Below, one piece after another: positions 1 through 47,740 of a stretch of 47,740 nt of DNA. The notes under the pieces were generated by a model that did no database searches, was not told the DNA's origin, and saw only the letters and a program-made list of their open reading frames with translations. Within the stretch, counting starts at the first letter, position 1. Each line of letters starts with the position of its first letter. Made by a program: the position numbers and the translations under genes. Origin of the DNA: Phaeodactylibacter luteus (GTDB lineage: Bacteria > Bacteroidota > Bacteroidia > Chitinophagales > Saprospiraceae); NCBI RefSeq assembly GCF_007993045.1, contig NZ_VOOR01000042.1, forward strand, positions 1-47,740, in the 5' to 3' direction.

Positions 1-3000
1 ATGTCCGCTGTCTTCGAAAGAGCGATGGATGCATTCCCTCCATAAAACCCAGCATCAATTTCAGGGTTATACTCTCCCGCACTCAACTCAACAGGGCCAG
101 TTTCCCCAGAATTTGGGTCTGCATCACTGTCTATTGAACCATCAGAACCACTAAACTGGGAGGTGCCGATAAAACCACTTGGGGCGCTAAATTGAAGAGT
201 ATAGATACCTGGTACTAGTTTGTCAAACAAGTAGAAGCCATCAGCATCGGTGCTAGTCATCAAACTGACTGACTCACCATCAACATCTGTACCGGTGAGC
301 TGCACAGATACGCCGGGAACCCCCATTTCGCCAGGGCCCTGTAGGCCATCCGCATTCTCATCGTGCCAAACAAAATCACCTATGCCTGCGCACTGCGCCT
401 CGTCTACCGTAACCATCACTTCATCTGTAGCAGTGCAGCCATTAGCATCCGTCACAGAAACGGCGTAAATCGTTGACTCTGGAGGGCTTACTACTTTTTC
501 GGCACCAGTACCCAAGCCACCGCTCCATTCATATAAATATGGAGGCTCACCCTGCGAAGCTGTAGCGGAAAGCATTGCTGCCTGCCCTTGACAGATCTCC
601 CAAGCCTCCCCTGCATCCACGACAGGAGGAGCATTTACGACAATTGTTAGTGTGTTTTCCGCAGTGCAACCGTTGGCATCGGTTAGGGTAACGCCGTAGG
701 ATGTAGTCGACATTGGGCTGACCTCCTGACCCGCCTCATCGGATAATCCGGGGCTCCACTGGAAAGTGTAAGGGGCCTGCCCACCGGAAGGAAGAGCAGT
801 CAATGAAGCTAAAGCGCCCGCACATATTTCATTGTTATCAGAAGAAAGCACAACCTCTGGCTTATCATTAACAACCACAGTAACCTCACCTTGAGCAGTA
901 CACCCGCTATTGTCCGTCGCTGTGACCGTATATGTTTTTGTTTCAGCCGGCATAACCTGCTTGCTGCTTCCGCTTCCAAGCCCATCGCTCCACTCAAAAG
1001 AGTAAGGCGCCTGCCCACCTGTGGCAGAGGCTTGCAAGGTTGCAGCCCCGCCTGCGCAAATGGACTGGCTATCGCCAGGTACTAGCTGCAAGGTATTCTG
1101 AACCGCGACGGTCACCTCGTCAACGTCAGAGCAACCGGCTGCGCTAGTGACCGTAACCGTATAGGTTGTAGTCGAAACAGGATTAACGGCGATAGCAGCC
1201 GAATTCTGCCCTGTACTCCAAGCATAGGTAGCTCCACCGCTAGCCGATAGGACAACTGCACGGCTCGGATCGGCACATTCGCCAGGCTCCTGACCAACTT
1301 GGGGCTGGAAATAAATATTGTGTACTTCTCCTGCGAGGTGGGTGTAAGCAGCCGCCACAACCTGACCGTCAATATTTCCGCTGTTCCCTTTCGTAAAATG
1401 AGCATGAGGCGCCAATACGGAGCCATTTAGTGTAGCTCCGCCGGTAAATGTGAGGGAGGAAGCATCGTAAAAGTTCCAGATCATATAGGGGGCCTGGAGC
1501 GAACCGATCCCTGCCTGATTAATGATATTCCAAGAAAAGCTCCCTCCTGTCTGTACATTGACAATAAGCGGGCTGCTCGCAGAAGGCTGCTGATTGAAAG
1601 TGAGCGAATTATAGCTTTGCAGTTCTGCCACCGTGGTGTTCCATACGTTCGTCTGCCCATCGGTAAGGGAGATGCCTCCCCCTGATGATACAGTGACATT
1701 ATTACTGAGCGTGCTCAGATAAGCAGACTGTGCTCTCAGCGCTGCGAAGGCAGCATCAAACCTGAATGCATCGCCAATTGGGCCGACAGAAGATATTGGC
1801 TGCTGCGTTTGCAGGTTGATCCGGGGGCTGCCATTGATATCAGAAACAAAAACGCGGGTATTCCCCAAGCTGTTCGACACCTGCAGCCCGTTCAGGTTTC
1901 CTATCTTGATGAACCCATTCTGATTGACATTGATCCCACTGCCGCTTTGCAGGTAGACTTGCCCCCCGACGATGAGTGCTGTTGGACGGGCATCCCCGGG
2001 CAGGGTCAAGTTGCCAGGGGTGGCCATTGAGCTGTTGAATGAGCCAGAGACCGTAAGAGCGCCCCCACCCGCCACGGGGCCATCAGAATCGCCACTTGCC
2101 AGCTCAAAATCCCCTTCCACCAGAACATTAAACTGCCCGGCCGCAGCAAGCGGGTTGATACTTTGGCCCTGCCCGCTCGCCGGGGCAGCACAAGGGCAAA
2201 GGGACAAGTCTGGGCCAGCACTGGCCGAAGGCTGAGGGTTGACTACCACCATAACGTTTGCGGTAGCAGTGCAGTTATTGGCATCTGTGATGGTGACGCT
2301 GTAGGCTTTGGTTTGCGATGGAGCGACCTGCTGAACCGCGCTGCTGCCAAGCCCATCAGACCACTGGTAAACAAAAGGCCCCTCTCCGCCCACCGGCTCC
2401 ACGCTTATACTGGCTGATCCGCCTGCGCAAATCTCCGCCCCCATAGCTGATGCCGAAAAATCACATTCAAAGCAATCGGTTTCCACATTGACCAAGCCTG
2501 CAATTACCCAAGACTGACCGTTAACCCCTTGCCCGTTTTGACCGTTCCGGGTATCGATAGTCAAAACCACTTCTGTAGCATTGCCCGGCACTTGCGGAAT
2601 GGTAATGGAAGGGATAGCCAGACAACAGCTGCCTCCTGGCAGCCCTTCATCCGGGCCATAGAGGTAGGTTTCTGCGGACTGTCCGCCTGCAGAGGCCAGT
2701 ATTTTAAGGTATCGCCCATCTGGTGTAAGCTCAGAAATCGGCAGGTCCAATGTAATATCCCTTGGGCCTTCATCCGTAGGGATGGGGATCGTGACCGTCC
2801 GGATATTATTGTAACCGCTCATAGCCGTAAACACGCCAGCGTTAGCGCCAGCAGGCTGATTGCGGAAAGCATAAACTACTATGGACTGCAGCTTGCAAGG
2901 ATCAAAACCCGAGGGGTTGGCGTATAAGACCGAGCCTGTACTGCCGGTAATCAGCCCGCGGTACACCCATACGTTGGAACTTCCGCCGCCTGGGGTGGTC

Positions 3001-4766
3001 CGGAGCAGGTTGTAGGTATCCCCTTCGGCATTACTGACTGGTATGGCTTCTCCGGGGTTGCCGCCTTTGTAGACAATTTCGACTGCATACTGATAAATGT
3101 TTCCAGGGCTAGGCAGATGGACTATATTTTGGCCCTGGCACTTCGCATTGAACCCATACTCCTCCACCAGTTTGTCGTCGTCACAATCGAATGCCCAGTC
3201 TTCAGGCACTGGCTGGCAATTTTCAAGAACTGTCTTGACGACGGTATTCGAGTAGCGTGGTGTGCACAACACCCCCGAAGTGACGGACCTGCGGTATTCG
3301 GTCGTCTGTGCGATAGTACCAGGGTCGTAGTTTTTGCCATTGGCAAACAGTATAGGCAGCCAGATGCCACCTGGCGGGCGGAACTCCCACTGATAAGAGA
3401 CTAAACCGCCAAAATCTTCCCCTACAATTTGGGCGGGGTCATAGCTGCCACAGCGCTGTTCGTCACCTGAGATGTGCCCTCCCTCATCGATACAGTCAAA
3501 GATAGAAAAGGTAAAAGTACGCTCATCGCAGAGGTGGCCATTGGCATTGCTCTGGGAATAGACCTGCACAAGGACCGTGAAAGTGCCAGAGGGCTCGTTC
3601 CAGTCAGCGCCGCTTGGCGGTGCATTGTAGGGCACTGTATTCTCCACGTTGCTCCCTGTGTAATCGCCTGTAATGGAAAAGCGGACGCTGCCCGGGCTCC
3701 CCCCTATCTCGGCTTCCAAGTTGTAGTTGAAAGGTAGGGAAGAAGCATCGATCACATCGCCGTCTTGTATTTCGATTACATTCTGACCGTTGGCGTTGTT
3801 GTTGATGAACAAGCCTTCAATAGGAGTAGAACAATAACAATCGTTTACGATGAAGGGCTGTATGCCGGGGGTCTGCGGCACGAACACCGCCATTTGCTCA
3901 TCGATGCCACCCTGTACAGCGGTAACAACAGATTGCGCTTGTGAACAAAGCGCGTTGCAAGCACTGTAATCTCCTTTCAAGCCCCATATAGCCTGATTGA
4001 TCGCCTGCTTAGAAAAGCCCATGGCTGGGCCGTTGCACATGGCCCAGTTGATGCGCTCCGCAGTCAGCTCTGAGACCCCCAAGGTGCTGGCCAGCCCATA
4101 AGCTAGGGTAAACTTTACTTCTCCGTACTCGTACCCCTTGGCAGGCGTTGGCTCTGTGAGCTGAAAATCCCCACAATACACCTGCTGAGAAACCTCCACC
4201 TGGCAGTCCCCATTTACATAAGCAATGCAGCCAAGGTAATCGTTATCTGTATAAATAAAGGTATACTGAAGCAGATTAGACCGGTTGATGACCACCTGTT
4301 CCCCATCACAATTTTGATAGTTGATCGTCCCAAACCCACAGCCAGTCGCCCGGCCTGCATTGGAGGTGCAATTGTGAGGAATGATAAAGGGCCCCTGCAG
4401 CCAGGGCGAAGCCTCCCCCGTACGGTCGCTTATCACCCGGAGCGCATCCCAGCCCTTAGCAGGCAGCCCACTGATTATCAATTGACCGTCTTGTAAAGGC
4501 AAGTGCTCCACGGTTGTTTCCCCCTTTTCTTCTGAAAGGACAACGGTGTAGGAGCTAACCTCCTCGGGGATGCCCACCAAGGATAAGGACAATCGCCCGT
4601 CAGCCGCACCGCACTCAGAAACAGCTCGAGTGCTGGCTTCCTGCACAGCAAGCTGGCTCCAGGCCAGCTGAGGCAAAGCAAAGGCTAGGACAAATAGCCA
4701 AATTGACGCGAAAGTTAGTTTTTGGGAAGACCCTTGGTTCAATGTGCTGGTAAAGTAGGTTCTCAT
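1..4766 (-). CDS. Giant thioester-domain adhesin-like secreted protein (C-terminus outside window)
   Basis: An uninterrupted frame runs from ATG 4766 to the window edge, giving 1,588 codons without a stop. Residues 1-38 are a signal peptide. Residues about 150-275 look like a Cys-Gln thioester domain: YCGDF (Cys198) is followed by RINWAMCN and then INQAIWGL (Gln258), matching the C...INW...QxAIW pattern and roughly 60-70 residue spacing of Gram-positive Cys-Gln thioester surface proteins. A PKD/SprB-like repeat lies near 773-851. A choice-of-anchor A domain spans about 868-1154 and ends GEVHNIYF. Four more PKD-like repeats (VTDANGCTA type) cover about 1160-1460, then an SdrD B-like domain (GDFVWHDENADG...) covers about 1460-1575. 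The likely role is covalent surface attachment through the thioester. Bacteroidota export by T9SS would predict a sorting domain at the unseen C-terminus. The domain calls are mine by motif. The thioester domain is the least certain because it is rare in Gram-negative bacteria. Confidence 0.85.
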   Translation of the reverse strand, partial: MRTYFTSTLNQGSSQKLTFASIWLFVLAFALPQLAWSQLAVQEASTRAVSECGAADGRLSLSLVGIPEEVSSYTVVLSEEKGETTVEHLPLQDGQLIISGLPAKGWDALRVISDRTGEASPWLQGPFIIPHNCTSNAGRATGCGFGTINYQNCDGEQVVINRSNLLQYTFIYTDNDYLGCIAYVNGDCQVEVSQQVYCGDFQLTEPTPAKGYEYGEVKFTLAYGLASTLGVSELTAERINWAMCNGPAMGFSKQAINQAIWGLKGDYSACNALCSQAQSVVTAVQGGIDEQMAVFVPQTPGIQPFIVNDCYCSTPIEGLFINNNANGQNVIEIQDGDVIDASSLPFNYNLEAEIGGSPGSVRFSITGDYTGSNVENTVPYNAPPSGADWNEPSGTFTVLVQVYSQSNANGHLCDERTFTFSIFDCIDEGGHISGDEQRCGSYDPAQIVGEDFGGLVSYQWEFRPPGGIWLPILFANGKNYDPGTIAQTTEYRRSVTSGVLCTPRYSNTVVKTVLENCQPVPEDWAFDCDDDKLVEEYGFNAKCQGQNIVHLPSPGNIYQYAVEIVYKGGNPGEAIPVSNAEGDTYNLLRTTPGGGSSNVWVYRGLITGSTGSVLYANPSGFDPCKLQSIVVYAFRNQPAGANAGVFTAMSGYNNIRTVTIPIPTDEGPRDITLDLPISELTPDGRYLKILASAGGQSAETYLYGPDEGLPGGSCCLAIPSITIPQVPGNATEVVLTIDTRNGQNGQGVNGQSWVIAGLVNVETDCFECDFSASAMGAEICAGGSASISVEPVGGEGPFVYQWSDGLGSSAVQQVAPSQTKAYSVTITDANNCTATANVMVVVNPQPSASAGPDLSLCPCAAPASGQGQSINPLAAAGQFNVLVEGDFELASGDSDGPVAGGGALTVSGSFNSSMATPGNLTLPGDARPTALIVGGQVYLQSGSGINVNQNGFIKIGNLNGLQVSNSLGNTRVFVSDINGSPRINLQTQQPISSVGPIGDAFRFDAAFAALRAQSAYLSTLSNNVTVSSGGGISLTDGQTNVWNTTVAELQSYNSLTFNQQPSASSPLIVNVQTGGSFSWNIINQAGIGSLQAPYMIWNFYDASSLTFTGGATLNGSVLAPHAHFTKGNSGNIDGQVVAAAYTHLAGEVHNIYFQPQVGQEPGECADPSRAVVLSASGGATYAWSTGQNSAAIAVNPVSTTTYTVTVTSAAGCSDVDEVTVAVQNTLQLVPGDSQSICAGGAATLQASATGGQAPYSFEWSDGLGSGSSKQVMPAETKTYTVTATDNSGCTAQGEVTVVVNDKPEVVLSSDNNEICAGALASLTALPSGGQAPYTFQWSPGLSDEAGQEVSPMSTTSYGVTLTDANGCTAENTLTIVVNAPPVVDAGEAWEICQGQAAMLSATASQGEPPYLYEWSGGLGTGAEKVVSPPESTIYAVSVTDANGCTATDEVMVTVDEAQCAGIGDFVWHDENADGLQGPGEMGVPGVSVQLTGTDVDGESVSLMTSTDADGFYLFDKLVPGIYTLQFSAPSGFIGTSQFSGSDGSIDSDADPNSGETGPVELSAGEYNPEIDAGFYGGNASIALSKTAD

Positions 4767-5408
4767 TTACGACCTGTATTGTGCAATAATTAATGGCAGA
4801 CATAGCGCGGGCTGTCCTATACGAGCCCGTACAAGCCTTATGAATGTGTAATGCCGCAGGGTGCATATGCGTCACCGTTGACCGGTAGGCATACATAGCC
4901 TGTTAAAAAGGCGTTGGCCTTTTTGCGAGCGGTATAGCCTTGTTCTGGGCTGTCTTGCTGTAAATATGGCTTTGTTGCGAGCCCCTTTTGCCTCATGTAG
5001 GCGGATAGGGCGGCAACTGTAAAACCACAGGGCTACAACAGTGCCAAGACATCAATTACAATGCTTGTTGTAAGATGCTTAGCACAGCGAAGACAGCAAA
5101 TAGCGTTGTAAGCGACAACCTGCCTCTGCAGTGATGCAGAAGGCGAGGATTGCCTGATTTTACGGGGACAACAATCCAGTGCCAGGGACTGCTATGCCAT
5201 TGCTAAAGGGCACATCACTCCAAAGCGGTTTGTTTTTTGTGCGATATCTGTTGAAAGGTGGGTTTACAAGTTTTACAACGCTTTCTTTCCTTTTTTTCTC
5301 TAGGTACAATAGGCCAGCAGGACAACCTGCTGTAAATCAAAATGGAATGGCTTATCAGCCTGTAAGATGTGAACACGCCAAACGGAGTGCCTAAACAAGG
5401 GGGAATGT
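4767..5408. other. Gene-free upstream region of the adhesin
   Basis: No convincing gene is seen on either strand. The short open frames here have no recognisable content or codon pattern. The stretch probably includes the leader and promoter of the adhesin gene reading leftwards, but I found no clear TAnnTTTG box close to its start. A few local direct repeats (gttgtaag, near 5070-5120) are not enough to call an element. Confidence 0.4.
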
Positions 5409-5744
5409 AGAGCGTGTTGGGACTTTAGTAATCGGTATGTCCCGCTAGACAGCGGGACACTTTTTCGCTTATACTTCGCCCCAAAAATCCTTCCCGCTTT
5501 TGTGCATAAAAAGCGGGACTTGGCTAATCAAAAAATTGCTAGTGCCTTAAAAGTCATAAATCTCTGATACTTAAGTTGAAGTTATTTTCCGGCTAATCAA
5601 GGCGAAGGTTCGCGACTTTAGCCCGAGCTAAAGGAGCGGTTCTTTAACGAAGAGTAGGCGGAAAAGAACGAAACTTGGGGTGTCAAGGGTTTATGGCTTG
5701 AGGCACTAGTTTTCGGCTAGAAGACCAAAAGCCCAGAACGCTCT
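5409..5744. repeat. Imperfect inverted-repeat region D, interrupted by a B element
   Basis: The left end agagcgtgttgggac at 5409 is repeated inverted as gcccagaacgctct ending at 5744. Inside, two strong hairpins use the same arms: TGTCCCGCT/AGCGGGACA (5438-5459) and TCCCGCTTTT/AAAAGCGGGA (5492-5518). A family B element (5539-5709) sits within it. It may be a remnant mobile element or a strong transcription barrier. No second copy is seen in the window. Confidence 0.45.
5539..5709 (+). repeat. Family B inverted-repeat element, copy 1 (MITE-like)
   Basis: This 171 bp copy begins CTAGTGCCTTAAAAGTCAT and ends ATGGCTTGAGGCACTAG. The outer about 22 bp are inverted repeats with a few mismatches. 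The core GGCTAATCAAGGCG ... AACGAAGAGTAG and a central TTTAGC/GCTAAA hairpin match copies at 17866 and 43900. It has no coding capacity. CTAG at both ends is either the target duplication or part of the terminal repeat. Confidence 0.85.
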
Positions 5745-5940
5745 TAGTTTTTGTGTACCTGTTTGGGGTTATTGTGGTACAAAGGTAAGGTTACAGCAGA
5801 AGGGCACAAAAGTAAAAAAACCAAATAATTAAAAAATGTGACATTTAAAACATCCATAAACTACCGTATATGCCTTTTAAAATTAGAATTTATTTAAAAA
5901 TATTGTGACGTTGTTTCAGGAAAAATATAGGCTTAAAAAA

Positions 5941-6150
5941 GGGCGTGAGCCAAAATGTCGCAGGCGTTTCCGTTTCTCGAGCGTTAGCCTGGCATTGGCC
6001 TAGCGCTGCGCAGGGGTGGCCGAAGGCCAGACCCGATGCCTGTAGGGCGAGGGGCCGAGCGGATAGCGAGCCCCGTAGCATAGCGGCACCTGCCAGCCTG
6101 CCCACTCACATGGTGCAGGGGCAGGCCCTAAAAAAACGAAGGCCGGAATC
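5941..6150 (+). repeat. Family A GC-rich dispersed repeat, copy 1
   Basis: The copy starts GGGCGTGAGCCAAAATGTCG and contains the family core (ctggcattggcctagcgctg, then gagccccgtagcatagcggc, then gcaggggcaggccc). It belongs to the long subtype, carrying the extra GGCCGAAGGCC and tgtagggcgaggggccgagc segments also present in copy 2. Its right end has diverged and no clear boundary can be set. Open frames through it are artefacts of its GC content. Confidence 0.8.
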
Positions 6151-6458
6151 ACATGGATCCCGACCCTCCAACATTAAACAAATATGCACAATCTTAAGAC
6201 TGTGGCGTACACAGTCCATCTCTTTTAGTGGGGCAGTTGCTTTACTAATTGTCAGTGTAAAGATAACACTTTCCCCTAAAAATCCTAGTGGCTGAACATC
6301 GATCAACCAAGGAGCTGCCCCCTGTTTAACGCAACCAATTGATTAGCAGCAGACTCCGATGCATGGAATGTCTTCCAGACGTCGTTTCAGCGGGAATACG
6401 TACCTTTGGCCTCATTTCAAGCCCTAAGGGGCGCCCACACTTCAAAGCGGCAGCTTTT

Positions 6459-7397
6459 ATGGACCGGCCCTACCCTACCCCACACTGGAAAATCGCCATC
6501 AATGGCTTCAAAGCATACCTGCTGCTCGAACAGAGCCTGTCTGCACATACTGCGGAAGCTTATCTAAGGGACATCGGTAAGCTGACCGACTTCCTTCAAC
6601 TGCTGGGCAAAAAAGCGAGCCCGGAAGAAGTCACTACAGCAGATCTTCAGCACCTCATGCAGTGGCTCAACGAGCTAGGGCTAGGGGAGCGTTCCCAAGC
6701 CAGGCTGATTTCAGCCCTGAAGACCTTTTACCGCTATCTGGTATTAGAAGGGTATACTGAGCAGGACCCGGCAAGCCTCATAGACGCCCCCCGTCTGGGC
6801 AGGAAGCTGCCCACCGTCCTATCTTACGAGGAAGTGCAGCGCCTTTTGCAAGCCGTTGACCTGAGCCACCCGCACGGGCACCGCAACCGGGCTATACTCG
6901 AAACGCTTTACGCCTGTGGGCTGCGGGTAAGCGAGCTGATCGCCCTCCGCCGCTCTCAATTTTTTGCAGAAGCGGGCTTTGTCCGGGTCATAGGAAAGGG
7001 GGACAAGGAGCGGATCGTCCCTATTGGGCAGCAAGCGGTAAAAGCCGTTCAGCTCTACCTTGACGGCGACAGGCGCAAACAGATGAATATTGCCACCGGG
7101 CAGGAAGACTTCCTGTTCCTGAGCCGTAGGGGGAAAACCTTGAGCAGGGTCATGGTATTCCAGATCGTCAAAGCTGCAGCGCGGGATGCCGGTGTAGAGA
7201 AAAACGTCAGCCCACATACCTTCCGCCATGCATTTGCCACTCACCTGATCGAAGGCGGTGCCGACCTCAAAGCAGTTCAGGACATGCTGGGCCACGAATC
7301 AATCATCACCACCGAAATCTATACTCATCTGGACACTGCTTACCTGCGCGAGACCATTTTACAATACCACCCAAGGAGCCGGAACCGGAGGAAATAG
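6459..7397 (+). CDS. xerD: Tyrosine recombinase XerD-type
   Basis: This site-specific recombinase of 312 residues has an N-terminal SAM-like DNA-binding domain (about 10-95) and a C-terminal catalytic domain. The full catalytic set is visible: Arg156 in ACGLRVSEL, Lys180 in IGKGDKER, His253 and Arg256 in PHTFRHAFATH, His279 in LGHES and Tyr288 in TEIYTHLD. Its length matches XerC/XerD, so it most likely resolves chromosome dimers at dif. I chose the ATG at 6459; an in-frame ATG at 6339 would add 40 residues lacking family resemblance. It heads a same-strand run to 10417. XerC and XerD cannot be separated from sequence alone, but single Xer-like genes of Bacteroidota are usually named xerD or xerA. 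Confidence 0.9.
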   Translation: MDRPYPTPHWKIAINGFKAYLLLEQSLSAHTAEAYLRDIGKLTDFLQLLGKKASPEEVTTADLQHLMQWLNELGLGERSQARLISALKTFYRYLVLEGYTEQDPASLIDAPRLGRKLPTVLSYEEVQRLLQAVDLSHPHGHRNRAILETLYACGLRVSELIALRRSQFFAEAGFVRVIGKGDKERIVPIGQQAVKAVQLYLDGDRRKQMNIATGQEDFLFLSRRGKTLSRVMVFQIVKAAARDAGVEKNVSPHTFRHAFATHLIEGGADLKAVQDMLGHESIITTEIYTHLDTAYLRETILQYHPRSRNRRK

Positions 7398-7587
7398 GGC
7401 TGCAGAAACGGATTTGTGCCCTTGTATTTCCCAAACCCCCGCAAGGTGGGTATATTTACGGGCTGCAAAAGGAGCAGGCACAGGGCCTACTGCCACTAAG
7501 CGCATGTTTGGAGCGCTAAAAACCCTACTGCTGGCAGGGCGGTGCAAAAGCCTGCTCTGCTGCAAGCTGCAGTACAACTATAATTCA

Positions 7588-7983
7588 ATGATGAACCATC
7601 CACCTACCGCAATGGAAACCTGGGAGTTTGAGTACGAATGGCTCCGTGTGAGGCACTTGGTCCAAAAAGCCTTTGAAAAAGACAGCTTGCCAGACCTCAA
7701 TGCCATCCTCTTCCTCATCGGCATTCAAGAGCTCGGGCACTGGAAAGGCAGCTTCTCGAAAGAAGAGAAACAAGACCTTATGCATATTGCTGTATGCCGC
7801 CTGCTGAGCTACGGCGGGCATTATGCCTTCTTGGGAAGGGATGCAGACGGCTGGCCTCATTACGAAGCCAAGCGGCCCGTTGAAGCCCAAGGGCTGGAAG
7901 CTCAGGAAGAACTGCTCAAGGCTTATGCCATAACCTATTTCAAAGAGCTGGAACAAGAAAACGGCGGGCTAGAAAAGCTTTGA
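7588..7983 (+). CDS. Conserved-looking small hypothetical protein
   Basis: I do not recognise this family. The product is about 131 residues (start ATG 7588, or the adjacent 7591), soluble, acidic and mostly helical by composition. Aromatic-rich stretches such as WEFEYEWLRVRHLVQKAF at the N-terminus, ILFLIGIQELGHW in the middle and YAITYFKELEQE near the end suggest a compact helical domain. There is no signal peptide or cysteine pair. It lies between xerD and the cyclophilin lipoproteins on the same strand. The open frame extends upstream into xerD, but that extension is unlikely to be translated because it overlaps a solid gene in another frame. Confidence 0.65.
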   Translation: MMNHPPTAMETWEFEYEWLRVRHLVQKAFEKDSLPDLNAILFLIGIQELGHWKGSFSKEEKQDLMHIAVCRLLSYGGHYAFLGRDADGWPHYEAKRPVEAQGLEAQEELLKAYAITYFKELEQENGGLEKL

Positions 7984-8045
7984 GCTCACAGTGCCCTGCC
8001 CCAACAGCAACTGCTAACCATTCAACCACACGCATAAAAATCACG

Positions 8046-8699
8046 ATGAAGTATTTTTTCCAGCCTATTATCGTGGCCAGCCTATTGCTCTTGACCAGCT
8101 GCGAACAGGGAGACGGCTTCACTTACGCCATGATCGGCACGCCTTACGGCGAAATGAAAGTAAAGCTCTACAACACCACCCCGAAGCACCGGGACAACTT
8201 TATCAAGCTATCTGCCCAGCAATTCTATGATGGCCTGTTGTTCCATCGGGTTATCCCCAACTATATGATACAGGGCGGCGACCCTGAATCTAAAGAGGCA
8301 GCTGCCGGGCAAATGCTAGGGCAGGGAGGCCCCGGTTACACCTTAGCGGCAGAATTTGGCGAGCTCCACTTCAGAGGGGCCTTGGCTGCTGCAAGGCTAG
8401 GCGACCGGCACAACCCTGACAAACGCTCTTCCGGCTCCCAATTTTATATTGTGCAAGGGCAGCCCGTCACCACTGAAGTGTTGGAGCGTATGGAAAAACA
8501 GTTTGGGAAATCCTACACGCCAGAGCAGAAACAGAAGTACCTCGAGCGCGGCGGAGCCCCCGTACTAGATGGCGACTATACCGTTTTTGGCGAGGTAGTA
8601 GAAGGGCTCGATGTGATCGACAAAATCGCGGCAGCACCTACCGGAGCCTTTGACCGCCCCGACCAAGATATTCCCATGACCATAAAAATCCTAGATTGA
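8046..8699 (+). CDS. Cyclophilin-type peptidyl-prolyl isomerase lipoprotein
   Basis: This 217-residue lipoprotein has a lipobox LTSC with Cys19, so it is expected to be anchored in the outer or inner membrane facing the periplasm. The cyclophilin domain covers nearly all the rest. FHRVIPNYMIQGGD carries the catalytic Arg and the Phe/Gln pair, and GSQFYIV is the second active-site strand. Between that strand and the final GDYTVFGEVVEGLDVID segment lies an insertion of about 40 residues (TTEVLERMEKQFGK...), which the next gene shares. The start at ATG 8046 is set by the signal peptide. Its stop overlaps the next ATG by one base, so the two are translationally coupled. Confidence 0.88.
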   Translation: MKYFFQPIIVASLLLLTSCEQGDGFTYAMIGTPYGEMKVKLYNTTPKHRDNFIKLSAQQFYDGLLFHRVIPNYMIQGGDPESKEAAAGQMLGQGGPGYTLAAEFGELHFRGALAAARLGDRHNPDKRSSGSQFYIVQGQPVTTEVLERMEKQFGKSYTPEQKQKYLERGGAPVLDGDYTVFGEVVEGLDVIDKIAAAPTGAFDRPDQDIPMTIKILD

Positions 8700-9592
8700 T
8701 GAAACTTCTAACTTGGCAGGGGGGCATCCTCCTGGCTTTGCTCATCAGCAGCTGTGGCCGCCCTGTTGCCCGTTTCAGCCTGGAAAGCACTCAGCAACGT
8801 GTTCTTCAGCCTATCCCTTTTGACAACAAGAGCGAAAAAGCAGTACGCTATGAGTGGGACTTCGGCGATGGCAAGACCGCTGAAGCGGAATCCCCTGAGC
8901 ACCGTTACAAAGCCTCTGGCGCATACACGGTGACCCTCACCGCTTACAACGAAAAAGGCAAGGCCAGAAAGGCCAGCCAAACCATTGAAGTAGCGCCTCC
9001 AAAGGCTTGCCTCGTAGAAATCGAGACCGAGCTGGGCAGCATGATTGTAGAATTGTATGACGCCACCCCTCAACATCAAGACAACTTCACAAAGCTGGCC
9101 GAAGAGCATTATTTTGACAGCCTGCTGTTCCACCGCGTCATCAACAACTTTATGATCCAAGGCGGCGACCCCCAGTCAAAAGGGGCCCCTGGCGGGCAAG
9201 CTCTCGGATCAGGTGGGCCCGGCTATACCCTACCTGCAGAGTTTGTAGACTCTCTGGTACATGTCAAAGGGGCTTTGGCTGCTGCCCGGACAGGGGATGC
9301 GGTCAACCCGGCGAAACGGTCCTCCGGCTCACAGTTCTATATCGTCCACGGGCAGCAGCTCACTGAAGATATGCTGAACCGGATAGAAGCGCAAAAAGGT
9401 ATCCGTTATACTACCGATCAGCGGGAAATGTACCTAGAGCTGGGGGGCACCCCTTTCCTAGACCGGGAGTATACCGTCTTTGGCCGAGTCATCGAGGGGC
9501 TTGATGTCATTGACCGGCTGGCCAGTGTGCCTACAGACCGGCGTGACCGCCCACAGAATGACCTCCGCATGAAAATCAGGCTGATCCGCTAA
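8699..9592 (+). CDS. PKD-cyclophilin fusion lipoprotein (peptidyl-prolyl isomerase)
   Basis: This 297-residue paralogue of the preceding gene has lipobox ISSC (Cys19). A PKD domain at about 26-100 contains YEWDFGDGKTAE and GAYTVTLTAYNEKG. A cyclophilin domain runs from about 105 to the end, with FHRVINNFMIQGGD and GSQFYIVHG. The same long insertion precedes EYTVFGRVIEGLDVID. The PKD domain may act as a spacer or protein-binding module that holds the isomerase away from the membrane, an inference from PKD use in other surface proteins. The close similarity and one-base overlap with the upstream gene point to a tandem duplication in which one copy has gained or lost the PKD domain. Confidence 0.88.
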   Translation: MKLLTWQGGILLALLISSCGRPVARFSLESTQQRVLQPIPFDNKSEKAVRYEWDFGDGKTAEAESPEHRYKASGAYTVTLTAYNEKGKARKASQTIEVAPPKACLVEIETELGSMIVELYDATPQHQDNFTKLAEEHYFDSLLFHRVINNFMIQGGDPQSKGAPGGQALGSGGPGYTLPAEFVDSLVHVKGALAAARTGDAVNPAKRSSGSQFYIVHGQQLTEDMLNRIEAQKGIRYTTDQREMYLELGGTPFLDREYTVFGRVIEGLDVIDRLASVPTDRRDRPQNDLRMKIRLIR

Positions 9593-9670
9593 TTCCCAAC
9601 TTATTTCAAGGAGGCTAGAGGCCGAAACAGCAACAGGGCTATTGGGCCAGCTGCCAAGTAAACTGAGCAT

Positions 9671-10417
9671 ATGCAAAATTTGATTTTAGGTGTAGATGTA
9701 GGCGGCTCCGGCATAAAAGGGGCTATTGTAGACATCAATACCGGCGAACTCCAGAACGAACGCATCAGGATTGCCACGCCCAAACCGGCAACCCCGGAGG
9801 CAATGGCTGAAATCTTTAAGGAGCTGGTCGAAGCTCATCAGTACGAAGGCCCGATAGGCTGCGGTTTCCCAGCCATCATCAAAGGCGGCAAAGCCCTTTC
9901 TGCCGCCAACATCAGCGATCAATGGATTGGACGAAGCGTGGCAGACATCTTCGGTGAAGCAGCAGGCGGCCCGGTCTGTGTCCTAAATGATGCCGACGCT
10001 GCAGGTGTAGCAGAAATGGAATTTGGGCTGGGCAAAGGGGAGCCTGGCCTGGTCCTTCTCATCACCATTGGCTCGGGCTTGGGCTCCGCCTTGTTCTTAG
10101 ACGGCAAGCTGGTGCCCAATACCGAGTTTGGGCATATGCGCTTCCAGGGCATGGTGGCAGAGCACTACGCTTCCAACAACGCCAGGAAAAAGCATGATTT
10201 GAGCTGGGAGGAATGGGGGCACCGATTCAATGAGTACCTCCATTATGTCAGCCGGATTGTCAACCCTGACTTGATACTTCTAGGCGGTGGGGTGAGCAAA
10301 AAATTCCAGAAATACGAGGCTTTTATTGACGCCCCTACCCGAGTAAAGCCAGCGGCTCTGCTCAATGCGGCAGGCACAATAGGTGCTGCTATTTATGCGC
10401 ATCAGCGCCAGCTTTGA
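9671..10417 (+). CDS. ppgK: Polyphosphate glucokinase (ROK family)
   Basis: At 248 residues it has the ROK/ASKHA phosphate-1 motif [12 protein letters not shown] (8-18) and the catalytic LNDADAAG (Asp107). [20 protein letters not shown] followed by TEFGH is the signature distinguishing polyphosphate-dependent glucokinases from ATP-only ROK kinases. The predicted reaction is glucose plus polyphosphate to glucose 6-phosphate. The cyclophilin pair lies 78 bp upstream, and a strong terminator follows the gene. The length equals that of known PpgK proteins. Use of ATP as an alternative donor cannot be excluded. Confidence 0.85.
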
Positions 10418-10446
10418 ATGGGCTTTGGCGGCAGCCTCGTAACCCA

Positions 10447-10488
10447 CGAAGGGGCCCCGGCAAAATACCGTGGCCCCTTCGCCTTTTT
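10447..10488. terminator. Intrinsic terminator between convergent genes
   Basis: CGAAGGGGCC and CCGG pair with CCG and GGCCCCTTCG around a CAAAATA loop, followed by CCTTTTT on the plus strand. It ends the ppgK transcript and lies in the convergent gap with the TPR gene. Confidence 0.85.
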
Positions 10489-10535
10489 CAAGCCCTGCTT
10501 TTAACAACAGCAGCGCTACAGTTACACGGCTAAGG

Positions 10536-11969
10536 TCAGTAATTAGGAGACTGCCAGGTGTGATCGGCAATCAGGTTTATCACAGAGGCATCAGTTTCCA
10601 ACTCAGGCATGAGCTCGAACAAGGAACGGTGCATTTCGAAGTCTTCAGTCAGTGCTTCTCCCAGCCAGTACATGGCAGCGTTCCGCTTGCCGGTAGCAAA
10701 CAAGCAAGCGACACGGCAGTAGAGCACCTCTGCGCCAGGGGCTGTATCCATAGCCTCTTCCAGGACATCAAGTGCTTCCTCGGCCTGCCCGGCGTCGATG
10801 AGGAAAGTAGCATACAAAATCCAATAGCGCGCTTCGATATCGTTCAGGGCGATAGCTTCACGGATATACTCTACCGCCATATCTGTATTGCCAAGGTTGT
10901 AATAAGCTTCCGCCAAAGCCCCCAGGTACTCTTCGCGGGTATCGTCTATGCCCAAGGTTTTCTCAAAATACTGAACGGCATTCATCCACTGCCCCTGAGC
11001 GGCGTAGCACTCCCCTATAGCGAAATAGATCTCATCGTTGAGGGGGTCCATTTGAGCAGAACGGATATAGAAAGTGATGGCAGCACTTGGCCGGTCCAAC
11101 TGAAGGTAGCACTGCCCGATCTGGACGTACAATTCGGCTTCCGCTTCGCTGCCCTGTGCTTCCAAGAGCTGCAGATAGTACTTGAGCGCTTTCTGAAAAT
11201 GCTGCAGCTCCATGCACAAATCTGCACAATCCCTACAGGCTTGCCAATACTGATCATCTACTGCGATGGCATATTCGTAGGCCTCCACGGCTTCCTCGTA
11301 CTCTGCCATATACACTTTGGCTTGCGCCAAATTGTACCAAGCAACAGGCAGGTAGGCATTTTGCTCCAGCAGCTGCTCGTAAAATGCAATGCCCTCAGTA
11401 TACTTACGGCACTGAAGGGTACAGCTCCCAAAGCGCTCCAATGCCTCCTGGTTTTCGGGGTCGGCAACAACAGACTGCTGCAAAGTGTAGAACATCGCTT
11501 CGTATGCATCGTTGCGCTCATGGGCCAGCGCCTCGATAAACAGGATATCGGAAAGGCTGCTGCTGCCTGCCCCATCCTTGAGGAAGTCTAGCAGTACCAT
11601 AGCCTCACTAACATCGCCCGCCGCGATCAGTGCTTCTGCATAAAGCAGCTCGACCTCTATATCGCCAGGGGCCAGCCCACGGGCTTTGGCCAGCGTATCA
11701 AAGGCTTTATCAAAAAAATGGTTGTCCAAGTAAAGCTGGGCCAGTTTCAAGTGCAAATCTATAGCAAACGGGTGCTGGGCTACGCCTTGGGCAGTGGCCT
11801 CGATCCCTTTTTTGGGCATGCCCTCCTCCTCATAGCTTGCGGCAAGCTGAAGGAACTCCGCTACCGTAAAATATACCCTGGTACCGGCAGCAAACTGATT
11901 TTCGTACCGCTGCTGCAGCCGCCTCAGCAGCCGCTCCTCATTGTGGTTTTGTCCCGGGTATATCATCAT
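10536..11969 (-). CDS. Tetratricopeptide repeat protein
   Basis: This 477-residue protein is built from about twelve TPR units along its whole length. Recognisable repeats include PEVAWYNLAQAK-like YNLAQAKVYMAEYEEAVEAY, YVQIGQCYLQLDRPSAAITF, FAIGECYAAQGQWMNAVQYF and YNLGNTDMAVEYIREAIAL. There is no signal peptide or membrane segment, so it is predicted to be a cytoplasmic scaffold. I chose ATG 11969 (or 11966), which starts MMIYPGQNHNEERLL. The longer frame to 12086 adds a basic leader with no TPR character. The next gene lies about 250 bp away. No partner is evident, so the function beyond protein binding is unknown. Confidence 0.85.
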   Translation of the reverse strand: MMIYPGQNHNEERLLRRLQQRYENQFAAGTRVYFTVAEFLQLAASYEEEGMPKKGIEATAQGVAQHPFAIDLHLKLAQLYLDNHFFDKAFDTLAKARGLAPGDIEVELLYAEALIAAGDVSEAMVLLDFLKDGAGSSSLSDILFIEALAHERNDAYEAMFYTLQQSVVADPENQEALERFGSCTLQCRKYTEGIAFYEQLLEQNAYLPVAWYNLAQAKVYMAEYEEAVEAYEYAIAVDDQYWQACRDCADLCMELQHFQKALKYYLQLLEAQGSEAEAELYVQIGQCYLQLDRPSAAITFYIRSAQMDPLNDEIYFAIGECYAAQGQWMNAVQYFEKTLGIDDTREEYLGALAEAYYNLGNTDMAVEYIREAIALNDIEARYWILYATFLIDAGQAEEALDVLEEAMDTAPGAEVLYCRVACLFATGKRNAAMYWLGEALTEDFEMHRSLFELMPELETDASVINLIADHTWQSPNY

Positions 11970-12215
11970 GTATCGTCGTCGTTCTAAAATTTTCGGTAAC
12001 CTACCTAAAATCAGCTCTTTGAGCCGTCCAAAGATAGCCAAAAGTCCTCCGGAATTGCCAGCTTTTGCCCTCCAACCCGCATTCAATTAATGGAACGGTA
12101 GGGAAAAGCAAGGGAATGGTCGTTTCTAGCAGCAGTGCAGTTGGATTTACCGGCAAGCCTCCTTATTCTATTATTTTTTTCTCTATATGGCTTTTTTGTC
12201 ATATTGTTTTTTTAC

Positions 12216-13154
12216 TCATACACTTGCCTTCTCCAGCTTGCGCCTCCCGCCTTGGGCCCGAAAGCTCACCAGGTACACGCCCGAGAAAATCAGCGCACCA
12301 GACAGCAGCTTCACAACCGACAGCTCCTCCTGGCCAAAAGCCAGTGCAATGACAGCTGCCAGCAAGGGCTGCAGATAAATATAAATGCTGACCACGGAAG
12401 CGTTCAAGGACTTCAGTGCGTAGGCATTGAACAAGTAGGCAAAGAAGGTCGTAAAGATGAGCACGTAGGCTACCGACAGCCAGATGGGCAAAGAAAACGT
12501 GTGCCATTCGGTTTGCGCCAGCTGTGGCCAGCCAAAGGGTATCACAAACAGAGCGCCGAAAAGGAATACCCATTTGACCACCGTGATGGCTTGGTATTTT
12601 TGGGCCAGTTTTTTCACCAGCACCAGATAGGTGCCATAGCTGCTTGCGTTCAAGAACACCAGGAGGTTGCCCAGGGCTTCATCCCCTTTAAAAGAAAGCG
12701 CCCCGCCTTGTGCGATCAGCAAGATAGCGCCAGATGCCCCTACCGCAATCCCTGCTATCTTCCGCCCGGTGACGGCTTCCCCCAGCAGGGTTGCCGAGGC
12801 GAGCAACACCAAGATGGGCGTAGTCGTCATGATGAGGGAAGCATTGATGGGCGTAGTAAGGCTGAGCCCTGAGAAAAACAACATCTGATTTGCGGCGATG
12901 CCGAGCAGCCCGCACAGGGCCAGGCGGCCTAGATCAGCCCGGTCTATCTTTTCGCGGACAAACACCCTATGGAAAAGCGAAAACAGCACCACTCCGCTTA
13001 TCACTCTAAGCAATATAAAAGCCAAAGGCTGCAAGTAACCGTCGCCCATTACAATTTTGGCTATGGTATAGTTGGCTCCATAGATCAGCGCAACGGCAAA
13101 AAGGGCGAAGTGGGCAGGGAGTGTGGAGGTTGCCAAGGCTTTTTTGGGGGGCAA
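12216..13154 (-). CDS. EamA/DMT-family transporter
   Basis: This 312-residue inner-membrane protein has about ten transmembrane helices in two EamA halves. The first half shows LIYGANYTIAKIVMG and LRVISGVVLFSLFH with the conserved SLTTPINASLIMTTTPILVL at the end of the half. The second half shows NASSYGTYLVLVKKL and the matching SLNASVVSIYIYLQPLLAAV. The family exports small metabolites or amino acids; the substrate cannot be read from the sequence. A basic C-terminal tail (GGRRKLEKASV) fits a cytoplasmic end. A family A repeat lies just upstream of the start. Confidence 0.88.
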   Translation of the reverse strand: MPPKKALATSTLPAHFALFAVALIYGANYTIAKIVMGDGYLQPLAFILLRVISGVVLFSLFHRVFVREKIDRADLGRLALCGLLGIAANQMLFFSGLSLTTPINASLIMTTTPILVLLASATLLGEAVTGRKIAGIAVGASGAILLIAQGGALSFKGDEALGNLLVFLNASSYGTYLVLVKKLAQKYQAITVVKWVFLFGALFVIPFGWPQLAQTEWHTFSLPIWLSVAYVLIFTTFFAYLFNAYALKSLNASVVSIYIYLQPLLAAVIALAFGQEELSVVKLLSGALIFSGVYLVSFRAQGGRRKLEKASV

Positions 13155-13278
13155 AAATACACCCTTTTGGAGATTTCTGCCCCAGAGGCCCGCTCAAATC
13201 TATACTCCTCCCGGTCACGAGAGGTGAAGCTTTGACGCCTTTGTTTTTGTGCCCAGGGGAGTACATATAGGTCAAACG

Positions 13279-13484
13279 GGGCGTGAACTAAAATGTCGCT
13301 TGCGTTCATATCCTTCGGGCTTTTGGCTGGCATTGGCCTAGCGCTGCGAAGGGGTGGCCGAAGGCCAGACCCGACGCCTGTAGGGCGAGGGGCCGAGCGG
13401 ACAGCGAGCCCCGGAGCATAGCGGCACCTGCCATCGGGCAGGGGCAGGCCCCACCAAAAAAAACGACAATCTGGCTCGCGCCCG
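13279..13484 (+). repeat. Family A GC-rich dispersed repeat, copy 2
   Basis: This copy has both ends. It starts GGGCGTGAACTAAAATGTCG and ends ACAATCTGGCTCGCGCCC, an imperfect terminal inverted repeat. It is flanked by GTCAAACG on the left and GTCAAAAG on the right, which may be a decayed target duplication. It belongs to the long subtype, like copy 1. Its right end abuts the stop codon of the Spy-like gene at 13485. Confidence 0.85.
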
Positions 13485-13949
13485 TCAAAAGCGGCCGCCC
13501 CTACCCTCTCTCCTGTCCCTCATTTTCCGGACCAGCTCAAGGCGGAACTCCCGGTCTGCTTTCTCCAGCAGCACCAGCTTTCGGGCGGGCACTACCTTCA
13601 GCATACGGCTGTAGTAATCGCGGCGCAGGCCAAGCAGCGCTTCTTCTTTTTCCATTTGCGCAGAGAGGTGGGCTTCTGCCTCCTCATTCGTCATCTGCTC
13701 TACCGCTTTGCCAGGCCTGTATTGCCTGCGCACTGCCCGCTGTTCATCCTCGTACTCATTGTAAAGCGCCCAGAACTGCTCAGACTCGCCAGTACTGAGC
13801 CCCAGCCGTTCGGTGAGGTAGGCGACCCTTGCGGCTTTGACCCTCGCCTGAACCTCCGGGTTGCGGGGCATGTCATCATCCATTTGAGCAGCCAATGGCA
13901 CTGCCCCGCCCGCAATAAGCATCAACAGTGCCCAGATCATTTTTCTCAT
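13485..13949 (-). CDS. Spy/CpxP-like small periplasmic protein
   Basis: The 154-residue product has a clear signal peptide (MRKMIWALLMLIAGG...PLAAQ) and a mature part that is nearly all helix and rich in Arg and Glu. AYLTERLGLSTGESEQFWAL resembles the LTxxQ-type helix of Spy/CpxP-like proteins, and it ends in a basic tail RDRREGRGGRF. I chose ATG 13949 because it directly precedes the signal peptide; the frame extends upstream without sense. It is the last gene of the sigma/anti-sigma run, which suggests a chaperone or sensor for envelope stress. Assignment to the Spy family is tentative. Confidence 0.75.
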   Translation of the reverse strand: MRKMIWALLMLIAGGAVPLAAQMDDDMPRNPEVQARVKAARVAYLTERLGLSTGESEQFWALYNEYEDEQRAVRRQYRPGKAVEQMTNEEAEAHLSAQMEKEEALLGLRRDYYSRMLKVVPARKLVLLEKADREFRLELVRKMRDRREGRGGRF

Positions 13950-13996
13950 TATCCTTGTATTTGTGTAGTTAGGGAATGCGCAGACAGTGGCCCGGA

Positions 13997-14431
13997 TCAA
14001 AATAGGGCATCCATGTCTTCGGGCGACAAATGTTCTTCCAAATAATCTTCGTAAGCGCCCTCTTCTTCTGTGCCGGACAATGCCCCAGCGCCAGCATCCA
14101 GCAGCAGGCTCAATTCAAAATGCTCTATCTGATCTGTCACATAGGCTGAGGCTTCTTCTTCACCCAGCTCGCTGAGGGTGACCTGCCCTACAGGGCTGTA
14201 AAAAGGCCAGGCGGCCCACCATCCGGCCAGCAACAGGATAACTGCTGCGGCAGCTGCACGGAGGAACAAGTGGCGCCGACGCATACGGGCAGCGCCCGCT
14301 TTAGCGGCTACTTTTGCAGGCAAATGTTCAAAATAGCCTGCAGGGGGGCTATTGCCCTGCCTGCTTTTCAGCTGTGCCAACAAGGGCGCTACTTCTGAAA
14401 GCTCCCGCTCTATTTCTTTGTGCTTCTCCAT
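13997..14431 (-). CDS. Membrane-anchored anti-sigma-like protein
   Basis: This 144-residue protein has an N-terminal cytoplasmic part (MEKHKEIERELSEVAPLLAQ, then a PPAGYFEHLP motif common in Bacteroidota sigma-linked proteins). One transmembrane helix at about 57-76 follows a basic RMRRR patch, and the C-terminal part is very acidic and ends LSPEDMDALF. It lies 16 bp downstream of an ECF sigma gene, the standard place for an anti-sigma factor. No zinc-binding HxxxCxxC motif is present, so it is not a classical ZAS anti-sigma. The role is inferred from topology and position. Confidence 0.75.
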   Translation of the reverse strand: MEKHKEIERELSEVAPLLAQLKSRQGNSPPAGYFEHLPAKVAAKAGAARMRRRHLFLRAAAAAVILLLAGWWAAWPFYSPVGQVTLSELGEEEASAYVTDQIEHFELSLLLDAGAGALSGTEEEGAYEDYLEEHLSPEDMDALF

Positions 14432-14447
14432 GTCTCAGTTCCTGGTT

Positions 14448-15002
14448 TTATCCGGACTGCTGCCGGATATATGCCTCAATTTTTTTTGCAGCGTGGTGAT
14501 AGGACGCCTTCAAGGCCCCTACCGATACCCCGAGCCGGGCACTGAGCTCTTCATAGCTCAGCTCCTCATAATACCTAAGCCGGAAAACCTGGGCTTGCCG
14601 ATCGGGCAACGTAGCCAAAGATTCTGCCAGTAGGCGCTCCGCCTCGCCCGGCCCCACATAACTGTCTGCTTCCAAGCTGGCCGCACTATCCTCTTCCATC
14701 AGGCTGCCACCGTTGCCAATGCGGCGCTTGCGCTTCCTCAGCCAGGTGAGGGCCTCGTTGGTCACTATCCGGTACAGCCAGGTAGATAGCCGGGCTTCTC
14801 CCTGAAACCCGCTGAGCCCACGGCAGGCTTTTACCAACGCCTCTTGGAGGACGTCGTCCGCATCTTCATGGCTGCCTACCAGCTGCCGGGCCCGCCAGTA
14901 CAAAGCCTCTTGGTATGTCCGGACCAACAGCCGGTAGCCTGACTCCCGCGTGGCAGGGGCACTGACCATGGCTAAAATTTTTGCTTCTGTCGATTCCGCC
15001 AA
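14448..15002 (-). CDS. ECF-type RNA polymerase sigma factor
   Basis: The 184-residue protein has sigma region 2 at about 24-95 (LLVRTYQEALYWRARQLVG, HEDADDVLQEALVKACRG and STWLYRIVTNEALTWLRKRK) and region 4 at about 128-180 (LPDRQAQVFRLRYYEELSYE and LGVSVGALKASYHHAAKKIE). This is the phylum's common sigma-70-like ECF type. TTG 15002 gives the N-terminal length usual for these proteins; ATG 14969 would shorten it by 11 residues. It is followed closely by a TM protein and a periplasmic protein. Together they form a likely three-gene envelope-stress unit, possibly co-transcribed with the VWA gene 84 bp upstream. Confidence 0.9.
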   Translation of the reverse strand: MAESTEAKILAMVSAPATRESGYRLLVRTYQEALYWRARQLVGSHEDADDVLQEALVKACRGLSGFQGEARLSTWLYRIVTNEALTWLRKRKRRIGNGGSLMEEDSAASLEADSYVGPGEAERLLAESLATLPDRQAQVFRLRYYEELSYEELSARLGVSVGALKASYHHAAKKIEAYIRQQSG

Positions 15003-15086
15003 GATGATGCTGCCTTTTTGAATCAGACTCGCCAGCCGTGGGCAGGTTTAACCGAGCCTCAAAAAAATACAGGATAAGCTTATGGA

Positions 15087-16715
15087 TCAGGCCCCTCTTA
15101 AGACTTTCAGCCCTGCGGTCAGCTCTCTGATCACCCCTTTTTCTTTGGGGTTGTACACCCAATTGGTATCAAAAAACTCCAAAACCTCGGGGTTCGCCTC
15201 ATTGCTCAGGGTAAGGCTGTGGAACTGCGTGCCTTTATTCTGTTGAAAATAGCGGATATCCCTAAGCACGTCGTCATCGATTTTGTACATGATGAAATCT
15301 GAGATCATGAGGACATCTGCATCCTCGTAGTCATTGGTACGCAACTGCCGGATCGTCTCGTACAGAGCCAGAGAAACATCTGTGCCCCCATAAAAAGACA
15401 TCCGCAGGAAAGCTGCGATCTCATCGATAGAGTCTGCGATATTGAAGAGGTCCAGGGTTTGAATGCCCCGGGAAAAGTTGATCAGGTAGGCCCGCCGGTT
15501 CTCCTGTATGGCCATTTTCAGAATGCCCATGCACAGGACTTTAGCAATCTGCTCCGGGCGGCCGTTCATGCTCTCGCTCGTATCCACACAGATGATAAAA
15601 GGGCCTTTCTCCTTTTGCCGTACGCGCTGATGCACCTCGGTGAGCTGATCTTCGCTCTTGACCAGGCGCCGGTCTTCATACCGGAAGGTCATCAAGTTTT
15701 TGTCTGCATACTTTTTCAAGAAAAGGAGCTCTGTATCTTCATCGCCCAGCAGGCTAGCCTCTGCACTGAGCAGGTTGTTGAGGTCATCGCTCTCGTGCAC
15801 GCCTACGATCTCGGCTCTGGCCGTCTCATCCACTTTCCATTCTTGGCGGATGATGGTCCGTTCAAAAGTCTCTTCCTCTATTTCGATTTCTGCTTCCCTC
15901 ATGCTGCCGAGCAGATCTGCCAGCTGTTTCAGCGAGGCCTCATCCTCGAGCAGATCATTGTAGTGCTCTAGCACATCAAAAGAAGTCTCCTCCCAAAGGT
16001 CTCTAGACATATCCCAGCCCAGATAGTCTGAAAAAGGAGCGACCAGCTCGTGCAGTTTTTCATACTCCTCCACTTTTTTCTCTACCAAAGCGGTAAAAGC
16101 TTCCTGCTCTTCGTCCAGTTTGCTCAGTTGGAACTCCAGGATTTTGGCATGCAGGCGGGCGTCCCATTGTGCGAGCAAGTCATGCAATAAGCGCTCGGTG
16201 TGCGCTTTAGCCTCACCGCCCATTTCCTCATAGCTGCGGTCTCCGATAAACTTCCGGAAGCGGTCTTGGTAAAATTGCGAGTCTATTTCCTCCCTCGGGT
16301 AAACCGTTTGCAGGTAAGCTGGCAAACCCGGCCAGCGGCGGGCAAAGACATGCAATGGAGTGATGGCCCAGCCCTCCAGCCGTTGGAGCTCGTCTTCATA
16401 GGGGTTTTGCAGGCGGGCCTTCTCAAAAGACTTCCGCAGCCAGCGGAGGATGTCAACCACCAGCTGCCTTGTGATTTTTTCGTTGCCTTGTGCCAGCCCC
16501 AGCAGGCCGGGTATGGAAAAGAGGCTGTCAAGGGCCCGCTGAAAGTACAGATAGTACTGATCGTTGAGCTCCGGTATGGTGTGCCTCCCAGGCGCTATAA
16601 GGTTTTGCAGGTAATGCACCAGATAACGGCGCATCTGCCGGTCCAGCAGCCCCCCAAACTCGATGAAACGCTGGTATTCCTGCTCCAGCTGCTCTTGGAT
16701 GTCTGTCTTTGCCAT
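15087..16715 (-). CDS. VWA (von Willebrand A) domain protein, ViaA-like
   Basis: The 542-residue protein has a long helical, acidic N-terminal region (1-360) and a C-terminal VWA domain (about 370-540). The metal-ion adhesion site is intact: CVDTSESMNG (Asp378, Ser380, Ser382), YGGTDVS (Thr445) and LMISDF. The layout resembles ViaA, which works with the MoxR-type ATPase RavA. No AAA+ ATPase gene lies next to it here. There is no signal peptide, so it is cytoplasmic. A membrane protein gene lies 18 bp upstream and probably forms one transcript with it. ViaA homology is inferred from architecture and is not certain. Confidence 0.82.
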   Translation of the reverse strand: MAKTDIQEQLEQEYQRFIEFGGLLDRQMRRYLVHYLQNLIAPGRHTIPELNDQYYLYFQRALDSLFSIPGLLGLAQGNEKITRQLVVDILRWLRKSFEKARLQNPYEDELQRLEGWAITPLHVFARRWPGLPAYLQTVYPREEIDSQFYQDRFRKFIGDRSYEEMGGEAKAHTERLLHDLLAQWDARLHAKILEFQLSKLDEEQEAFTALVEKKVEEYEKLHELVAPFSDYLGWDMSRDLWEETSFDVLEHYNDLLEDEASLKQLADLLGSMREAEIEIEEETFERTIIRQEWKVDETARAEIVGVHESDDLNNLLSAEASLLGDEDTELLFLKKYADKNLMTFRYEDRRLVKSEDQLTEVHQRVRQKEKGPFIICVDTSESMNGRPEQIAKVLCMGILKMAIQENRRAYLINFSRGIQTLDLFNIADSIDEIAAFLRMSFYGGTDVSLALYETIRQLRTNDYEDADVLMISDFIMYKIDDDVLRDIRYFQQNKGTQFHSLTLSNEANPEVLEFFDTNWVYNPKEKGVIRELTAGLKVLRGA

Positions 16716-16733
16716 ATCCCTTTTAACAAAACC

Positions 16734-17690
16734 CTAGCCGTTGTGTTGAGCCTTGCCCTGCGCCTCCTTCCCGGCCAGTTCCCGAGCTTCGTTCGCCCTT
16801 TCTGCCTCCAGCCGGCCCATAAGGTTGTACAAAGCCAGCATCAGCGTACCGAACAGCACGCCTACCGTTATCAATATAGGGTTGAGCACCCCCTCGGCAG
16901 AAAAGGATAAACGGATGAGCACTGTAGAGATGACAAAGCCTGAGTTCCGGATCAGCTGACTGTAATTGTCGGTGTACCGGAAAGACAGCATGAGGATGAG
17001 GACATCGAACAAGATCATCAGGGTGAAAAACTCATTGTAGAACACCTTATTGATGTCCGGGAGCTCATCTAGCCGGCCTAGGTTGAACTGCTGCAGGTCA
17101 AGGAGCCAATTGCCGAGGCTGTAAACCGCCAGCAGGAATAAGATAGGGGCAAGGAGCCCGCTGATCCCTTTTTTCTTCACCACAAACTGATGGATATCGG
17201 AAGGCTGCTGCAGCCGGGGCCTCCGCTTCCGCAGCCAATAGAACCAGAAGATCAGCCCAAAAAGGACTAAGATGCAGGCCATGTCTGCCGCGAGCAGCCC
17301 ATTGCGGTAGCTCCCCAGCCAGTTGTCTGAAATATCCAGCTTCGAAATATCTTTGAATATACGGCGCACGATGATCAGGGAAATGATCTCATACTGCTTC
17401 CCGATGGAGATGGTGAAAGAGTCTGGCAAATGATAAATGAGCATATACACTTCATAAACCAGGATAAAGCTGAAGGGCGTATAAATGGCGGTCACCGGGC
17501 TGATAAACAGTTCGGAGGGCCCAAGCCCGAGGTTGATCCAATGTAAGTCGTGCAGGACGATCAGCGCCAGGTGGCCCAAAAAGCTCGCAATGGCCAGCGA
17601 AAGGGTAACCCGCTCGAACCTGTGGCGGAAAGCAGGGTTGAAAAAGAAGACGAACAGCTGTTCGGCAGCACGGCGGGCATGAGGGTTCAT
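16734..17690 (-). CDS. Polytopic membrane protein of unknown function
   Basis: I do not recognise this 318-residue family. About six or seven transmembrane helices are visible: near 27-50 (VTLSLAIASFLGHLALIVL), 68-90, 130-155, 175-200, 220-242 and 255-295. A conserved-looking loop, FKDISKLDISDNWLGSYRNG, lies before helix three, and a charged cytoplasmic tail ends RLEAERANEARELAGKEAQG. The early motif PDSFTISIGKQYEIISLIIV precedes the RRIFKDI loop. Such spacing of charges recalls voltage-sensor-like helices, but no pore motif is seen. The VWA gene follows after 18 bp, so the two products may act together. Confidence 0.75.
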   Translation of the reverse strand: MNPHARRAAEQLFVFFFNPAFRHRFERVTLSLAIASFLGHLALIVLHDLHWINLGLGPSELFISPVTAIYTPFSFILVYEVYMLIYHLPDSFTISIGKQYEIISLIIVRRIFKDISKLDISDNWLGSYRNGLLAADMACILVLFGLIFWFYWLRKRRPRLQQPSDIHQFVVKKKGISGLLAPILFLLAVYSLGNWLLDLQQFNLGRLDELPDINKVFYNEFFTLMILFDVLILMLSFRYTDNYSQLIRNSGFVISTVLIRLSFSAEGVLNPILITVGVLFGTLMLALYNLMGRLEAERANEARELAGKEAQGKAQHNG

Positions 17691-17729
17691 AACAAAGCAG
17701 CTTTTACAAGTTGTTAGCTAGATTGACCA

Positions 17730-18078
17730 GGCGCAAACCAGATGGCCATTTTCCTTTGGGGGCCTGCCCCTGCCAGCGGGCAGGTGCCGCTATGCTCCGG
17801 GGCTCGCTGTCCGCTCGGCCCTATCGGGCTTGAAAACCCCTGCGCAGCGCTAGGCCAATGCCAGGCTAGTGCCTTAAGCCATAAATCTCTGATACTTAAG
17901 TTGAAGTTATTTTCCGGCTAATCAAGGCGAAGGTTCGCGACTTTAGCCCGAGCTAAAGGAGCGGTTCTTTAACGAAGAGTAGGCGGAAAAGAACGAAACT
18001 TGGGGTGGCAAGGATTTATGGCTTGAGGCACTAGAGCCCGAAAAGCGCAGACGCCTGAGGCTTTTTTGGCCTTCGCCC
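17730..18078 (-). repeat. Family A dispersed repeat, copy 3, interrupted by a B element
   Basis: The left end GGCGCAAACCAGATGGCCA and right end ggccttcgccc are the family termini, and the core appears on the minus strand (short subtype). The sequence is split after ccaggc by a complete B element (17866-18034). Without it, copy 3 is about 180 bp. ATTGACC on the left and ATTTACC on the right may be remnants of a target duplication. Confidence 0.8.
17866..18034 (+). repeat. Family B inverted-repeat element, copy 2
   Basis: This 169 bp copy has ends CTAGTGCCTTAAGCCATAAA and TTTATGGCTTGAGGCACTAG, which pair at 19 of 20 positions. It is nearly identical to copy 3 (43900), suggesting recent movement or gene conversion. 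It lies within family A copy 3. Confidence 0.9.
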
Positions 18079-18220
18079 AATTTACCGCATAAGTTAATAC
18101 TATCCTGCCACAACCTTCCCTATCGGGAAAGCCTGGAAAATCAGCGGCAGCAGCCGTACAACACAAGGCAAGCCCTACCTGTTGTAAAACAGCGGGCCGC
18201 CGGCCCGGTTAGCCTCAGCC

Positions 18221-18254
18221 TTTGCCCCTATGGTTTCAAATTATTGTAAATTTG
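18221..18254 (+). promoter_or_regulatory. Predicted Bacteroidota promoter of the T9SS cargo gene
   Basis: A perfect TAAATTTG -7 box (18247-18254) has an upstream TTTG (18221-18224) with a 22 bp spacer. The start of transcription would fall near 18261, leaving a leader of about 90 nt. Confidence 0.55.
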
Positions 18255-18349
18255 CACCGCACGGGTGTCAGGCAGGCCGTTGAGCGATGTGGCCTTAGCC
18301 GCTCTAAGCCGTCAGCCCACCCTGCCAAACCCTGAAAATCACGACCGCC

Positions 18350-19489
18350 ATGAAGCACTCGCTACTCTTGCCCATTATTGCCGGCCTCCTTGCCCTCTCC
18401 CCGCTCCAAGCGCAAGTCACTATTACCAATGCGACTTTCCCTTCGATTGGGGATACCCTAAAAACTGCCGTTGACAACCTCCCAACCGGGATACTGCCGG
18501 GCAGCACCGGCGGGCCGCTTTCCCTGGATTTCACTACCCTTCAGGCCCCATTTGTGCGCAGCACGCCCATACTGCCCCCCGAGCAGGTAGACGGCTACTT
18601 TGATTTCCCCGGGGCTACTTTTGCCACGAGCGAAGCCGGCGTGAACACTTTTTACCGGAAAACTGCCAGCAGCCTGACTGTGCTCGGGTTTTATGGCTCC
18701 GACCCCATTGGGCTGGGCATTGAAGGCTCATTTGCCTACTCGCCCCCTCTTACGGAATTTAGAGCGCCCCTCAACTACCCAGCAGCAAATGCTGCCACAA
18801 CCGATATTTCCTACGCCTTCGCCGCAGAAGATCTGCCAGCCGCTATTTTGGACGTGCTGCCGATCACGCCAGATTCTCTGCGGATACGGCTCAATTTACA
18901 AAGGACGGACGAGGTAGACGCATGGGGCACGCTGACCATCCCCGGTGGCATTTATGACATCCTCCGGGAAACCCGCACCGATGTACAGCAAGTCCGCCTC
19001 GATGCACGGGTCGGCTTTTTCAATTGGTTTGATGTCACTGATATCATTTACGAGCTGCTCGAGTTGCCGGCACTAGAGCCCAGGACAAGCATCACCTACC
19101 GTTACCTGAGCGATGAGTCGGTTGAGCCTATCGCCCTGGCAAACACGGCCAACGAAGGGGCCACCGTTGCTCAGGTCACTTTTAAAGCCAACCCAACAGT
19201 GACCAGCCTGCGCCCTGAGGCAGCTGCACAGCCCGGGGTCTATGCCTTCCCCAACCCTGCTATAGCCAATGTGCGGTTTGAGTTCAACAACCTGCCACAC
19301 GGCACCTATACCCTTTCCCTTTTCAATATCCTTGGAGTCAGGGAGTGGTCTGAAACTTATCTGATAGCGGGCAACCAAACCGAGAAGGTCAATATCTCCT
19401 CCTTACGGAAAGGGACTTATTTTTACAGCCTTTCTGACAGCCGTGGCAAAACGCTCGCTACCCACCGGCTCATTGTCGTCCGCCCTTAG
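18350..19489 (+). CDS. Secreted protein with T9SS C-terminal sorting domain
   Basis: The 379-residue protein has a signal peptide (MKHSLLLPIIAGLLALSPLQA). A beta-rich body of unknown function includes GGPLSLDFTTLQAP, ATDISYAFAAEDLP-like segments and the IPGGIYDILRETRT strand. The last about 85 residues form a T9SS type A sorting domain (YAFPNPAIANVRFEF, GTYTLSLFNILG, LRKGTYFYSLSD). It is therefore predicted to cross the outer membrane and remain attached to or be released from the surface. The body resembles other secreted Bacteroidota proteins with a sorting domain, but I cannot name an enzyme or binding activity. It is transcribed alone from the promoter at 18221. Confidence 0.85.
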   Translation: MKHSLLLPIIAGLLALSPLQAQVTITNATFPSIGDTLKTAVDNLPTGILPGSTGGPLSLDFTTLQAPFVRSTPILPPEQVDGYFDFPGATFATSEAGVNTFYRKTASSLTVLGFYGSDPIGLGIEGSFAYSPPLTEFRAPLNYPAANAATTDISYAFAAEDLPAAILDVLPITPDSLRIRLNLQRTDEVDAWGTLTIPGGIYDILRETRTDVQQVRLDARVGFFNWFDVTDIIYELLELPALEPRTSITYRYLSDESVEPIALANTANEGATVAQVTFKANPTVTSLRPEAAAQPGVYAFPNPAIANVRFEFNNLPHGTYTLSLFNILGVREWSETYLIAGNQTEKVNISSLRKGTYFYSLSDSRGKTLATHRLIVVRP

Positions 19490-19551
19490 AGCGCACCCAT
19501 CGCTCTTTGATACGGAAAAGCAAAACATTATGAACCCCGTTTTCTCACTAA

Positions 19552-19636
19552 ACTTTCATTTAGCCCGCTGAACTCAAATTTAGCGGCTATGCCAAAACCC
19601 TGCTGCCCAGCAAATGGGCATAAACCCTTGGTTTTC
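19552..19636 (-). repeat. Dispersed repeat family E, copy 1
   Basis: Read on the minus strand, this matches 44132-44215: TTTATGCCC, then TGCTG.GCAG, GGGTT.TGGCA, CTAAATTTGAG and AGCGGGCTAAATGAAAG, in the same order and nearly the same spacing. It lies between the T9SS cargo and lipoprotein genes. It contains local inverted repeats (TGCCCA/TGGGCA). Confidence 0.7.
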
Positions 19637-19681
19637 CCTATAAAACTACTCCAAACAAGCCCTTAAAACGACCGATCAAAA

Positions 19682-20173
19682 ATGATGAACATGCGCCTGA
19701 ATCTACTCCTTGCCCTAGCCCTTGGGCTTTGCTTAATCTCCTGTGCTCAAGGCGGCGACAGCCCAGAAGACGTACCCTCCGCTGCCACAGGCCCGGCCAA
19801 GGCTGCACCAGCCGCTGCCTATAACAGTGTGCCTGCGGATACCATTCAAATGCTGTTCCAGGAATGTGACTACATCGATTACGTTTTCTATTATACCAAT
19901 TTCAGCGTAAGCCAAAATACGCCTACAGATATACAGACGGCACTTTCCTACATCTCTGCCGATGTACCGGAAGTGCTGCCGCAGTGCAAGCCTGTAGGGC
20001 ACATCTTCTATCAGGTCCGGGGGGAGAACAGGGCTGAAGCCGACCTCTACTTTGACAATACCTGCATTTACATGATGTTTTATGAAGATGGCAAGCCGGC
20101 CTATGCCAATAAGCTGATGCCTGCAGGCATCGCCTTCTTCAATCAGCTCTTTCAAAACACCCAAGCCCGTTAG
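19682..20173 (+). CDS. Small lipoprotein of unknown function
   Basis: The 163-residue product has a signal peptide with lipobox LISC (Cys21), then a low-complexity Ala/Pro linker (PSAATGPAKAAPAAAYNSVP). The globular domain of about 110 residues is rich in Tyr and Phe (ECDYIDYVFYYTNFSVS, CIYMMFYEDGKPAYANKL) and has three cysteines (ECDY, QCKP, NTCI). I do not recognise the domain; similar small Bacteroidota lipoproteins are annotated as hypothetical. Three closely spaced ATGs (19682, 19685, 19691) make the exact start uncertain. Its stop lies 5 bp before the Ppx gene, so the two are probably co-transcribed. Confidence 0.78.
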   Translation: MMNMRLNLLLALALGLCLISCAQGGDSPEDVPSAATGPAKAAPAAAYNSVPADTIQMLFQECDYIDYVFYYTNFSVSQNTPTDIQTALSYISADVPEVLPQCKPVGHIFYQVRGENRAEADLYFDNTCIYMMFYEDGKPAYANKLMPAGIAFFNQLFQNTQAR

Positions 20174-20178
20174 GAAAT

Positions 20179-21126
20179 ATGGATATAGCCCCCAATTTTG
20201 CAGTGCTCGACTTGGGCACCAATACTTTCCACCTGCTCATTGCGCGGCCACAGGCAGGCACCCCTTTTGAAACGGTACTGGAAGAGAAGCGTTACGTTTT
20301 TCTGGCGGAAGAAGGCATAGCACGTATTGGCGAAGGCGCACGCAACAGGGCACGGAAAGCACTGCACGAGTACGCAGCCCTGCTCGATGAACATAAGGTA
20401 GACCGGGGCCGGGTGCGGATATCCGGCACAGCGGCTTTGCGTACTGCCAGCAACGGGCCTCAACTGCAAGCGGAAGCCAAGGGTATTATCGGTGCTGCCG
20501 TTCAAATCATCAGCGGAAAAGAGGAAGCCCGTTTGATCCACCTTGGCGTTTCTGCAGCCCTGTACCCCATGCAAGAGCGGGCTTTGATCATGGACATTGG
20601 CGGTGGGAGCACAGAATTCATCTTGTCGGATGGGCGGTCGGGCGCATTGTGGGCAGAAAGCTTCCCAATAGGCGCGGCTGTCCTGTTCCGGGAGTTCCAC
20701 CATACTGAGCCCATCGAACCTGCACAAACGGCAGCGCTGCGCGCCCACCTGCAGGCCACCCTGCAACCGTTAAAGCGCGCGCTGAAAGCCCACCCCTGTA
20801 CCGTTTTGGTAGGGGCGTCCGGTGCCTTTGAGGTGGTCGGTTCTGTTTTAGGGAGCGAAGCAGCTGCTTACCGCGCAGCCCGGCTGCCTATCGCACAGTT
20901 CCCTGAATTTGCCCGTAAGATAGCTGGGATGACCGCGGAGGAGCGGCAACAGCAGATGCCCGATATCCCTGCACAGCGCGCTCAGCTTATGACAGTAGCC
21001 TTTTTACTGATCGGAATGGTAATGGAAATGGCTGGCACGAACGCGCTTTTCGTAGCAGCATACGGGCTCAAGGAAGGGATGATGCAAGAGCTCATTTCCG
21101 AGGGGCGCCAAGCATCCTCAATGTAA
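20179..21126 (+). CDS. Exopolyphosphatase/guanosine pentaphosphatase (Ppx/GppA family)
   Basis: The 315-residue product contains both ASKHA phosphate-binding motifs: VLDLGTNTFHLLIA at the N-terminus and MDIGGGSTEFILS near 140. The protein ends after the two-domain phosphatase core and lacks the C-terminal HD-type extension of long E. coli Ppx, which is usual for the short form. The expected activity is release of phosphate from polyphosphate or conversion of pppGpp to ppGpp; sequence does not decide. It follows the lipoprotein gene by 5 bp and is closed by a strong bidirectional terminator. The polyphosphate glucokinase gene about 10 kb upstream fits shared polyphosphate metabolism. Confidence 0.87.
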   Translation: MDIAPNFAVLDLGTNTFHLLIARPQAGTPFETVLEEKRYVFLAEEGIARIGEGARNRARKALHEYAALLDEHKVDRGRVRISGTAALRTASNGPQLQAEAKGIIGAAVQIISGKEEARLIHLGVSAALYPMQERALIMDIGGGSTEFILSDGRSGALWAESFPIGAAVLFREFHHTEPIEPAQTAALRAHLQATLQPLKRALKAHPCTVLVGASGAFEVVGSVLGSEAAAYRAARLPIAQFPEFARKIAGMTAEERQQQMPDIPAQRAQLMTVAFLLIGMVMEMAGTNALFVAAYGLKEGMMQELISEGRQASSM

Positions 21127-21156
21127 AAAAGGGGCTTGTGGCAAGCCCCTTTTTTA
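21125..21156. terminator. Bidirectional intrinsic terminator
   Basis: AAAAAGGGGCTTG and CAAGCCCCTTTTT pair perfectly around a TGG loop, with A and T runs on both sides. It separates the convergent Ppx and serA genes and can serve both. Confidence 0.93.
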
Positions 21157-21186
21157 AAACGGTGTCCTTTTGTTCAAGCCCTGCGG

Positions 21187-22152
21187 CTATTTATCGTCTC
21201 CGAAAAAAGCCAGGATTTTATCCGCCAGCTCAAGCCCGATGTTTGCGCGCGCTTCCAGCGTGGACGCCCCAATATGCGGGGAGCAGGAAACATTGGGGTG
21301 CTCGAGCAGTTCCTGCATCGGCGTAGGCTCATTCTCATAAACATCAAGGGCAGCACCGCGCAGCTTGCCACTGTTGAGCCCTTTCAGCAGCGCCTTTTCG
21401 TCAATAGCACCGCCACGGGCAGTATTGATGAGCACGGCCCCGTCTTTCATTTGAGCGATATGTTCTTCGCCGATAATAGGAGCGCCGCCATGAAAAGGTA
21501 CATGTATAGTGAGGAAGTCGGCGCTGCTCAGCACCTCTTCCCACTCGTAGGTCTCCAACTGAACGGAGAGGCGAACATTTCCAGAGTTATATACATTTAT
21601 GCCGATATCCGCCTGATTGACGACCAGGTCAACCGGCATGACTTTCATCCCCAAGCCTACCCCAATCCGGGCAACTTCCTGGCCGATGCGGCCAAACCCG
21701 ACGATGCCCAAGGTACGGCCAAACACTTGAGTGCCGTTGGAGCACTGCTTCTTGAGCTCCTTAAAATTGGAGTGCCCGCTTGTGGGCATTTCCCGGTGGG
21801 CCCGGTGCAGGTTTCGGCTAAGAGAAAAGATGTGGCCAAAAACAAGCTCTGCCACCGACCTAGAAGAGGCAGCAGGGGTATTCATGACGGTAATCCCCTT
21901 GCTGCGTGCGTACTCCGCATCGATATTGTCAAGGCCTACGCCAGCACGGGCAATAATTTTCAGGTTGGGGCAAAGGTCTATGAGTTCTTGGCGGATTTTT
22001 GTGGCACTGCGCACGATGACCACGTCATACCCGGGCAAGACGGCGGGGAGTGCATCCGCGTCCACTTTTTCAATATCCACCTGATAGCCAGCTTCTTCCA
22101 ACAAGGTAATGCCATCTTGGTGCAGACCGTCAGTTGCTAATATTTTGACCAT
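21187..22152 (-). CDS. serA: D-3-phosphoglycerate dehydrogenase-type 2-hydroxyacid dehydrogenase
   Basis: The 321-residue protein carries the NAD-binding motif GIVGFGRIGQEVA, the catalytic Arg in INTARGGAIDEKAL, Glu in VYENEPTP and His in SPHIGAST. It also has the N-terminal VRSATKI and RAGVGLDNID motifs of the family. It lacks the C-terminal ACT domain, so serine feedback through ACT is not expected. The likely reaction is 3-phosphoglycerate to 3-phosphohydroxypyruvate, the first step of serine synthesis. ATG 22152 gives MVKILATDGL, the family's normal N-terminus; a longer frame adds 41 unlikely residues. No serC or serB lies next to it. A related hydroxyacid substrate remains possible. Confidence 0.85.
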   Translation of the reverse strand: MVKILATDGLHQDGITLLEEAGYQVDIEKVDADALPAVLPGYDVVIVRSATKIRQELIDLCPNLKIIARAGVGLDNIDAEYARSKGITVMNTPAASSRSVAELVFGHIFSLSRNLHRAHREMPTSGHSNFKELKKQCSNGTQVFGRTLGIVGFGRIGQEVARIGVGLGMKVMPVDLVVNQADIGINVYNSGNVRLSVQLETYEWEEVLSSADFLTIHVPFHGGAPIIGEEHIAQMKDGAVLINTARGGAIDEKALLKGLNSGKLRGAALDVYENEPTPMQELLEHPNVSCSPHIGASTLEARANIGLELADKILAFFGDDK

Positions 22153-22257
22153 GAATGCCGATTTTTTAGTGAGTGAATTGGGCGTCAATTTCCGCTGTCC
22201 ATAATAGGGCTTTTTCTGGAAAAAAGGCGTTTGGGGTTCTACTTTTTCGCTAGGCAC

Positions 22258-22293
22258 AAAAGCCCTGACTGCCAAGATCGGCGGCCAGGGCTT
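22258..22293 (-). terminator. Intrinsic terminator of the secreted-protein gene
   Basis: On the minus strand AAGCCCTG pairs with CAGGGCTT, extended by GCC/GGC, and is followed by TTTG. It lies just downstream of the gene ending at 22320 and upstream of serA. Confidence 0.7.
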
Positions 22294-22319
22294 CAGCGCT
22301 CTTTGCAGACAAGGGCTGC

Positions 22320-22796
22320 TTAGTTCTCTACGCGCTGGCTAAATACCGGGAAGTTGGCGCCGGTATAGTGGCTAAATGGGCGCGAGCTGGTAGCAGGGAA
22401 AGTATATTTATTCATGAAAGACTTCAGGAAAGCAGCCAGCTCTACTTCCTCAACATTGCGAGAGTCTGGCCGGAGCAGGTAGCCCATATGCGCTATCTGC
22501 CCGTTGGCGCCCCAAAAAACATGGAGCCAAAGCTTCACACCGTTGATATCGTATTTAACTTTCTGCGCATAATTATCCATGGCTTTCATCATCTCCATCC
22601 AATTGCTGAATGCAGCTTTGGTATCATAGCCAGAAACCTCAAGAAGCGTTTGGCTGTACTTTTGCTTGGCCCCTTCGAAAGCGGCTTCATGATCCCCTAG
22701 TTTGAATACCGGGGGGAGCGCTTCCGAAGAAGACTGTGCACAGAGCGGGCTGACCGCAAAAAGAAGAGCCAGCATACTGGAAAACAGAAACTTCAT
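22320..22796 (-). CDS. Small secreted protein of unknown function
   Basis: The 158-residue product has a signal peptide (MKFLFSSMLALLFAVSPLCA). The mature domain of about 138 residues contains YSQTLLEVSGYDTKAAFSNW, a VKLWLHVFWGANGQIAHMGY stretch, and a C-terminal ELAAFLKSFMNKYTFPATSS. The pattern (helix, then strand pair, then helix) resembles small periplasmic proteins. The line LWLHVFWGANGQIAHMGYLL followed by RPDSRN is a distinctive feature for a family search. No lipobox is present. It is transcribed alone and ends at its own terminator. I cannot assign a function. Confidence 0.75.
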   Translation of the reverse strand: MKFLFSSMLALLFAVSPLCAQSSSEALPPVFKLGDHEAAFEGAKQKYSQTLLEVSGYDTKAAFSNWMEMMKAMDNYAQKVKYDINGVKLWLHVFWGANGQIAHMGYLLRPDSRNVEEVELAAFLKSFMNKYTFPATSSRPFSHYTGANFPVFSQRVEN

Positions 22797-22973
22797 GTCA
22801 TTGTGTTTTTGGGGCCGGGCAAAAGCCGATAAAAGCTGGCCCCGGCTGATTAATTTAGCTGTGCTAAGGTATAATAATTGGAGGGATTTACCCCACCCTT
22901 ACCTTAAGATATAATCAATATTAAAAAAAGCTTAATGAATAGTACAGATTGGCCCGTTCGCCCTGCTGTGCTG

Positions 22974-23002
22974 TTGGAGCCGGCCGGAAGTTTGTATCTT
23001 TG
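22974..23002 (+). promoter_or_regulatory. Predicted Bacteroidota promoter of the PAP2-like gene
   Basis: TATCTTTG (22995-23002) fits TAnnTTTG, with TTG at 22974-22976 and an 18 bp spacer. Transcription would start near 23009, only about 14 nt before ATG 23023. Confidence 0.55.
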
Positions 23003-23022
23003 CCGAAAGAAAAACCGGAGTA

Positions 23023-23691
23023 ATGCTCAAATCGCTGGCACAAGTCATCTCGTTCATCTTCCACCCGCTGTTGATAGTGACTTACATGTTGGTGCTCATC
23101 CTGATGGTCAACCCTTATTTGTTTGGCGTCAATAGCGTTGGAGACCAAAGCAGCAAGCTGCTCATCTTAAGGGTTTTCCTTTCGACTTTTTTCATCCCGG
23201 GCTTTGCCGTAGCCATGCTGCGGTTTACCGGGCTGGTCAAATCATTGGAACTGAGGACCCGGCAGGAAAGGATTGGCCCGTATATTATCACGGGCATGTT
23301 CTACATCTGGATGTTCCGCAACTTTATGGGCAGCAGTGCAGTCCCTACTGCTTTCAATGGGTTCTTGCTTGGGGCGACGATAGGGCTGTTCTTGGCCTTT
23401 TTTATCAATATTTTTTCCAAAATCAGCGCCCACGCCGTCGGGATGGGCGGCTTTGTGGGCATGGTCGTCATTACGATGCTGTTGTACAGTTATGACACTT
23501 TCGTCATCCACTCCACCCTGGTTGGGGTTGTAGAAATCAGCATGACCACGGTACTCTTTGCAGTGATCATTTTGGCAGGCCTGGTAGGGACCGCCCGCCT
23601 AATACTGAACGCCCATGAACCGACCGACCTTTATGGCGGTTACCTCGTGGGGTTTGCTGCACAATTTCTTGCACTCCGTTTTCTATTCTGA
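23023..23691 (+). CDS. Six-helix membrane protein, PAP2-like
   Basis: The 222-residue inner-membrane protein has about six helices. An N-terminal SFIFHPLLIVTYMLVLILM is followed by RTRQERIGPYIITGMFYIWM, then SAHAVGMGGFVGMVVITM, which resembles the SxHxxxxxG motif of PAP2 phosphatases, and finally ARLILNAHEPTDLYGGYLVG, where H-x5-D-x4-G matches the last PAP2 motif. The first KxxxxxxRP motif is degenerate (RTRQERIGPY). It could be a lipid phosphatase acting on undecaprenyl or phosphatidyl substrates, or an inactive relative. Kynurenine monooxygenase follows 43 bp downstream. Confidence 0.75.
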   Translation: MLKSLAQVISFIFHPLLIVTYMLVLILMVNPYLFGVNSVGDQSSKLLILRVFLSTFFIPGFAVAMLRFTGLVKSLELRTRQERIGPYIITGMFYIWMFRNFMGSSAVPTAFNGFLLGATIGLFLAFFINIFSKISAHAVGMGGFVGMVVITMLLYSYDTFVIHSTLVGVVEISMTTVLFAVIILAGLVGTARLILNAHEPTDLYGGYLVGFAAQFLALRFLF

Positions 23692-23734
23692 GCAAAGCCC
23701 TCTATTACCACACCAAACCAAATTATCGCTTCCT

Positions 23735-25105
23735 ATGAAAGCCCCCATTCTCATTATCGGCGCTGGCCTGGTCGGCTCACTCTGGGCCGTACTCTTGGCC
23801 AAACGTGGTTATCAGGTTCAGGTTTTTGAGCTGCGGGACGACCCCAGAAAGGCAGGGTTTGCCTGTGGCCGCTCCATCAACCTGGCCATGAGCCACCGCG
23901 GGTGGAAAGCAGTGGCCAAAGCCGGCATTGAACAGCAGATTCAGGAGCAGGCCATCCCTATGTATGGGCGGTTGATGCACGATACCAAAGGTGGGCTCAC
24001 GCATCAGCCTTACGGAAAGGAAGGCCAGGCCATCTACTCTGTTTCCAGGGGCGGGCTGAATATCGAGCTGATCAACATCGCTGATCAACACCCCAATGTC
24101 TCTTTCCACTTTGGGCAGAAATGCCTCAATGTAGACCTGGACAGCACCACTGCCTTGTTCGAGAGCCGGCACAATGGGCAGCAGCGACAGGTCAAGGCGG
24201 AGCGCATCTTTGGTACGGATGGCGCTTTCTCCTCCGTACGGCGCAGCCTCATGAAGACCCCCCGTTTCAATTATAGCCAATCTTTCTTGAGCTATGGCTA
24301 TAAGGAGCTCCACATCCCGCCCAAGTCAGACGGCAGCCATGCCCTAGACAAAAACGCGCTCCACATTTGGCCGAGGGGGCAGTTCATGATGATCGCACTG
24401 CCCAACCCTGACGGCAGCTTTACCGGCACCCTATTCCTGCCCTATGAGGGGGGCAGCTCTGCTTTTGAGCAGCTCAACAGCGATGAGGCTATCCTGCGTT
24501 TCTTCCAGGATCAGTTCCCAGATAGCCTGCAGGTTATCCCCAACATCCTCGAAGAGTTCCACGAAAACCCAACCTCCTCTCTTGTCACTATACGCTGCAG
24601 CCCTTGGCGCTATCAGGACAAAGCGCTGATCATCGGAGACGCTTCCCACGCTATTGTGCCGTTTTACGGGCAAGGTATGAACGCAGGTTTCGAAGACTGC
24701 ACCATCCTTGATGAAATGATTGACACCTTCGAGGGCGACTGGGGCAAAATTTTTGAAGCCTTCAACAGTAGCCGCATCAAAGACGCTAATGCAATTGCCG
24801 ACTTGGCGCTCCGGAATTTCATTGAAATGAGGGATAAGGTAGCAGATCCAGACTTTTTGCTCCGCAAGGCAATCGCGGCAGACCTGCACGAACGCCACCC
24901 ACAATTCCTGCCCCTCTATAGCCAAGTGACCTTCAGCCATATCCCTTACAGTGAAGCGCTGCAACAGGGCTTGGCCCAGGATCAGCTATTTGAGGACATC
25001 CTCCGGCTGCCGGGCATACACGAAAACTGGAAAAGCAATCCGGAAGTAGACCAGCTGTTTAAAGCTTGGCTCAGCAAACAGCCTTCTTCTACCGCTATGG
25101 CTTGA
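23735..25105 (+). CDS. kmo: Kynurenine 3-monooxygenase (FAD-dependent)
   Basis: The 456-residue protein starts with the FAD Rossmann motif IIGAGLVGSLWAVLLAKRGY. The second FAD motif is LIIGDASHAIVPFYGQGMNA followed by GFEDC, the version found in kynurenine 3-monooxygenases. GFACGRSINLAMSHRGWKAV matches the family's substrate-side segment. The predicted reaction is L-kynurenine plus NADPH and oxygen to 3-hydroxykynurenine, a step in tryptophan breakdown or NAD synthesis. I chose ATG 23735 because it directly precedes the Rossmann fold; the upstream extension overlaps the PAP2-like gene. No kynureninase or dioxygenase gene is adjacent. Confidence 0.92.
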   Translation: MKAPILIIGAGLVGSLWAVLLAKRGYQVQVFELRDDPRKAGFACGRSINLAMSHRGWKAVAKAGIEQQIQEQAIPMYGRLMHDTKGGLTHQPYGKEGQAIYSVSRGGLNIELINIADQHPNVSFHFGQKCLNVDLDSTTALFESRHNGQQRQVKAERIFGTDGAFSSVRRSLMKTPRFNYSQSFLSYGYKELHIPPKSDGSHALDKNALHIWPRGQFMMIALPNPDGSFTGTLFLPYEGGSSAFEQLNSDEAILRFFQDQFPDSLQVIPNILEEFHENPTSSLVTIRCSPWRYQDKALIIGDASHAIVPFYGQGMNAGFEDCTILDEMIDTFEGDWGKIFEAFNSSRIKDANAIADLALRNFIEMRDKVADPDFLLRKAIAADLHERHPQFLPLYSQVTFSHIPYSEALQQGLAQDQLFEDILRLPGIHENWKSNPEVDQLFKAWLSKQPSSTAMA

Positions 25106-25125
25106 AACGGTCTCCGTAAAGTGGC

Positions 25126-25294
25126 CTAGTGGTCTGTCAAGGCTAAAACTAGGGGTTGCCTGCGGCGACTTTTGAGGCTACTCTTCGTTGGACAACTCCT
25201 TACGTAGCGCTGCTATGCGCGGGAACATCCGCCTTGATTAGCCTCAAAATTCGCTCCCACTCAACCCATAAATTAACACTTGACAGACCACTAG
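25126..25294 (-). repeat. Variant C inverted-repeat element (relative of family B)
   Basis: This 169 bp element has termini CTAGTGGTCTGTCAAG and CTTGACAGACCACTAG, perfect 16 bp inverted repeats that differ from those of family B. On the minus strand it contains GGCTAATCAAGGCG and AACGAAGAGTAG at the same positions as in B. The stem next to them reads TTTTGAG/CTCAAAA instead of TTTTCCG/CGGAAAA, changed on both sides. It follows the kmo stop codon by 20 bp and has no coding capacity. Confidence 0.88.
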
Positions 25295-25345
25295 TGGCTC
25301 AAGTCCTAAATCCTTGACAACCCAGGCTTTGGCCTTTTGCCCGCT
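25291..25345 (-). repeat. Degenerate half copy of a family B-like element
   Basis: CTAGTGGCTCAAGTCCTAAA, then TCCTTGACAACCC, resembles the family B end (CTAGTGCCTCAAGCCATAAA, then TCCTTGCCACCCC). It shares its CTAG with variant C, as if C had inserted at that CTAG. The remainder to about 25500 is too diverged to align by eye. Confidence 0.5.
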
Positions 25346-25504
25346 GATGAAACCTGCAAACCTCGCCGACTTCACCGTGGGGCCCTTTCCCCCACGCTTC
25401 GTGTAGGCTAAGGCTGCGTTTTTTGTCTCGACAGCCGAAAAAATAGCGGCGTCATATTTTCACACCATGCAGTAGACGCGGAGCGAAACCCTAAGTGGTC
25501 AGAC

Positions 25505-25665
25505 TATAGCCTGGCATTGGCCTAGCGCTGCGAAGGGGTGGCAAGCCCGACAGGGCCGAGCGGACAGCGAGCCCCGCAGCATAGCGGCACCTGCCATCGG
25601 GCAGGGGCAGGCCCCATCCTCACGGCAGGGGAAAGCAAAAAAAAACGGCTTTCTGTTTTGTGCCC
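25505..25665 (+). repeat. Family A dispersed repeat, copy 4
   Basis: It contains the core ctggcattggcctagcgctg, ggggtggcaagcccg, gagccccgcagcatagcggc and ggcaggggcaggcccc (short subtype), then a run of A and CGGCTTTCTGTTTTGTGCCC, a diverged right terminus. It lies between the convergent kmo and secreted-protein genes. Confidence 0.8.
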
Positions 25666-25679
25666 ACCATTAAGCCCCA

Positions 25680-26264
25680 TTATGGGGAAACAGGTGCCAG
25701 CCCAACTGCCTCGGCAGCACAGCGCACAGCTTCCATGAGCGCTTCCTGCTGTTCAGGGGTGAGCATAATCGTCCTTTTCTTCTGCTTATAGCGGATACGG
25801 ATGCCCACGATGCCAAAATTGCTCATGCGGTAAAACAAATCGAGCGGCACCAGGCAGGTGTGCTGATATATCCGCATGTTGGTGTTTTTATCAAAAGTGC
25901 CCTGATCTGGGAAATTGAGCAAAGGCACTGCAGAAGAATCAGAAAATGCAATGATCACATTCTGCCCCGACTCTATTTTGAGGTAGCTGTACTCCGGGGC
26001 AGCGATCGTGAGGAAGAAAGCCTCAAGGCTGTCCTGATCACTTTCTGTAAACGAAAATGCCACCTGCGCCTCCTCTATAATCTTTGGCCCATCCACCGTT
26101 TCGTAAAGGCTTGGGATCAACAGCCCGACAGGCATGGGCTGAGTAGTGACAAGGCGGGTGCTATCAAAAGGGTCCACCTCGTCAGTTGCAAACTTACACT
26201 GAGCAAACGCAGCTGTGGCAGTAGCCAGCAGTGCAGAAAAGAGGAACAGAAAACGGGGTGCCAT
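25680..26264 (-). CDS. Secreted protein of unknown function
   Basis: The 194-residue product has a signal peptide MAPRFLFLFSALLATATAAF ending AQ. The mature region is beta-rich, starting CKFATDEVDPFDSTRLVTTQ and containing SLEAFFLTIAAPEYSYLKIE and the strand-like GIVGIRIRYKQKKRTIMLTP. It ends in a helix, EQQEALMEAVRCAAEAVGLA. It has two cysteines in the first half and one near the end, and no lipobox. I do not recognise the family. ATG 26264 is chosen for the signal peptide. A promoter with a near-consensus -7 box lies 46 bp upstream. Confidence 0.75.
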   Translation of the reverse strand: MAPRFLFLFSALLATATAAFAQCKFATDEVDPFDSTRLVTTQPMPVGLLIPSLYETVDGPKIIEEAQVAFSFTESDQDSLEAFFLTIAAPEYSYLKIESGQNVIIAFSDSSAVPLLNFPDQGTFDKNTNMRIYQHTCLVPLDLFYRMSNFGIVGIRIRYKQKKRTIMLTPEQQEALMEAVRCAAEAVGLAPVSP

Positions 26265-26309
26265 GTATGTGGATTTTATGACTGAACACAAAGGCTACAA
26301 ATCAGGCAG

Positions 26310-26341
26310 CAAAGATAAAGAATCCTGAGCCCCTGAAACAA
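26310..26341 (-). promoter_or_regulatory. Predicted Bacteroidota promoter of the secreted-protein gene
   Basis: On the minus strand TATCTTTG (26310-26317) has TTG at 26339-26341 and a 21 bp spacer. Transcription would start near 26303, giving a leader of about 40 nt to ATG 26264. Confidence 0.55.
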
Positions 26342-26342
26342 G

Positions 26343-26380
26343 GGAAGGCCCGATTGCAATGAATTGCGACCGGGCCTTCC
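26343..26380 (-). terminator. Hairpin terminator of the lipoprotein gene
   Basis: GGAAGGCCCG pairs perfectly with CGGGCCTTCC around an 18-base loop that itself has TTGCAAT-like pairing. On the minus strand it follows the gene ending at 26417. The T run after it is weak (CCTTGTTT). Confidence 0.65.
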
Positions 26381-26416
26381 TCTCAGCTCAACAATTGATG
26401 AAGCGCGCGCTCAATT

Positions 26417-27391
26417 TTAGTACTTGATAGAAAGCTCGTAGCTGTCGTTGTTGTTGCTGTCCGTCTCGTCGATGGCATCAATGCGGATCAGGTAGTAAGT
26501 GCCGTTGCTCAGCACGACGAAGAGGTCTCCCACTGTCAGCTCATCTGATACGTCGGTCACTGCGGTTTCGTTGCTTGTCGCACAGTTCACGGAAACGCCG
26601 TCTGACAATGCGATACCTGTATCATAAGCGCCGATAATCTGCTCTTTATTGGTTACATTGTCAAAGGTGAAGTTTTCAACCTGCGTCAGGTCTACCGCTA
26701 CCATATCAGCACCATTGACGGTGCCAATCTGACGGCGCCAGTTGAGGCCCGGAGCAGGCACAGTGCAATCTAGGCCCAGGTCGCGGATTTCCGCTTCTGC
26801 ATCAGCACTGCCAGTGCCCTCTCCGTTGTCGAGGTTCAGGCCACCAGTGCCAGTAGGCCCAGCTTGGTTGAAGAGCACGCCAGTCAGGGTCATATCCAAT
26901 GGCGTGGTGGGGTCAACCACTGAAACATCAATAGAAGTCACGCTGACTTCGCCAGCCTCATCCTCAATCTGAAAGCTAAAGGTAGCAAAGCTGCCGTCAG
27001 CAATGTCAAAAGGGGTAATGCTGATGTCCATTACTGCCCCGTCTTTAGCTGCGCCAAAGAACGTGACCGGGTTGTTCGCCGTTTCGGTGCTGCCATTGAT
27101 CGCGTACTCGCCATAGTAGTTAATGATATCCGCATTGCCGACCACGACGCCGTCCACCAAGAAAGTAAAGGTCTCAAGCGGAGTAGATCCTGGCTTCAGG
27201 TCTATGCTCACCATGAAGGATTCTCCTGGCTCGAGCGTCACATCTGAAGTGACCAAGTCGGTGCCAGACAAGAGGCTCACTGAAGGCGGGGTATTCGTTG
27301 GGTCCATAGGCTCGTCTTCTGTACAGCCTGTAGCGATAAGGAGGCTAAGGACAAAAGCCGCACCGGTGAGTCTCAGAAATAATTTTTGCAT
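26417..27391 (-). CDS. Lipoprotein with Ig/PKD-like domains
   Basis: The 324-residue protein has a signal peptide with lipobox IATGC (Cys23), then the acidic linker TEDEPMDPTNTPPSVSLLSG. Two beta-sandwich regions follow: about 35-150 (SFMVSIDLKPGSTPLETFTF, FLVDGVVVGNADIINYYGEY) and 150-320 (FATFSFQIEDEAGEVSVTSI, NVTNKEQIIGAYDTGIALSD, LSNGTYYLIRIDAIDETDSN). The C-terminal YLIRIDAIDETDSN followed by NNDSYELSIKY resembles end strands of Bacteroidota surface lipoproteins. Start ATG 27391 is set by the signal peptide. The role is unknown; exposure on the outer membrane is likely. Confidence 0.78.
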   Translation of the reverse strand: MQKLFLRLTGAAFVLSLLIATGCTEDEPMDPTNTPPSVSLLSGTDLVTSDVTLEPGESFMVSIDLKPGSTPLETFTFLVDGVVVGNADIINYYGEYAINGSTETANNPVTFFGAAKDGAVMDISITPFDIADGSFATFSFQIEDEAGEVSVTSIDVSVVDPTTPLDMTLTGVLFNQAGPTGTGGLNLDNGEGTGSADAEAEIRDLGLDCTVPAPGLNWRRQIGTVNGADMVAVDLTQVENFTFDNVTNKEQIIGAYDTGIALSDGVSVNCATSNETAVTDVSDELTVGDLFVVLSNGTYYLIRIDAIDETDSNNNDSYELSIKY

Positions 27392-27597
27392 AATAATGGA
27401 TTTGAATTTTGTTGTAAACAGTTTAGGAATTGGTTTTTCTCTGCTGCGCAAAAAGCACATCATTCTGACGCAGCAGTAGTGGGATAGTAACGTAGCAGAT
27501 GGCTGTTCCGCACCCCGGCTTAACACTTTTTAATGCTTTGCCGGCCGTTTTTAAGAAACCCTTTTCATCTGCATATGTTCGTACCCTCTTAACGCAG

Positions 27598-27635
27598 AAA
27601 AGCAGGACAGGTAGTATGCCCTGCCCTGCTTTTTT
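27598..27635. terminator. Intrinsic terminator downstream of the amidase
   Basis: AAAAGCAGG..CAGG pairs with CCTG.CCCTGCTTTT around a short loop, with T runs on both strands. In the minus direction it follows the amidase gene ending at 27683. Confidence 0.85.
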
Positions 27636-27682
27636 GCGGAAGCCGCACTGATGCGCAGCATAAACCGCTCTTTTATAGCAGC

Positions 27683-29254
27683 TTACTCTTTCACGACTCT
27701 AAACACCGCCCGTTGCCCATTTTGCGTCAGCTCCAGCAAGTACAAGCCCGGGGGCAAAGTGCCCATCTCCCAAGACAGCTCTAGGGCACCGCCCCTGACT
27801 TCTCCTGAGCGGATCAGGCGGGAGGCCGTATCCATCAACCGCACGTGCAGCGGCCCCTGAAATGGCGATTCCCAGCGTACCTGCAGTACCCCTGCCACAG
27901 GGTTCGGAAAAACTTCCACCCGCTGCCCGTGCAACAAGTCGGCCGTACTGACGATGTTGACAAAGGCAAAGGCTTTGTTGGTATACAGCGAGGTATCCTG
28001 CCCATCAGTCGCACGGACCTGATAATAATACCCGCTTTGTGGTTCAACGGTATCATCTGTGTAGGAAACTGCATCTGCAGGGGCCTCCCCAATCTGAACA
28101 TAATCCCCAAAAAAGGAGGTGGCCCGCTCTATGAGAAAGGCCGTCTCATTGTCCGATGCATCTTCCCAATTTAGGACAACCGTGGTATCGCTCATCGGGG
28201 CAGCAGTCAGATTGGCCGGTGGGGCAATAGCTGCACAAGAGCTCGCAATATAAGCCACGACGGCATCCCTGATTTCGGGCAGCTCAGGGTAAAAAGCATC
28301 GCCGGGGCAGGCCGTGGAGCACCCATCCCGGTGGCCAGAAATGTGCATCAGGCTGAGCCCAGAACTGCCATGGAAGGAAGTGCCGAGGGGGTCGGCCCCT
28401 ATATCGCAGCTCTTCCAGGCCAGCAGCTGGGCCAGAGCGGCCTTGGCCTGAACAGTTGGGGTGATGTTCGTATAGTCGCCCAACATGCAGACGCCCATGG
28501 TACTGCCGTTTGTCCCACAAAAGTGGGCGCCCAGCCGGTTATCGCCACGCCCTTCATAAATAACGCCATTGGGGTCGATCAGCCAGTTGTAGCCCACATC
28601 GTCCCAGCCATTTACCCCAGTGTGGAAATCCCAGATGGCACGGACTACCGCCGCCCAGTCTGAAGCGGTATTAGTCCCTGCAGCATGATGGACAATCAGG
28701 TGGGTAACGCTAGTGGTAGCAGGCGTGGGGTCTTCTGGACAGGTACCGCTAGGGCACCAATCGTCGCGCCCTTCGTAGGCCGGCTGAGGGCAGGGGCAGA
28801 ACACCGGCGAGCGCTCTTCCACCAGCGTTTCCTTTTGAGCAGCATCCGGAAGGCTGCTCTCGCCTGGGTTAAAAAAATGCAGGGTGAGGTTGTCCATGCC
28901 TGCTGTGCCTGCTACTTGTACCTTCCGGGTATCTGCTGGCGCAAAATGCAGCACACTGACCCGCTTTTCAGGGGACTGCTCGGCGTGCCCCTCCATCGGC
29001 AGCGCTTGCCAATCCCCCCAAATGCCGTCTGCAGCGGCAAAACGGGCACTCACCAGGCCAGGGCTTCCCGACCAAGTAACAGAAAAGGCTAGAAAATGTA
29101 CTGCCTCCGCTAAAGGGACATCAAGGGGCGCAGACTGAAAAGCCCCTCCTCTATATTCGGGGGACAACTCAAGTGTGGCCCGCTCAGGCTGGGCCATCAT
29201 AGAAAAGGTGAGCAACGAGAGCATCGCGCTAAGTAGCCAATTGCTTTTTTTCAT
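27683..29254 (-). CDS. N-acetylmuramoyl-L-alanine amidase (PGRP type) with FN3 and T9SS sorting domain
   Basis: The 523-residue secreted protein has a signal peptide (MKKSNWLLSAMLSLLTFSMM) and an N-terminal beta domain (about 25-135). A Cys/Pro linker (FCPCPQPAYEGRDDWCPSGT) resembles those before such amidases. The amidase_2/peptidoglycan-recognition domain (about 180-340) has zinc ligands in THLIVHHAAG, VGYNWLIDPNGVIYEGRGDN and SGHRDGCSTACPGDAFYPEL. A fibronectin type III domain (about 348-435) and a T9SS type A sorting domain (VFPNPVAGVLQVRWESP...LPPGLYLLELTQNGQRAVFR) follow. It is expected to act outside the cell, cutting peptidoglycan of prey or neighbours or remodelling shed wall. It is transcribed alone. 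Confidence 0.92.
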   Translation of the reverse strand: MKKSNWLLSAMLSLLTFSMMAQPERATLELSPEYRGGAFQSAPLDVPLAEAVHFLAFSVTWSGSPGLVSARFAAADGIWGDWQALPMEGHAEQSPEKRVSVLHFAPADTRKVQVAGTAGMDNLTLHFFNPGESSLPDAAQKETLVEERSPVFCPCPQPAYEGRDDWCPSGTCPEDPTPATTSVTHLIVHHAAGTNTASDWAAVVRAIWDFHTGVNGWDDVGYNWLIDPNGVIYEGRGDNRLGAHFCGTNGSTMGVCMLGDYTNITPTVQAKAALAQLLAWKSCDIGADPLGTSFHGSSGLSLMHISGHRDGCSTACPGDAFYPELPEIRDAVVAYIASSCAAIAPPANLTAAPMSDTTVVLNWEDASDNETAFLIERATSFFGDYVQIGEAPADAVSYTDDTVEPQSGYYYQVRATDGQDTSLYTNKAFAFVNIVSTADLLHGQRVEVFPNPVAGVLQVRWESPFQGPLHVRLMDTASRLIRSGEVRGGALELSWEMGTLPPGLYLLELTQNGQRAVFRVVKE

Positions 29255-29442
29255 AGGTTCATTTTTTATCTGGGAATGCCAGAAACAGAAAGCTAAATAA
29301 AAAATTCATTTGGAGCTTGGGGCTGGCACCGGCAGGGCTGCAGCGCCTACAGGGTCTGATAATTCAGAAATAATCCTCACCTTTGCTGCAGCCAAAACCA
29401 AATTACTCAAATGGGCTCAAAAAGCCCAAAGACCAACAATAT

Positions 29443-30621
29443 ATGGATTACTTCAAAGAATCGCTCTATCTACACCAATACCTAAAGGGCAAGATACGGA
29501 TGACGCCCAAAATGGATGTGCGTTCCAAGGAAGACCTTTCCCTGGTCTATTCGCCCGGAGTAGCGGAGCCTTGCCGAGCCATAGCTGCTGACCCCGAAAA
29601 AGTATGGGATTACACCATCAAAGGCAATACCGTAGCTATTGTCACCGACGGGTCTGCTGTCTTGGGGCTGGGCAATATTGGCGCTAAAGCCTCCATCCCC
29701 GTCATGGAGGGCAAAGCTATGCTTTTCAAACGCTTCGCCAACATTGACGCCTTCCCTATTTGCCTGGACACCCAGGATACAGAAAAAATCATTGAGACGG
29801 TCAAGATCATCGCGCCTGTTTTTGGGGGCATCAACCTTGAAGATATCTCTGCACCCCGCAGCTTCGAAATCGAAGAGCGCCTGCAGGATATTGGCATTCC
29901 GGTTTTCCATGACGACCAGCACGGCACCGCTATTGTAGTGCTCGCAGGTCTGATCAACGCCGCCAAGCTCGTTGGCAAAAACCTCTTTGACCTTAAAGTC
30001 GTCATCAATGGCGCTGGTGCAGCCGGAGTGGCCATTGCCCGCCTGCTGAGGTGTGTAGACCACGTGGGCAATACCGAGTGTATCTCCGTGCGGGAGGTCA
30101 TCATGTGCGACAGCAAGGGGGTTATCCACGCTGGCCGGGATGACCTGAACTCCTCTAAGCAGGAAGTGCTCCAATACACCAATCCCAGCGGCAAGTCTGG
30201 CACCGTACACGATGCCCTTCAAGACGCGGACGTGTTCATTGGCGTCAGTGTAGGGGGGCTCCTCAAAGCAGAGGATGTGCAACGCATGGCCAATGACGCC
30301 ATCATTTTTGCGCTGGCTAACCCAGACCCGGAAATCATGCCAGACGAGGCTTACAAAGGTGGGGCGGCTATCGTCGGCACAGGCCGTAGCGACCTCCCCA
30401 ATCAGGTCAATAACGTCCTTGGATTCCCTGGTATTTTCCGGGGCGCCCTCGATGCCCAGGCCCGGCGCATCACCCCGAGCATGAAACTGGCAGCGGCCTA
30501 TGCTATTGCAGATTTCATACCCAACCCTACCCGGGAATCAATCATACCGGCCTCCCTTCAGGAGCAGGTAGCCTGGAAAGTAGCCGAAGCAGTGAGGGAA
30601 GCCGCTCTCAAGGATATGTAA
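29443..30621 (+). CDS. Malic enzyme (malate dehydrogenase, oxaloacetate-decarboxylating)
   Basis: The 392-residue protein carries the malic-enzyme N-terminal motif VYSPGVAEPCRAI, the catalytic segment VTDGSAVLGLGNIGAKASIP, the metal-binding EDISAPRSFEIEERL and FHDDQHGTA, and the NAD(P) Rossmann motif NGAGAAGVAIARL. It ends after the dehydrogenase core and lacks the phosphotransacetylase-like domain of long bacterial MaeB, so it is the short form. It converts malate to pyruvate and CO2 with NAD(P) reduction. ATG 29443 gives MDYFKESLYLHQYLKGKI, the usual N-terminus. It is closed by a terminator at 30646. Confidence 0.92.
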   Translation: MDYFKESLYLHQYLKGKIRMTPKMDVRSKEDLSLVYSPGVAEPCRAIAADPEKVWDYTIKGNTVAIVTDGSAVLGLGNIGAKASIPVMEGKAMLFKRFANIDAFPICLDTQDTEKIIETVKIIAPVFGGINLEDISAPRSFEIEERLQDIGIPVFHDDQHGTAIVVLAGLINAAKLVGKNLFDLKVVINGAGAAGVAIARLLRCVDHVGNTECISVREVIMCDSKGVIHAGRDDLNSSKQEVLQYTNPSGKSGTVHDALQDADVFIGVSVGGLLKAEDVQRMANDAIIFALANPDPEIMPDEAYKGGAAIVGTGRSDLPNQVNNVLGFPGIFRGALDAQARRITPSMKLAAAYAIADFIPNPTRESIIPASLQEQVAWKVAEAVREAALKDM

Positions 30622-30645
30622 AATCAGAAACGTTTCTTTGGAATG

Positions 30646-30675
30646 AAGCCAGGGCCTGTACGCTCTGGCTTTTTT
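30646..30675 (+). terminator. Intrinsic terminator after malic enzyme
   Basis: AAGCCAG pairs with CTGGCTT around ggcctgtacgct, then TTTTTT. It separates the convergent malic enzyme and TRIC genes and reaches the stop codon of the latter. Confidence 0.8.
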
Positions 30676-31295
30676 CATCCTTTTCTATCCTTAATCTCTA
30701 CATGCGGTAGGCCCCAGTGAAAGCGCACAGCCAGAATGCGCAAGATAATAATGAAACTCACCGTCACGACCACGGCCCAGTTGTATGGCAAGCTGAGCTG
30801 CTGCAAGAACAGGAACAGCAGCGCCCCCGCCATACAAGCCGTTGCATAAATTTCCCCACGGAAAATAAGTGGCTCCACATTGCAGAGCATATCCCGGATG
30901 ACCCCGCCAAAAACCGCAGATACCGTACCCATTAGCACGGCGACAGATGGAGAGACCCCAAAACTCAGGGCTTTGTTGAGGCCCAAAATGGTGAACAGCC
31001 CAATACCGATGGTATCAAACAGGAACATCGTCCGCCTTAGCTTTAAGATGTATGCTTGGAACAGGTAACCGAAAGCAGCCCCCCCACCGATCACCCAAAG
31101 GTAGTTGGTATCCTGCATCCAGCCTACAGGGGTAGCCCCAATGAGGACGTCCCTCACGCTCCCTCCTCCGACTGCTGTCACTAATGCGATCACTGCACCA
31201 CCAAACAAGTCAAACCGCTTGTTGGCGGCCGTTAGCATGCCGCTTATCGCGAAAACGAAGGTCCCCACCAGGTCTAGGGTATAGATCAGATCCAT
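30675..31295 (-). CDS. TRIC-family cation channel (UPF0126-like)
   Basis: The 206-residue membrane protein has seven helices in two homologous halves. Each half carries the family's Gly-rich pore motif: GGGSVRDVLIGATP in the first and FGGVIRDMLCNVEP in the second. The N-terminal FVFAISGMLTAANKRFDLFG is typical. TRIC proteins form trimeric monovalent cation channels in the membrane; bacterial physiology is poorly defined. Divergent from the Usp cluster (162 bp between starts). The short basic tail HVEIKDRKG is cytoplasmic by the positive-inside rule. Confidence 0.9.
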   Translation of the reverse strand: MDLIYTLDLVGTFVFAISGMLTAANKRFDLFGGAVIALVTAVGGGSVRDVLIGATPVGWMQDTNYLWVIGGGAAFGYLFQAYILKLRRTMFLFDTIGIGLFTILGLNKALSFGVSPSVAVLMGTVSAVFGGVIRDMLCNVEPLIFRGEIYATACMAGALLFLFLQQLSLPYNWAVVVTVSFIIILRILAVRFHWGLPHVEIKDRKG

Positions 31296-31456
31296 GCGCT
31301 TGGCTTTTGGGCGAAGTTACATCGTCTTGATAAAAGTCATGCCTCCCCCTTGACGATTGTCAGCCCATGGCCATGGCGTGTCTGCTACTTTTGAGCATGA
31401 GTTGAGGCCATTTCCCCATGGCTGCTCCAATTTGCAAAAGCCAAAAAGACCGAACT

Positions 31457-32377
31457 ATGAAAAACCCAGCAAAAGCCGTATCCCCACTTGCCATCAGCCA
31501 AGTCTTGGTTGCCCTTGAGCTTGGGCAATCTGACGAAGCTACACTGCAGTACCTGCACCACCTCTGCGGGCAGCTGCCAGTACAAAAGTTGCATTTCCTG
31601 CATGTACTGCCCAGGTTTGATGCCTTGCACGCCTTCCCTGGCCGGGAAACAGCCAACGGGCTGAACAGCTATGAAGTCAACGAAGAAGTCAGGCAGCAAA
31701 TGGAAGAGCGGATACAAGCTGCTTTGGGCGATAATGCCGCCCTGCAAGCTAATTTTGAAATCAGGGAGGGCGAGCCCCTCGAAGAACTGCTGAACGAAGC
31801 GAAGGAGTCTGATGCAGACCTGCTCGTTATCGGCCAGAACAGCGGGGAAGGCCGGCATGGCATCCTAGGGAAAAATCTGGCGCGGCGCTCCACTGCAAAT
31901 GTCTGGGTAGTGCCTGACCATGCCAAAGCACAAATACACCATATACTTGTGCCTATCGACTTTTCTGCGTATTCCACGAAAGCCCTGAAAGCTGCTATTG
32001 CGCTACGGGACGAACTGAGCGGAGCAGTGCAGATCACAGCGCTCCACGTTTATGAAATGCCGGACCTGAGCGTGTACAAGATACAGCGGACCCCTGCTCA
32101 GTTTGAGCGTATGCTCCGCAAAGACCACGAAGAAGCATTCGAAGCCTTTCTCCATACCCATTTCCCAAAAGAAAAGGAGGGCATAGCCACCAGACTAGTG
32201 CTGAAAGAAGGCCCCGGCATTGCTCATTACCTGATGGGCACGGCCCGCGAAAGCGGCGCAGACCTCATCATTATGGGCGCTAAAGGCCATTCTAAGGTAG
32301 AACGGCTGCTGCTTGGCAGTGTCACAGAACGGCTGCTCATGCAAAATGAGCAAACGCCTGTTCTCGTCGTCAAATAA
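31457..32377 (+). CDS. Tandem universal stress protein (UspA x2)
   Basis: The 306-residue protein has two UspA domains. The second (about 155-306) is intact for ATP binding: IHHILVPIDFSAYSTKALKA at its start and MGAKGHSKVERLLLGSVTER with the G-2x-G-9x-G(S) signature. In the first (about 10-145) the equivalent IGQNSGEGRHGILGKNLARR is degenerate, so ATP binding there is doubtful. ATG 31457 is preferred; an upstream in-frame start adds 13 residues. A possible -7 box TACTTTTG lies at 31385 but has poor spacing to a TTG. It starts a cluster of Usp and CBS genes to 35518. Confidence 0.87.
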   Translation: MKNPAKAVSPLAISQVLVALELGQSDEATLQYLHHLCGQLPVQKLHFLHVLPRFDALHAFPGRETANGLNSYEVNEEVRQQMEERIQAALGDNAALQANFEIREGEPLEELLNEAKESDADLLVIGQNSGEGRHGILGKNLARRSTANVWVVPDHAKAQIHHILVPIDFSAYSTKALKAAIALRDELSGAVQITALHVYEMPDLSVYKIQRTPAQFERMLRKDHEEAFEAFLHTHFPKEKEGIATRLVLKEGPGIAHYLMGTARESGADLIIMGAKGHSKVERLLLGSVTERLLMQNEQTPVLVVK

Positions 32378-32505
32378 AAACAGTGGAAAGCAAAGCTCCG
32401 CTGCTCAAAAAATCTATTTAGTGAGGTTAGTTTTTCGGGAGGCCGCCCGAATCTTATCCGGCGGCCTCTTTCACTCGCCCACAAGAGGACCAAAAAAACA
32501 GCCCG

Positions 32506-32889
32506 ATGATTATCTCAGATTATCAAACCTTAAAAGATATACAGGCCGAATTCCATCGGACATTCCCCGGCCTGAAGATTGAGTTTTACGCCTCCCCACA
32601 TCAGCCAGGCAAGGGCTCCCCCAAACGGGAGCAAATAGACCCTGGCCTGCAGCTGAAGTTTGTTCGGGCTAAACACACCAAAGGGGAGCTGCAGCTGTCA
32701 CCTGACATGAGCGTGGCCGAGCTCGAAAGCGCACTTCAGGAGCAGTTTGGGCTGCACGCACAAGTTTTCCGCAAATCCGGGAACCTTTGGATGCAGACCA
32801 CTTCTACCGACGACTGGCCGCTCGAACGGCAAAACCGGAAGGGGACAGCCTCTGAAGCCCATTACAATGAAAAACAACAAGATTTATGA
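32506..32889 (+). CDS. Small hypothetical protein of the stress cluster
   Basis: The 127-residue protein is soluble and basic. Its middle (DPGLQLKFVRAKHTKGELQL, SPDMSVAELESALQEQFGLH, AQVFRKSGNLWMQTTSTDDW) alternates strands and one helix, resembling a beta-grasp or ubiquitin-like arrangement, but this is only a visual guess. The C-terminal part is polar and likely disordered. Its stop overlaps the next start (ATGA at 32886), so it is translationally coupled to the CBS protein and probably works with it. It contains no catalytic motif I recognise. Confidence 0.75.
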   Translation: MIISDYQTLKDIQAEFHRTFPGLKIEFYASPHQPGKGSPKREQIDPGLQLKFVRAKHTKGELQLSPDMSVAELESALQEQFGLHAQVFRKSGNLWMQTTSTDDWPLERQNRKGTASEAHYNEKQQDL

Positions 32890-33293
32890 TTGCCCAATCC
32901 GTTGCTGTAGCCGAACTGATGACTACCCGGGTCCTCTTTGCCAAACCTGAGCAAGACTTCCAAGAGATTGCCCGCCTGTTTGGGGAGCTGCACATCCACC
33001 ACTTGCCTGTAACCGACGAAAACGGTAAGCTCGTAGGCATCATCAGTGCCAATGACATCATGAAAGCCTATAGCCGTTGGAGGGCGGCAGACGATCAGCT
33101 TTCCAGGCTTTCGCTCAAAGTTGCCGACCTTATGACGAGCAGCCCATATTACGTCTGCCCTTCCAGCTCTATTCAAAAAGCGGCAGAGCTGTTTACCCTG
33201 CATGGCATCCAAAGCCTGCCGGTAGTGGAAGGCAACAAGGTCGTCGGCATCATCACTTCCCGAGACTTAGTGCGCTACTTTGCAGAGCTATAA
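32886..33293 (+). CDS. Two-CBS-domain protein
   Basis: The 135-residue protein consists only of a tandem CBS pair (Bateman module). CBS1 is VAELMTTRVLFAKPEQDFQE to HHLPVTDENGKLVGIISAND. CBS2 is KVADLMTSSPYYVCPSSSIQ to QSLPVVEGNKVVGIITSRDL. Such stand-alone pairs bind adenine nucleotides and report energy state. It overlaps the preceding gene by 4 bp and is closed by a strong terminator at 33372. With the three tandem Usp proteins nearby it suggests a nucleotide-sensing stress module. Confidence 0.93.
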   Translation: MIAQSVAVAELMTTRVLFAKPEQDFQEIARLFGELHIHHLPVTDENGKLVGIISANDIMKAYSRWRAADDQLSRLSLKVADLMTSSPYYVCPSSSIQKAAELFTLHGIQSLPVVEGNKVVGIITSRDLVRYFAEL

Positions 33294-33371
33294 TACCACT
33301 TGAAGCAATAGATAACCGGCCCAGGCAGTTGCCTGGGATAAGAATAAATTGGCTTTTGCGACTAGGATGAG

Positions 33372-33404
33372 GGGTGGCTGCCAGCACGGCAGCTGCCCTT
33401 TTTT
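33372..33404 (+). terminator. Strong intrinsic terminator after the CBS gene
   Basis: GGGTGGCTGCC pairs with GGCAGCTGCCC (11 bp, two wobble pairs) around AGCAC, followed by TTTTTT. A second, smaller hairpin (CCCAGGCA/TGCCTGGG) lies upstream near 33320-33340. Confidence 0.9.
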
Positions 33405-33407
33405 AAT

Positions 33408-33643
33408 GGGCGCAAACCAGATTGCCACTTTTTTTTGACCGCCCCCCACTGCAAGGAGGGGACCTGCCCAGCGTGCTTCGCGGGATGGGGCACAATGTGA
33501 GGGGCCTGCCCCTGCCCGATGGCAGGTGCCGCTATGCTGCGGGGCTCGCTGTCCGCTCGGCCCTATCGGGCGTACCCCCCTTCGCAGCGCTAGGCCAATG
33601 CCAGGCTATAGCATAGCCCCCTGCGACATTTGGGCTTACGCCC
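33408..33643 (-). repeat. Family A dispersed repeat, copy 5
   Basis: Both ends are clear: GGGCGCAAACCAGATTGCC on the left and GCGACATTTGGGCTTACGCC on the right. The core is the short subtype with an extra about 50 bp after the left T run. No B element is present, so it shows the uninterrupted joint ccaggctatagcatagcc. Confidence 0.85.
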
Positions 33644-33650
33644 TTTTCAA

Positions 33651-33680
33651 GAGCCTGTTTGCTAAAATCCAAACAGGCTC
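33651..33680. repeat. Perfect 11-bp hairpin
   Basis: GAGCCTGTTTG and CAAACAGGCTC pair perfectly around CTAAAATC. There is no T run, so it is not a standard terminator. It lies 135 bp upstream of the second Usp gene and just outside family A copy 5. The remaining gap to 33814 shows nothing recognisable. Confidence 0.7.
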
Positions 33681-33814
33681 AAATGGTTGACAAAAATCAC
33701 CCCTTTGGCTGAGCTTTCCTATTTTTATCCTAGTGCCAGCTAAGCTATATTATAGTAGCCTTAACGGTCCGATTTCGCTACCTACTCTATTTTCATTGCC
33801 CTAAACCAGCCGTT

Positions 33815-34672
33815 ATGAGAACCATCGTCAGCCCTACCGATTTTTCCGCCTGTGCCAAGTATGCCACAGATGCAGCAGCGGAGCTTGCCCGCAGGCAAGG
33901 CGCCACGCTCCACCTCATTACCTGCCTAGACCTGCCCAGCGGCTGGGACAGTATGAGCCAAGAACAACAAGCATTACAGCCCCGCGCCCTCGAAAAAAGC
34001 CAGGCCGCTCAACGGCAGCTCCAAGAACTAGGCCGCTCATATACAGGGCTAGCTGTGGAAACCCGGGTTATGCCATTGCCCGTACGCACTAGCCTGAATG
34101 CCTACGCACAGTCACAAAGCGCCGACCTGATTGTCATGGGGTCACATGGAGCAAGCGGCAAACAGGAATACTTCATCGGGTCCAATACCCAACGGGTAGT
34201 GCGGGAAGTACATGTGCCCGTGCTCGTAGTCAAAGCCCCCCTGCCCGACCTCAACTTTGACAAGGTCGTGTTTGCGTCCTCTTTCCACGAAAACGAAAGG
34301 GAAGCTTTCTTGCGCTTCAAAGAGCTGGTCAAGCCCTTTGTGCCAGAGATCCACTTGGTAGAGATACATACCTCCTCTCTGTTCGACCCGCCCTATATCC
34401 TGAGCCATCAGGCGCTGGAAGACTTCCGCGGGCTGTGCGCACCTTTCCGTTGCAAAACCCACATCCTGCGCAACTACAGTGTAGACCAGGGCGTGCGGGT
34501 ATTTGCCGACGAGATTGGCGCCAAGCTCATTGGCATCTCCAATCATCACCGGCACCCTATGAAGCGGATGCTTGCAGGGAGCAATGTAGAAGCCCTCGTC
34601 AATCATGCTGACATCCCCGTGCTCAGCATCGACTTGCCTATTGTGCCCAATGAAAACCCTGTGCCAGGCTAA
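33815..34672 (+). CDS. Tandem universal stress protein (UspA x2)
   Basis: The 285-residue protein has two UspA domains. The first (1-143) has RTIVSPTDFSACAKYATDAA and the complete ATP motif MGSHGASGKQEYFIGSNTQR. The second (about 150-280) has FDKVVFASSFHENEREAFLR and a degraded counterpart, ISNHHRHPMKRMLAGSNVEA, where the first glycines are lost. This is the opposite arrangement to the first Usp of the cluster. Predicted cytoplasmic nucleotide-binding stress protein. The third Usp gene follows after 39 bp. Confidence 0.88.
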   Translation: MRTIVSPTDFSACAKYATDAAAELARRQGATLHLITCLDLPSGWDSMSQEQQALQPRALEKSQAAQRQLQELGRSYTGLAVETRVMPLPVRTSLNAYAQSQSADLIVMGSHGASGKQEYFIGSNTQRVVREVHVPVLVVKAPLPDLNFDKVVFASSFHENEREAFLRFKELVKPFVPEIHLVEIHTSSLFDPPYILSHQALEDFRGLCAPFRCKTHILRNYSVDQGVRVFADEIGAKLIGISNHHRHPMKRMLAGSNVEALVNHADIPVLSIDLPIVPNENPVPG

Positions 34673-34711
34673 TTTCAACTGACCTCTACCACTTTGCAAA
34701 AGCCTACTGCT

Positions 34712-35518
34712 ATGAAAAACCACATCCTTTTCCCGACTGACTTTTCCGAAGCCGCTGAGCATGCCTTTCAGTTTGCACTAATGCTCGCCGGGCGATTGCA
34801 GGCCCGGATAGACCTCATCAGCGTATACAACCTGCCGATCAACGATGCTGCACGCTACCCGCCCGACGAAATAGAGGCTCAACTTCGGGAAAAGCGGGAG
34901 GCGGTCGTCCAAAAACTTAGCCGCATAGCGGAGCAGTACCCCGAAAGGACCGGTAAAATCCGTGCAGATTATGGTGTCTTTGTTTATCAGGAAATCTGTG
35001 ATGCTGCACGGGACGAGGGCGCTAGCCTGATTGTGATGGGCACCAAAGGAGAGCGCAACCCTTTGGAAGAGCTAATGGGCAGTGTTACAACACATACGCT
35101 CTTGCATGCACCCTGCCCTGTCATTGCCGTCCCCCCTTCCTCCCCTATTGGCCCGATAAGCGACATCGCTTATGCAACGGACTTTGAGCCTGGTGACGAT
35201 CATGCTGTTGCACAGCTGACTGCATTTGCAGAAATGCTTCAATCAAAAGTCCACTTCGTACATGTCGATACTAGCCGGGGGCGGGCTGCGCCAGAACAAA
35301 TACAGGTGTCCGGTTACCCTCTGCCTTTCGCCGATTTCACCGTCATATACCACCCACAGCCGGCAGCTGGAATCGAAGGGTACCTGGAAGAACAAGACAT
35401 AGGCATGCTCGCCCTATTTATGCCCAACCGGCACTTTTGGGAGCGGCTGTTCCACCGGAGCTTTACCAAAAAAATGGCTTTCCATACCCGGGCTCCACTG
35501 CTGGTTTTTAACGCCTGA
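34712..35518 (+). CDS. Tandem universal stress protein (UspA x2)
   Basis: The 268-residue protein has first domain KNHILFPTDFSEAAEHAFQF with the intact ATP motif MGTKGERNPLEELMGSVTTH. The second domain (about 150-268), starting ISDIAYATDFEPGDDHAVAQ, is short and has lost the glycine signature (ALFMPNRHFWERLFHRSFTK). It is probably a paralogue of the upstream gene, with which it shares strand and domain order. Start ATG 34712 is set by the Usp N-terminal strand. It is followed by a strong terminator. Confidence 0.88.
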   Translation: MKNHILFPTDFSEAAEHAFQFALMLAGRLQARIDLISVYNLPINDAARYPPDEIEAQLREKREAVVQKLSRIAEQYPERTGKIRADYGVFVYQEICDAARDEGASLIVMGTKGERNPLEELMGSVTTHTLLHAPCPVIAVPPSSPIGPISDIAYATDFEPGDDHAVAQLTAFAEMLQSKVHFVHVDTSRGRAAPEQIQVSGYPLPFADFTVIYHPQPAAGIEGYLEEQDIGMLALFMPNRHFWERLFHRSFTKKMAFHTRAPLLVFNA

Positions 35519-35582
35519 TTTTTCTGGCACAGTCTTTGTAATATACAAGATGGTTAAAAAAGTTACGATTTGTTATAAAGAT

Positions 35583-35610
35583 AGCCCGCCTCTTGGCGGG
35601 CTTTTTTTTG
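35583..35610 (+). terminator. Intrinsic terminator after the Usp cluster
   Basis: AGCCCGCC pairs with GGCGGGCT around TCTT, followed by eight T. It ends immediately before the stop codon of the convergent ABC transporter gene. Confidence 0.95.
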
Positions 35611-37440
35611 TTAAAAGGCCTGCAACTCCACCAGTTTCTGGTAAGCCCCCCCCTTGTCCAAAAGGCTTTGGTGGGTACCGCGCTCCACAATTGCCCCCTG
35701 ATCCATCACCACGATCTCGTCTGCGTACTGAATGGTCGACAAACGGTGGGCGATCACGATAGAAGTCCGGTTTTTCATAAGCTCTAGCAACGCCTGCTGT
35801 ACCAGCTGCTCCGACTCCGAGTCCAGCGCGGAAGTCGCCTCATCCAAGATAAGGATAGGAGGGTTTTTAAGGATGGCACGGGCAATGGTCAGCCGCTGCC
35901 GCTGCCCGCCGCTGAGCTTGTTGCCCCGGTCACCGATATTGGTCTGATAGCCACGCTCTGTGGCCATGATAAAATCATGAGCATTGGCCGCTTTGGCAGC
36001 CGCCTCTACCTCTTGAGGCGACACCCCTTCCAAGCCGAAAACAATATTATTGTAAATACTATCATTGAAAAGGATGGCCTCTTGGGAAACAATGCCCATT
36101 TGGGCGCGCAGATCTTGCAGGCGATAGTCTTTGATGTTGTGCCCATCAATCAGTATGGCACCCTGAGCAATATCATAAAACCGCGGCAGGAGATCTACAA
36201 GCGTAGATTTTCCAGCACCCGAAGCCCCTACCAAGGCGACAGATTTGCCCCGGGGGATAGACAGGTTGATGTCCTTCAGTGCAGGCCCTTCGTCTTCGCG
36301 GTAAGCGAAAGTCACCTGCTGATAAGCGATGCCCTCCTTGAATTCGGAAAGCGGCTTTGCACCCGGCGCATCCTGAATACTGACCGGAGCATCAAGGAGG
36401 CCTTCGATGCGCTGCATGGCGCCTACCCCTTTTTGGACATTATAAACCGACTTGGACAGGGACTTGGCAGGGTCAATAACGTTGTAGAAAGCAAAAATAA
36501 AAGTCAGGAAGGTCTCAGCATCTAAAACCCCGCTAAAGACTTGCCGGGAGCCATACCAAAGCAGCACGGCCACGGTGCCTATGCCTAAGAATTCTGAAAG
36601 GGGGGAAGCCAGATCGCGCCGCCAAAGGAGGCGGGTAAGCGCATACCGGTAGCCATTGTTCTCTTCCGCGAACTTTCTCCGTTGGTACGCTTCTGCATTA
36701 AAGCCCTTGATGATCCGGAGCCCGCCCAAGGCTTCTTCTACAATAGAGACGATGTTGCCCAGCCGGCCTTGCACAGCATTAGAGCTTTTTTTCAGGCGGC
36801 GGCCAATGCCTCCAATCACCACTCCGGTAAAAATCATAAGTACAAACACAAAACCGGTAAGCCCCGGGCTGACGTACAGCATGAAGCTGAGCGCCCCCAC
36901 TATAATGAGCGGCTCGCGGAACACCGCTTCCAGTACATTGAGGATGCTCGATTCCACCTCCTGCACGTCGCTTGTCATCCGCGACATCAAATCCCCCTTC
37001 CGCTCTTCGCTGAAATAGGGCAAGGGAAGCCGCAGCAGTTTATCGAACAGCTGTGCCCGCAGATCCCGGATAATCCCGTTCCGGACAGGCGCCATGAAGA
37101 ACAAGGACAAATAGCGAAACAGATTTTTCAAAAGGAATACGCTCAGAATGGCCCCGCACACCACAATCAGGGCTGACTCTTTGCCCTGCTCCACAATGAG
37201 CTGGCTGATGTAGTAATTGAACTGCGCAGCGATGGCTTCTGCGCTAAACCCTCCCGGCGGCTGCTCCAGGATCAGCTCTCGGCGGTCGAACAAAACTTCC
37301 AGGAAAGGGACCAACAACGGGATGCTGAGGGCGGTAAAAACGGCTGTCAGGATATTGCTGATGACGTTCAGCGCGACCATGCCTTTGTAGTTGCGCATAT
37401 AACCGATCAGCCGCCAAAAACTACTTTGCTTTTTGCTCAT
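35611..37440 (-). CDS. MsbA-like ABC transporter (permease-ATPase half transporter)
   Basis: The 609-residue protein has an N-terminal six-helix exporter domain (about 15-330) and a C-terminal ATPase (about 365-600). The ATPase carries Walker A GASGAGKST, signature LSGGQRQRL, Walker B PILILDEATSALD and switch VIAHRLST. The layout matches homodimeric lipid or drug exporters such as MsbA. The preferred substrate cannot be read from sequence; lipid A core flipping is the common role in Gram-negatives. It follows a lipoprotein gene by 11 bp on the same strand. Confidence 0.9.
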   Translation of the reverse strand: MSKKQSSFWRLIGYMRNYKGMVALNVISNILTAVFTALSIPLLVPFLEVLFDRRELILEQPPGGFSAEAIAAQFNYYISQLIVEQGKESALIVVCGAILSVFLLKNLFRYLSLFFMAPVRNGIIRDLRAQLFDKLLRLPLPYFSEERKGDLMSRMTSDVQEVESSILNVLEAVFREPLIIVGALSFMLYVSPGLTGFVFVLMIFTGVVIGGIGRRLKKSSNAVQGRLGNIVSIVEEALGGLRIIKGFNAEAYQRRKFAEENNGYRYALTRLLWRRDLASPLSEFLGIGTVAVLLWYGSRQVFSGVLDAETFLTFIFAFYNVIDPAKSLSKSVYNVQKGVGAMQRIEGLLDAPVSIQDAPGAKPLSEFKEGIAYQQVTFAYREDEGPALKDINLSIPRGKSVALVGASGAGKSTLVDLLPRFYDIAQGAILIDGHNIKDYRLQDLRAQMGIVSQEAILFNDSIYNNIVFGLEGVSPQEVEAAAKAANAHDFIMATERGYQTNIGDRGNKLSGGQRQRLTIARAILKNPPILILDEATSALDSESEQLVQQALLELMKNRTSIVIAHRLSTIQYADEIVVMDQGAIVERGTHQSLLDKGGAYQKLVELQAF

Positions 37441-37451
37441 ATAAAAAGGCT

Positions 37452-38117
37452 TTACTTGCGTGGCTGCAAGACAAAGGAAGTTTCTCCTTTGACCAATTCG
37501 TACTCCAAAGACTCCTCTCCATCTGTCGTGGAAAAAGTACGGACCAGCGCTTCGCTGTCCAAGCGGTACTTATCCCCTCCTTTGTACCCCTGCATCCGGT
37601 TATCGCTCTCCGGCAAAGCCGGGATATAAATAGGCCCAAAAGAGCGGTTGCGGTAGGAAGCAAAAGCATAAACCTGCATGGCTTTTCCCCCTTCCACTTC
37701 AGAAATGGTGAACAAGTAAACCTCAGGGTAGCCATCTGCGTTGAGGTCGGCCAGTTGTGCATCGGCCAAAAGGCCCTCCACCTCGACCTGCTGCGCCTCG
37801 TTCCGTACCGAAAACCCAGAAGAGGTTAAGGTGAGCTGATTGTCCTGCCCCCGGTTAGGAGAGCGGACTTCAAAACTGACCTCGCCTGCCTGCAGCACTT
37901 TTTCGAAAGGCTTGCCAAGAGGGGCCGCCTGCCTGAAAAGTTCTGTATTTTCTTGGCTTTCCCCCTGCTGCGCCTTGGGCTCAGCTGCAGCCTCTTCTGT
38001 TGGGGCCGTGCTTGCGGCCTGCTGATCTTCAGTACCGGTTGTTGAAGGAGAGCTGCCGCCACAGCTGTACAGGGAGAGCAACAGCAAGGTTAGAAAGAGA
38101 TTCAATCTTGTTTTCAT
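37452..38117 (-). CDS. Lipoprotein of unknown function upstream of the ABC exporter
   Basis: The 221-residue product has signal peptide and lipobox LYSC (Cys19), then a Ser/Thr/Ala/Glu-rich linker of about 45 residues (TGTEDQQAASTAPTEEAAAE). The globular C-terminal domain of about 150 residues has strands such as VLQAGEVSFEVRSPNRGQDN and QVEVEGLLADAQLADLNADG, the latter containing an FG-GAP-like DLNADGYPEVYL segment, and ends ELVKGETSFVLQPRK. It lies 11 bp upstream of the exporter gene and is probably co-transcribed with it. Function is unknown. Confidence 0.8.
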   Translation of the reverse strand: MKTRLNLFLTLLLLSLYSCGGSSPSTTGTEDQQAASTAPTEEAAAEPKAQQGESQENTELFRQAAPLGKPFEKVLQAGEVSFEVRSPNRGQDNQLTLTSSGFSVRNEAQQVEVEGLLADAQLADLNADGYPEVYLFTISEVEGGKAMQVYAFASYRNRSFGPIYIPALPESDNRMQGYKGGDKYRLDSEALVRTFSTTDGEESLEYELVKGETSFVLQPRK

Positions 38118-38167
38118 GGTAAACGGGTTTTGTTGTATAGCAAACAGGGCCTGCCGGCCCGAAACAA

Positions 38168-38207
38168 ATCAGGCCTGCCCGGCTCTGATGGCCAGGGCAA
38201 GCCTGAT
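38168..38207 (-). terminator. Terminator of the acc operon
   Basis: On the minus strand ATCAGGCTTGCCC pairs with GGGCAGGCCTGAT (one wobble pair), followed by TTGTTT. It lies 22 bp after the accC stop codon. Confidence 0.85.
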
Positions 38208-38228
38208 GCGATACTTTTATTGCTGCCC

Positions 38229-39581
38229 TTATTTCTTTTTGGGCTCTTTGATTTCAAAGTCATTGAGGAATCCCGTGTGGAAATCCCCAGCCTTGAAGCG
38301 CTCATCCTTCATCAATTGTTGATGGAAAGGGACGGTCGTCTTCACGCCTTCGATGATAAACTCGTCCAAAGCGCGCTCCATCTTCTTGATGCACTCTTCA
38401 CGGGTGCGAGCCCGGCAGATGAGCTTGGCGATCATAGAATCATAATTGGGGGGGATGGTATACCCTGCGTAAACATGGGTATCCACACGCACGCCATGCC
38501 CTTTAGAGCTGTGGAAAGAGGTAATCCTACCTGGGCTGGGGCGGAACCCATTGAGAGGGTCCTCCGCATTAATCCGGCACTCCATGGCGTGCCCATTAGG
38601 GATGTAGTTGCCACCGGTGATTCTCTCTCCGGCTGCAATTTTTATCTGCTCTTTGATGAGGTCATGGTCAATGACTTCTTCCGTCACCGGATGCTCTACC
38701 TGAATACGGGTATTCATCTCCATGAAGTAGAAGTTGCGGTACTTATCGACCAAGAACTCTACCGTGCCAACGCCTTCATACTTGATGGCTTCCCCTGCAC
38801 GCACTGCCGCTTCGCCCATTTTCTCGCGCAGGTCGTCCGTCATAAAAGGGGATGGGCATTCCTCCACCAGTTTTTGATGGCGGCGCTGAATAGAGCAATC
38901 CCGTTCAGACAAATGGACCACTTTGCCTTTCTGGTCACCTGCGATCTGGAATTCGATATGCCGGGGCTCCTCGATAAACTTCTCAATGTAGATGCCATCG
39001 TTGCCAAAAGCGGCTTTAGCTTCCTGGCGGGCGCGGTCCCAGTTGTTTTCAAAGTCTTTTGCTTCCCAGACAATGCGCATGCCCTTGCCGCCGCCGCCAG
39101 CTGTCGCCTTGATAATGACGGGGTAGCCGATTTCTTTAGCGATTTTCTGCCCAGATTTGAGATCTTTGACCAAGCCATCGGAGCCCGGTATAACCGGCAC
39201 GCCAGCTTTGATCATGGTTTCCTTTGCGGTCACCTTGTCCCCCATTTTCCGGATTTGGGCGGGCGTTGGGCCAATAAACTTGATGCCGTATTCTGCACAT
39301 ACCTCTGCGAAGTCTGCGTTTTCCGCCAAGAAGCCATACCCTGGGTGCACGGCATCCGCGTTAGTTATTTCAACAGCAGCCATAATACGCGGCACACTCA
39401 GGTAAGATTCAGCAGAAGAAGGAGGCCCGATACAGACCGCCTCGTCTGCGAAACGCACATGCAGGCTTTCGCGGTCTGCAGTAGAGTACACCGCTACGGT
39501 TTTAATGCCCATTTCCCGGCAGGTACGGATGATACGCAGGGCGATCTCCCCACGGTTGGCTATGAGTACTTTTTCAAACAT
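38229..39581 (-). CDS. accC: Acetyl-CoA carboxylase, biotin carboxylase subunit
   Basis: The 450-residue protein starts [20 protein letters not shown], has the ATP-grasp glycine-rich loop [14 protein letters not shown], and the active-site segment [18 protein letters not shown]. Biotin carboxylase uses ATP and bicarbonate to carboxylate biotin on AccB, the first half of malonyl-CoA formation in fatty-acid synthesis. Length and start match the family. It is the last gene after fabH, efp and accB on this strand; the carboxyltransferase genes accA and accD are not in the window. A similar subunit could serve propionyl-CoA carboxylase, but the pairing with accB and fabH favours acetyl-CoA carboxylase. 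Confidence 0.95.
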
Positions 39582-39664
39582 AGAAGCATTCGATTGGGTG
39601 AGCCACGGCTACTGCCCCAAAGGGCGGCTACCGTGGTATTCTGCATTCAATTTCGCCCCTGGGC

Positions 39665-40213
39665 TTAGCCCTTCGGGTCAACAAGGAAGAGCACCTGATC
39701 GTACTCTACGGGCTGTGCATCCTCTACGAGGACCTTTACTACTTTGCCTGAAATTTCAGACTCGATTTCGTTGAAGAGCTTCATCGCCTCAACAATACAT
39801 ACCACCTGCCCAACTTCGATAGTATCTCCAACCTTAGCATACGGTGGCTTTTCCGGAGAAGAAGAGCGGTAGAACGTCCCTACGATTGGAGAACGGACTT
39901 CCAGATAGTTGCTGTCGCCTCCTTTCTCAGCAGCAGCAGGGGCCTCTGCCTTAGGCGCTTCAGCTTGCGGCTTGGCCGGTGCAGGCGCTGGCTGAGGCGG
40001 TGCAGGCGTGTAAGGCTGCTGTACAGGCGGCATTTGGATAATCGGGGCAGCCTGAGGGGTGCCCGCAGTAGGCTGTGGGCTCACTGCAGGTTTTTGTTTT
40101 TGGTACTTGTTGGTCCGGATAGACAGTTCAAACTCCCCATCCTTCATTTTAAAATCCGTCAGGTTGGACCTATTAATCAGCTTAATGAGCTCCTGAATAT
40201 CTTTAAAATCCAT
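39665..40213 (-). CDS. accB: Acetyl-CoA carboxylase biotin carboxyl carrier protein
   Basis: The 182-residue protein has N-terminal [20 protein letters not shown], an Ala/Pro/Gln-rich flexible linker (about 40-98), and a biotinyl domain (about 100-180). The domain has the biotin site [13 protein letters not shown] (Lys145) and the thumb region [19 protein letters not shown]. The site reads [10 protein letters not shown] rather than the common EAMKMMNEIE, still within family variation. It carries carboxybiotin from AccC to the carboxyltransferase. It lies 5 bp downstream of efp and 83 bp upstream of accC. Confidence 0.95.
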
Positions 40214-40218
40214 AGGGT

Positions 40219-40785
40219 TTACTGTTTTACGCGTTCCATATAAGCGCCGGTGCTCGTCTCAATCCTGATGAGGTCACCTTGGTTAATAAATAGTGGCACC
40301 CGGACTTCCGCCCCGGTTTCTACCGTTGCAGGCTTCAGGGTGTTGGTGGCCGTATCCCCTTTAACGCCAGGCTCTGTGTACGTAATCTTCATGATGATGT
40401 ACTGCGGCATCTCCATAGAAAGGGGCATCTCTTTGTCAGCATGATACAGCACCTCAACTTCCATGCCTTCCTTAAGGAACTCTGCGCGCTCTATCAGGGC
40501 TTCCGCAAGGTTGACCTGCTCGAATGTTTCATTGTTCATAAAATGGTAGCCCATATCATCATTGTAGAGGTATTGGAACTTGCGGCGTTCCACGCGCACC
40601 TCATCTACCTTGTGGCCGGCAGAGAAGGTATGGTCCAATACCCGGCCAGAAGTCAGGCTTTTGATTTTGGTACGCACGAAGGCGGCACCTTTTCCGGGCT
40701 TGACATGCTGAAACTCGACAATACTGTAGATGTCGTGGTTCAGGTCGATGCACATGCCCTTGCGGATATCCGATGTCGTTGCCAT
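40219..40785 (-). CDS. efp: Translation elongation factor P
   Basis: The 188-residue protein has the three-domain EF-P length. The N-terminal KOW-like domain carries [20 protein letters not shown] with Lys32 at the tip position, where E. coli has its modified Lys34. EF-P relieves ribosome stalling at polyproline stretches, and the Pro-rich linker of the adjacent AccB is a plausible client. No modification gene (epmA, earP, ymfI) is adjacent, so the mode of modification is unknown. The conserved placement between fabH and accB is typical of Bacteroidota. Confidence 0.95.
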
Positions 40786-40826
40786 TTTGGTATAACTCAG
40801 TTTTACAAGGTTATGAATTAGCGGAG

Positions 40827-40834
40827 CAAAGATA
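40827..40834 (-). promoter_or_regulatory. Predicted -7 box upstream of efp
   Basis: On the minus strand TATCTTTG fits TAnnTTTG, placed so that transcription starts about 35 nt before the efp ATG. No clear TTG is seen at the expected upstream distance, so the promoter may be weak or regulated. It would let efp-accB-accC be expressed independently of fabH. Confidence 0.45.
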
Positions 40835-40863
40835 GGAAATTTTGTGGCTCTGCCCCGGCCTGA

Positions 40864-41856
40864 TCAGTAGGCCCATTTTAGATAGACTGCCCCCCAGGTG
40901 AAGCCGCCCCCGAAAGCCGTCAGGATGATGTTATCGCCTTTCTTCAGCTGCCCTTCCCAATCCCAAAGGCATAAGGGCAGCGTGCCAGCAGTGGTATTGC
41001 CATAGCGGTGGATATTGACCATGACCCGCTCCATCGGGAAGTTGGCCATCCGTGCTACCGTCTCGATGATGCGCTTGTTGGCTTGGTGTGGGACTAGCCA
41101 GGCGATGTCATCAGCGGATAAGCCATTGCGCTGCATCACCTGAGTGACCACATCTGACATTCCGGAAACGGCAGCCTTAAAAACCGGGCGGCCATTTTGG
41201 AATACAAAGTGCTCCCGGTTCGCAACAGTATCTGCTGTTGCAGGATAACGCGACCCGCCTGCCTTTTGATAAAGGTATTCTCTTCCAGATCCATCGCTCT
41301 TAAGCAGAGCATCCATGATCCCTACCGGCTCTTCTGTGGCTTCCAGCAGGACAGCCCCTGCACCGTCGCCAAAAATGACACAAGTGGTACGGTCTGTATA
41401 ATCAATAATGGAAGACATCTTGTCTCCGCCTACAACGATGACCTTTTTGTGAGCCCCCGACTCGATGAAGCGGGCCGCAGTGGTCAGCGCATAGAGGAAG
41501 CCTGAGCAAGCCGCGTGGATGTCATAGCAAAAAGCATTTTTCATGCCGGTCTCGTCTGCTATGATATTGGCCGTATCCGGGAAGACCATATCCGGAGTAA
41601 CGGTAGCACAAATCACGAGCTCCACCTCACCGGGGTCAGTATCGGTTTTTTCCAACAGCCCCTTAACCGCTTCAATCCCCATAACGGAAGTGCCCTGCCC
41701 CTCCCCTTTGAGTATGTGACGCTGCTCTATGCCCGTGCGGGTACGTATCCACTCGTCATTCGTATCCACCATTTTCTCGAGCTCGGCATTTGTCAGGATA
41801 TAATCGGGCACATACCCTTGTACCCCTGTTATGGCCGCGTGTATTTTGGAAGTCAT
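40864..41856 (-). CDS. fabH: Beta-ketoacyl-ACP synthase III
   Basis: The 330-residue protein has the catalytic triad of FabH: Cys117 in DIHAACSGF, His in [11 protein letters not shown] and Asn in [13 protein letters not shown]. The N-terminal [20 protein letters not shown] and [15 protein letters not shown] are typical. It condenses acetyl- or branched acyl-CoA with malonyl-ACP to start fatty-acid chains. ATG 41856 gives the family N-terminus; the longer frame adds 37 residues with no homology. It is first in the fabH-efp-accB-accC run; rpmF, often just upstream, is absent here. Confidence 0.95.
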
Positions 41857-42053
41857 CACTTGTATATTGTTGCTGATTCGTTTTGAAAGCCGGCGGCACC
41901 CTGACCGGCTGCCATGGCAAGCGCTGAAAATGAGGGGCAAGGTAGGAAAATATTGGGGGTTTGGCAATTTATCCTATGCCCCAAGTCCGGCATCCCCGCA
42001 TTCTCCCGCGCGCTGAATAAAACAGGCTGCTTATTGCCTTGCGATGCGGTGCT

Positions 42054-43535
42054 TTAGGCTTCGGCTTCCGCCGAAATCAGCCAAAGCCCACCGAACGTAA
42101 TCAAGCCGTTCAGGGCGATGATTAGAAAACCAAACTGAAAGCCCATCAGCCAGGCCTCTGAGTTGGCATTGATCACATATGAAAGCACCGGAGCTGCCAC
42201 ACAGACCGGCACGACCCACTTCGGGCTCAGCCTGCGCGTTGTCAGCAGGCCAAATGTAAATAGCCCTAGCAAAGGGCCATAGGTATACCCTGCAGCCTTG
42301 AACAGCTGACTGATCACGTCCTTGTTGTTCAGTGCGTTGAAGGCTACGATTATGATGAGCAAGAGGACGGAAAACCCAATATGGACATAAAGGCGGGTGC
42401 GCTGCTTATCCTGCTCTTCCGCTCCGCTCTTCTCCATGCCCAGAAAATCTACACAAAAAGATGTCGTCAGGGCCGTAAGTGCAGAATCCGCACTTGAGTA
42501 AGCAGCAGCAATGAGCCCAATCACAAACAAAACCCCTACTGCCGCTGGCAAATGATTGAGGGCGATCATCGGGTAGAGCTCATCGGTGCGCTCGGGCACC
42601 TGAAGCCCAATGCTGGCCGCATAGATGTACAACAGCGCGCCAAGAGAAAGAAAGAGGAACTTAGCTGCCACAAGCACACTGCTGAATACGTACATATTCT
42701 TCTGTGCATCGCGCAGGCTGCGGCAGCTGAGGTTCTTCTGCATCATGTCCTGGTCAAGCCCGGTCATGACAATAGTGATCAGCGCGCCGCTGATGAACTG
42801 CTTGAAGAAATTGTTGGGGTCGTTCCACCCTCCCTCAAAAAAGAACAGCTGAGAATAGCTGCTAGACTGTATCATAGAAGCCATTCCCGCCAGGTCGGTC
42901 TCCATAGCTTTCCCGATAGAGAAAATGGTCAGGCCTACAGCCGAGAGCATCGCTGCAGTCTGCAGCGTATCTGTCCACACAATAGTATTGATCCCCCCTT
43001 TAAACGTATACACCCAAATGAGCAAAATCGTAATAGCCACCGTGGCAATGAAAGGCACCCCGAATGGCCCCAAAACAAAGTGCTGAAGCACGATGGCCAC
43101 CAGGTAAAGGCGGAAGGAGGCGCCTATCGTCCGGGAGAGCAAAAAATAGGCTGCCCCGGTTTTGTACGCTTCAACCCCAAGGCGCTTCTCCAGATACCCA
43201 TAAATGGAAGTCAGGTTGTTTTTGTAATACAACGGCAATAGTACATGGGCAATGACCAAATACCCGAGCAGATACCCAAACACCATCTGCATATACGAGA
43301 AGGCCTGGTTCTCTCCACCTGCCCCTACCACCCCCGGTATGGAGATGAACGTGACCCCGGAGAGCGTAGCCCCGATCATCCCCACTGCGACAAGCAGCCA
43401 AGGCGACTGACGGCCTGCCAAGAAGAATTCAGCATTTCCAGCGTTGCGCCCTGTGAAGTACGAAATGGTAATCAACAATAAAAAATAGGCAGCTATGATG
43501 CCGAGGATGAGCGTTGGCGTCAACTGACTTAGCAT
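42054..43535 (-). CDS. Sodium:solute symporter family protein
   Basis: The 493-residue protein has about 13 transmembrane helices. The family's early motif FFLAGRQSPWLLVAVGMIGA followed by TLSGVTFISIPG, and the helix-8 region VLFVIGLIAAAYSSADSALT containing the AAxxSSxDS-type sodium site, are clear. It also contains LDQDMMQKNLSCRSLRDAQK, common in SSS proteins of Bacteroidota that take up sugars, sialic acid or small acids. The substrate cannot be assigned. It is transcribed alone from a near-consensus promoter at 43641. Confidence 0.9.
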   Translation of the reverse strand: MLSQLTPTLILGIIAAYFLLLITISYFTGRNAGNAEFFLAGRQSPWLLVAVGMIGATLSGVTFISIPGVVGAGGENQAFSYMQMVFGYLLGYLVIAHVLLPLYYKNNLTSIYGYLEKRLGVEAYKTGAAYFLLSRTIGASFRLYLVAIVLQHFVLGPFGVPFIATVAITILLIWVYTFKGGINTIVWTDTLQTAAMLSAVGLTIFSIGKAMETDLAGMASMIQSSSYSQLFFFEGGWNDPNNFFKQFISGALITIVMTGLDQDMMQKNLSCRSLRDAQKNMYVFSSVLVAAKFLFLSLGALLYIYAASIGLQVPERTDELYPMIALNHLPAAVGVLFVIGLIAAAYSSADSALTALTTSFCVDFLGMEKSGAEEQDKQRTRLYVHIGFSVLLLIIIVAFNALNNKDVISQLFKAAGYTYGPLLGLFTFGLLTTRRLSPKWVVPVCVAAPVLSYVINANSEAWLMGFQFGFLIIALNGLITFGGLWLISAEAEA

Positions 43536-43640
43536 AAGTTATATCTTGTGCGCCGGCCGTGTAAAGGGGAATATCCTGCCACCGCAATTGTTTTTAATGA
43601 GCCTGTCCCAGGTTCAACCTCGGAGTGTACAGGCAGCCGG

Positions 43641-43668
43641 CAAATATAGCAATTTTAAAAAAAGGCAA
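43641..43668 (-). promoter_or_regulatory. Predicted Bacteroidota promoter of the symporter gene
   Basis: On the minus strand TATATTTG (43641-43648) has TTG at 43666-43668 and a 17 bp spacer. Transcription would start near 43634, about 100 nt before the ATG. Confidence 0.5.
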
Positions 43669-43763
43669 TGCTGCCGCCATTCCCCAAGCTTGGTTTTGGC
43701 ATTTCGCCCCAGCCTGCCGTACCTTCGTACTATAGGCCCTAACTTTAGAAAGCTTGTTCGGAG

Positions 43764-44111
43764 GGGCGCCAACCCAATTGCCGTTTTTTTTCAGGGGCCT
43801 GCCCCTGCCAGCAGGCAGGTGCCGCTATGCTACGGGGCTCGCTGTCCGCTCGGCCCTATCGGGCTTGCCACCCCTTCGCAGCGCTAGGCCAATGCCAGGC
43901 TAGTGCCTTAAGCCATAAATCTCTGATACTTAAGTTGAAGTTGTTTTCCGGCTAATCAAGGCGAAGGTTCGCGACTTTAGCCCGAGCTAAAGGAGCGGTT
44001 CTTTAACGAAGAGTAGGCGGAAAAGAACGAAACTTGGGGTGGCAAGGATTTATGGCTTGAGGCACTAGAGCCCGGAAAGCTTAAACGCCTGCGACATTTT
44101 GGTTGCCACCC
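43764..44111 (-). repeat. Family A dispersed repeat, copy 6, interrupted by a B element
   Basis: The left end GGGCGCCAACCCAATTGCCG and right end GCGACATTTTGGTTGCCACC are the family termini. The core is the short subtype, split after ccaggc by a complete B element (43900-44068). Flanks GTTCGGAG and GTTTGGAG may be a decayed target duplication. Confidence 0.85.
43900..44068 (+). repeat. Family B inverted-repeat element, copy 3
   Basis: This 169 bp copy differs from copy 2 at only a base or so (GAAGTTG for GAAGTTA). It is inserted at the same point of family A as copy 2 and is followed by the same agcccg bases. Termini and core are as in the other copies. Confidence 0.9.
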
Positions 44112-44131
44112 GTTTGGAGCAGCTTCGTTAC

Positions 44132-44215
44132 AAAAGTCAAGAATTTATGCCCGCCTGCTGTGCAGAAGGGTTCTGGCAAAACCACTAAATTTGAGCCTAG
44201 CGGGCTAAATGAAAG
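44132..44215 (+). repeat. Dispersed repeat family E, copy 2
   Basis: It matches 19552-19636 in inverse orientation, sharing TTTATGCCC, CTAAATTTGAG and AGCGGGCTAAATGAAAG in order. TAAATTTG at 44186-44193 is a perfect Bacteroidota -7 box directed at the FKBP gene, though no good -33 TTG is placed upstream. Confidence 0.7.
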
Positions 44216-44307
44216 CCCTGCGAAGAAACCAGGCTCGTAAAGCGGATCTGCAACAAGAACGAACCCCAATATGCGCTTAGCCTACCAAACTTAAACACGG
44301 CCTTGTC

Positions 44308-44895
44308 ATGCTGAAGCCTCCCCTTTTCCTGATAGCACTCCTATGCCTTTTGCTCTGTTGGTCCTGTGGCCCGGCTGCCCCCGAGCAGCAGACTCAAGCA
44401 CAAAATGCGCCTCCTCCCACTCCTGTCGATGAAGACGCAGCCATCTTGCAGCTATCGGCTTATCTCATCGCCTCCCCTGCTACCCTGGCAGAACAACAGC
44501 AGAACGACATCGTCAACTATGCAATGGATGAGCTGATCCCGCTGGAGCGCACGCCAACAGGCCTGTTTTACCGCATTCTATCAGAAGGCAGCGGCCCAGC
44601 TTTAGAATGGGGCGATTACGTGGAGGCCCACTACAAAGGCTACACTCTTGATGGGCAAATATTTGACTCCTCCTACCGGAAAGGAAGGCCTTTGAGGTTC
44701 TACATCGGCAATATGATCAGCGGATGGAACGAAGGGCTTCAGCTCATCCGGCCCGGCGGGAGAATGGCCCTCTTCATCCCCTCCAACCTGGGATATGGGG
44801 AAAAGGGCGTCCCTGATGGGAAAGGCGGCTTTGTCATAGCCCCAGATGCTCCCCTTGTCTTTGAGGTGGAGGTACTCCGCAAACTGAACGAGTGA
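44308..44895 (+). CDS. FKBP-type peptidyl-prolyl isomerase lipoprotein
   Basis: The 195-residue product has a signal peptide with lipobox CWSC (Cys20) and a Gln/Pro-rich linker to about residue 42. A short helical segment (SAYLIASPATLAEQQQNDIV) precedes an FKBP domain at about 85-193. The domain shows GDYVEAHYKGYTLDGQIFDS, PLRFYIGNMISGWNEGLQLI and RMALFIPSNLGYGEKG. It should act in the periplasm as a folding catalyst, in addition to the two cyclophilin lipoproteins earlier in the window. Its stop lies one base from the stop of the convergent lspA. Confidence 0.92.
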   Translation: MLKPPLFLIALLCLLLCWSCGPAAPEQQTQAQNAPPPTPVDEDAAILQLSAYLIASPATLAEQQQNDIVNYAMDELIPLERTPTGLFYRILSEGSGPALEWGDYVEAHYKGYTLDGQIFDSSYRKGRPLRFYIGNMISGWNEGLQLIRPGGRMALFIPSNLGYGEKGVPDGKGGFVIAPDAPLVFEVEVLRKLNE

Positions 44896-44896
44896 G

Positions 44897-45394
44897 CTAC
44901 TGCCCCACAGGGCGGCGGAACAGCCCCAAAAGCATGATGCCCAAACCGGCCATGATGAAGACATCAGCGAAGTTGAACACCCCGGTTTTTAACCCTCCGA
45001 TGCCCATAAGCATAAAATCGACGACTTTATTGTAAGCAATACGGTCATAAACATTGCTAATGCCGCCCCCAATGATCAACCCAAATGCCACTGCCTGCAA
45101 ACGGGAGACATCCTTCGCCAACAAGGTGTGCAGCAAAATCCCCGCCAGCAATAACATCGGGGCCACCTTCAGCCCCCAATAGCGCAGCTGTTCAGACAGC
45201 CCCGCCCCAAGGCTAAGGAAAGCCCCTCGGTTTTCTGTAAAGGTCAGTACGAAAAAACCGTCCAAATAAGGCTGTGCAGCTGCCCCCATTAGAAATTCAC
45301 GAGCCATTGCCTTAGTAACCTGATCCAATAAGATGCCAGCTGCCACTAACCCAATGACCACTCCTGCCCGGCGCCAATTGACCTCAACAGACAT
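44897..45394 (-). CDS. lspA: Lipoprotein signal peptidase (signal peptidase II)
   Basis: The 165-residue membrane protein has four helices. Family motifs LDQVTKAMARE, FTENRGAFLSLG, GGGISNVYDRI (catalytic Asp117) and VFNFADVFI (catalytic Asp144) are all present. It cleaves prolipoproteins before the lipid-modified Cys, so it processes the many lipoproteins encoded here. It starts 2 bp after the guanine deaminase stop, so the two are co-transcribed. Confidence 0.95.
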   Translation of the reverse strand: MSVEVNWRRAGVVIGLVAAGILLDQVTKAMAREFLMGAAAQPYLDGFFVLTFTENRGAFLSLGAGLSEQLRYWGLKVAPMLLLAGILLHTLLAKDVSRLQAVAFGLIIGGGISNVYDRIAYNKVVDFMLMGIGGLKTGVFNFADVFIMAGLGIMLLGLFRRPVGQ

Positions 45395-45396
45395 AA

Positions 45397-45870
45397 TTAA
45401 TACGGTGTTTTATCTTCTTTTTCCTTCCAGGCCTGCATCGCTTGCAAGGCCTCGGCTCTGCCCTGCTGTTCCATAGGGATGCTCCGGGCCGACAGCGGCA
45501 GCTCCAGCTCCTGATAGATGAAGTCGTCATCAAAGCCCGCTTCCTTTGCATCCCCACGGGTGCAGGCATAGACCACACGCGCTGGCCTCGCCCAATAAAT
45601 CGCACCAAGGCACATTGGGCAGGGCTCACAGGAAGTGTACAAGGTACAGCCCTCCAACTGGAAATGCCCCAAGTTGCTGCAAGCTTCCCTGATAGCTACA
45701 ACCTCCGCATGAGCAGTTGGGTCTGCCTTTGAAAGGACCGAATTATGCCCCTGCCCTATCACTTCTCCTTCTTTGACCACAACTGCGCCGAAAGGCCCGC
45801 CATGGCCCCCCTCTACTCCTTGCCTCGCCAAAGCTATGGCGAGCTCCATATAGTACTGATCACTCAGCAT
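45397..45870 (-). CDS. guaD: Guanine deaminase (cytidine-deaminase fold)
   Basis: The 157-residue protein has the zinc and proton-shuttle motif HAEVVAIREAC (His54, Glu56) and YTSCEPCPMCLGAIYWARPA (Cys84 and Cys87). The C-terminal AGFDDDFIYQELELPLSARS is the stretch that marks GuaD-type guanine deaminases rather than tRNA adenosine deaminase TadA. It converts guanine to xanthine. I chose ATG 45870, giving MLSDQYYMELAIALARQG. A related purine or pterin substrate cannot be ruled out. Confidence 0.88.
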   Translation of the reverse strand: MLSDQYYMELAIALARQGVEGGHGGPFGAVVVKEGEVIGQGHNSVLSKADPTAHAEVVAIREACSNLGHFQLEGCTLYTSCEPCPMCLGAIYWARPARVVYACTRGDAKEAGFDDDFIYQELELPLSARSIPMEQQGRAEALQAMQAWKEKEDKTPY

Positions 45871-46024
45871 ATTCAAACCATTTGTTGCAGCGCAAGATAC
45901 CAAAATACGTGAACTGCACCGGAAATAGTATATTTACCTGCACAGGGGCCAGGCAACAGGCCTGATGTGGCCATTGGATGGCCTGCCCCGATCATACGCT
46001 GAACCAACTCACTGAACCAACTTT

Positions 46025-47422
46025 ATGACCCAACCTATTATTACCAATGACGCTGTCACCCTAGGCCTACTGATTGTAGTCCTCGCTTTTGTTTTTGTGA
46101 CCTCAGGAAGCAGCCGGCCAGGCTGGCAAAAGTTCTACCGCTATGTGCCGCCACTGCTGCTCTGTTACTTCCTCCCAGCCCTCCTACATTGGCCCCTCGG
46201 CCTCATCGCCCCCAAATGGTACGACTTGGACGGGCTGAGGGAGTTCCTGCAATCTGGCGCTGCCCCCAACCTGAGCAGCCAGGCCGGTTGGCAGGCGATC
46301 CGGGAAGCTATCCTGGCCAATAATATCCCGGAGGCCGACTTGGCCCCCTTTGTCGTCAAGTCGCAGTTGTACTTTATGGCCTCCCGCTACTTGCTGCCAG
46401 CTAGCCTTGTCCTGCTCTGCCTCGGCATAGATTTCAAAGGCATACTCAACCTCGGCCCCAAAGCACTCATTATGTTCGTTGCAGCCACGGTAGGCATTAT
46501 CCTCGGCGGCCCCATCGCGCTGCTGCTCATTGCAAATGTAGCCCCCGGCCTTATCGCAGCATCGCCAGATGAGCTCTGGCGAGGGCTGTCTACCGTAGCA
46601 GGCAGCTGGATCGGCGGCGGCGCTAATCAGACCGCGATGAAGGAGATATTCAAAGTGGGGGACGACCTCTTCGCTTCTATGATCATTGTGGATGTGGTCG
46701 TTGCCAATATCTGGATGGGCTTCCTGCTTTATGGGGCCAGCATCTCAGACCGCCTGGACAAACGCCTGAAAGCCGATAACAGCGCTATCTCTGATTTGAA
46801 GCAACGGGTGCAGGACTATCAGGCCAGCGTAGCAAAAATACCTACTACCACCGAAGTTTTTGTCCTCCTGGCAGTAGGCTTTGGCGGCACAGCCCTTGCC
46901 CATTGGGGCGCAGACCTCATCACGCCCTGGATCAGCCAGTTCAAGGCAGCCTTGGAAGCGGCAAGGCTCAATTCCCTCATGTCTGGCTTCTTTTGGCTCA
47001 TTGTCATAGCCACCACTGTCGGTCTTACTCTGTCCTTTACACGCTGGCGGGAGTTGGAAGGCGTAGGCGCGTCCCGCTGGGGCAGTGTATTCATTTATAT
47101 CTTGGTCGCCACCATTGGCATGAAAATGAACCTTGGGGAGGTCCTCCAAAACCTAGGCTTGTTCGCTATAGGCATCGTGTGGATGCTCGTCCATGTGACC
47201 ATCCTCCTGCTTACCGCAAAAATTATCCGGGCGCCTTTCTTCTTTGTCGCAGTAGGCAGTCAAGCAAATATCGGCGGGGCGGCTTCTGCGCCCATCGTCG
47301 CTTCTGCCTTCAGCTCCGCTCTTGCACCTGTTGGCGTCTTGATGGCCGTGCTAGGCTATGCGCTAGGCACTTATGGTGCTCTGATCTGCGCTTTCCTCAT
47401 GCAGGCAGTCGCTACCGGGTAG
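46025..47422 (+). CDS. DUF819-family membrane protein
   Basis: The 465-residue protein has about 12 helices with the DUF819 pattern. It shows RYVPPLLLCYFLPALLHWPL near the start, GSWIGGGANQTAMKEIFKVG (a gly-rich family hallmark) in the middle, and FVAVGSQANIGGAASAPIVA, a similar second motif, near the end. The paired GGGANQ / ANIGGAASAP motifs suggest two inverted halves, as in sodium-coupled carriers. The transported substrate is unknown. It is divergent from guaD, with 154 bp between starts. Confidence 0.88.
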   Translation: MTQPIITNDAVTLGLLIVVLAFVFVTSGSSRPGWQKFYRYVPPLLLCYFLPALLHWPLGLIAPKWYDLDGLREFLQSGAAPNLSSQAGWQAIREAILANNIPEADLAPFVVKSQLYFMASRYLLPASLVLLCLGIDFKGILNLGPKALIMFVAATVGIILGGPIALLLIANVAPGLIAASPDELWRGLSTVAGSWIGGGANQTAMKEIFKVGDDLFASMIIVDVVVANIWMGFLLYGASISDRLDKRLKADNSAISDLKQRVQDYQASVAKIPTTTEVFVLLAVGFGGTALAHWGADLITPWISQFKAALEAARLNSLMSGFFWLIVIATTVGLTLSFTRWRELEGVGASRWGSVFIYILVATIGMKMNLGEVLQNLGLFAIGIVWMLVHVTILLLTAKIIRAPFFFVAVGSQANIGGAASAPIVASAFSSALAPVGVLMAVLGYALGTYGALICAFLMQAVATG

Positions 47423-47452
47423 CAAGCCTTTTTTTAATATGCAAATACAACT

Positions 47453-47494
47453 AGCCGCCTCTTGCATTTCAGCCAAGGGGCGGCTTCTTATTTT
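47453..47494 (+). terminator. Intrinsic terminator after the DUF819 gene
   Basis: AGCCGCC pairs with GGCGGCT with a loop of about 18 bases, followed by TCTTATTTT. The loop is long, so efficiency may be moderate. Confidence 0.65.
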
Positions 47495-47603
47495 CCAAAT
47501 TTCTCAATTATCTCAACTTTTCCTCTCTCCATTTTTAAAAATCAACAACCAAACAAGCTTCATTTTTAACAAAAATCAATAATTTCATTTTTTATTTGTG
47601 AAA

Positions 47604-47635
47604 TTTGCACAAAAATAAAGCTTGGCTTAAATTTG
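47604..47635 (+). promoter_or_regulatory. Predicted Bacteroidota promoter of the terminal RNA
   Basis: TTTG (47604-47607) and a perfect TAAATTTG (47628-47635) are separated by 20 bp, in an AT-rich tract (47500-47680). Transcription would start near 47642, about 40 nt before the tRNA-like sequence. Confidence 0.6.
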
Positions 47636-47681
47636 TATTATCGAAACAATCAAAACGTTGATTGAAATTAAATTTACAATA

Positions 47682-47740
47682 CTGTGAGGTGATGAAACTG
47701 GCAGCCATGCCCTCCCGTCTCGGGGGTGGGGAATCAGGGA
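47682..47740 (+). ncRNA. Truncated class II (Leu-like) tRNA or tRNA mimic
   Basis: The sequence aligns with the 5' half of tRNA-Leu: acceptor-like CTGTGAG, then GGTGATGAAACTGGCAG with an ATG/CAT D-stem and the GG of the D-loop. An anticodon-like stem CCCTC/GGGGG follows, with a 7-base loop CCGTCTC, and then the start of a long variable arm. The 3' half lies outside the window. The loop has C instead of the near-universal U before the anticodon position, and no leucine anticodon is readable. It may therefore be a tRNA-like RNA rather than a working tRNA. Confidence 0.4.

Follow-up and report, generated by a model that had tools for sequence, protein, structure and literature searches.

What kind of element is a repeat of about 170 nt that folds end to end, and whose stem keeps its pairing while its sequence changes? 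This question is raised by a 47,740-nt stretch of DNA from Phaeodactylibacter luteus (the window, contig NZ_VOOR01000042.1), in which an earlier note, made from the sequence alone, had described three copies of a variant B and one copy of a variant C. All four are real and run from CTAG to CTAG. The elements and their structured cores are as follows.

5539..5709, + strand: B element copy 1, 171 nt, CTAG at both ends
5585..5665, + strand: structured core of B copy 1, a covariance model match
17866..18034, + strand: B element copy 2, 169 nt, placed at the CTAG of another repeat
17910..17990, + strand: structured core of B copy 2, a covariance model match
25126..25294, - strand: C element, 169 nt, whose terminus CTAGTGGTCTGTCAA is that of an IS630 on contig C279 of the same genome
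25170..25249, - strand: structured core of C, assigned by sequence and by the fold and pair counts of the C core type
43900..44068, + strand: B element copy 3, 169 nt, placed at the CTAG of another repeat
43944..44024, + strand: structured core of B copy 3, a covariance model match

B and C share one layout, in which an 81-nt core is flanked by two arms of about 44 nt, giving 169-171 nt in total; the equal length claimed earlier holds for three of the elements, but not for B copy 1. The blocks GGCTAATCAAGGCG and AACGAAGAGTAG are exact in all four, as had been noted (on the minus strand in C), while their start-to-start distance is near-equal rather than equal, being 55 nt in B versus 54 nt in C. 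Allowing three mismatches, GGCTAATCAAGGCG has 6 matches in the window versus 6.0 expected, which is not above chance, and AACGAAGAGTAG, allowing two, has 7 versus 2.0 expected, which is. We suggest that B and C are probably two families of a superfamily of non-autonomous transposable elements (MITEs) that is widespread in Bacteroidota, is mobilised by IS630 and carries a conserved folded core. The observation in the earlier note is confirmed, and its interpretation is partly supported.

Copies and spread of the core

The block search proposed in the earlier note was run on the genome, where the exact pair occurs 112 times and a shorter pattern of the pair 131 times, with no occurrence of the reversed control in either case. 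The elements are shorter than about 300 bp, carry no transposase gene and are dispersed here in 112-131 copies by pattern, which is the form of a MITE. One of them is a chimera with a B left and a C right end; the opposite chimera (C left, B right) was looked for in this genome and none was found. In the diverse set, the element length is 162-171 nt in 15 of 34 and 162-180 nt in 20 of 34, and totals above 180 nt probably reflect, for the most part, drift of the alignment into the flanks.

The covariance model, which had also been proposed, covers the 81-nt core and, at E values of 0.1 or below, has matches in 59 of 149 genomes of the family, a lower bound like the counts of the phylum scan, since at most 31 and 11 candidates per genome, respectively, were scored. 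As to single genomes, G063 contains 135 element copies, and in G369 there are short palindromes that carry the same terminus but no core. The G354 matches fall within two tandem copies next to each other, and the copy in G115 (L148) has no pairing arms; these two genomes are of doubtful membership, yet they are inside the scan tallies.

A search of Rfam gave no match in the window at the gathering score, none for the C element at E up to 10 and, with a limit of E 1 in 12 further loci, a single weak miRNA match outside the element. No account of the family was found in Rfam or in the literature, preprints and most subscription journals being outside the search. The earlier statement that no described family matches stands for Rfam at the thresholds used, but not for the mobile side, which is that of the known IS630-mobilised MITEs. 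Spread by viruses was considered and rejected, for the 29 pattern stretches in viral contigs include no match to the core model and are probably due to chance. A plasmid search with B and a phage search with C gave no match.

Outer arms, IS630 partners and target sites

Judged by their sequence, the outer arms are terminal repeats of IS630-family transposons. A longer element that encodes a transposase and shares the termini, which the earlier note had expected elsewhere, was found as an IS630 of this genome (1266 bp, ORFs of 147 and 247 aa) that ends in CTAGTGGTCTGTCAA as C does. In the distant genome G350, six 1219-bp IS copies with HTH_32 and DDE_3 domains end in CTAGTGCTGCGTCAAG or CTAGTGCCGTGTCAAG, like the local core elements, and in G176 (L243) the element and the abutting IS630 both begin with CTAGTGCTCTGTCAAG. 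Between genomes, B agrees at 18/20 with the IS630 of G001 and at 17/20 with that of G155. When 47 IS loci were compared with 121 arm pairs, at least three of which are one copy fetched twice, 48 pairs (14 IS loci) matched at 15/20 or better at both ends, versus 1-6 pairs in five shuffles; at a looser threshold, 21 of the 47 IS loci matched versus 9 in the shuffle, a modest excess.

In the comparison within genomes, most IS loci were without a match to the local arms, which speaks against the IS630 reading; the scores of L229, L232, L243 and L248 were raised there by unmasked element copies, which were masked in the comparison between genomes. L243, when re-inspected, is a genuine pair of element and IS630 with a common terminus; at L232, L248 and L249 the element adjoins an IS630, but the ends differ or are only partly alike. 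The core abuts an IS630 in 4 of 40 further loci. At L243 it sits between two copies of the terminus, and therefore a unit carrying both is possible. A DDE_3 match is present in 28 of the 59 element-bearing family genomes versus 19 of the 90 others (Fisher p 0.001, with genomes treated as unrelated and size ignored); its absence from the remaining 31 also counts against that reading. In a scan of ten genomes, four carry elements without a DDE_3 match (G063, G114, G154 and the single-contig G369). An origin by internal deletion, the usual one for MITEs, would make the middle a piece of the partner IS, and this was not borne out: a search for the core inside nine IS630 loci gave nothing significant (best 17.4 bits, E 0.16), a chimera beside one of them aside.

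The motif YTAR lies near both ends of 59 of the 121 elements, versus a mean of 7.9 and a maximum of 14 after shuffling, and one empty site could be set against 12 B-filled and 5 C-filled sites, the counts being taken from partly overlapping loci. IS630 duplicates TA at CTAG. The filled and empty sites and the YTAR excess agree with insertion of the elements at CTAG/TA with target duplication, where duplication of TA and of CTAG look the same at CTAG sites. An IS630 (Tc1/mariner-like) transposase acting in trans would recognise the arms and insert the element at CTAG, or more generally at YTAR, probably with duplication of TA; the shared termini, the target and the empty site all point to such transposition.

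The outer termini of B and C do change together, as had been noted, but this is not separate evidence of structure, for it mainly reflects descent from different IS630 repeats. The earlier note had itself set descent from a known MITE or IS family against its reading; such descent explains the termini but not the core, which keeps its structure in different genera and with different types of terminus. The arms of 76 elements fall into 54 clusters, and the IS630 transposases with B-type ends are only about 22-26% identical to those with C-type ends. One core is thus combined with many different terminal repeats, the pattern of a constant module with exchanged ends. The exchange is not frequent, since in 178 of 201 pairs of similar cores the arms are similar too; it may proceed by recombination between copies or by insertion of an IS630 at the edge of an element.

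Fold and strand of the core

The predicted RNA fold is common to the B and C cores. Of the 25 core pairs in a structure from which the G-G mismatch of B was excluded, 7 are changed at both bases, 1 is changed at a single base and 15 are invariant; 1 is broken in C and 1 in one B copy. The change from TTTTCCG/CGGAAAA in B to TTTTGAG/CTCAAAA in C had been read correctly and the inner stems covary too, which bears out a structured element with conserved blocks and true compensatory change. Across 35 diverse cores, whose alignment was found by and fitted to a structure-bearing model and is biased toward structure accordingly, two-sided changes occur in 27 of 29 pairs and 95.8% of the pair cells are paired, versus 70.1% in shuffles; 4 of these pairs were added after the alignment had been viewed, and the first structure gave 23 of 25 pairs and 96.2%. 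The 35 cores were drawn from 44 matches, leaving out L013, L036, L066 and the matches above E 1e-7, namely antisense hits, the second L089 hit and the L102 variant. In addition, all 35 cores have A in the unpaired columns 17, 68 and 69 of the alignment, one core mismatch is A·G in 25 and G·A in 6 of the 35, and a highly conserved internal loop lies between two covarying stems. A candidate IHF site in block 1, judged by the IHF consensus, was rejected, for part of the site changes together with its pairing partner.

The pairing is also asymmetric between the strands. G·T exceeds A·C by 117 to 16 in the 35 cores and by 202 to 56 in 80 cores, where the same model bias favours G·T. The arms lie outside the model, and with one element per arm cluster (drawn from 76 of the 80 elements) they give 173 G·T versus 75 A·C, 43 elements being for G·T and 5 against with 6 ties (p 1.4e-8), compared with 242 versus 244 outside the elements. 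Such an excess implies that a single strand does the folding, RNA being the simplest case. Because of the covariation, the strand-specific G·T pairing and the conserved unpaired bases, we consider that the core is maintained as a folded single strand, most likely RNA, and that the same applies less strictly to the end-to-end hairpin as a whole.

Could the stem have been kept without selection? Quasipalindrome correction, in which one arm is copied from the other in a hairpin intermediate, is known to produce changes on both sides, and the IS630 nature of the arms suits ordinary IS630 MITEs with a functionless core. However, such elements are not expected to have the three invariant A columns, the A·G to G·A exchange, the excess of G·T relative to A·C, seen in the core as well as in the arms, or one core common to elements with different termini. 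This explanation is weakened, and we regard it as very improbable. The fold could also matter as single-stranded or cruciform DNA while the element transposes or is taken up as DNA; its shape might, for instance, be recognised by the transposase or by a host DNA-binding protein. The elements are mobile DNA, the fold spans them end to end, and the B core is better than shuffles with DNA parameters as well (-18.3 kcal/mol, z -3.4). Its RNA fold is stronger, however (-34.7 kcal/mol, z -4.4; complement z -1.9), no preference for G·T on one strand is expected of a cruciform, in which both strands are exposed, and single-stranded DNA is not known to take part in IS630 transposition. Therefore, a role as DNA seems unlikely.

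No dedicated partner gene emerged from 882 open frames at 84 loci, where clusters reached at most three loci from different genomes. The clusters found among the flanking frames are common gene types, such as sigma factors, and the frames that recur at four loci of G350 come from reading through the element itself. The orientation relative to neighbouring genes is without bias (26 versus 27 tandem), as scored by a crude gene caller on loci near 3080 bases only, some of them overlapping, with 6 edge loci unscored. This lack of bias speaks against the reading preferred here and would fit a trans or self-contained role, and the conserved internal loop would suit an independent RNA, either a ribozyme or a protein-binding trans-acting regulator, that rides on IS630 ends; with no similarity in Rfam, we find this reading doubtful. 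For the IS630-mobilised MITE with a folded core, the RNA would most likely be made by read-through from neighbours, and the hairpin in the transcript may bind a host factor or be processed, so that intergenic insertions become tolerable and the element persists.

Comparison with known systems

Several known repeats resemble B and C in part. RUP of Streptococcus pneumoniae (107 bp, 108 copies), proposed to be mobilised by IS630-Spn1, is likewise a short intergenic repeat with IS630-matching terminal repeats and TA-containing targets; as far as that source describes it, RUP belongs to one species, has one IS partner and has no core common to families with different termini (PMC2229807). Correia/NEMIS and ERIC are also short and mobile, with TA at the termini and long stem-loop transcripts, and are proposed to act via RNase III (NEMIS) and mRNA stability (ERIC); in the same account each is one family with its own terminal repeat, whereas in the superfamily of B and C the termini vary and the middle is conserved (PMC2229807). 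The 100-nt MITEPsy1 of Pseudomonas syringae is found at CTAG or YTAA, and in the passage that treats it the ends are related to ISPsy2, possibly of the IS5 family, in contrast to the IS630 ends here (PMC3189936). Consequently, the target alone cannot identify IS630. REPIN/RAYT systems consist of paired REP hairpins with a Y1 (TnpA_REP) transposase, whereas IS630 termini can account for mobility here without one. Autonomous IS630 insertion sequences share their termini and their CTAG target with the elements, but encode the transposase that the elements lack.

In the usual view of bacterial MITEs the ends are conserved and the middle is disposable; here this is reversed, for it is the middle that is conserved, and it is folded and strand-specific. 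The elements thus offer a strongly covarying candidate for a new RNA family, a model of partner switching in non-autonomous elements that depend on another transposon for mobility, and a direct test case for selection on RNA structure in bacterial mobile repeats. The CORE-SINEs of animals share a central domain. Their tails match various partner LINEs (L2, L3, RTE and others), and, as the relevant part of that source presents them, they are like the B and C superfamily in being non-autonomous and in combining one CORE name with different partners (PMC3747384). CORE-SINEs are eukaryotic retroposons copied through RNA, whereas B and C are bacterial and have IS630 ends. We see an even chance that the superfamily is their bacterial counterpart, a functional, structured RNA domain spread through Bacteroidota by acquiring, again and again, the ends of very different IS630 transposons; the RNA module would then be the conserved unit, and a new RNA family with its own binding partner or activity.

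Elements of the window and the fold of their core

The elements run from CTAG to CTAG over about 170 nt, and their conserved core is flanked by arms carrying terminal inverted repeats. Two families, B and C, are present in the window.

Elements read from the sequence of the window
5539-5709, strand opposite to C, B element
17866-18034, strand opposite to C, B element
43900-44068, strand opposite to C, B element
25126-25294, strand opposite to B, C element

In the window's genome (6.01 Mb in 301 contigs), the exact pair of conserved blocks occurs 112 times, versus 0 for the reversed control, and a shortened block-pair pattern occurs 131 times. Same-strand pairs of elements with starts 165 nt apart are found on its contigs C90, C234, C252, C258 and C280, and CTAG is common to both elements of one same-strand pair that was read end to end. 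Such pairs are consistent with the insertion of an element into the CTAG at the edge of an earlier one.

The cores of B (81 nt) and C (80 nt) are predicted to form an identical RNA structure, with z-scores of -4.4 and -5.9, respectively. Across 25 pairs, B and C differ by seven two-sided changes and a one-sided one, while one pair is broken in C and another in a single B copy. Among 35 diverse cores, two-sided changes were found at 27 of 29 pairs, and 95.8% of cells pair versus 70.1% after shuffling and 41.7-52.9% with the partner slid; note that the alignment was fitted to the covariance model, so these pairing figures lean towards structure. The internal loop, AAGGC opposite AACGAA, is almost invariant in its bases, and the adjoining mismatch is A·G in 25 of the 35 cores and swapped to G·A in 6.

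Mutation of double-stranded DNA should yield G·T and A·C equally. In the cores, G·T pairs outnumber A·C mismatches by 117 to 16 (35 cores) and by 202 to 56 in a larger set of 80, and in the arms, which lie outside the covariance model and are thus unseen by it, by 173 to 75 (one element per arm cluster); counted by element, the arms of 43 are richer in G·T and those of 5 in A·C, with 6 ties. Sequence outside the elements gives 242 G·T and 244 A·C. Therefore, one strand is selected as the fold, and the simplest reading of these sequence counts is that the folding strand is RNA. The complement of the B core folds less well (z = -1.9). The fold could possibly act as DNA, since the B core still beats shuffles under DNA parameters (z = -3.4).

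IS630 termini and the insertion target

In the single-contig genome G350, which belongs to a different class, the element terminus is CTAGTGCTGCGTCAAG or a close variant, and six 1219-bp IS copies are bounded by this terminus, either identical or with two mismatches. The two open frames of this IS carry HTH_32 and DDE_3 domains, the make-up of IS630. The sole DDE_3 match in the window's genome lies in a 1266-bp IS whose ends, CTAGTGGTCTGTCAA/TTGACAGACCACTAG, are the terminus of C. In G176 (locus L243), an element and an IS630 are in contact, each starting with CTAGTGCTCTGTCAAG. The ends of B match IS630s of other genomes, at 18/20 in G001 and 17/20 in G155. When 47 IS loci were compared with 121 arm pairs, at least 15/20 at both ends was reached by 48 pairs in 14 IS loci, versus 1-6 pairs in five shuffles; at a looser threshold, 21 of the 47 IS loci match versus 9 in a shuffle. 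Within the same genome, most comparisons of arms with IS ends gave no match.

YTAR is found near both ends of 59 of the 121 elements, versus 7.9 expected. As read from the sequence, the insertion target is CTAG or YTAR, and the CTAG of a second, GC-rich repeat family with the GCAGCGCTAGGCCAATGCCAG motif is a frequent landing site of B and C.

GC-rich repeats with the GCAGCGCTAGGCCAATGCCAG motif in the window
5936-6095, GC-rich repeat
13274-13453, GC-rich repeat
17730-17839, GC-rich repeat
25499-25616, GC-rich repeat
33472-33608, GC-rich repeat
43765-43874, GC-rich repeat

In the window's genome, 12 CTAG sites of the repeat are filled by B, 5 by C and 1 is empty (the loci partly overlap). A CTAG/YTAA target has also been reported for a MITE with IS5-like ends (PMC3189936); consequently, it is the termini, together with the transposase domain, that support the assignment to IS630.

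Like the mostly negative same-genome comparisons, the following results count against an IS630 partner. A DDE_3 match was found in 28 of the 59 element-bearing genomes of the host family versus 19 of the 90 others. Four genomes (G063, G114, G154 and G369) have elements and no DDE_3 match. Partners that were lost, unassembled or unrecognised would explain these negative results.

Distribution and the probable exchange of ends

The C core is present in P. xiamenensis KD52 contigs, Phaeodactylibacter MAGs and same-genus genomes. The core covariance model matches 59 of 149 family genomes and 51 of 112 genera (E ≤ 0.1), and a second model, built from 35 diverse cores, confirmed all 22 low-copy genomes tried (E ≤ 0.001), with 1 to 135 copies. 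A sparse scan of the phylum matched 8 of 395 genomes: the window's own and two others from its family, three from a different family in the same class, and two from other classes, one of which (G354) is doubtful. On a Chlamydiia-labelled contig (L066, JAUILX010000132.1, 3420 bases), which is probably mis-binned, one B core is perfect and a second core is cut at the contig end. In G369, the right arms of the elements at L119 and L123 have an insert of about 50 nt in common, and contig C1 has 122 matches (≤3 mismatches; control 0) to a terminus of the core elements; two extra terminus sites read (L119, L131) lack a core and form palindromes of about 45 bp.

The arms of 76 elements fall into 54 clusters. 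Core identity reaches 80% or more in 201 pairs of elements; in 178 of these the arms are similar too, and in the remaining 23 (e.g., L257 versus L259) the outer arms are below 60%, several of the 23 being repeats of the same two lineages. The IS630 transposases paired with B-type and C-type ends are about 22-26% identical. We infer that the core stays constant while terminal ends are exchanged, and two possible routes are visible. The only natural chimera of the window's genome (L189:2757-2924, contig C279) has the left arm of B, whereas its core and right arm are those of C; the IS630 having C's ends is 155 bp away. In addition, an IS630 adjoins an element at a common TA-containing end in 4 of 40 IS loci (L232, L243, L248, L249), a count that contigs breaking at repeats may inflate; such abutting may be a step in the exchange. 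The core was not found within nine IS630 loci scanned without filters. At L243, however, the core has a copy of the terminus on either side, which makes one unit carrying both core and IS630 conceivable.

Putative role and known systems

The IS630 ends, the CTAG/YTAR target and the conserved strand-specific fold can be regarded as demonstrated or strongly supported. An IS630 transposase would move the element in trans, its ends would be exchanged and its fold would act as RNA. According to a crude gene caller, the element lies inside an open frame in 1 of 104 loci, and neighbouring genes are convergent in 29 cases versus divergent in 15, with no tandem orientation bias (26 versus 27). These counts fit an element that would be tolerated at gene ends, where read-through transcripts would yield a protected or processed hairpin. 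The core may alternatively be a trans-acting RNA.

No Rfam RNA corresponds to the core, and no published description of the family was found within the literature searched. RUP, NEMIS and ERIC, short IS-like palindromes of bacteria with proposed RNA-level effects, are precedents, but a constant core under varying ends appears in none of them in the available part of the source (PMC2229807). Therefore, the elements are best placed among IS630-mobilised MITEs, as a variant with a structured domain that appears not to have been described before. A constant core with varying ends is likewise seen in the CORE-SINEs of animals (PMC3747384).
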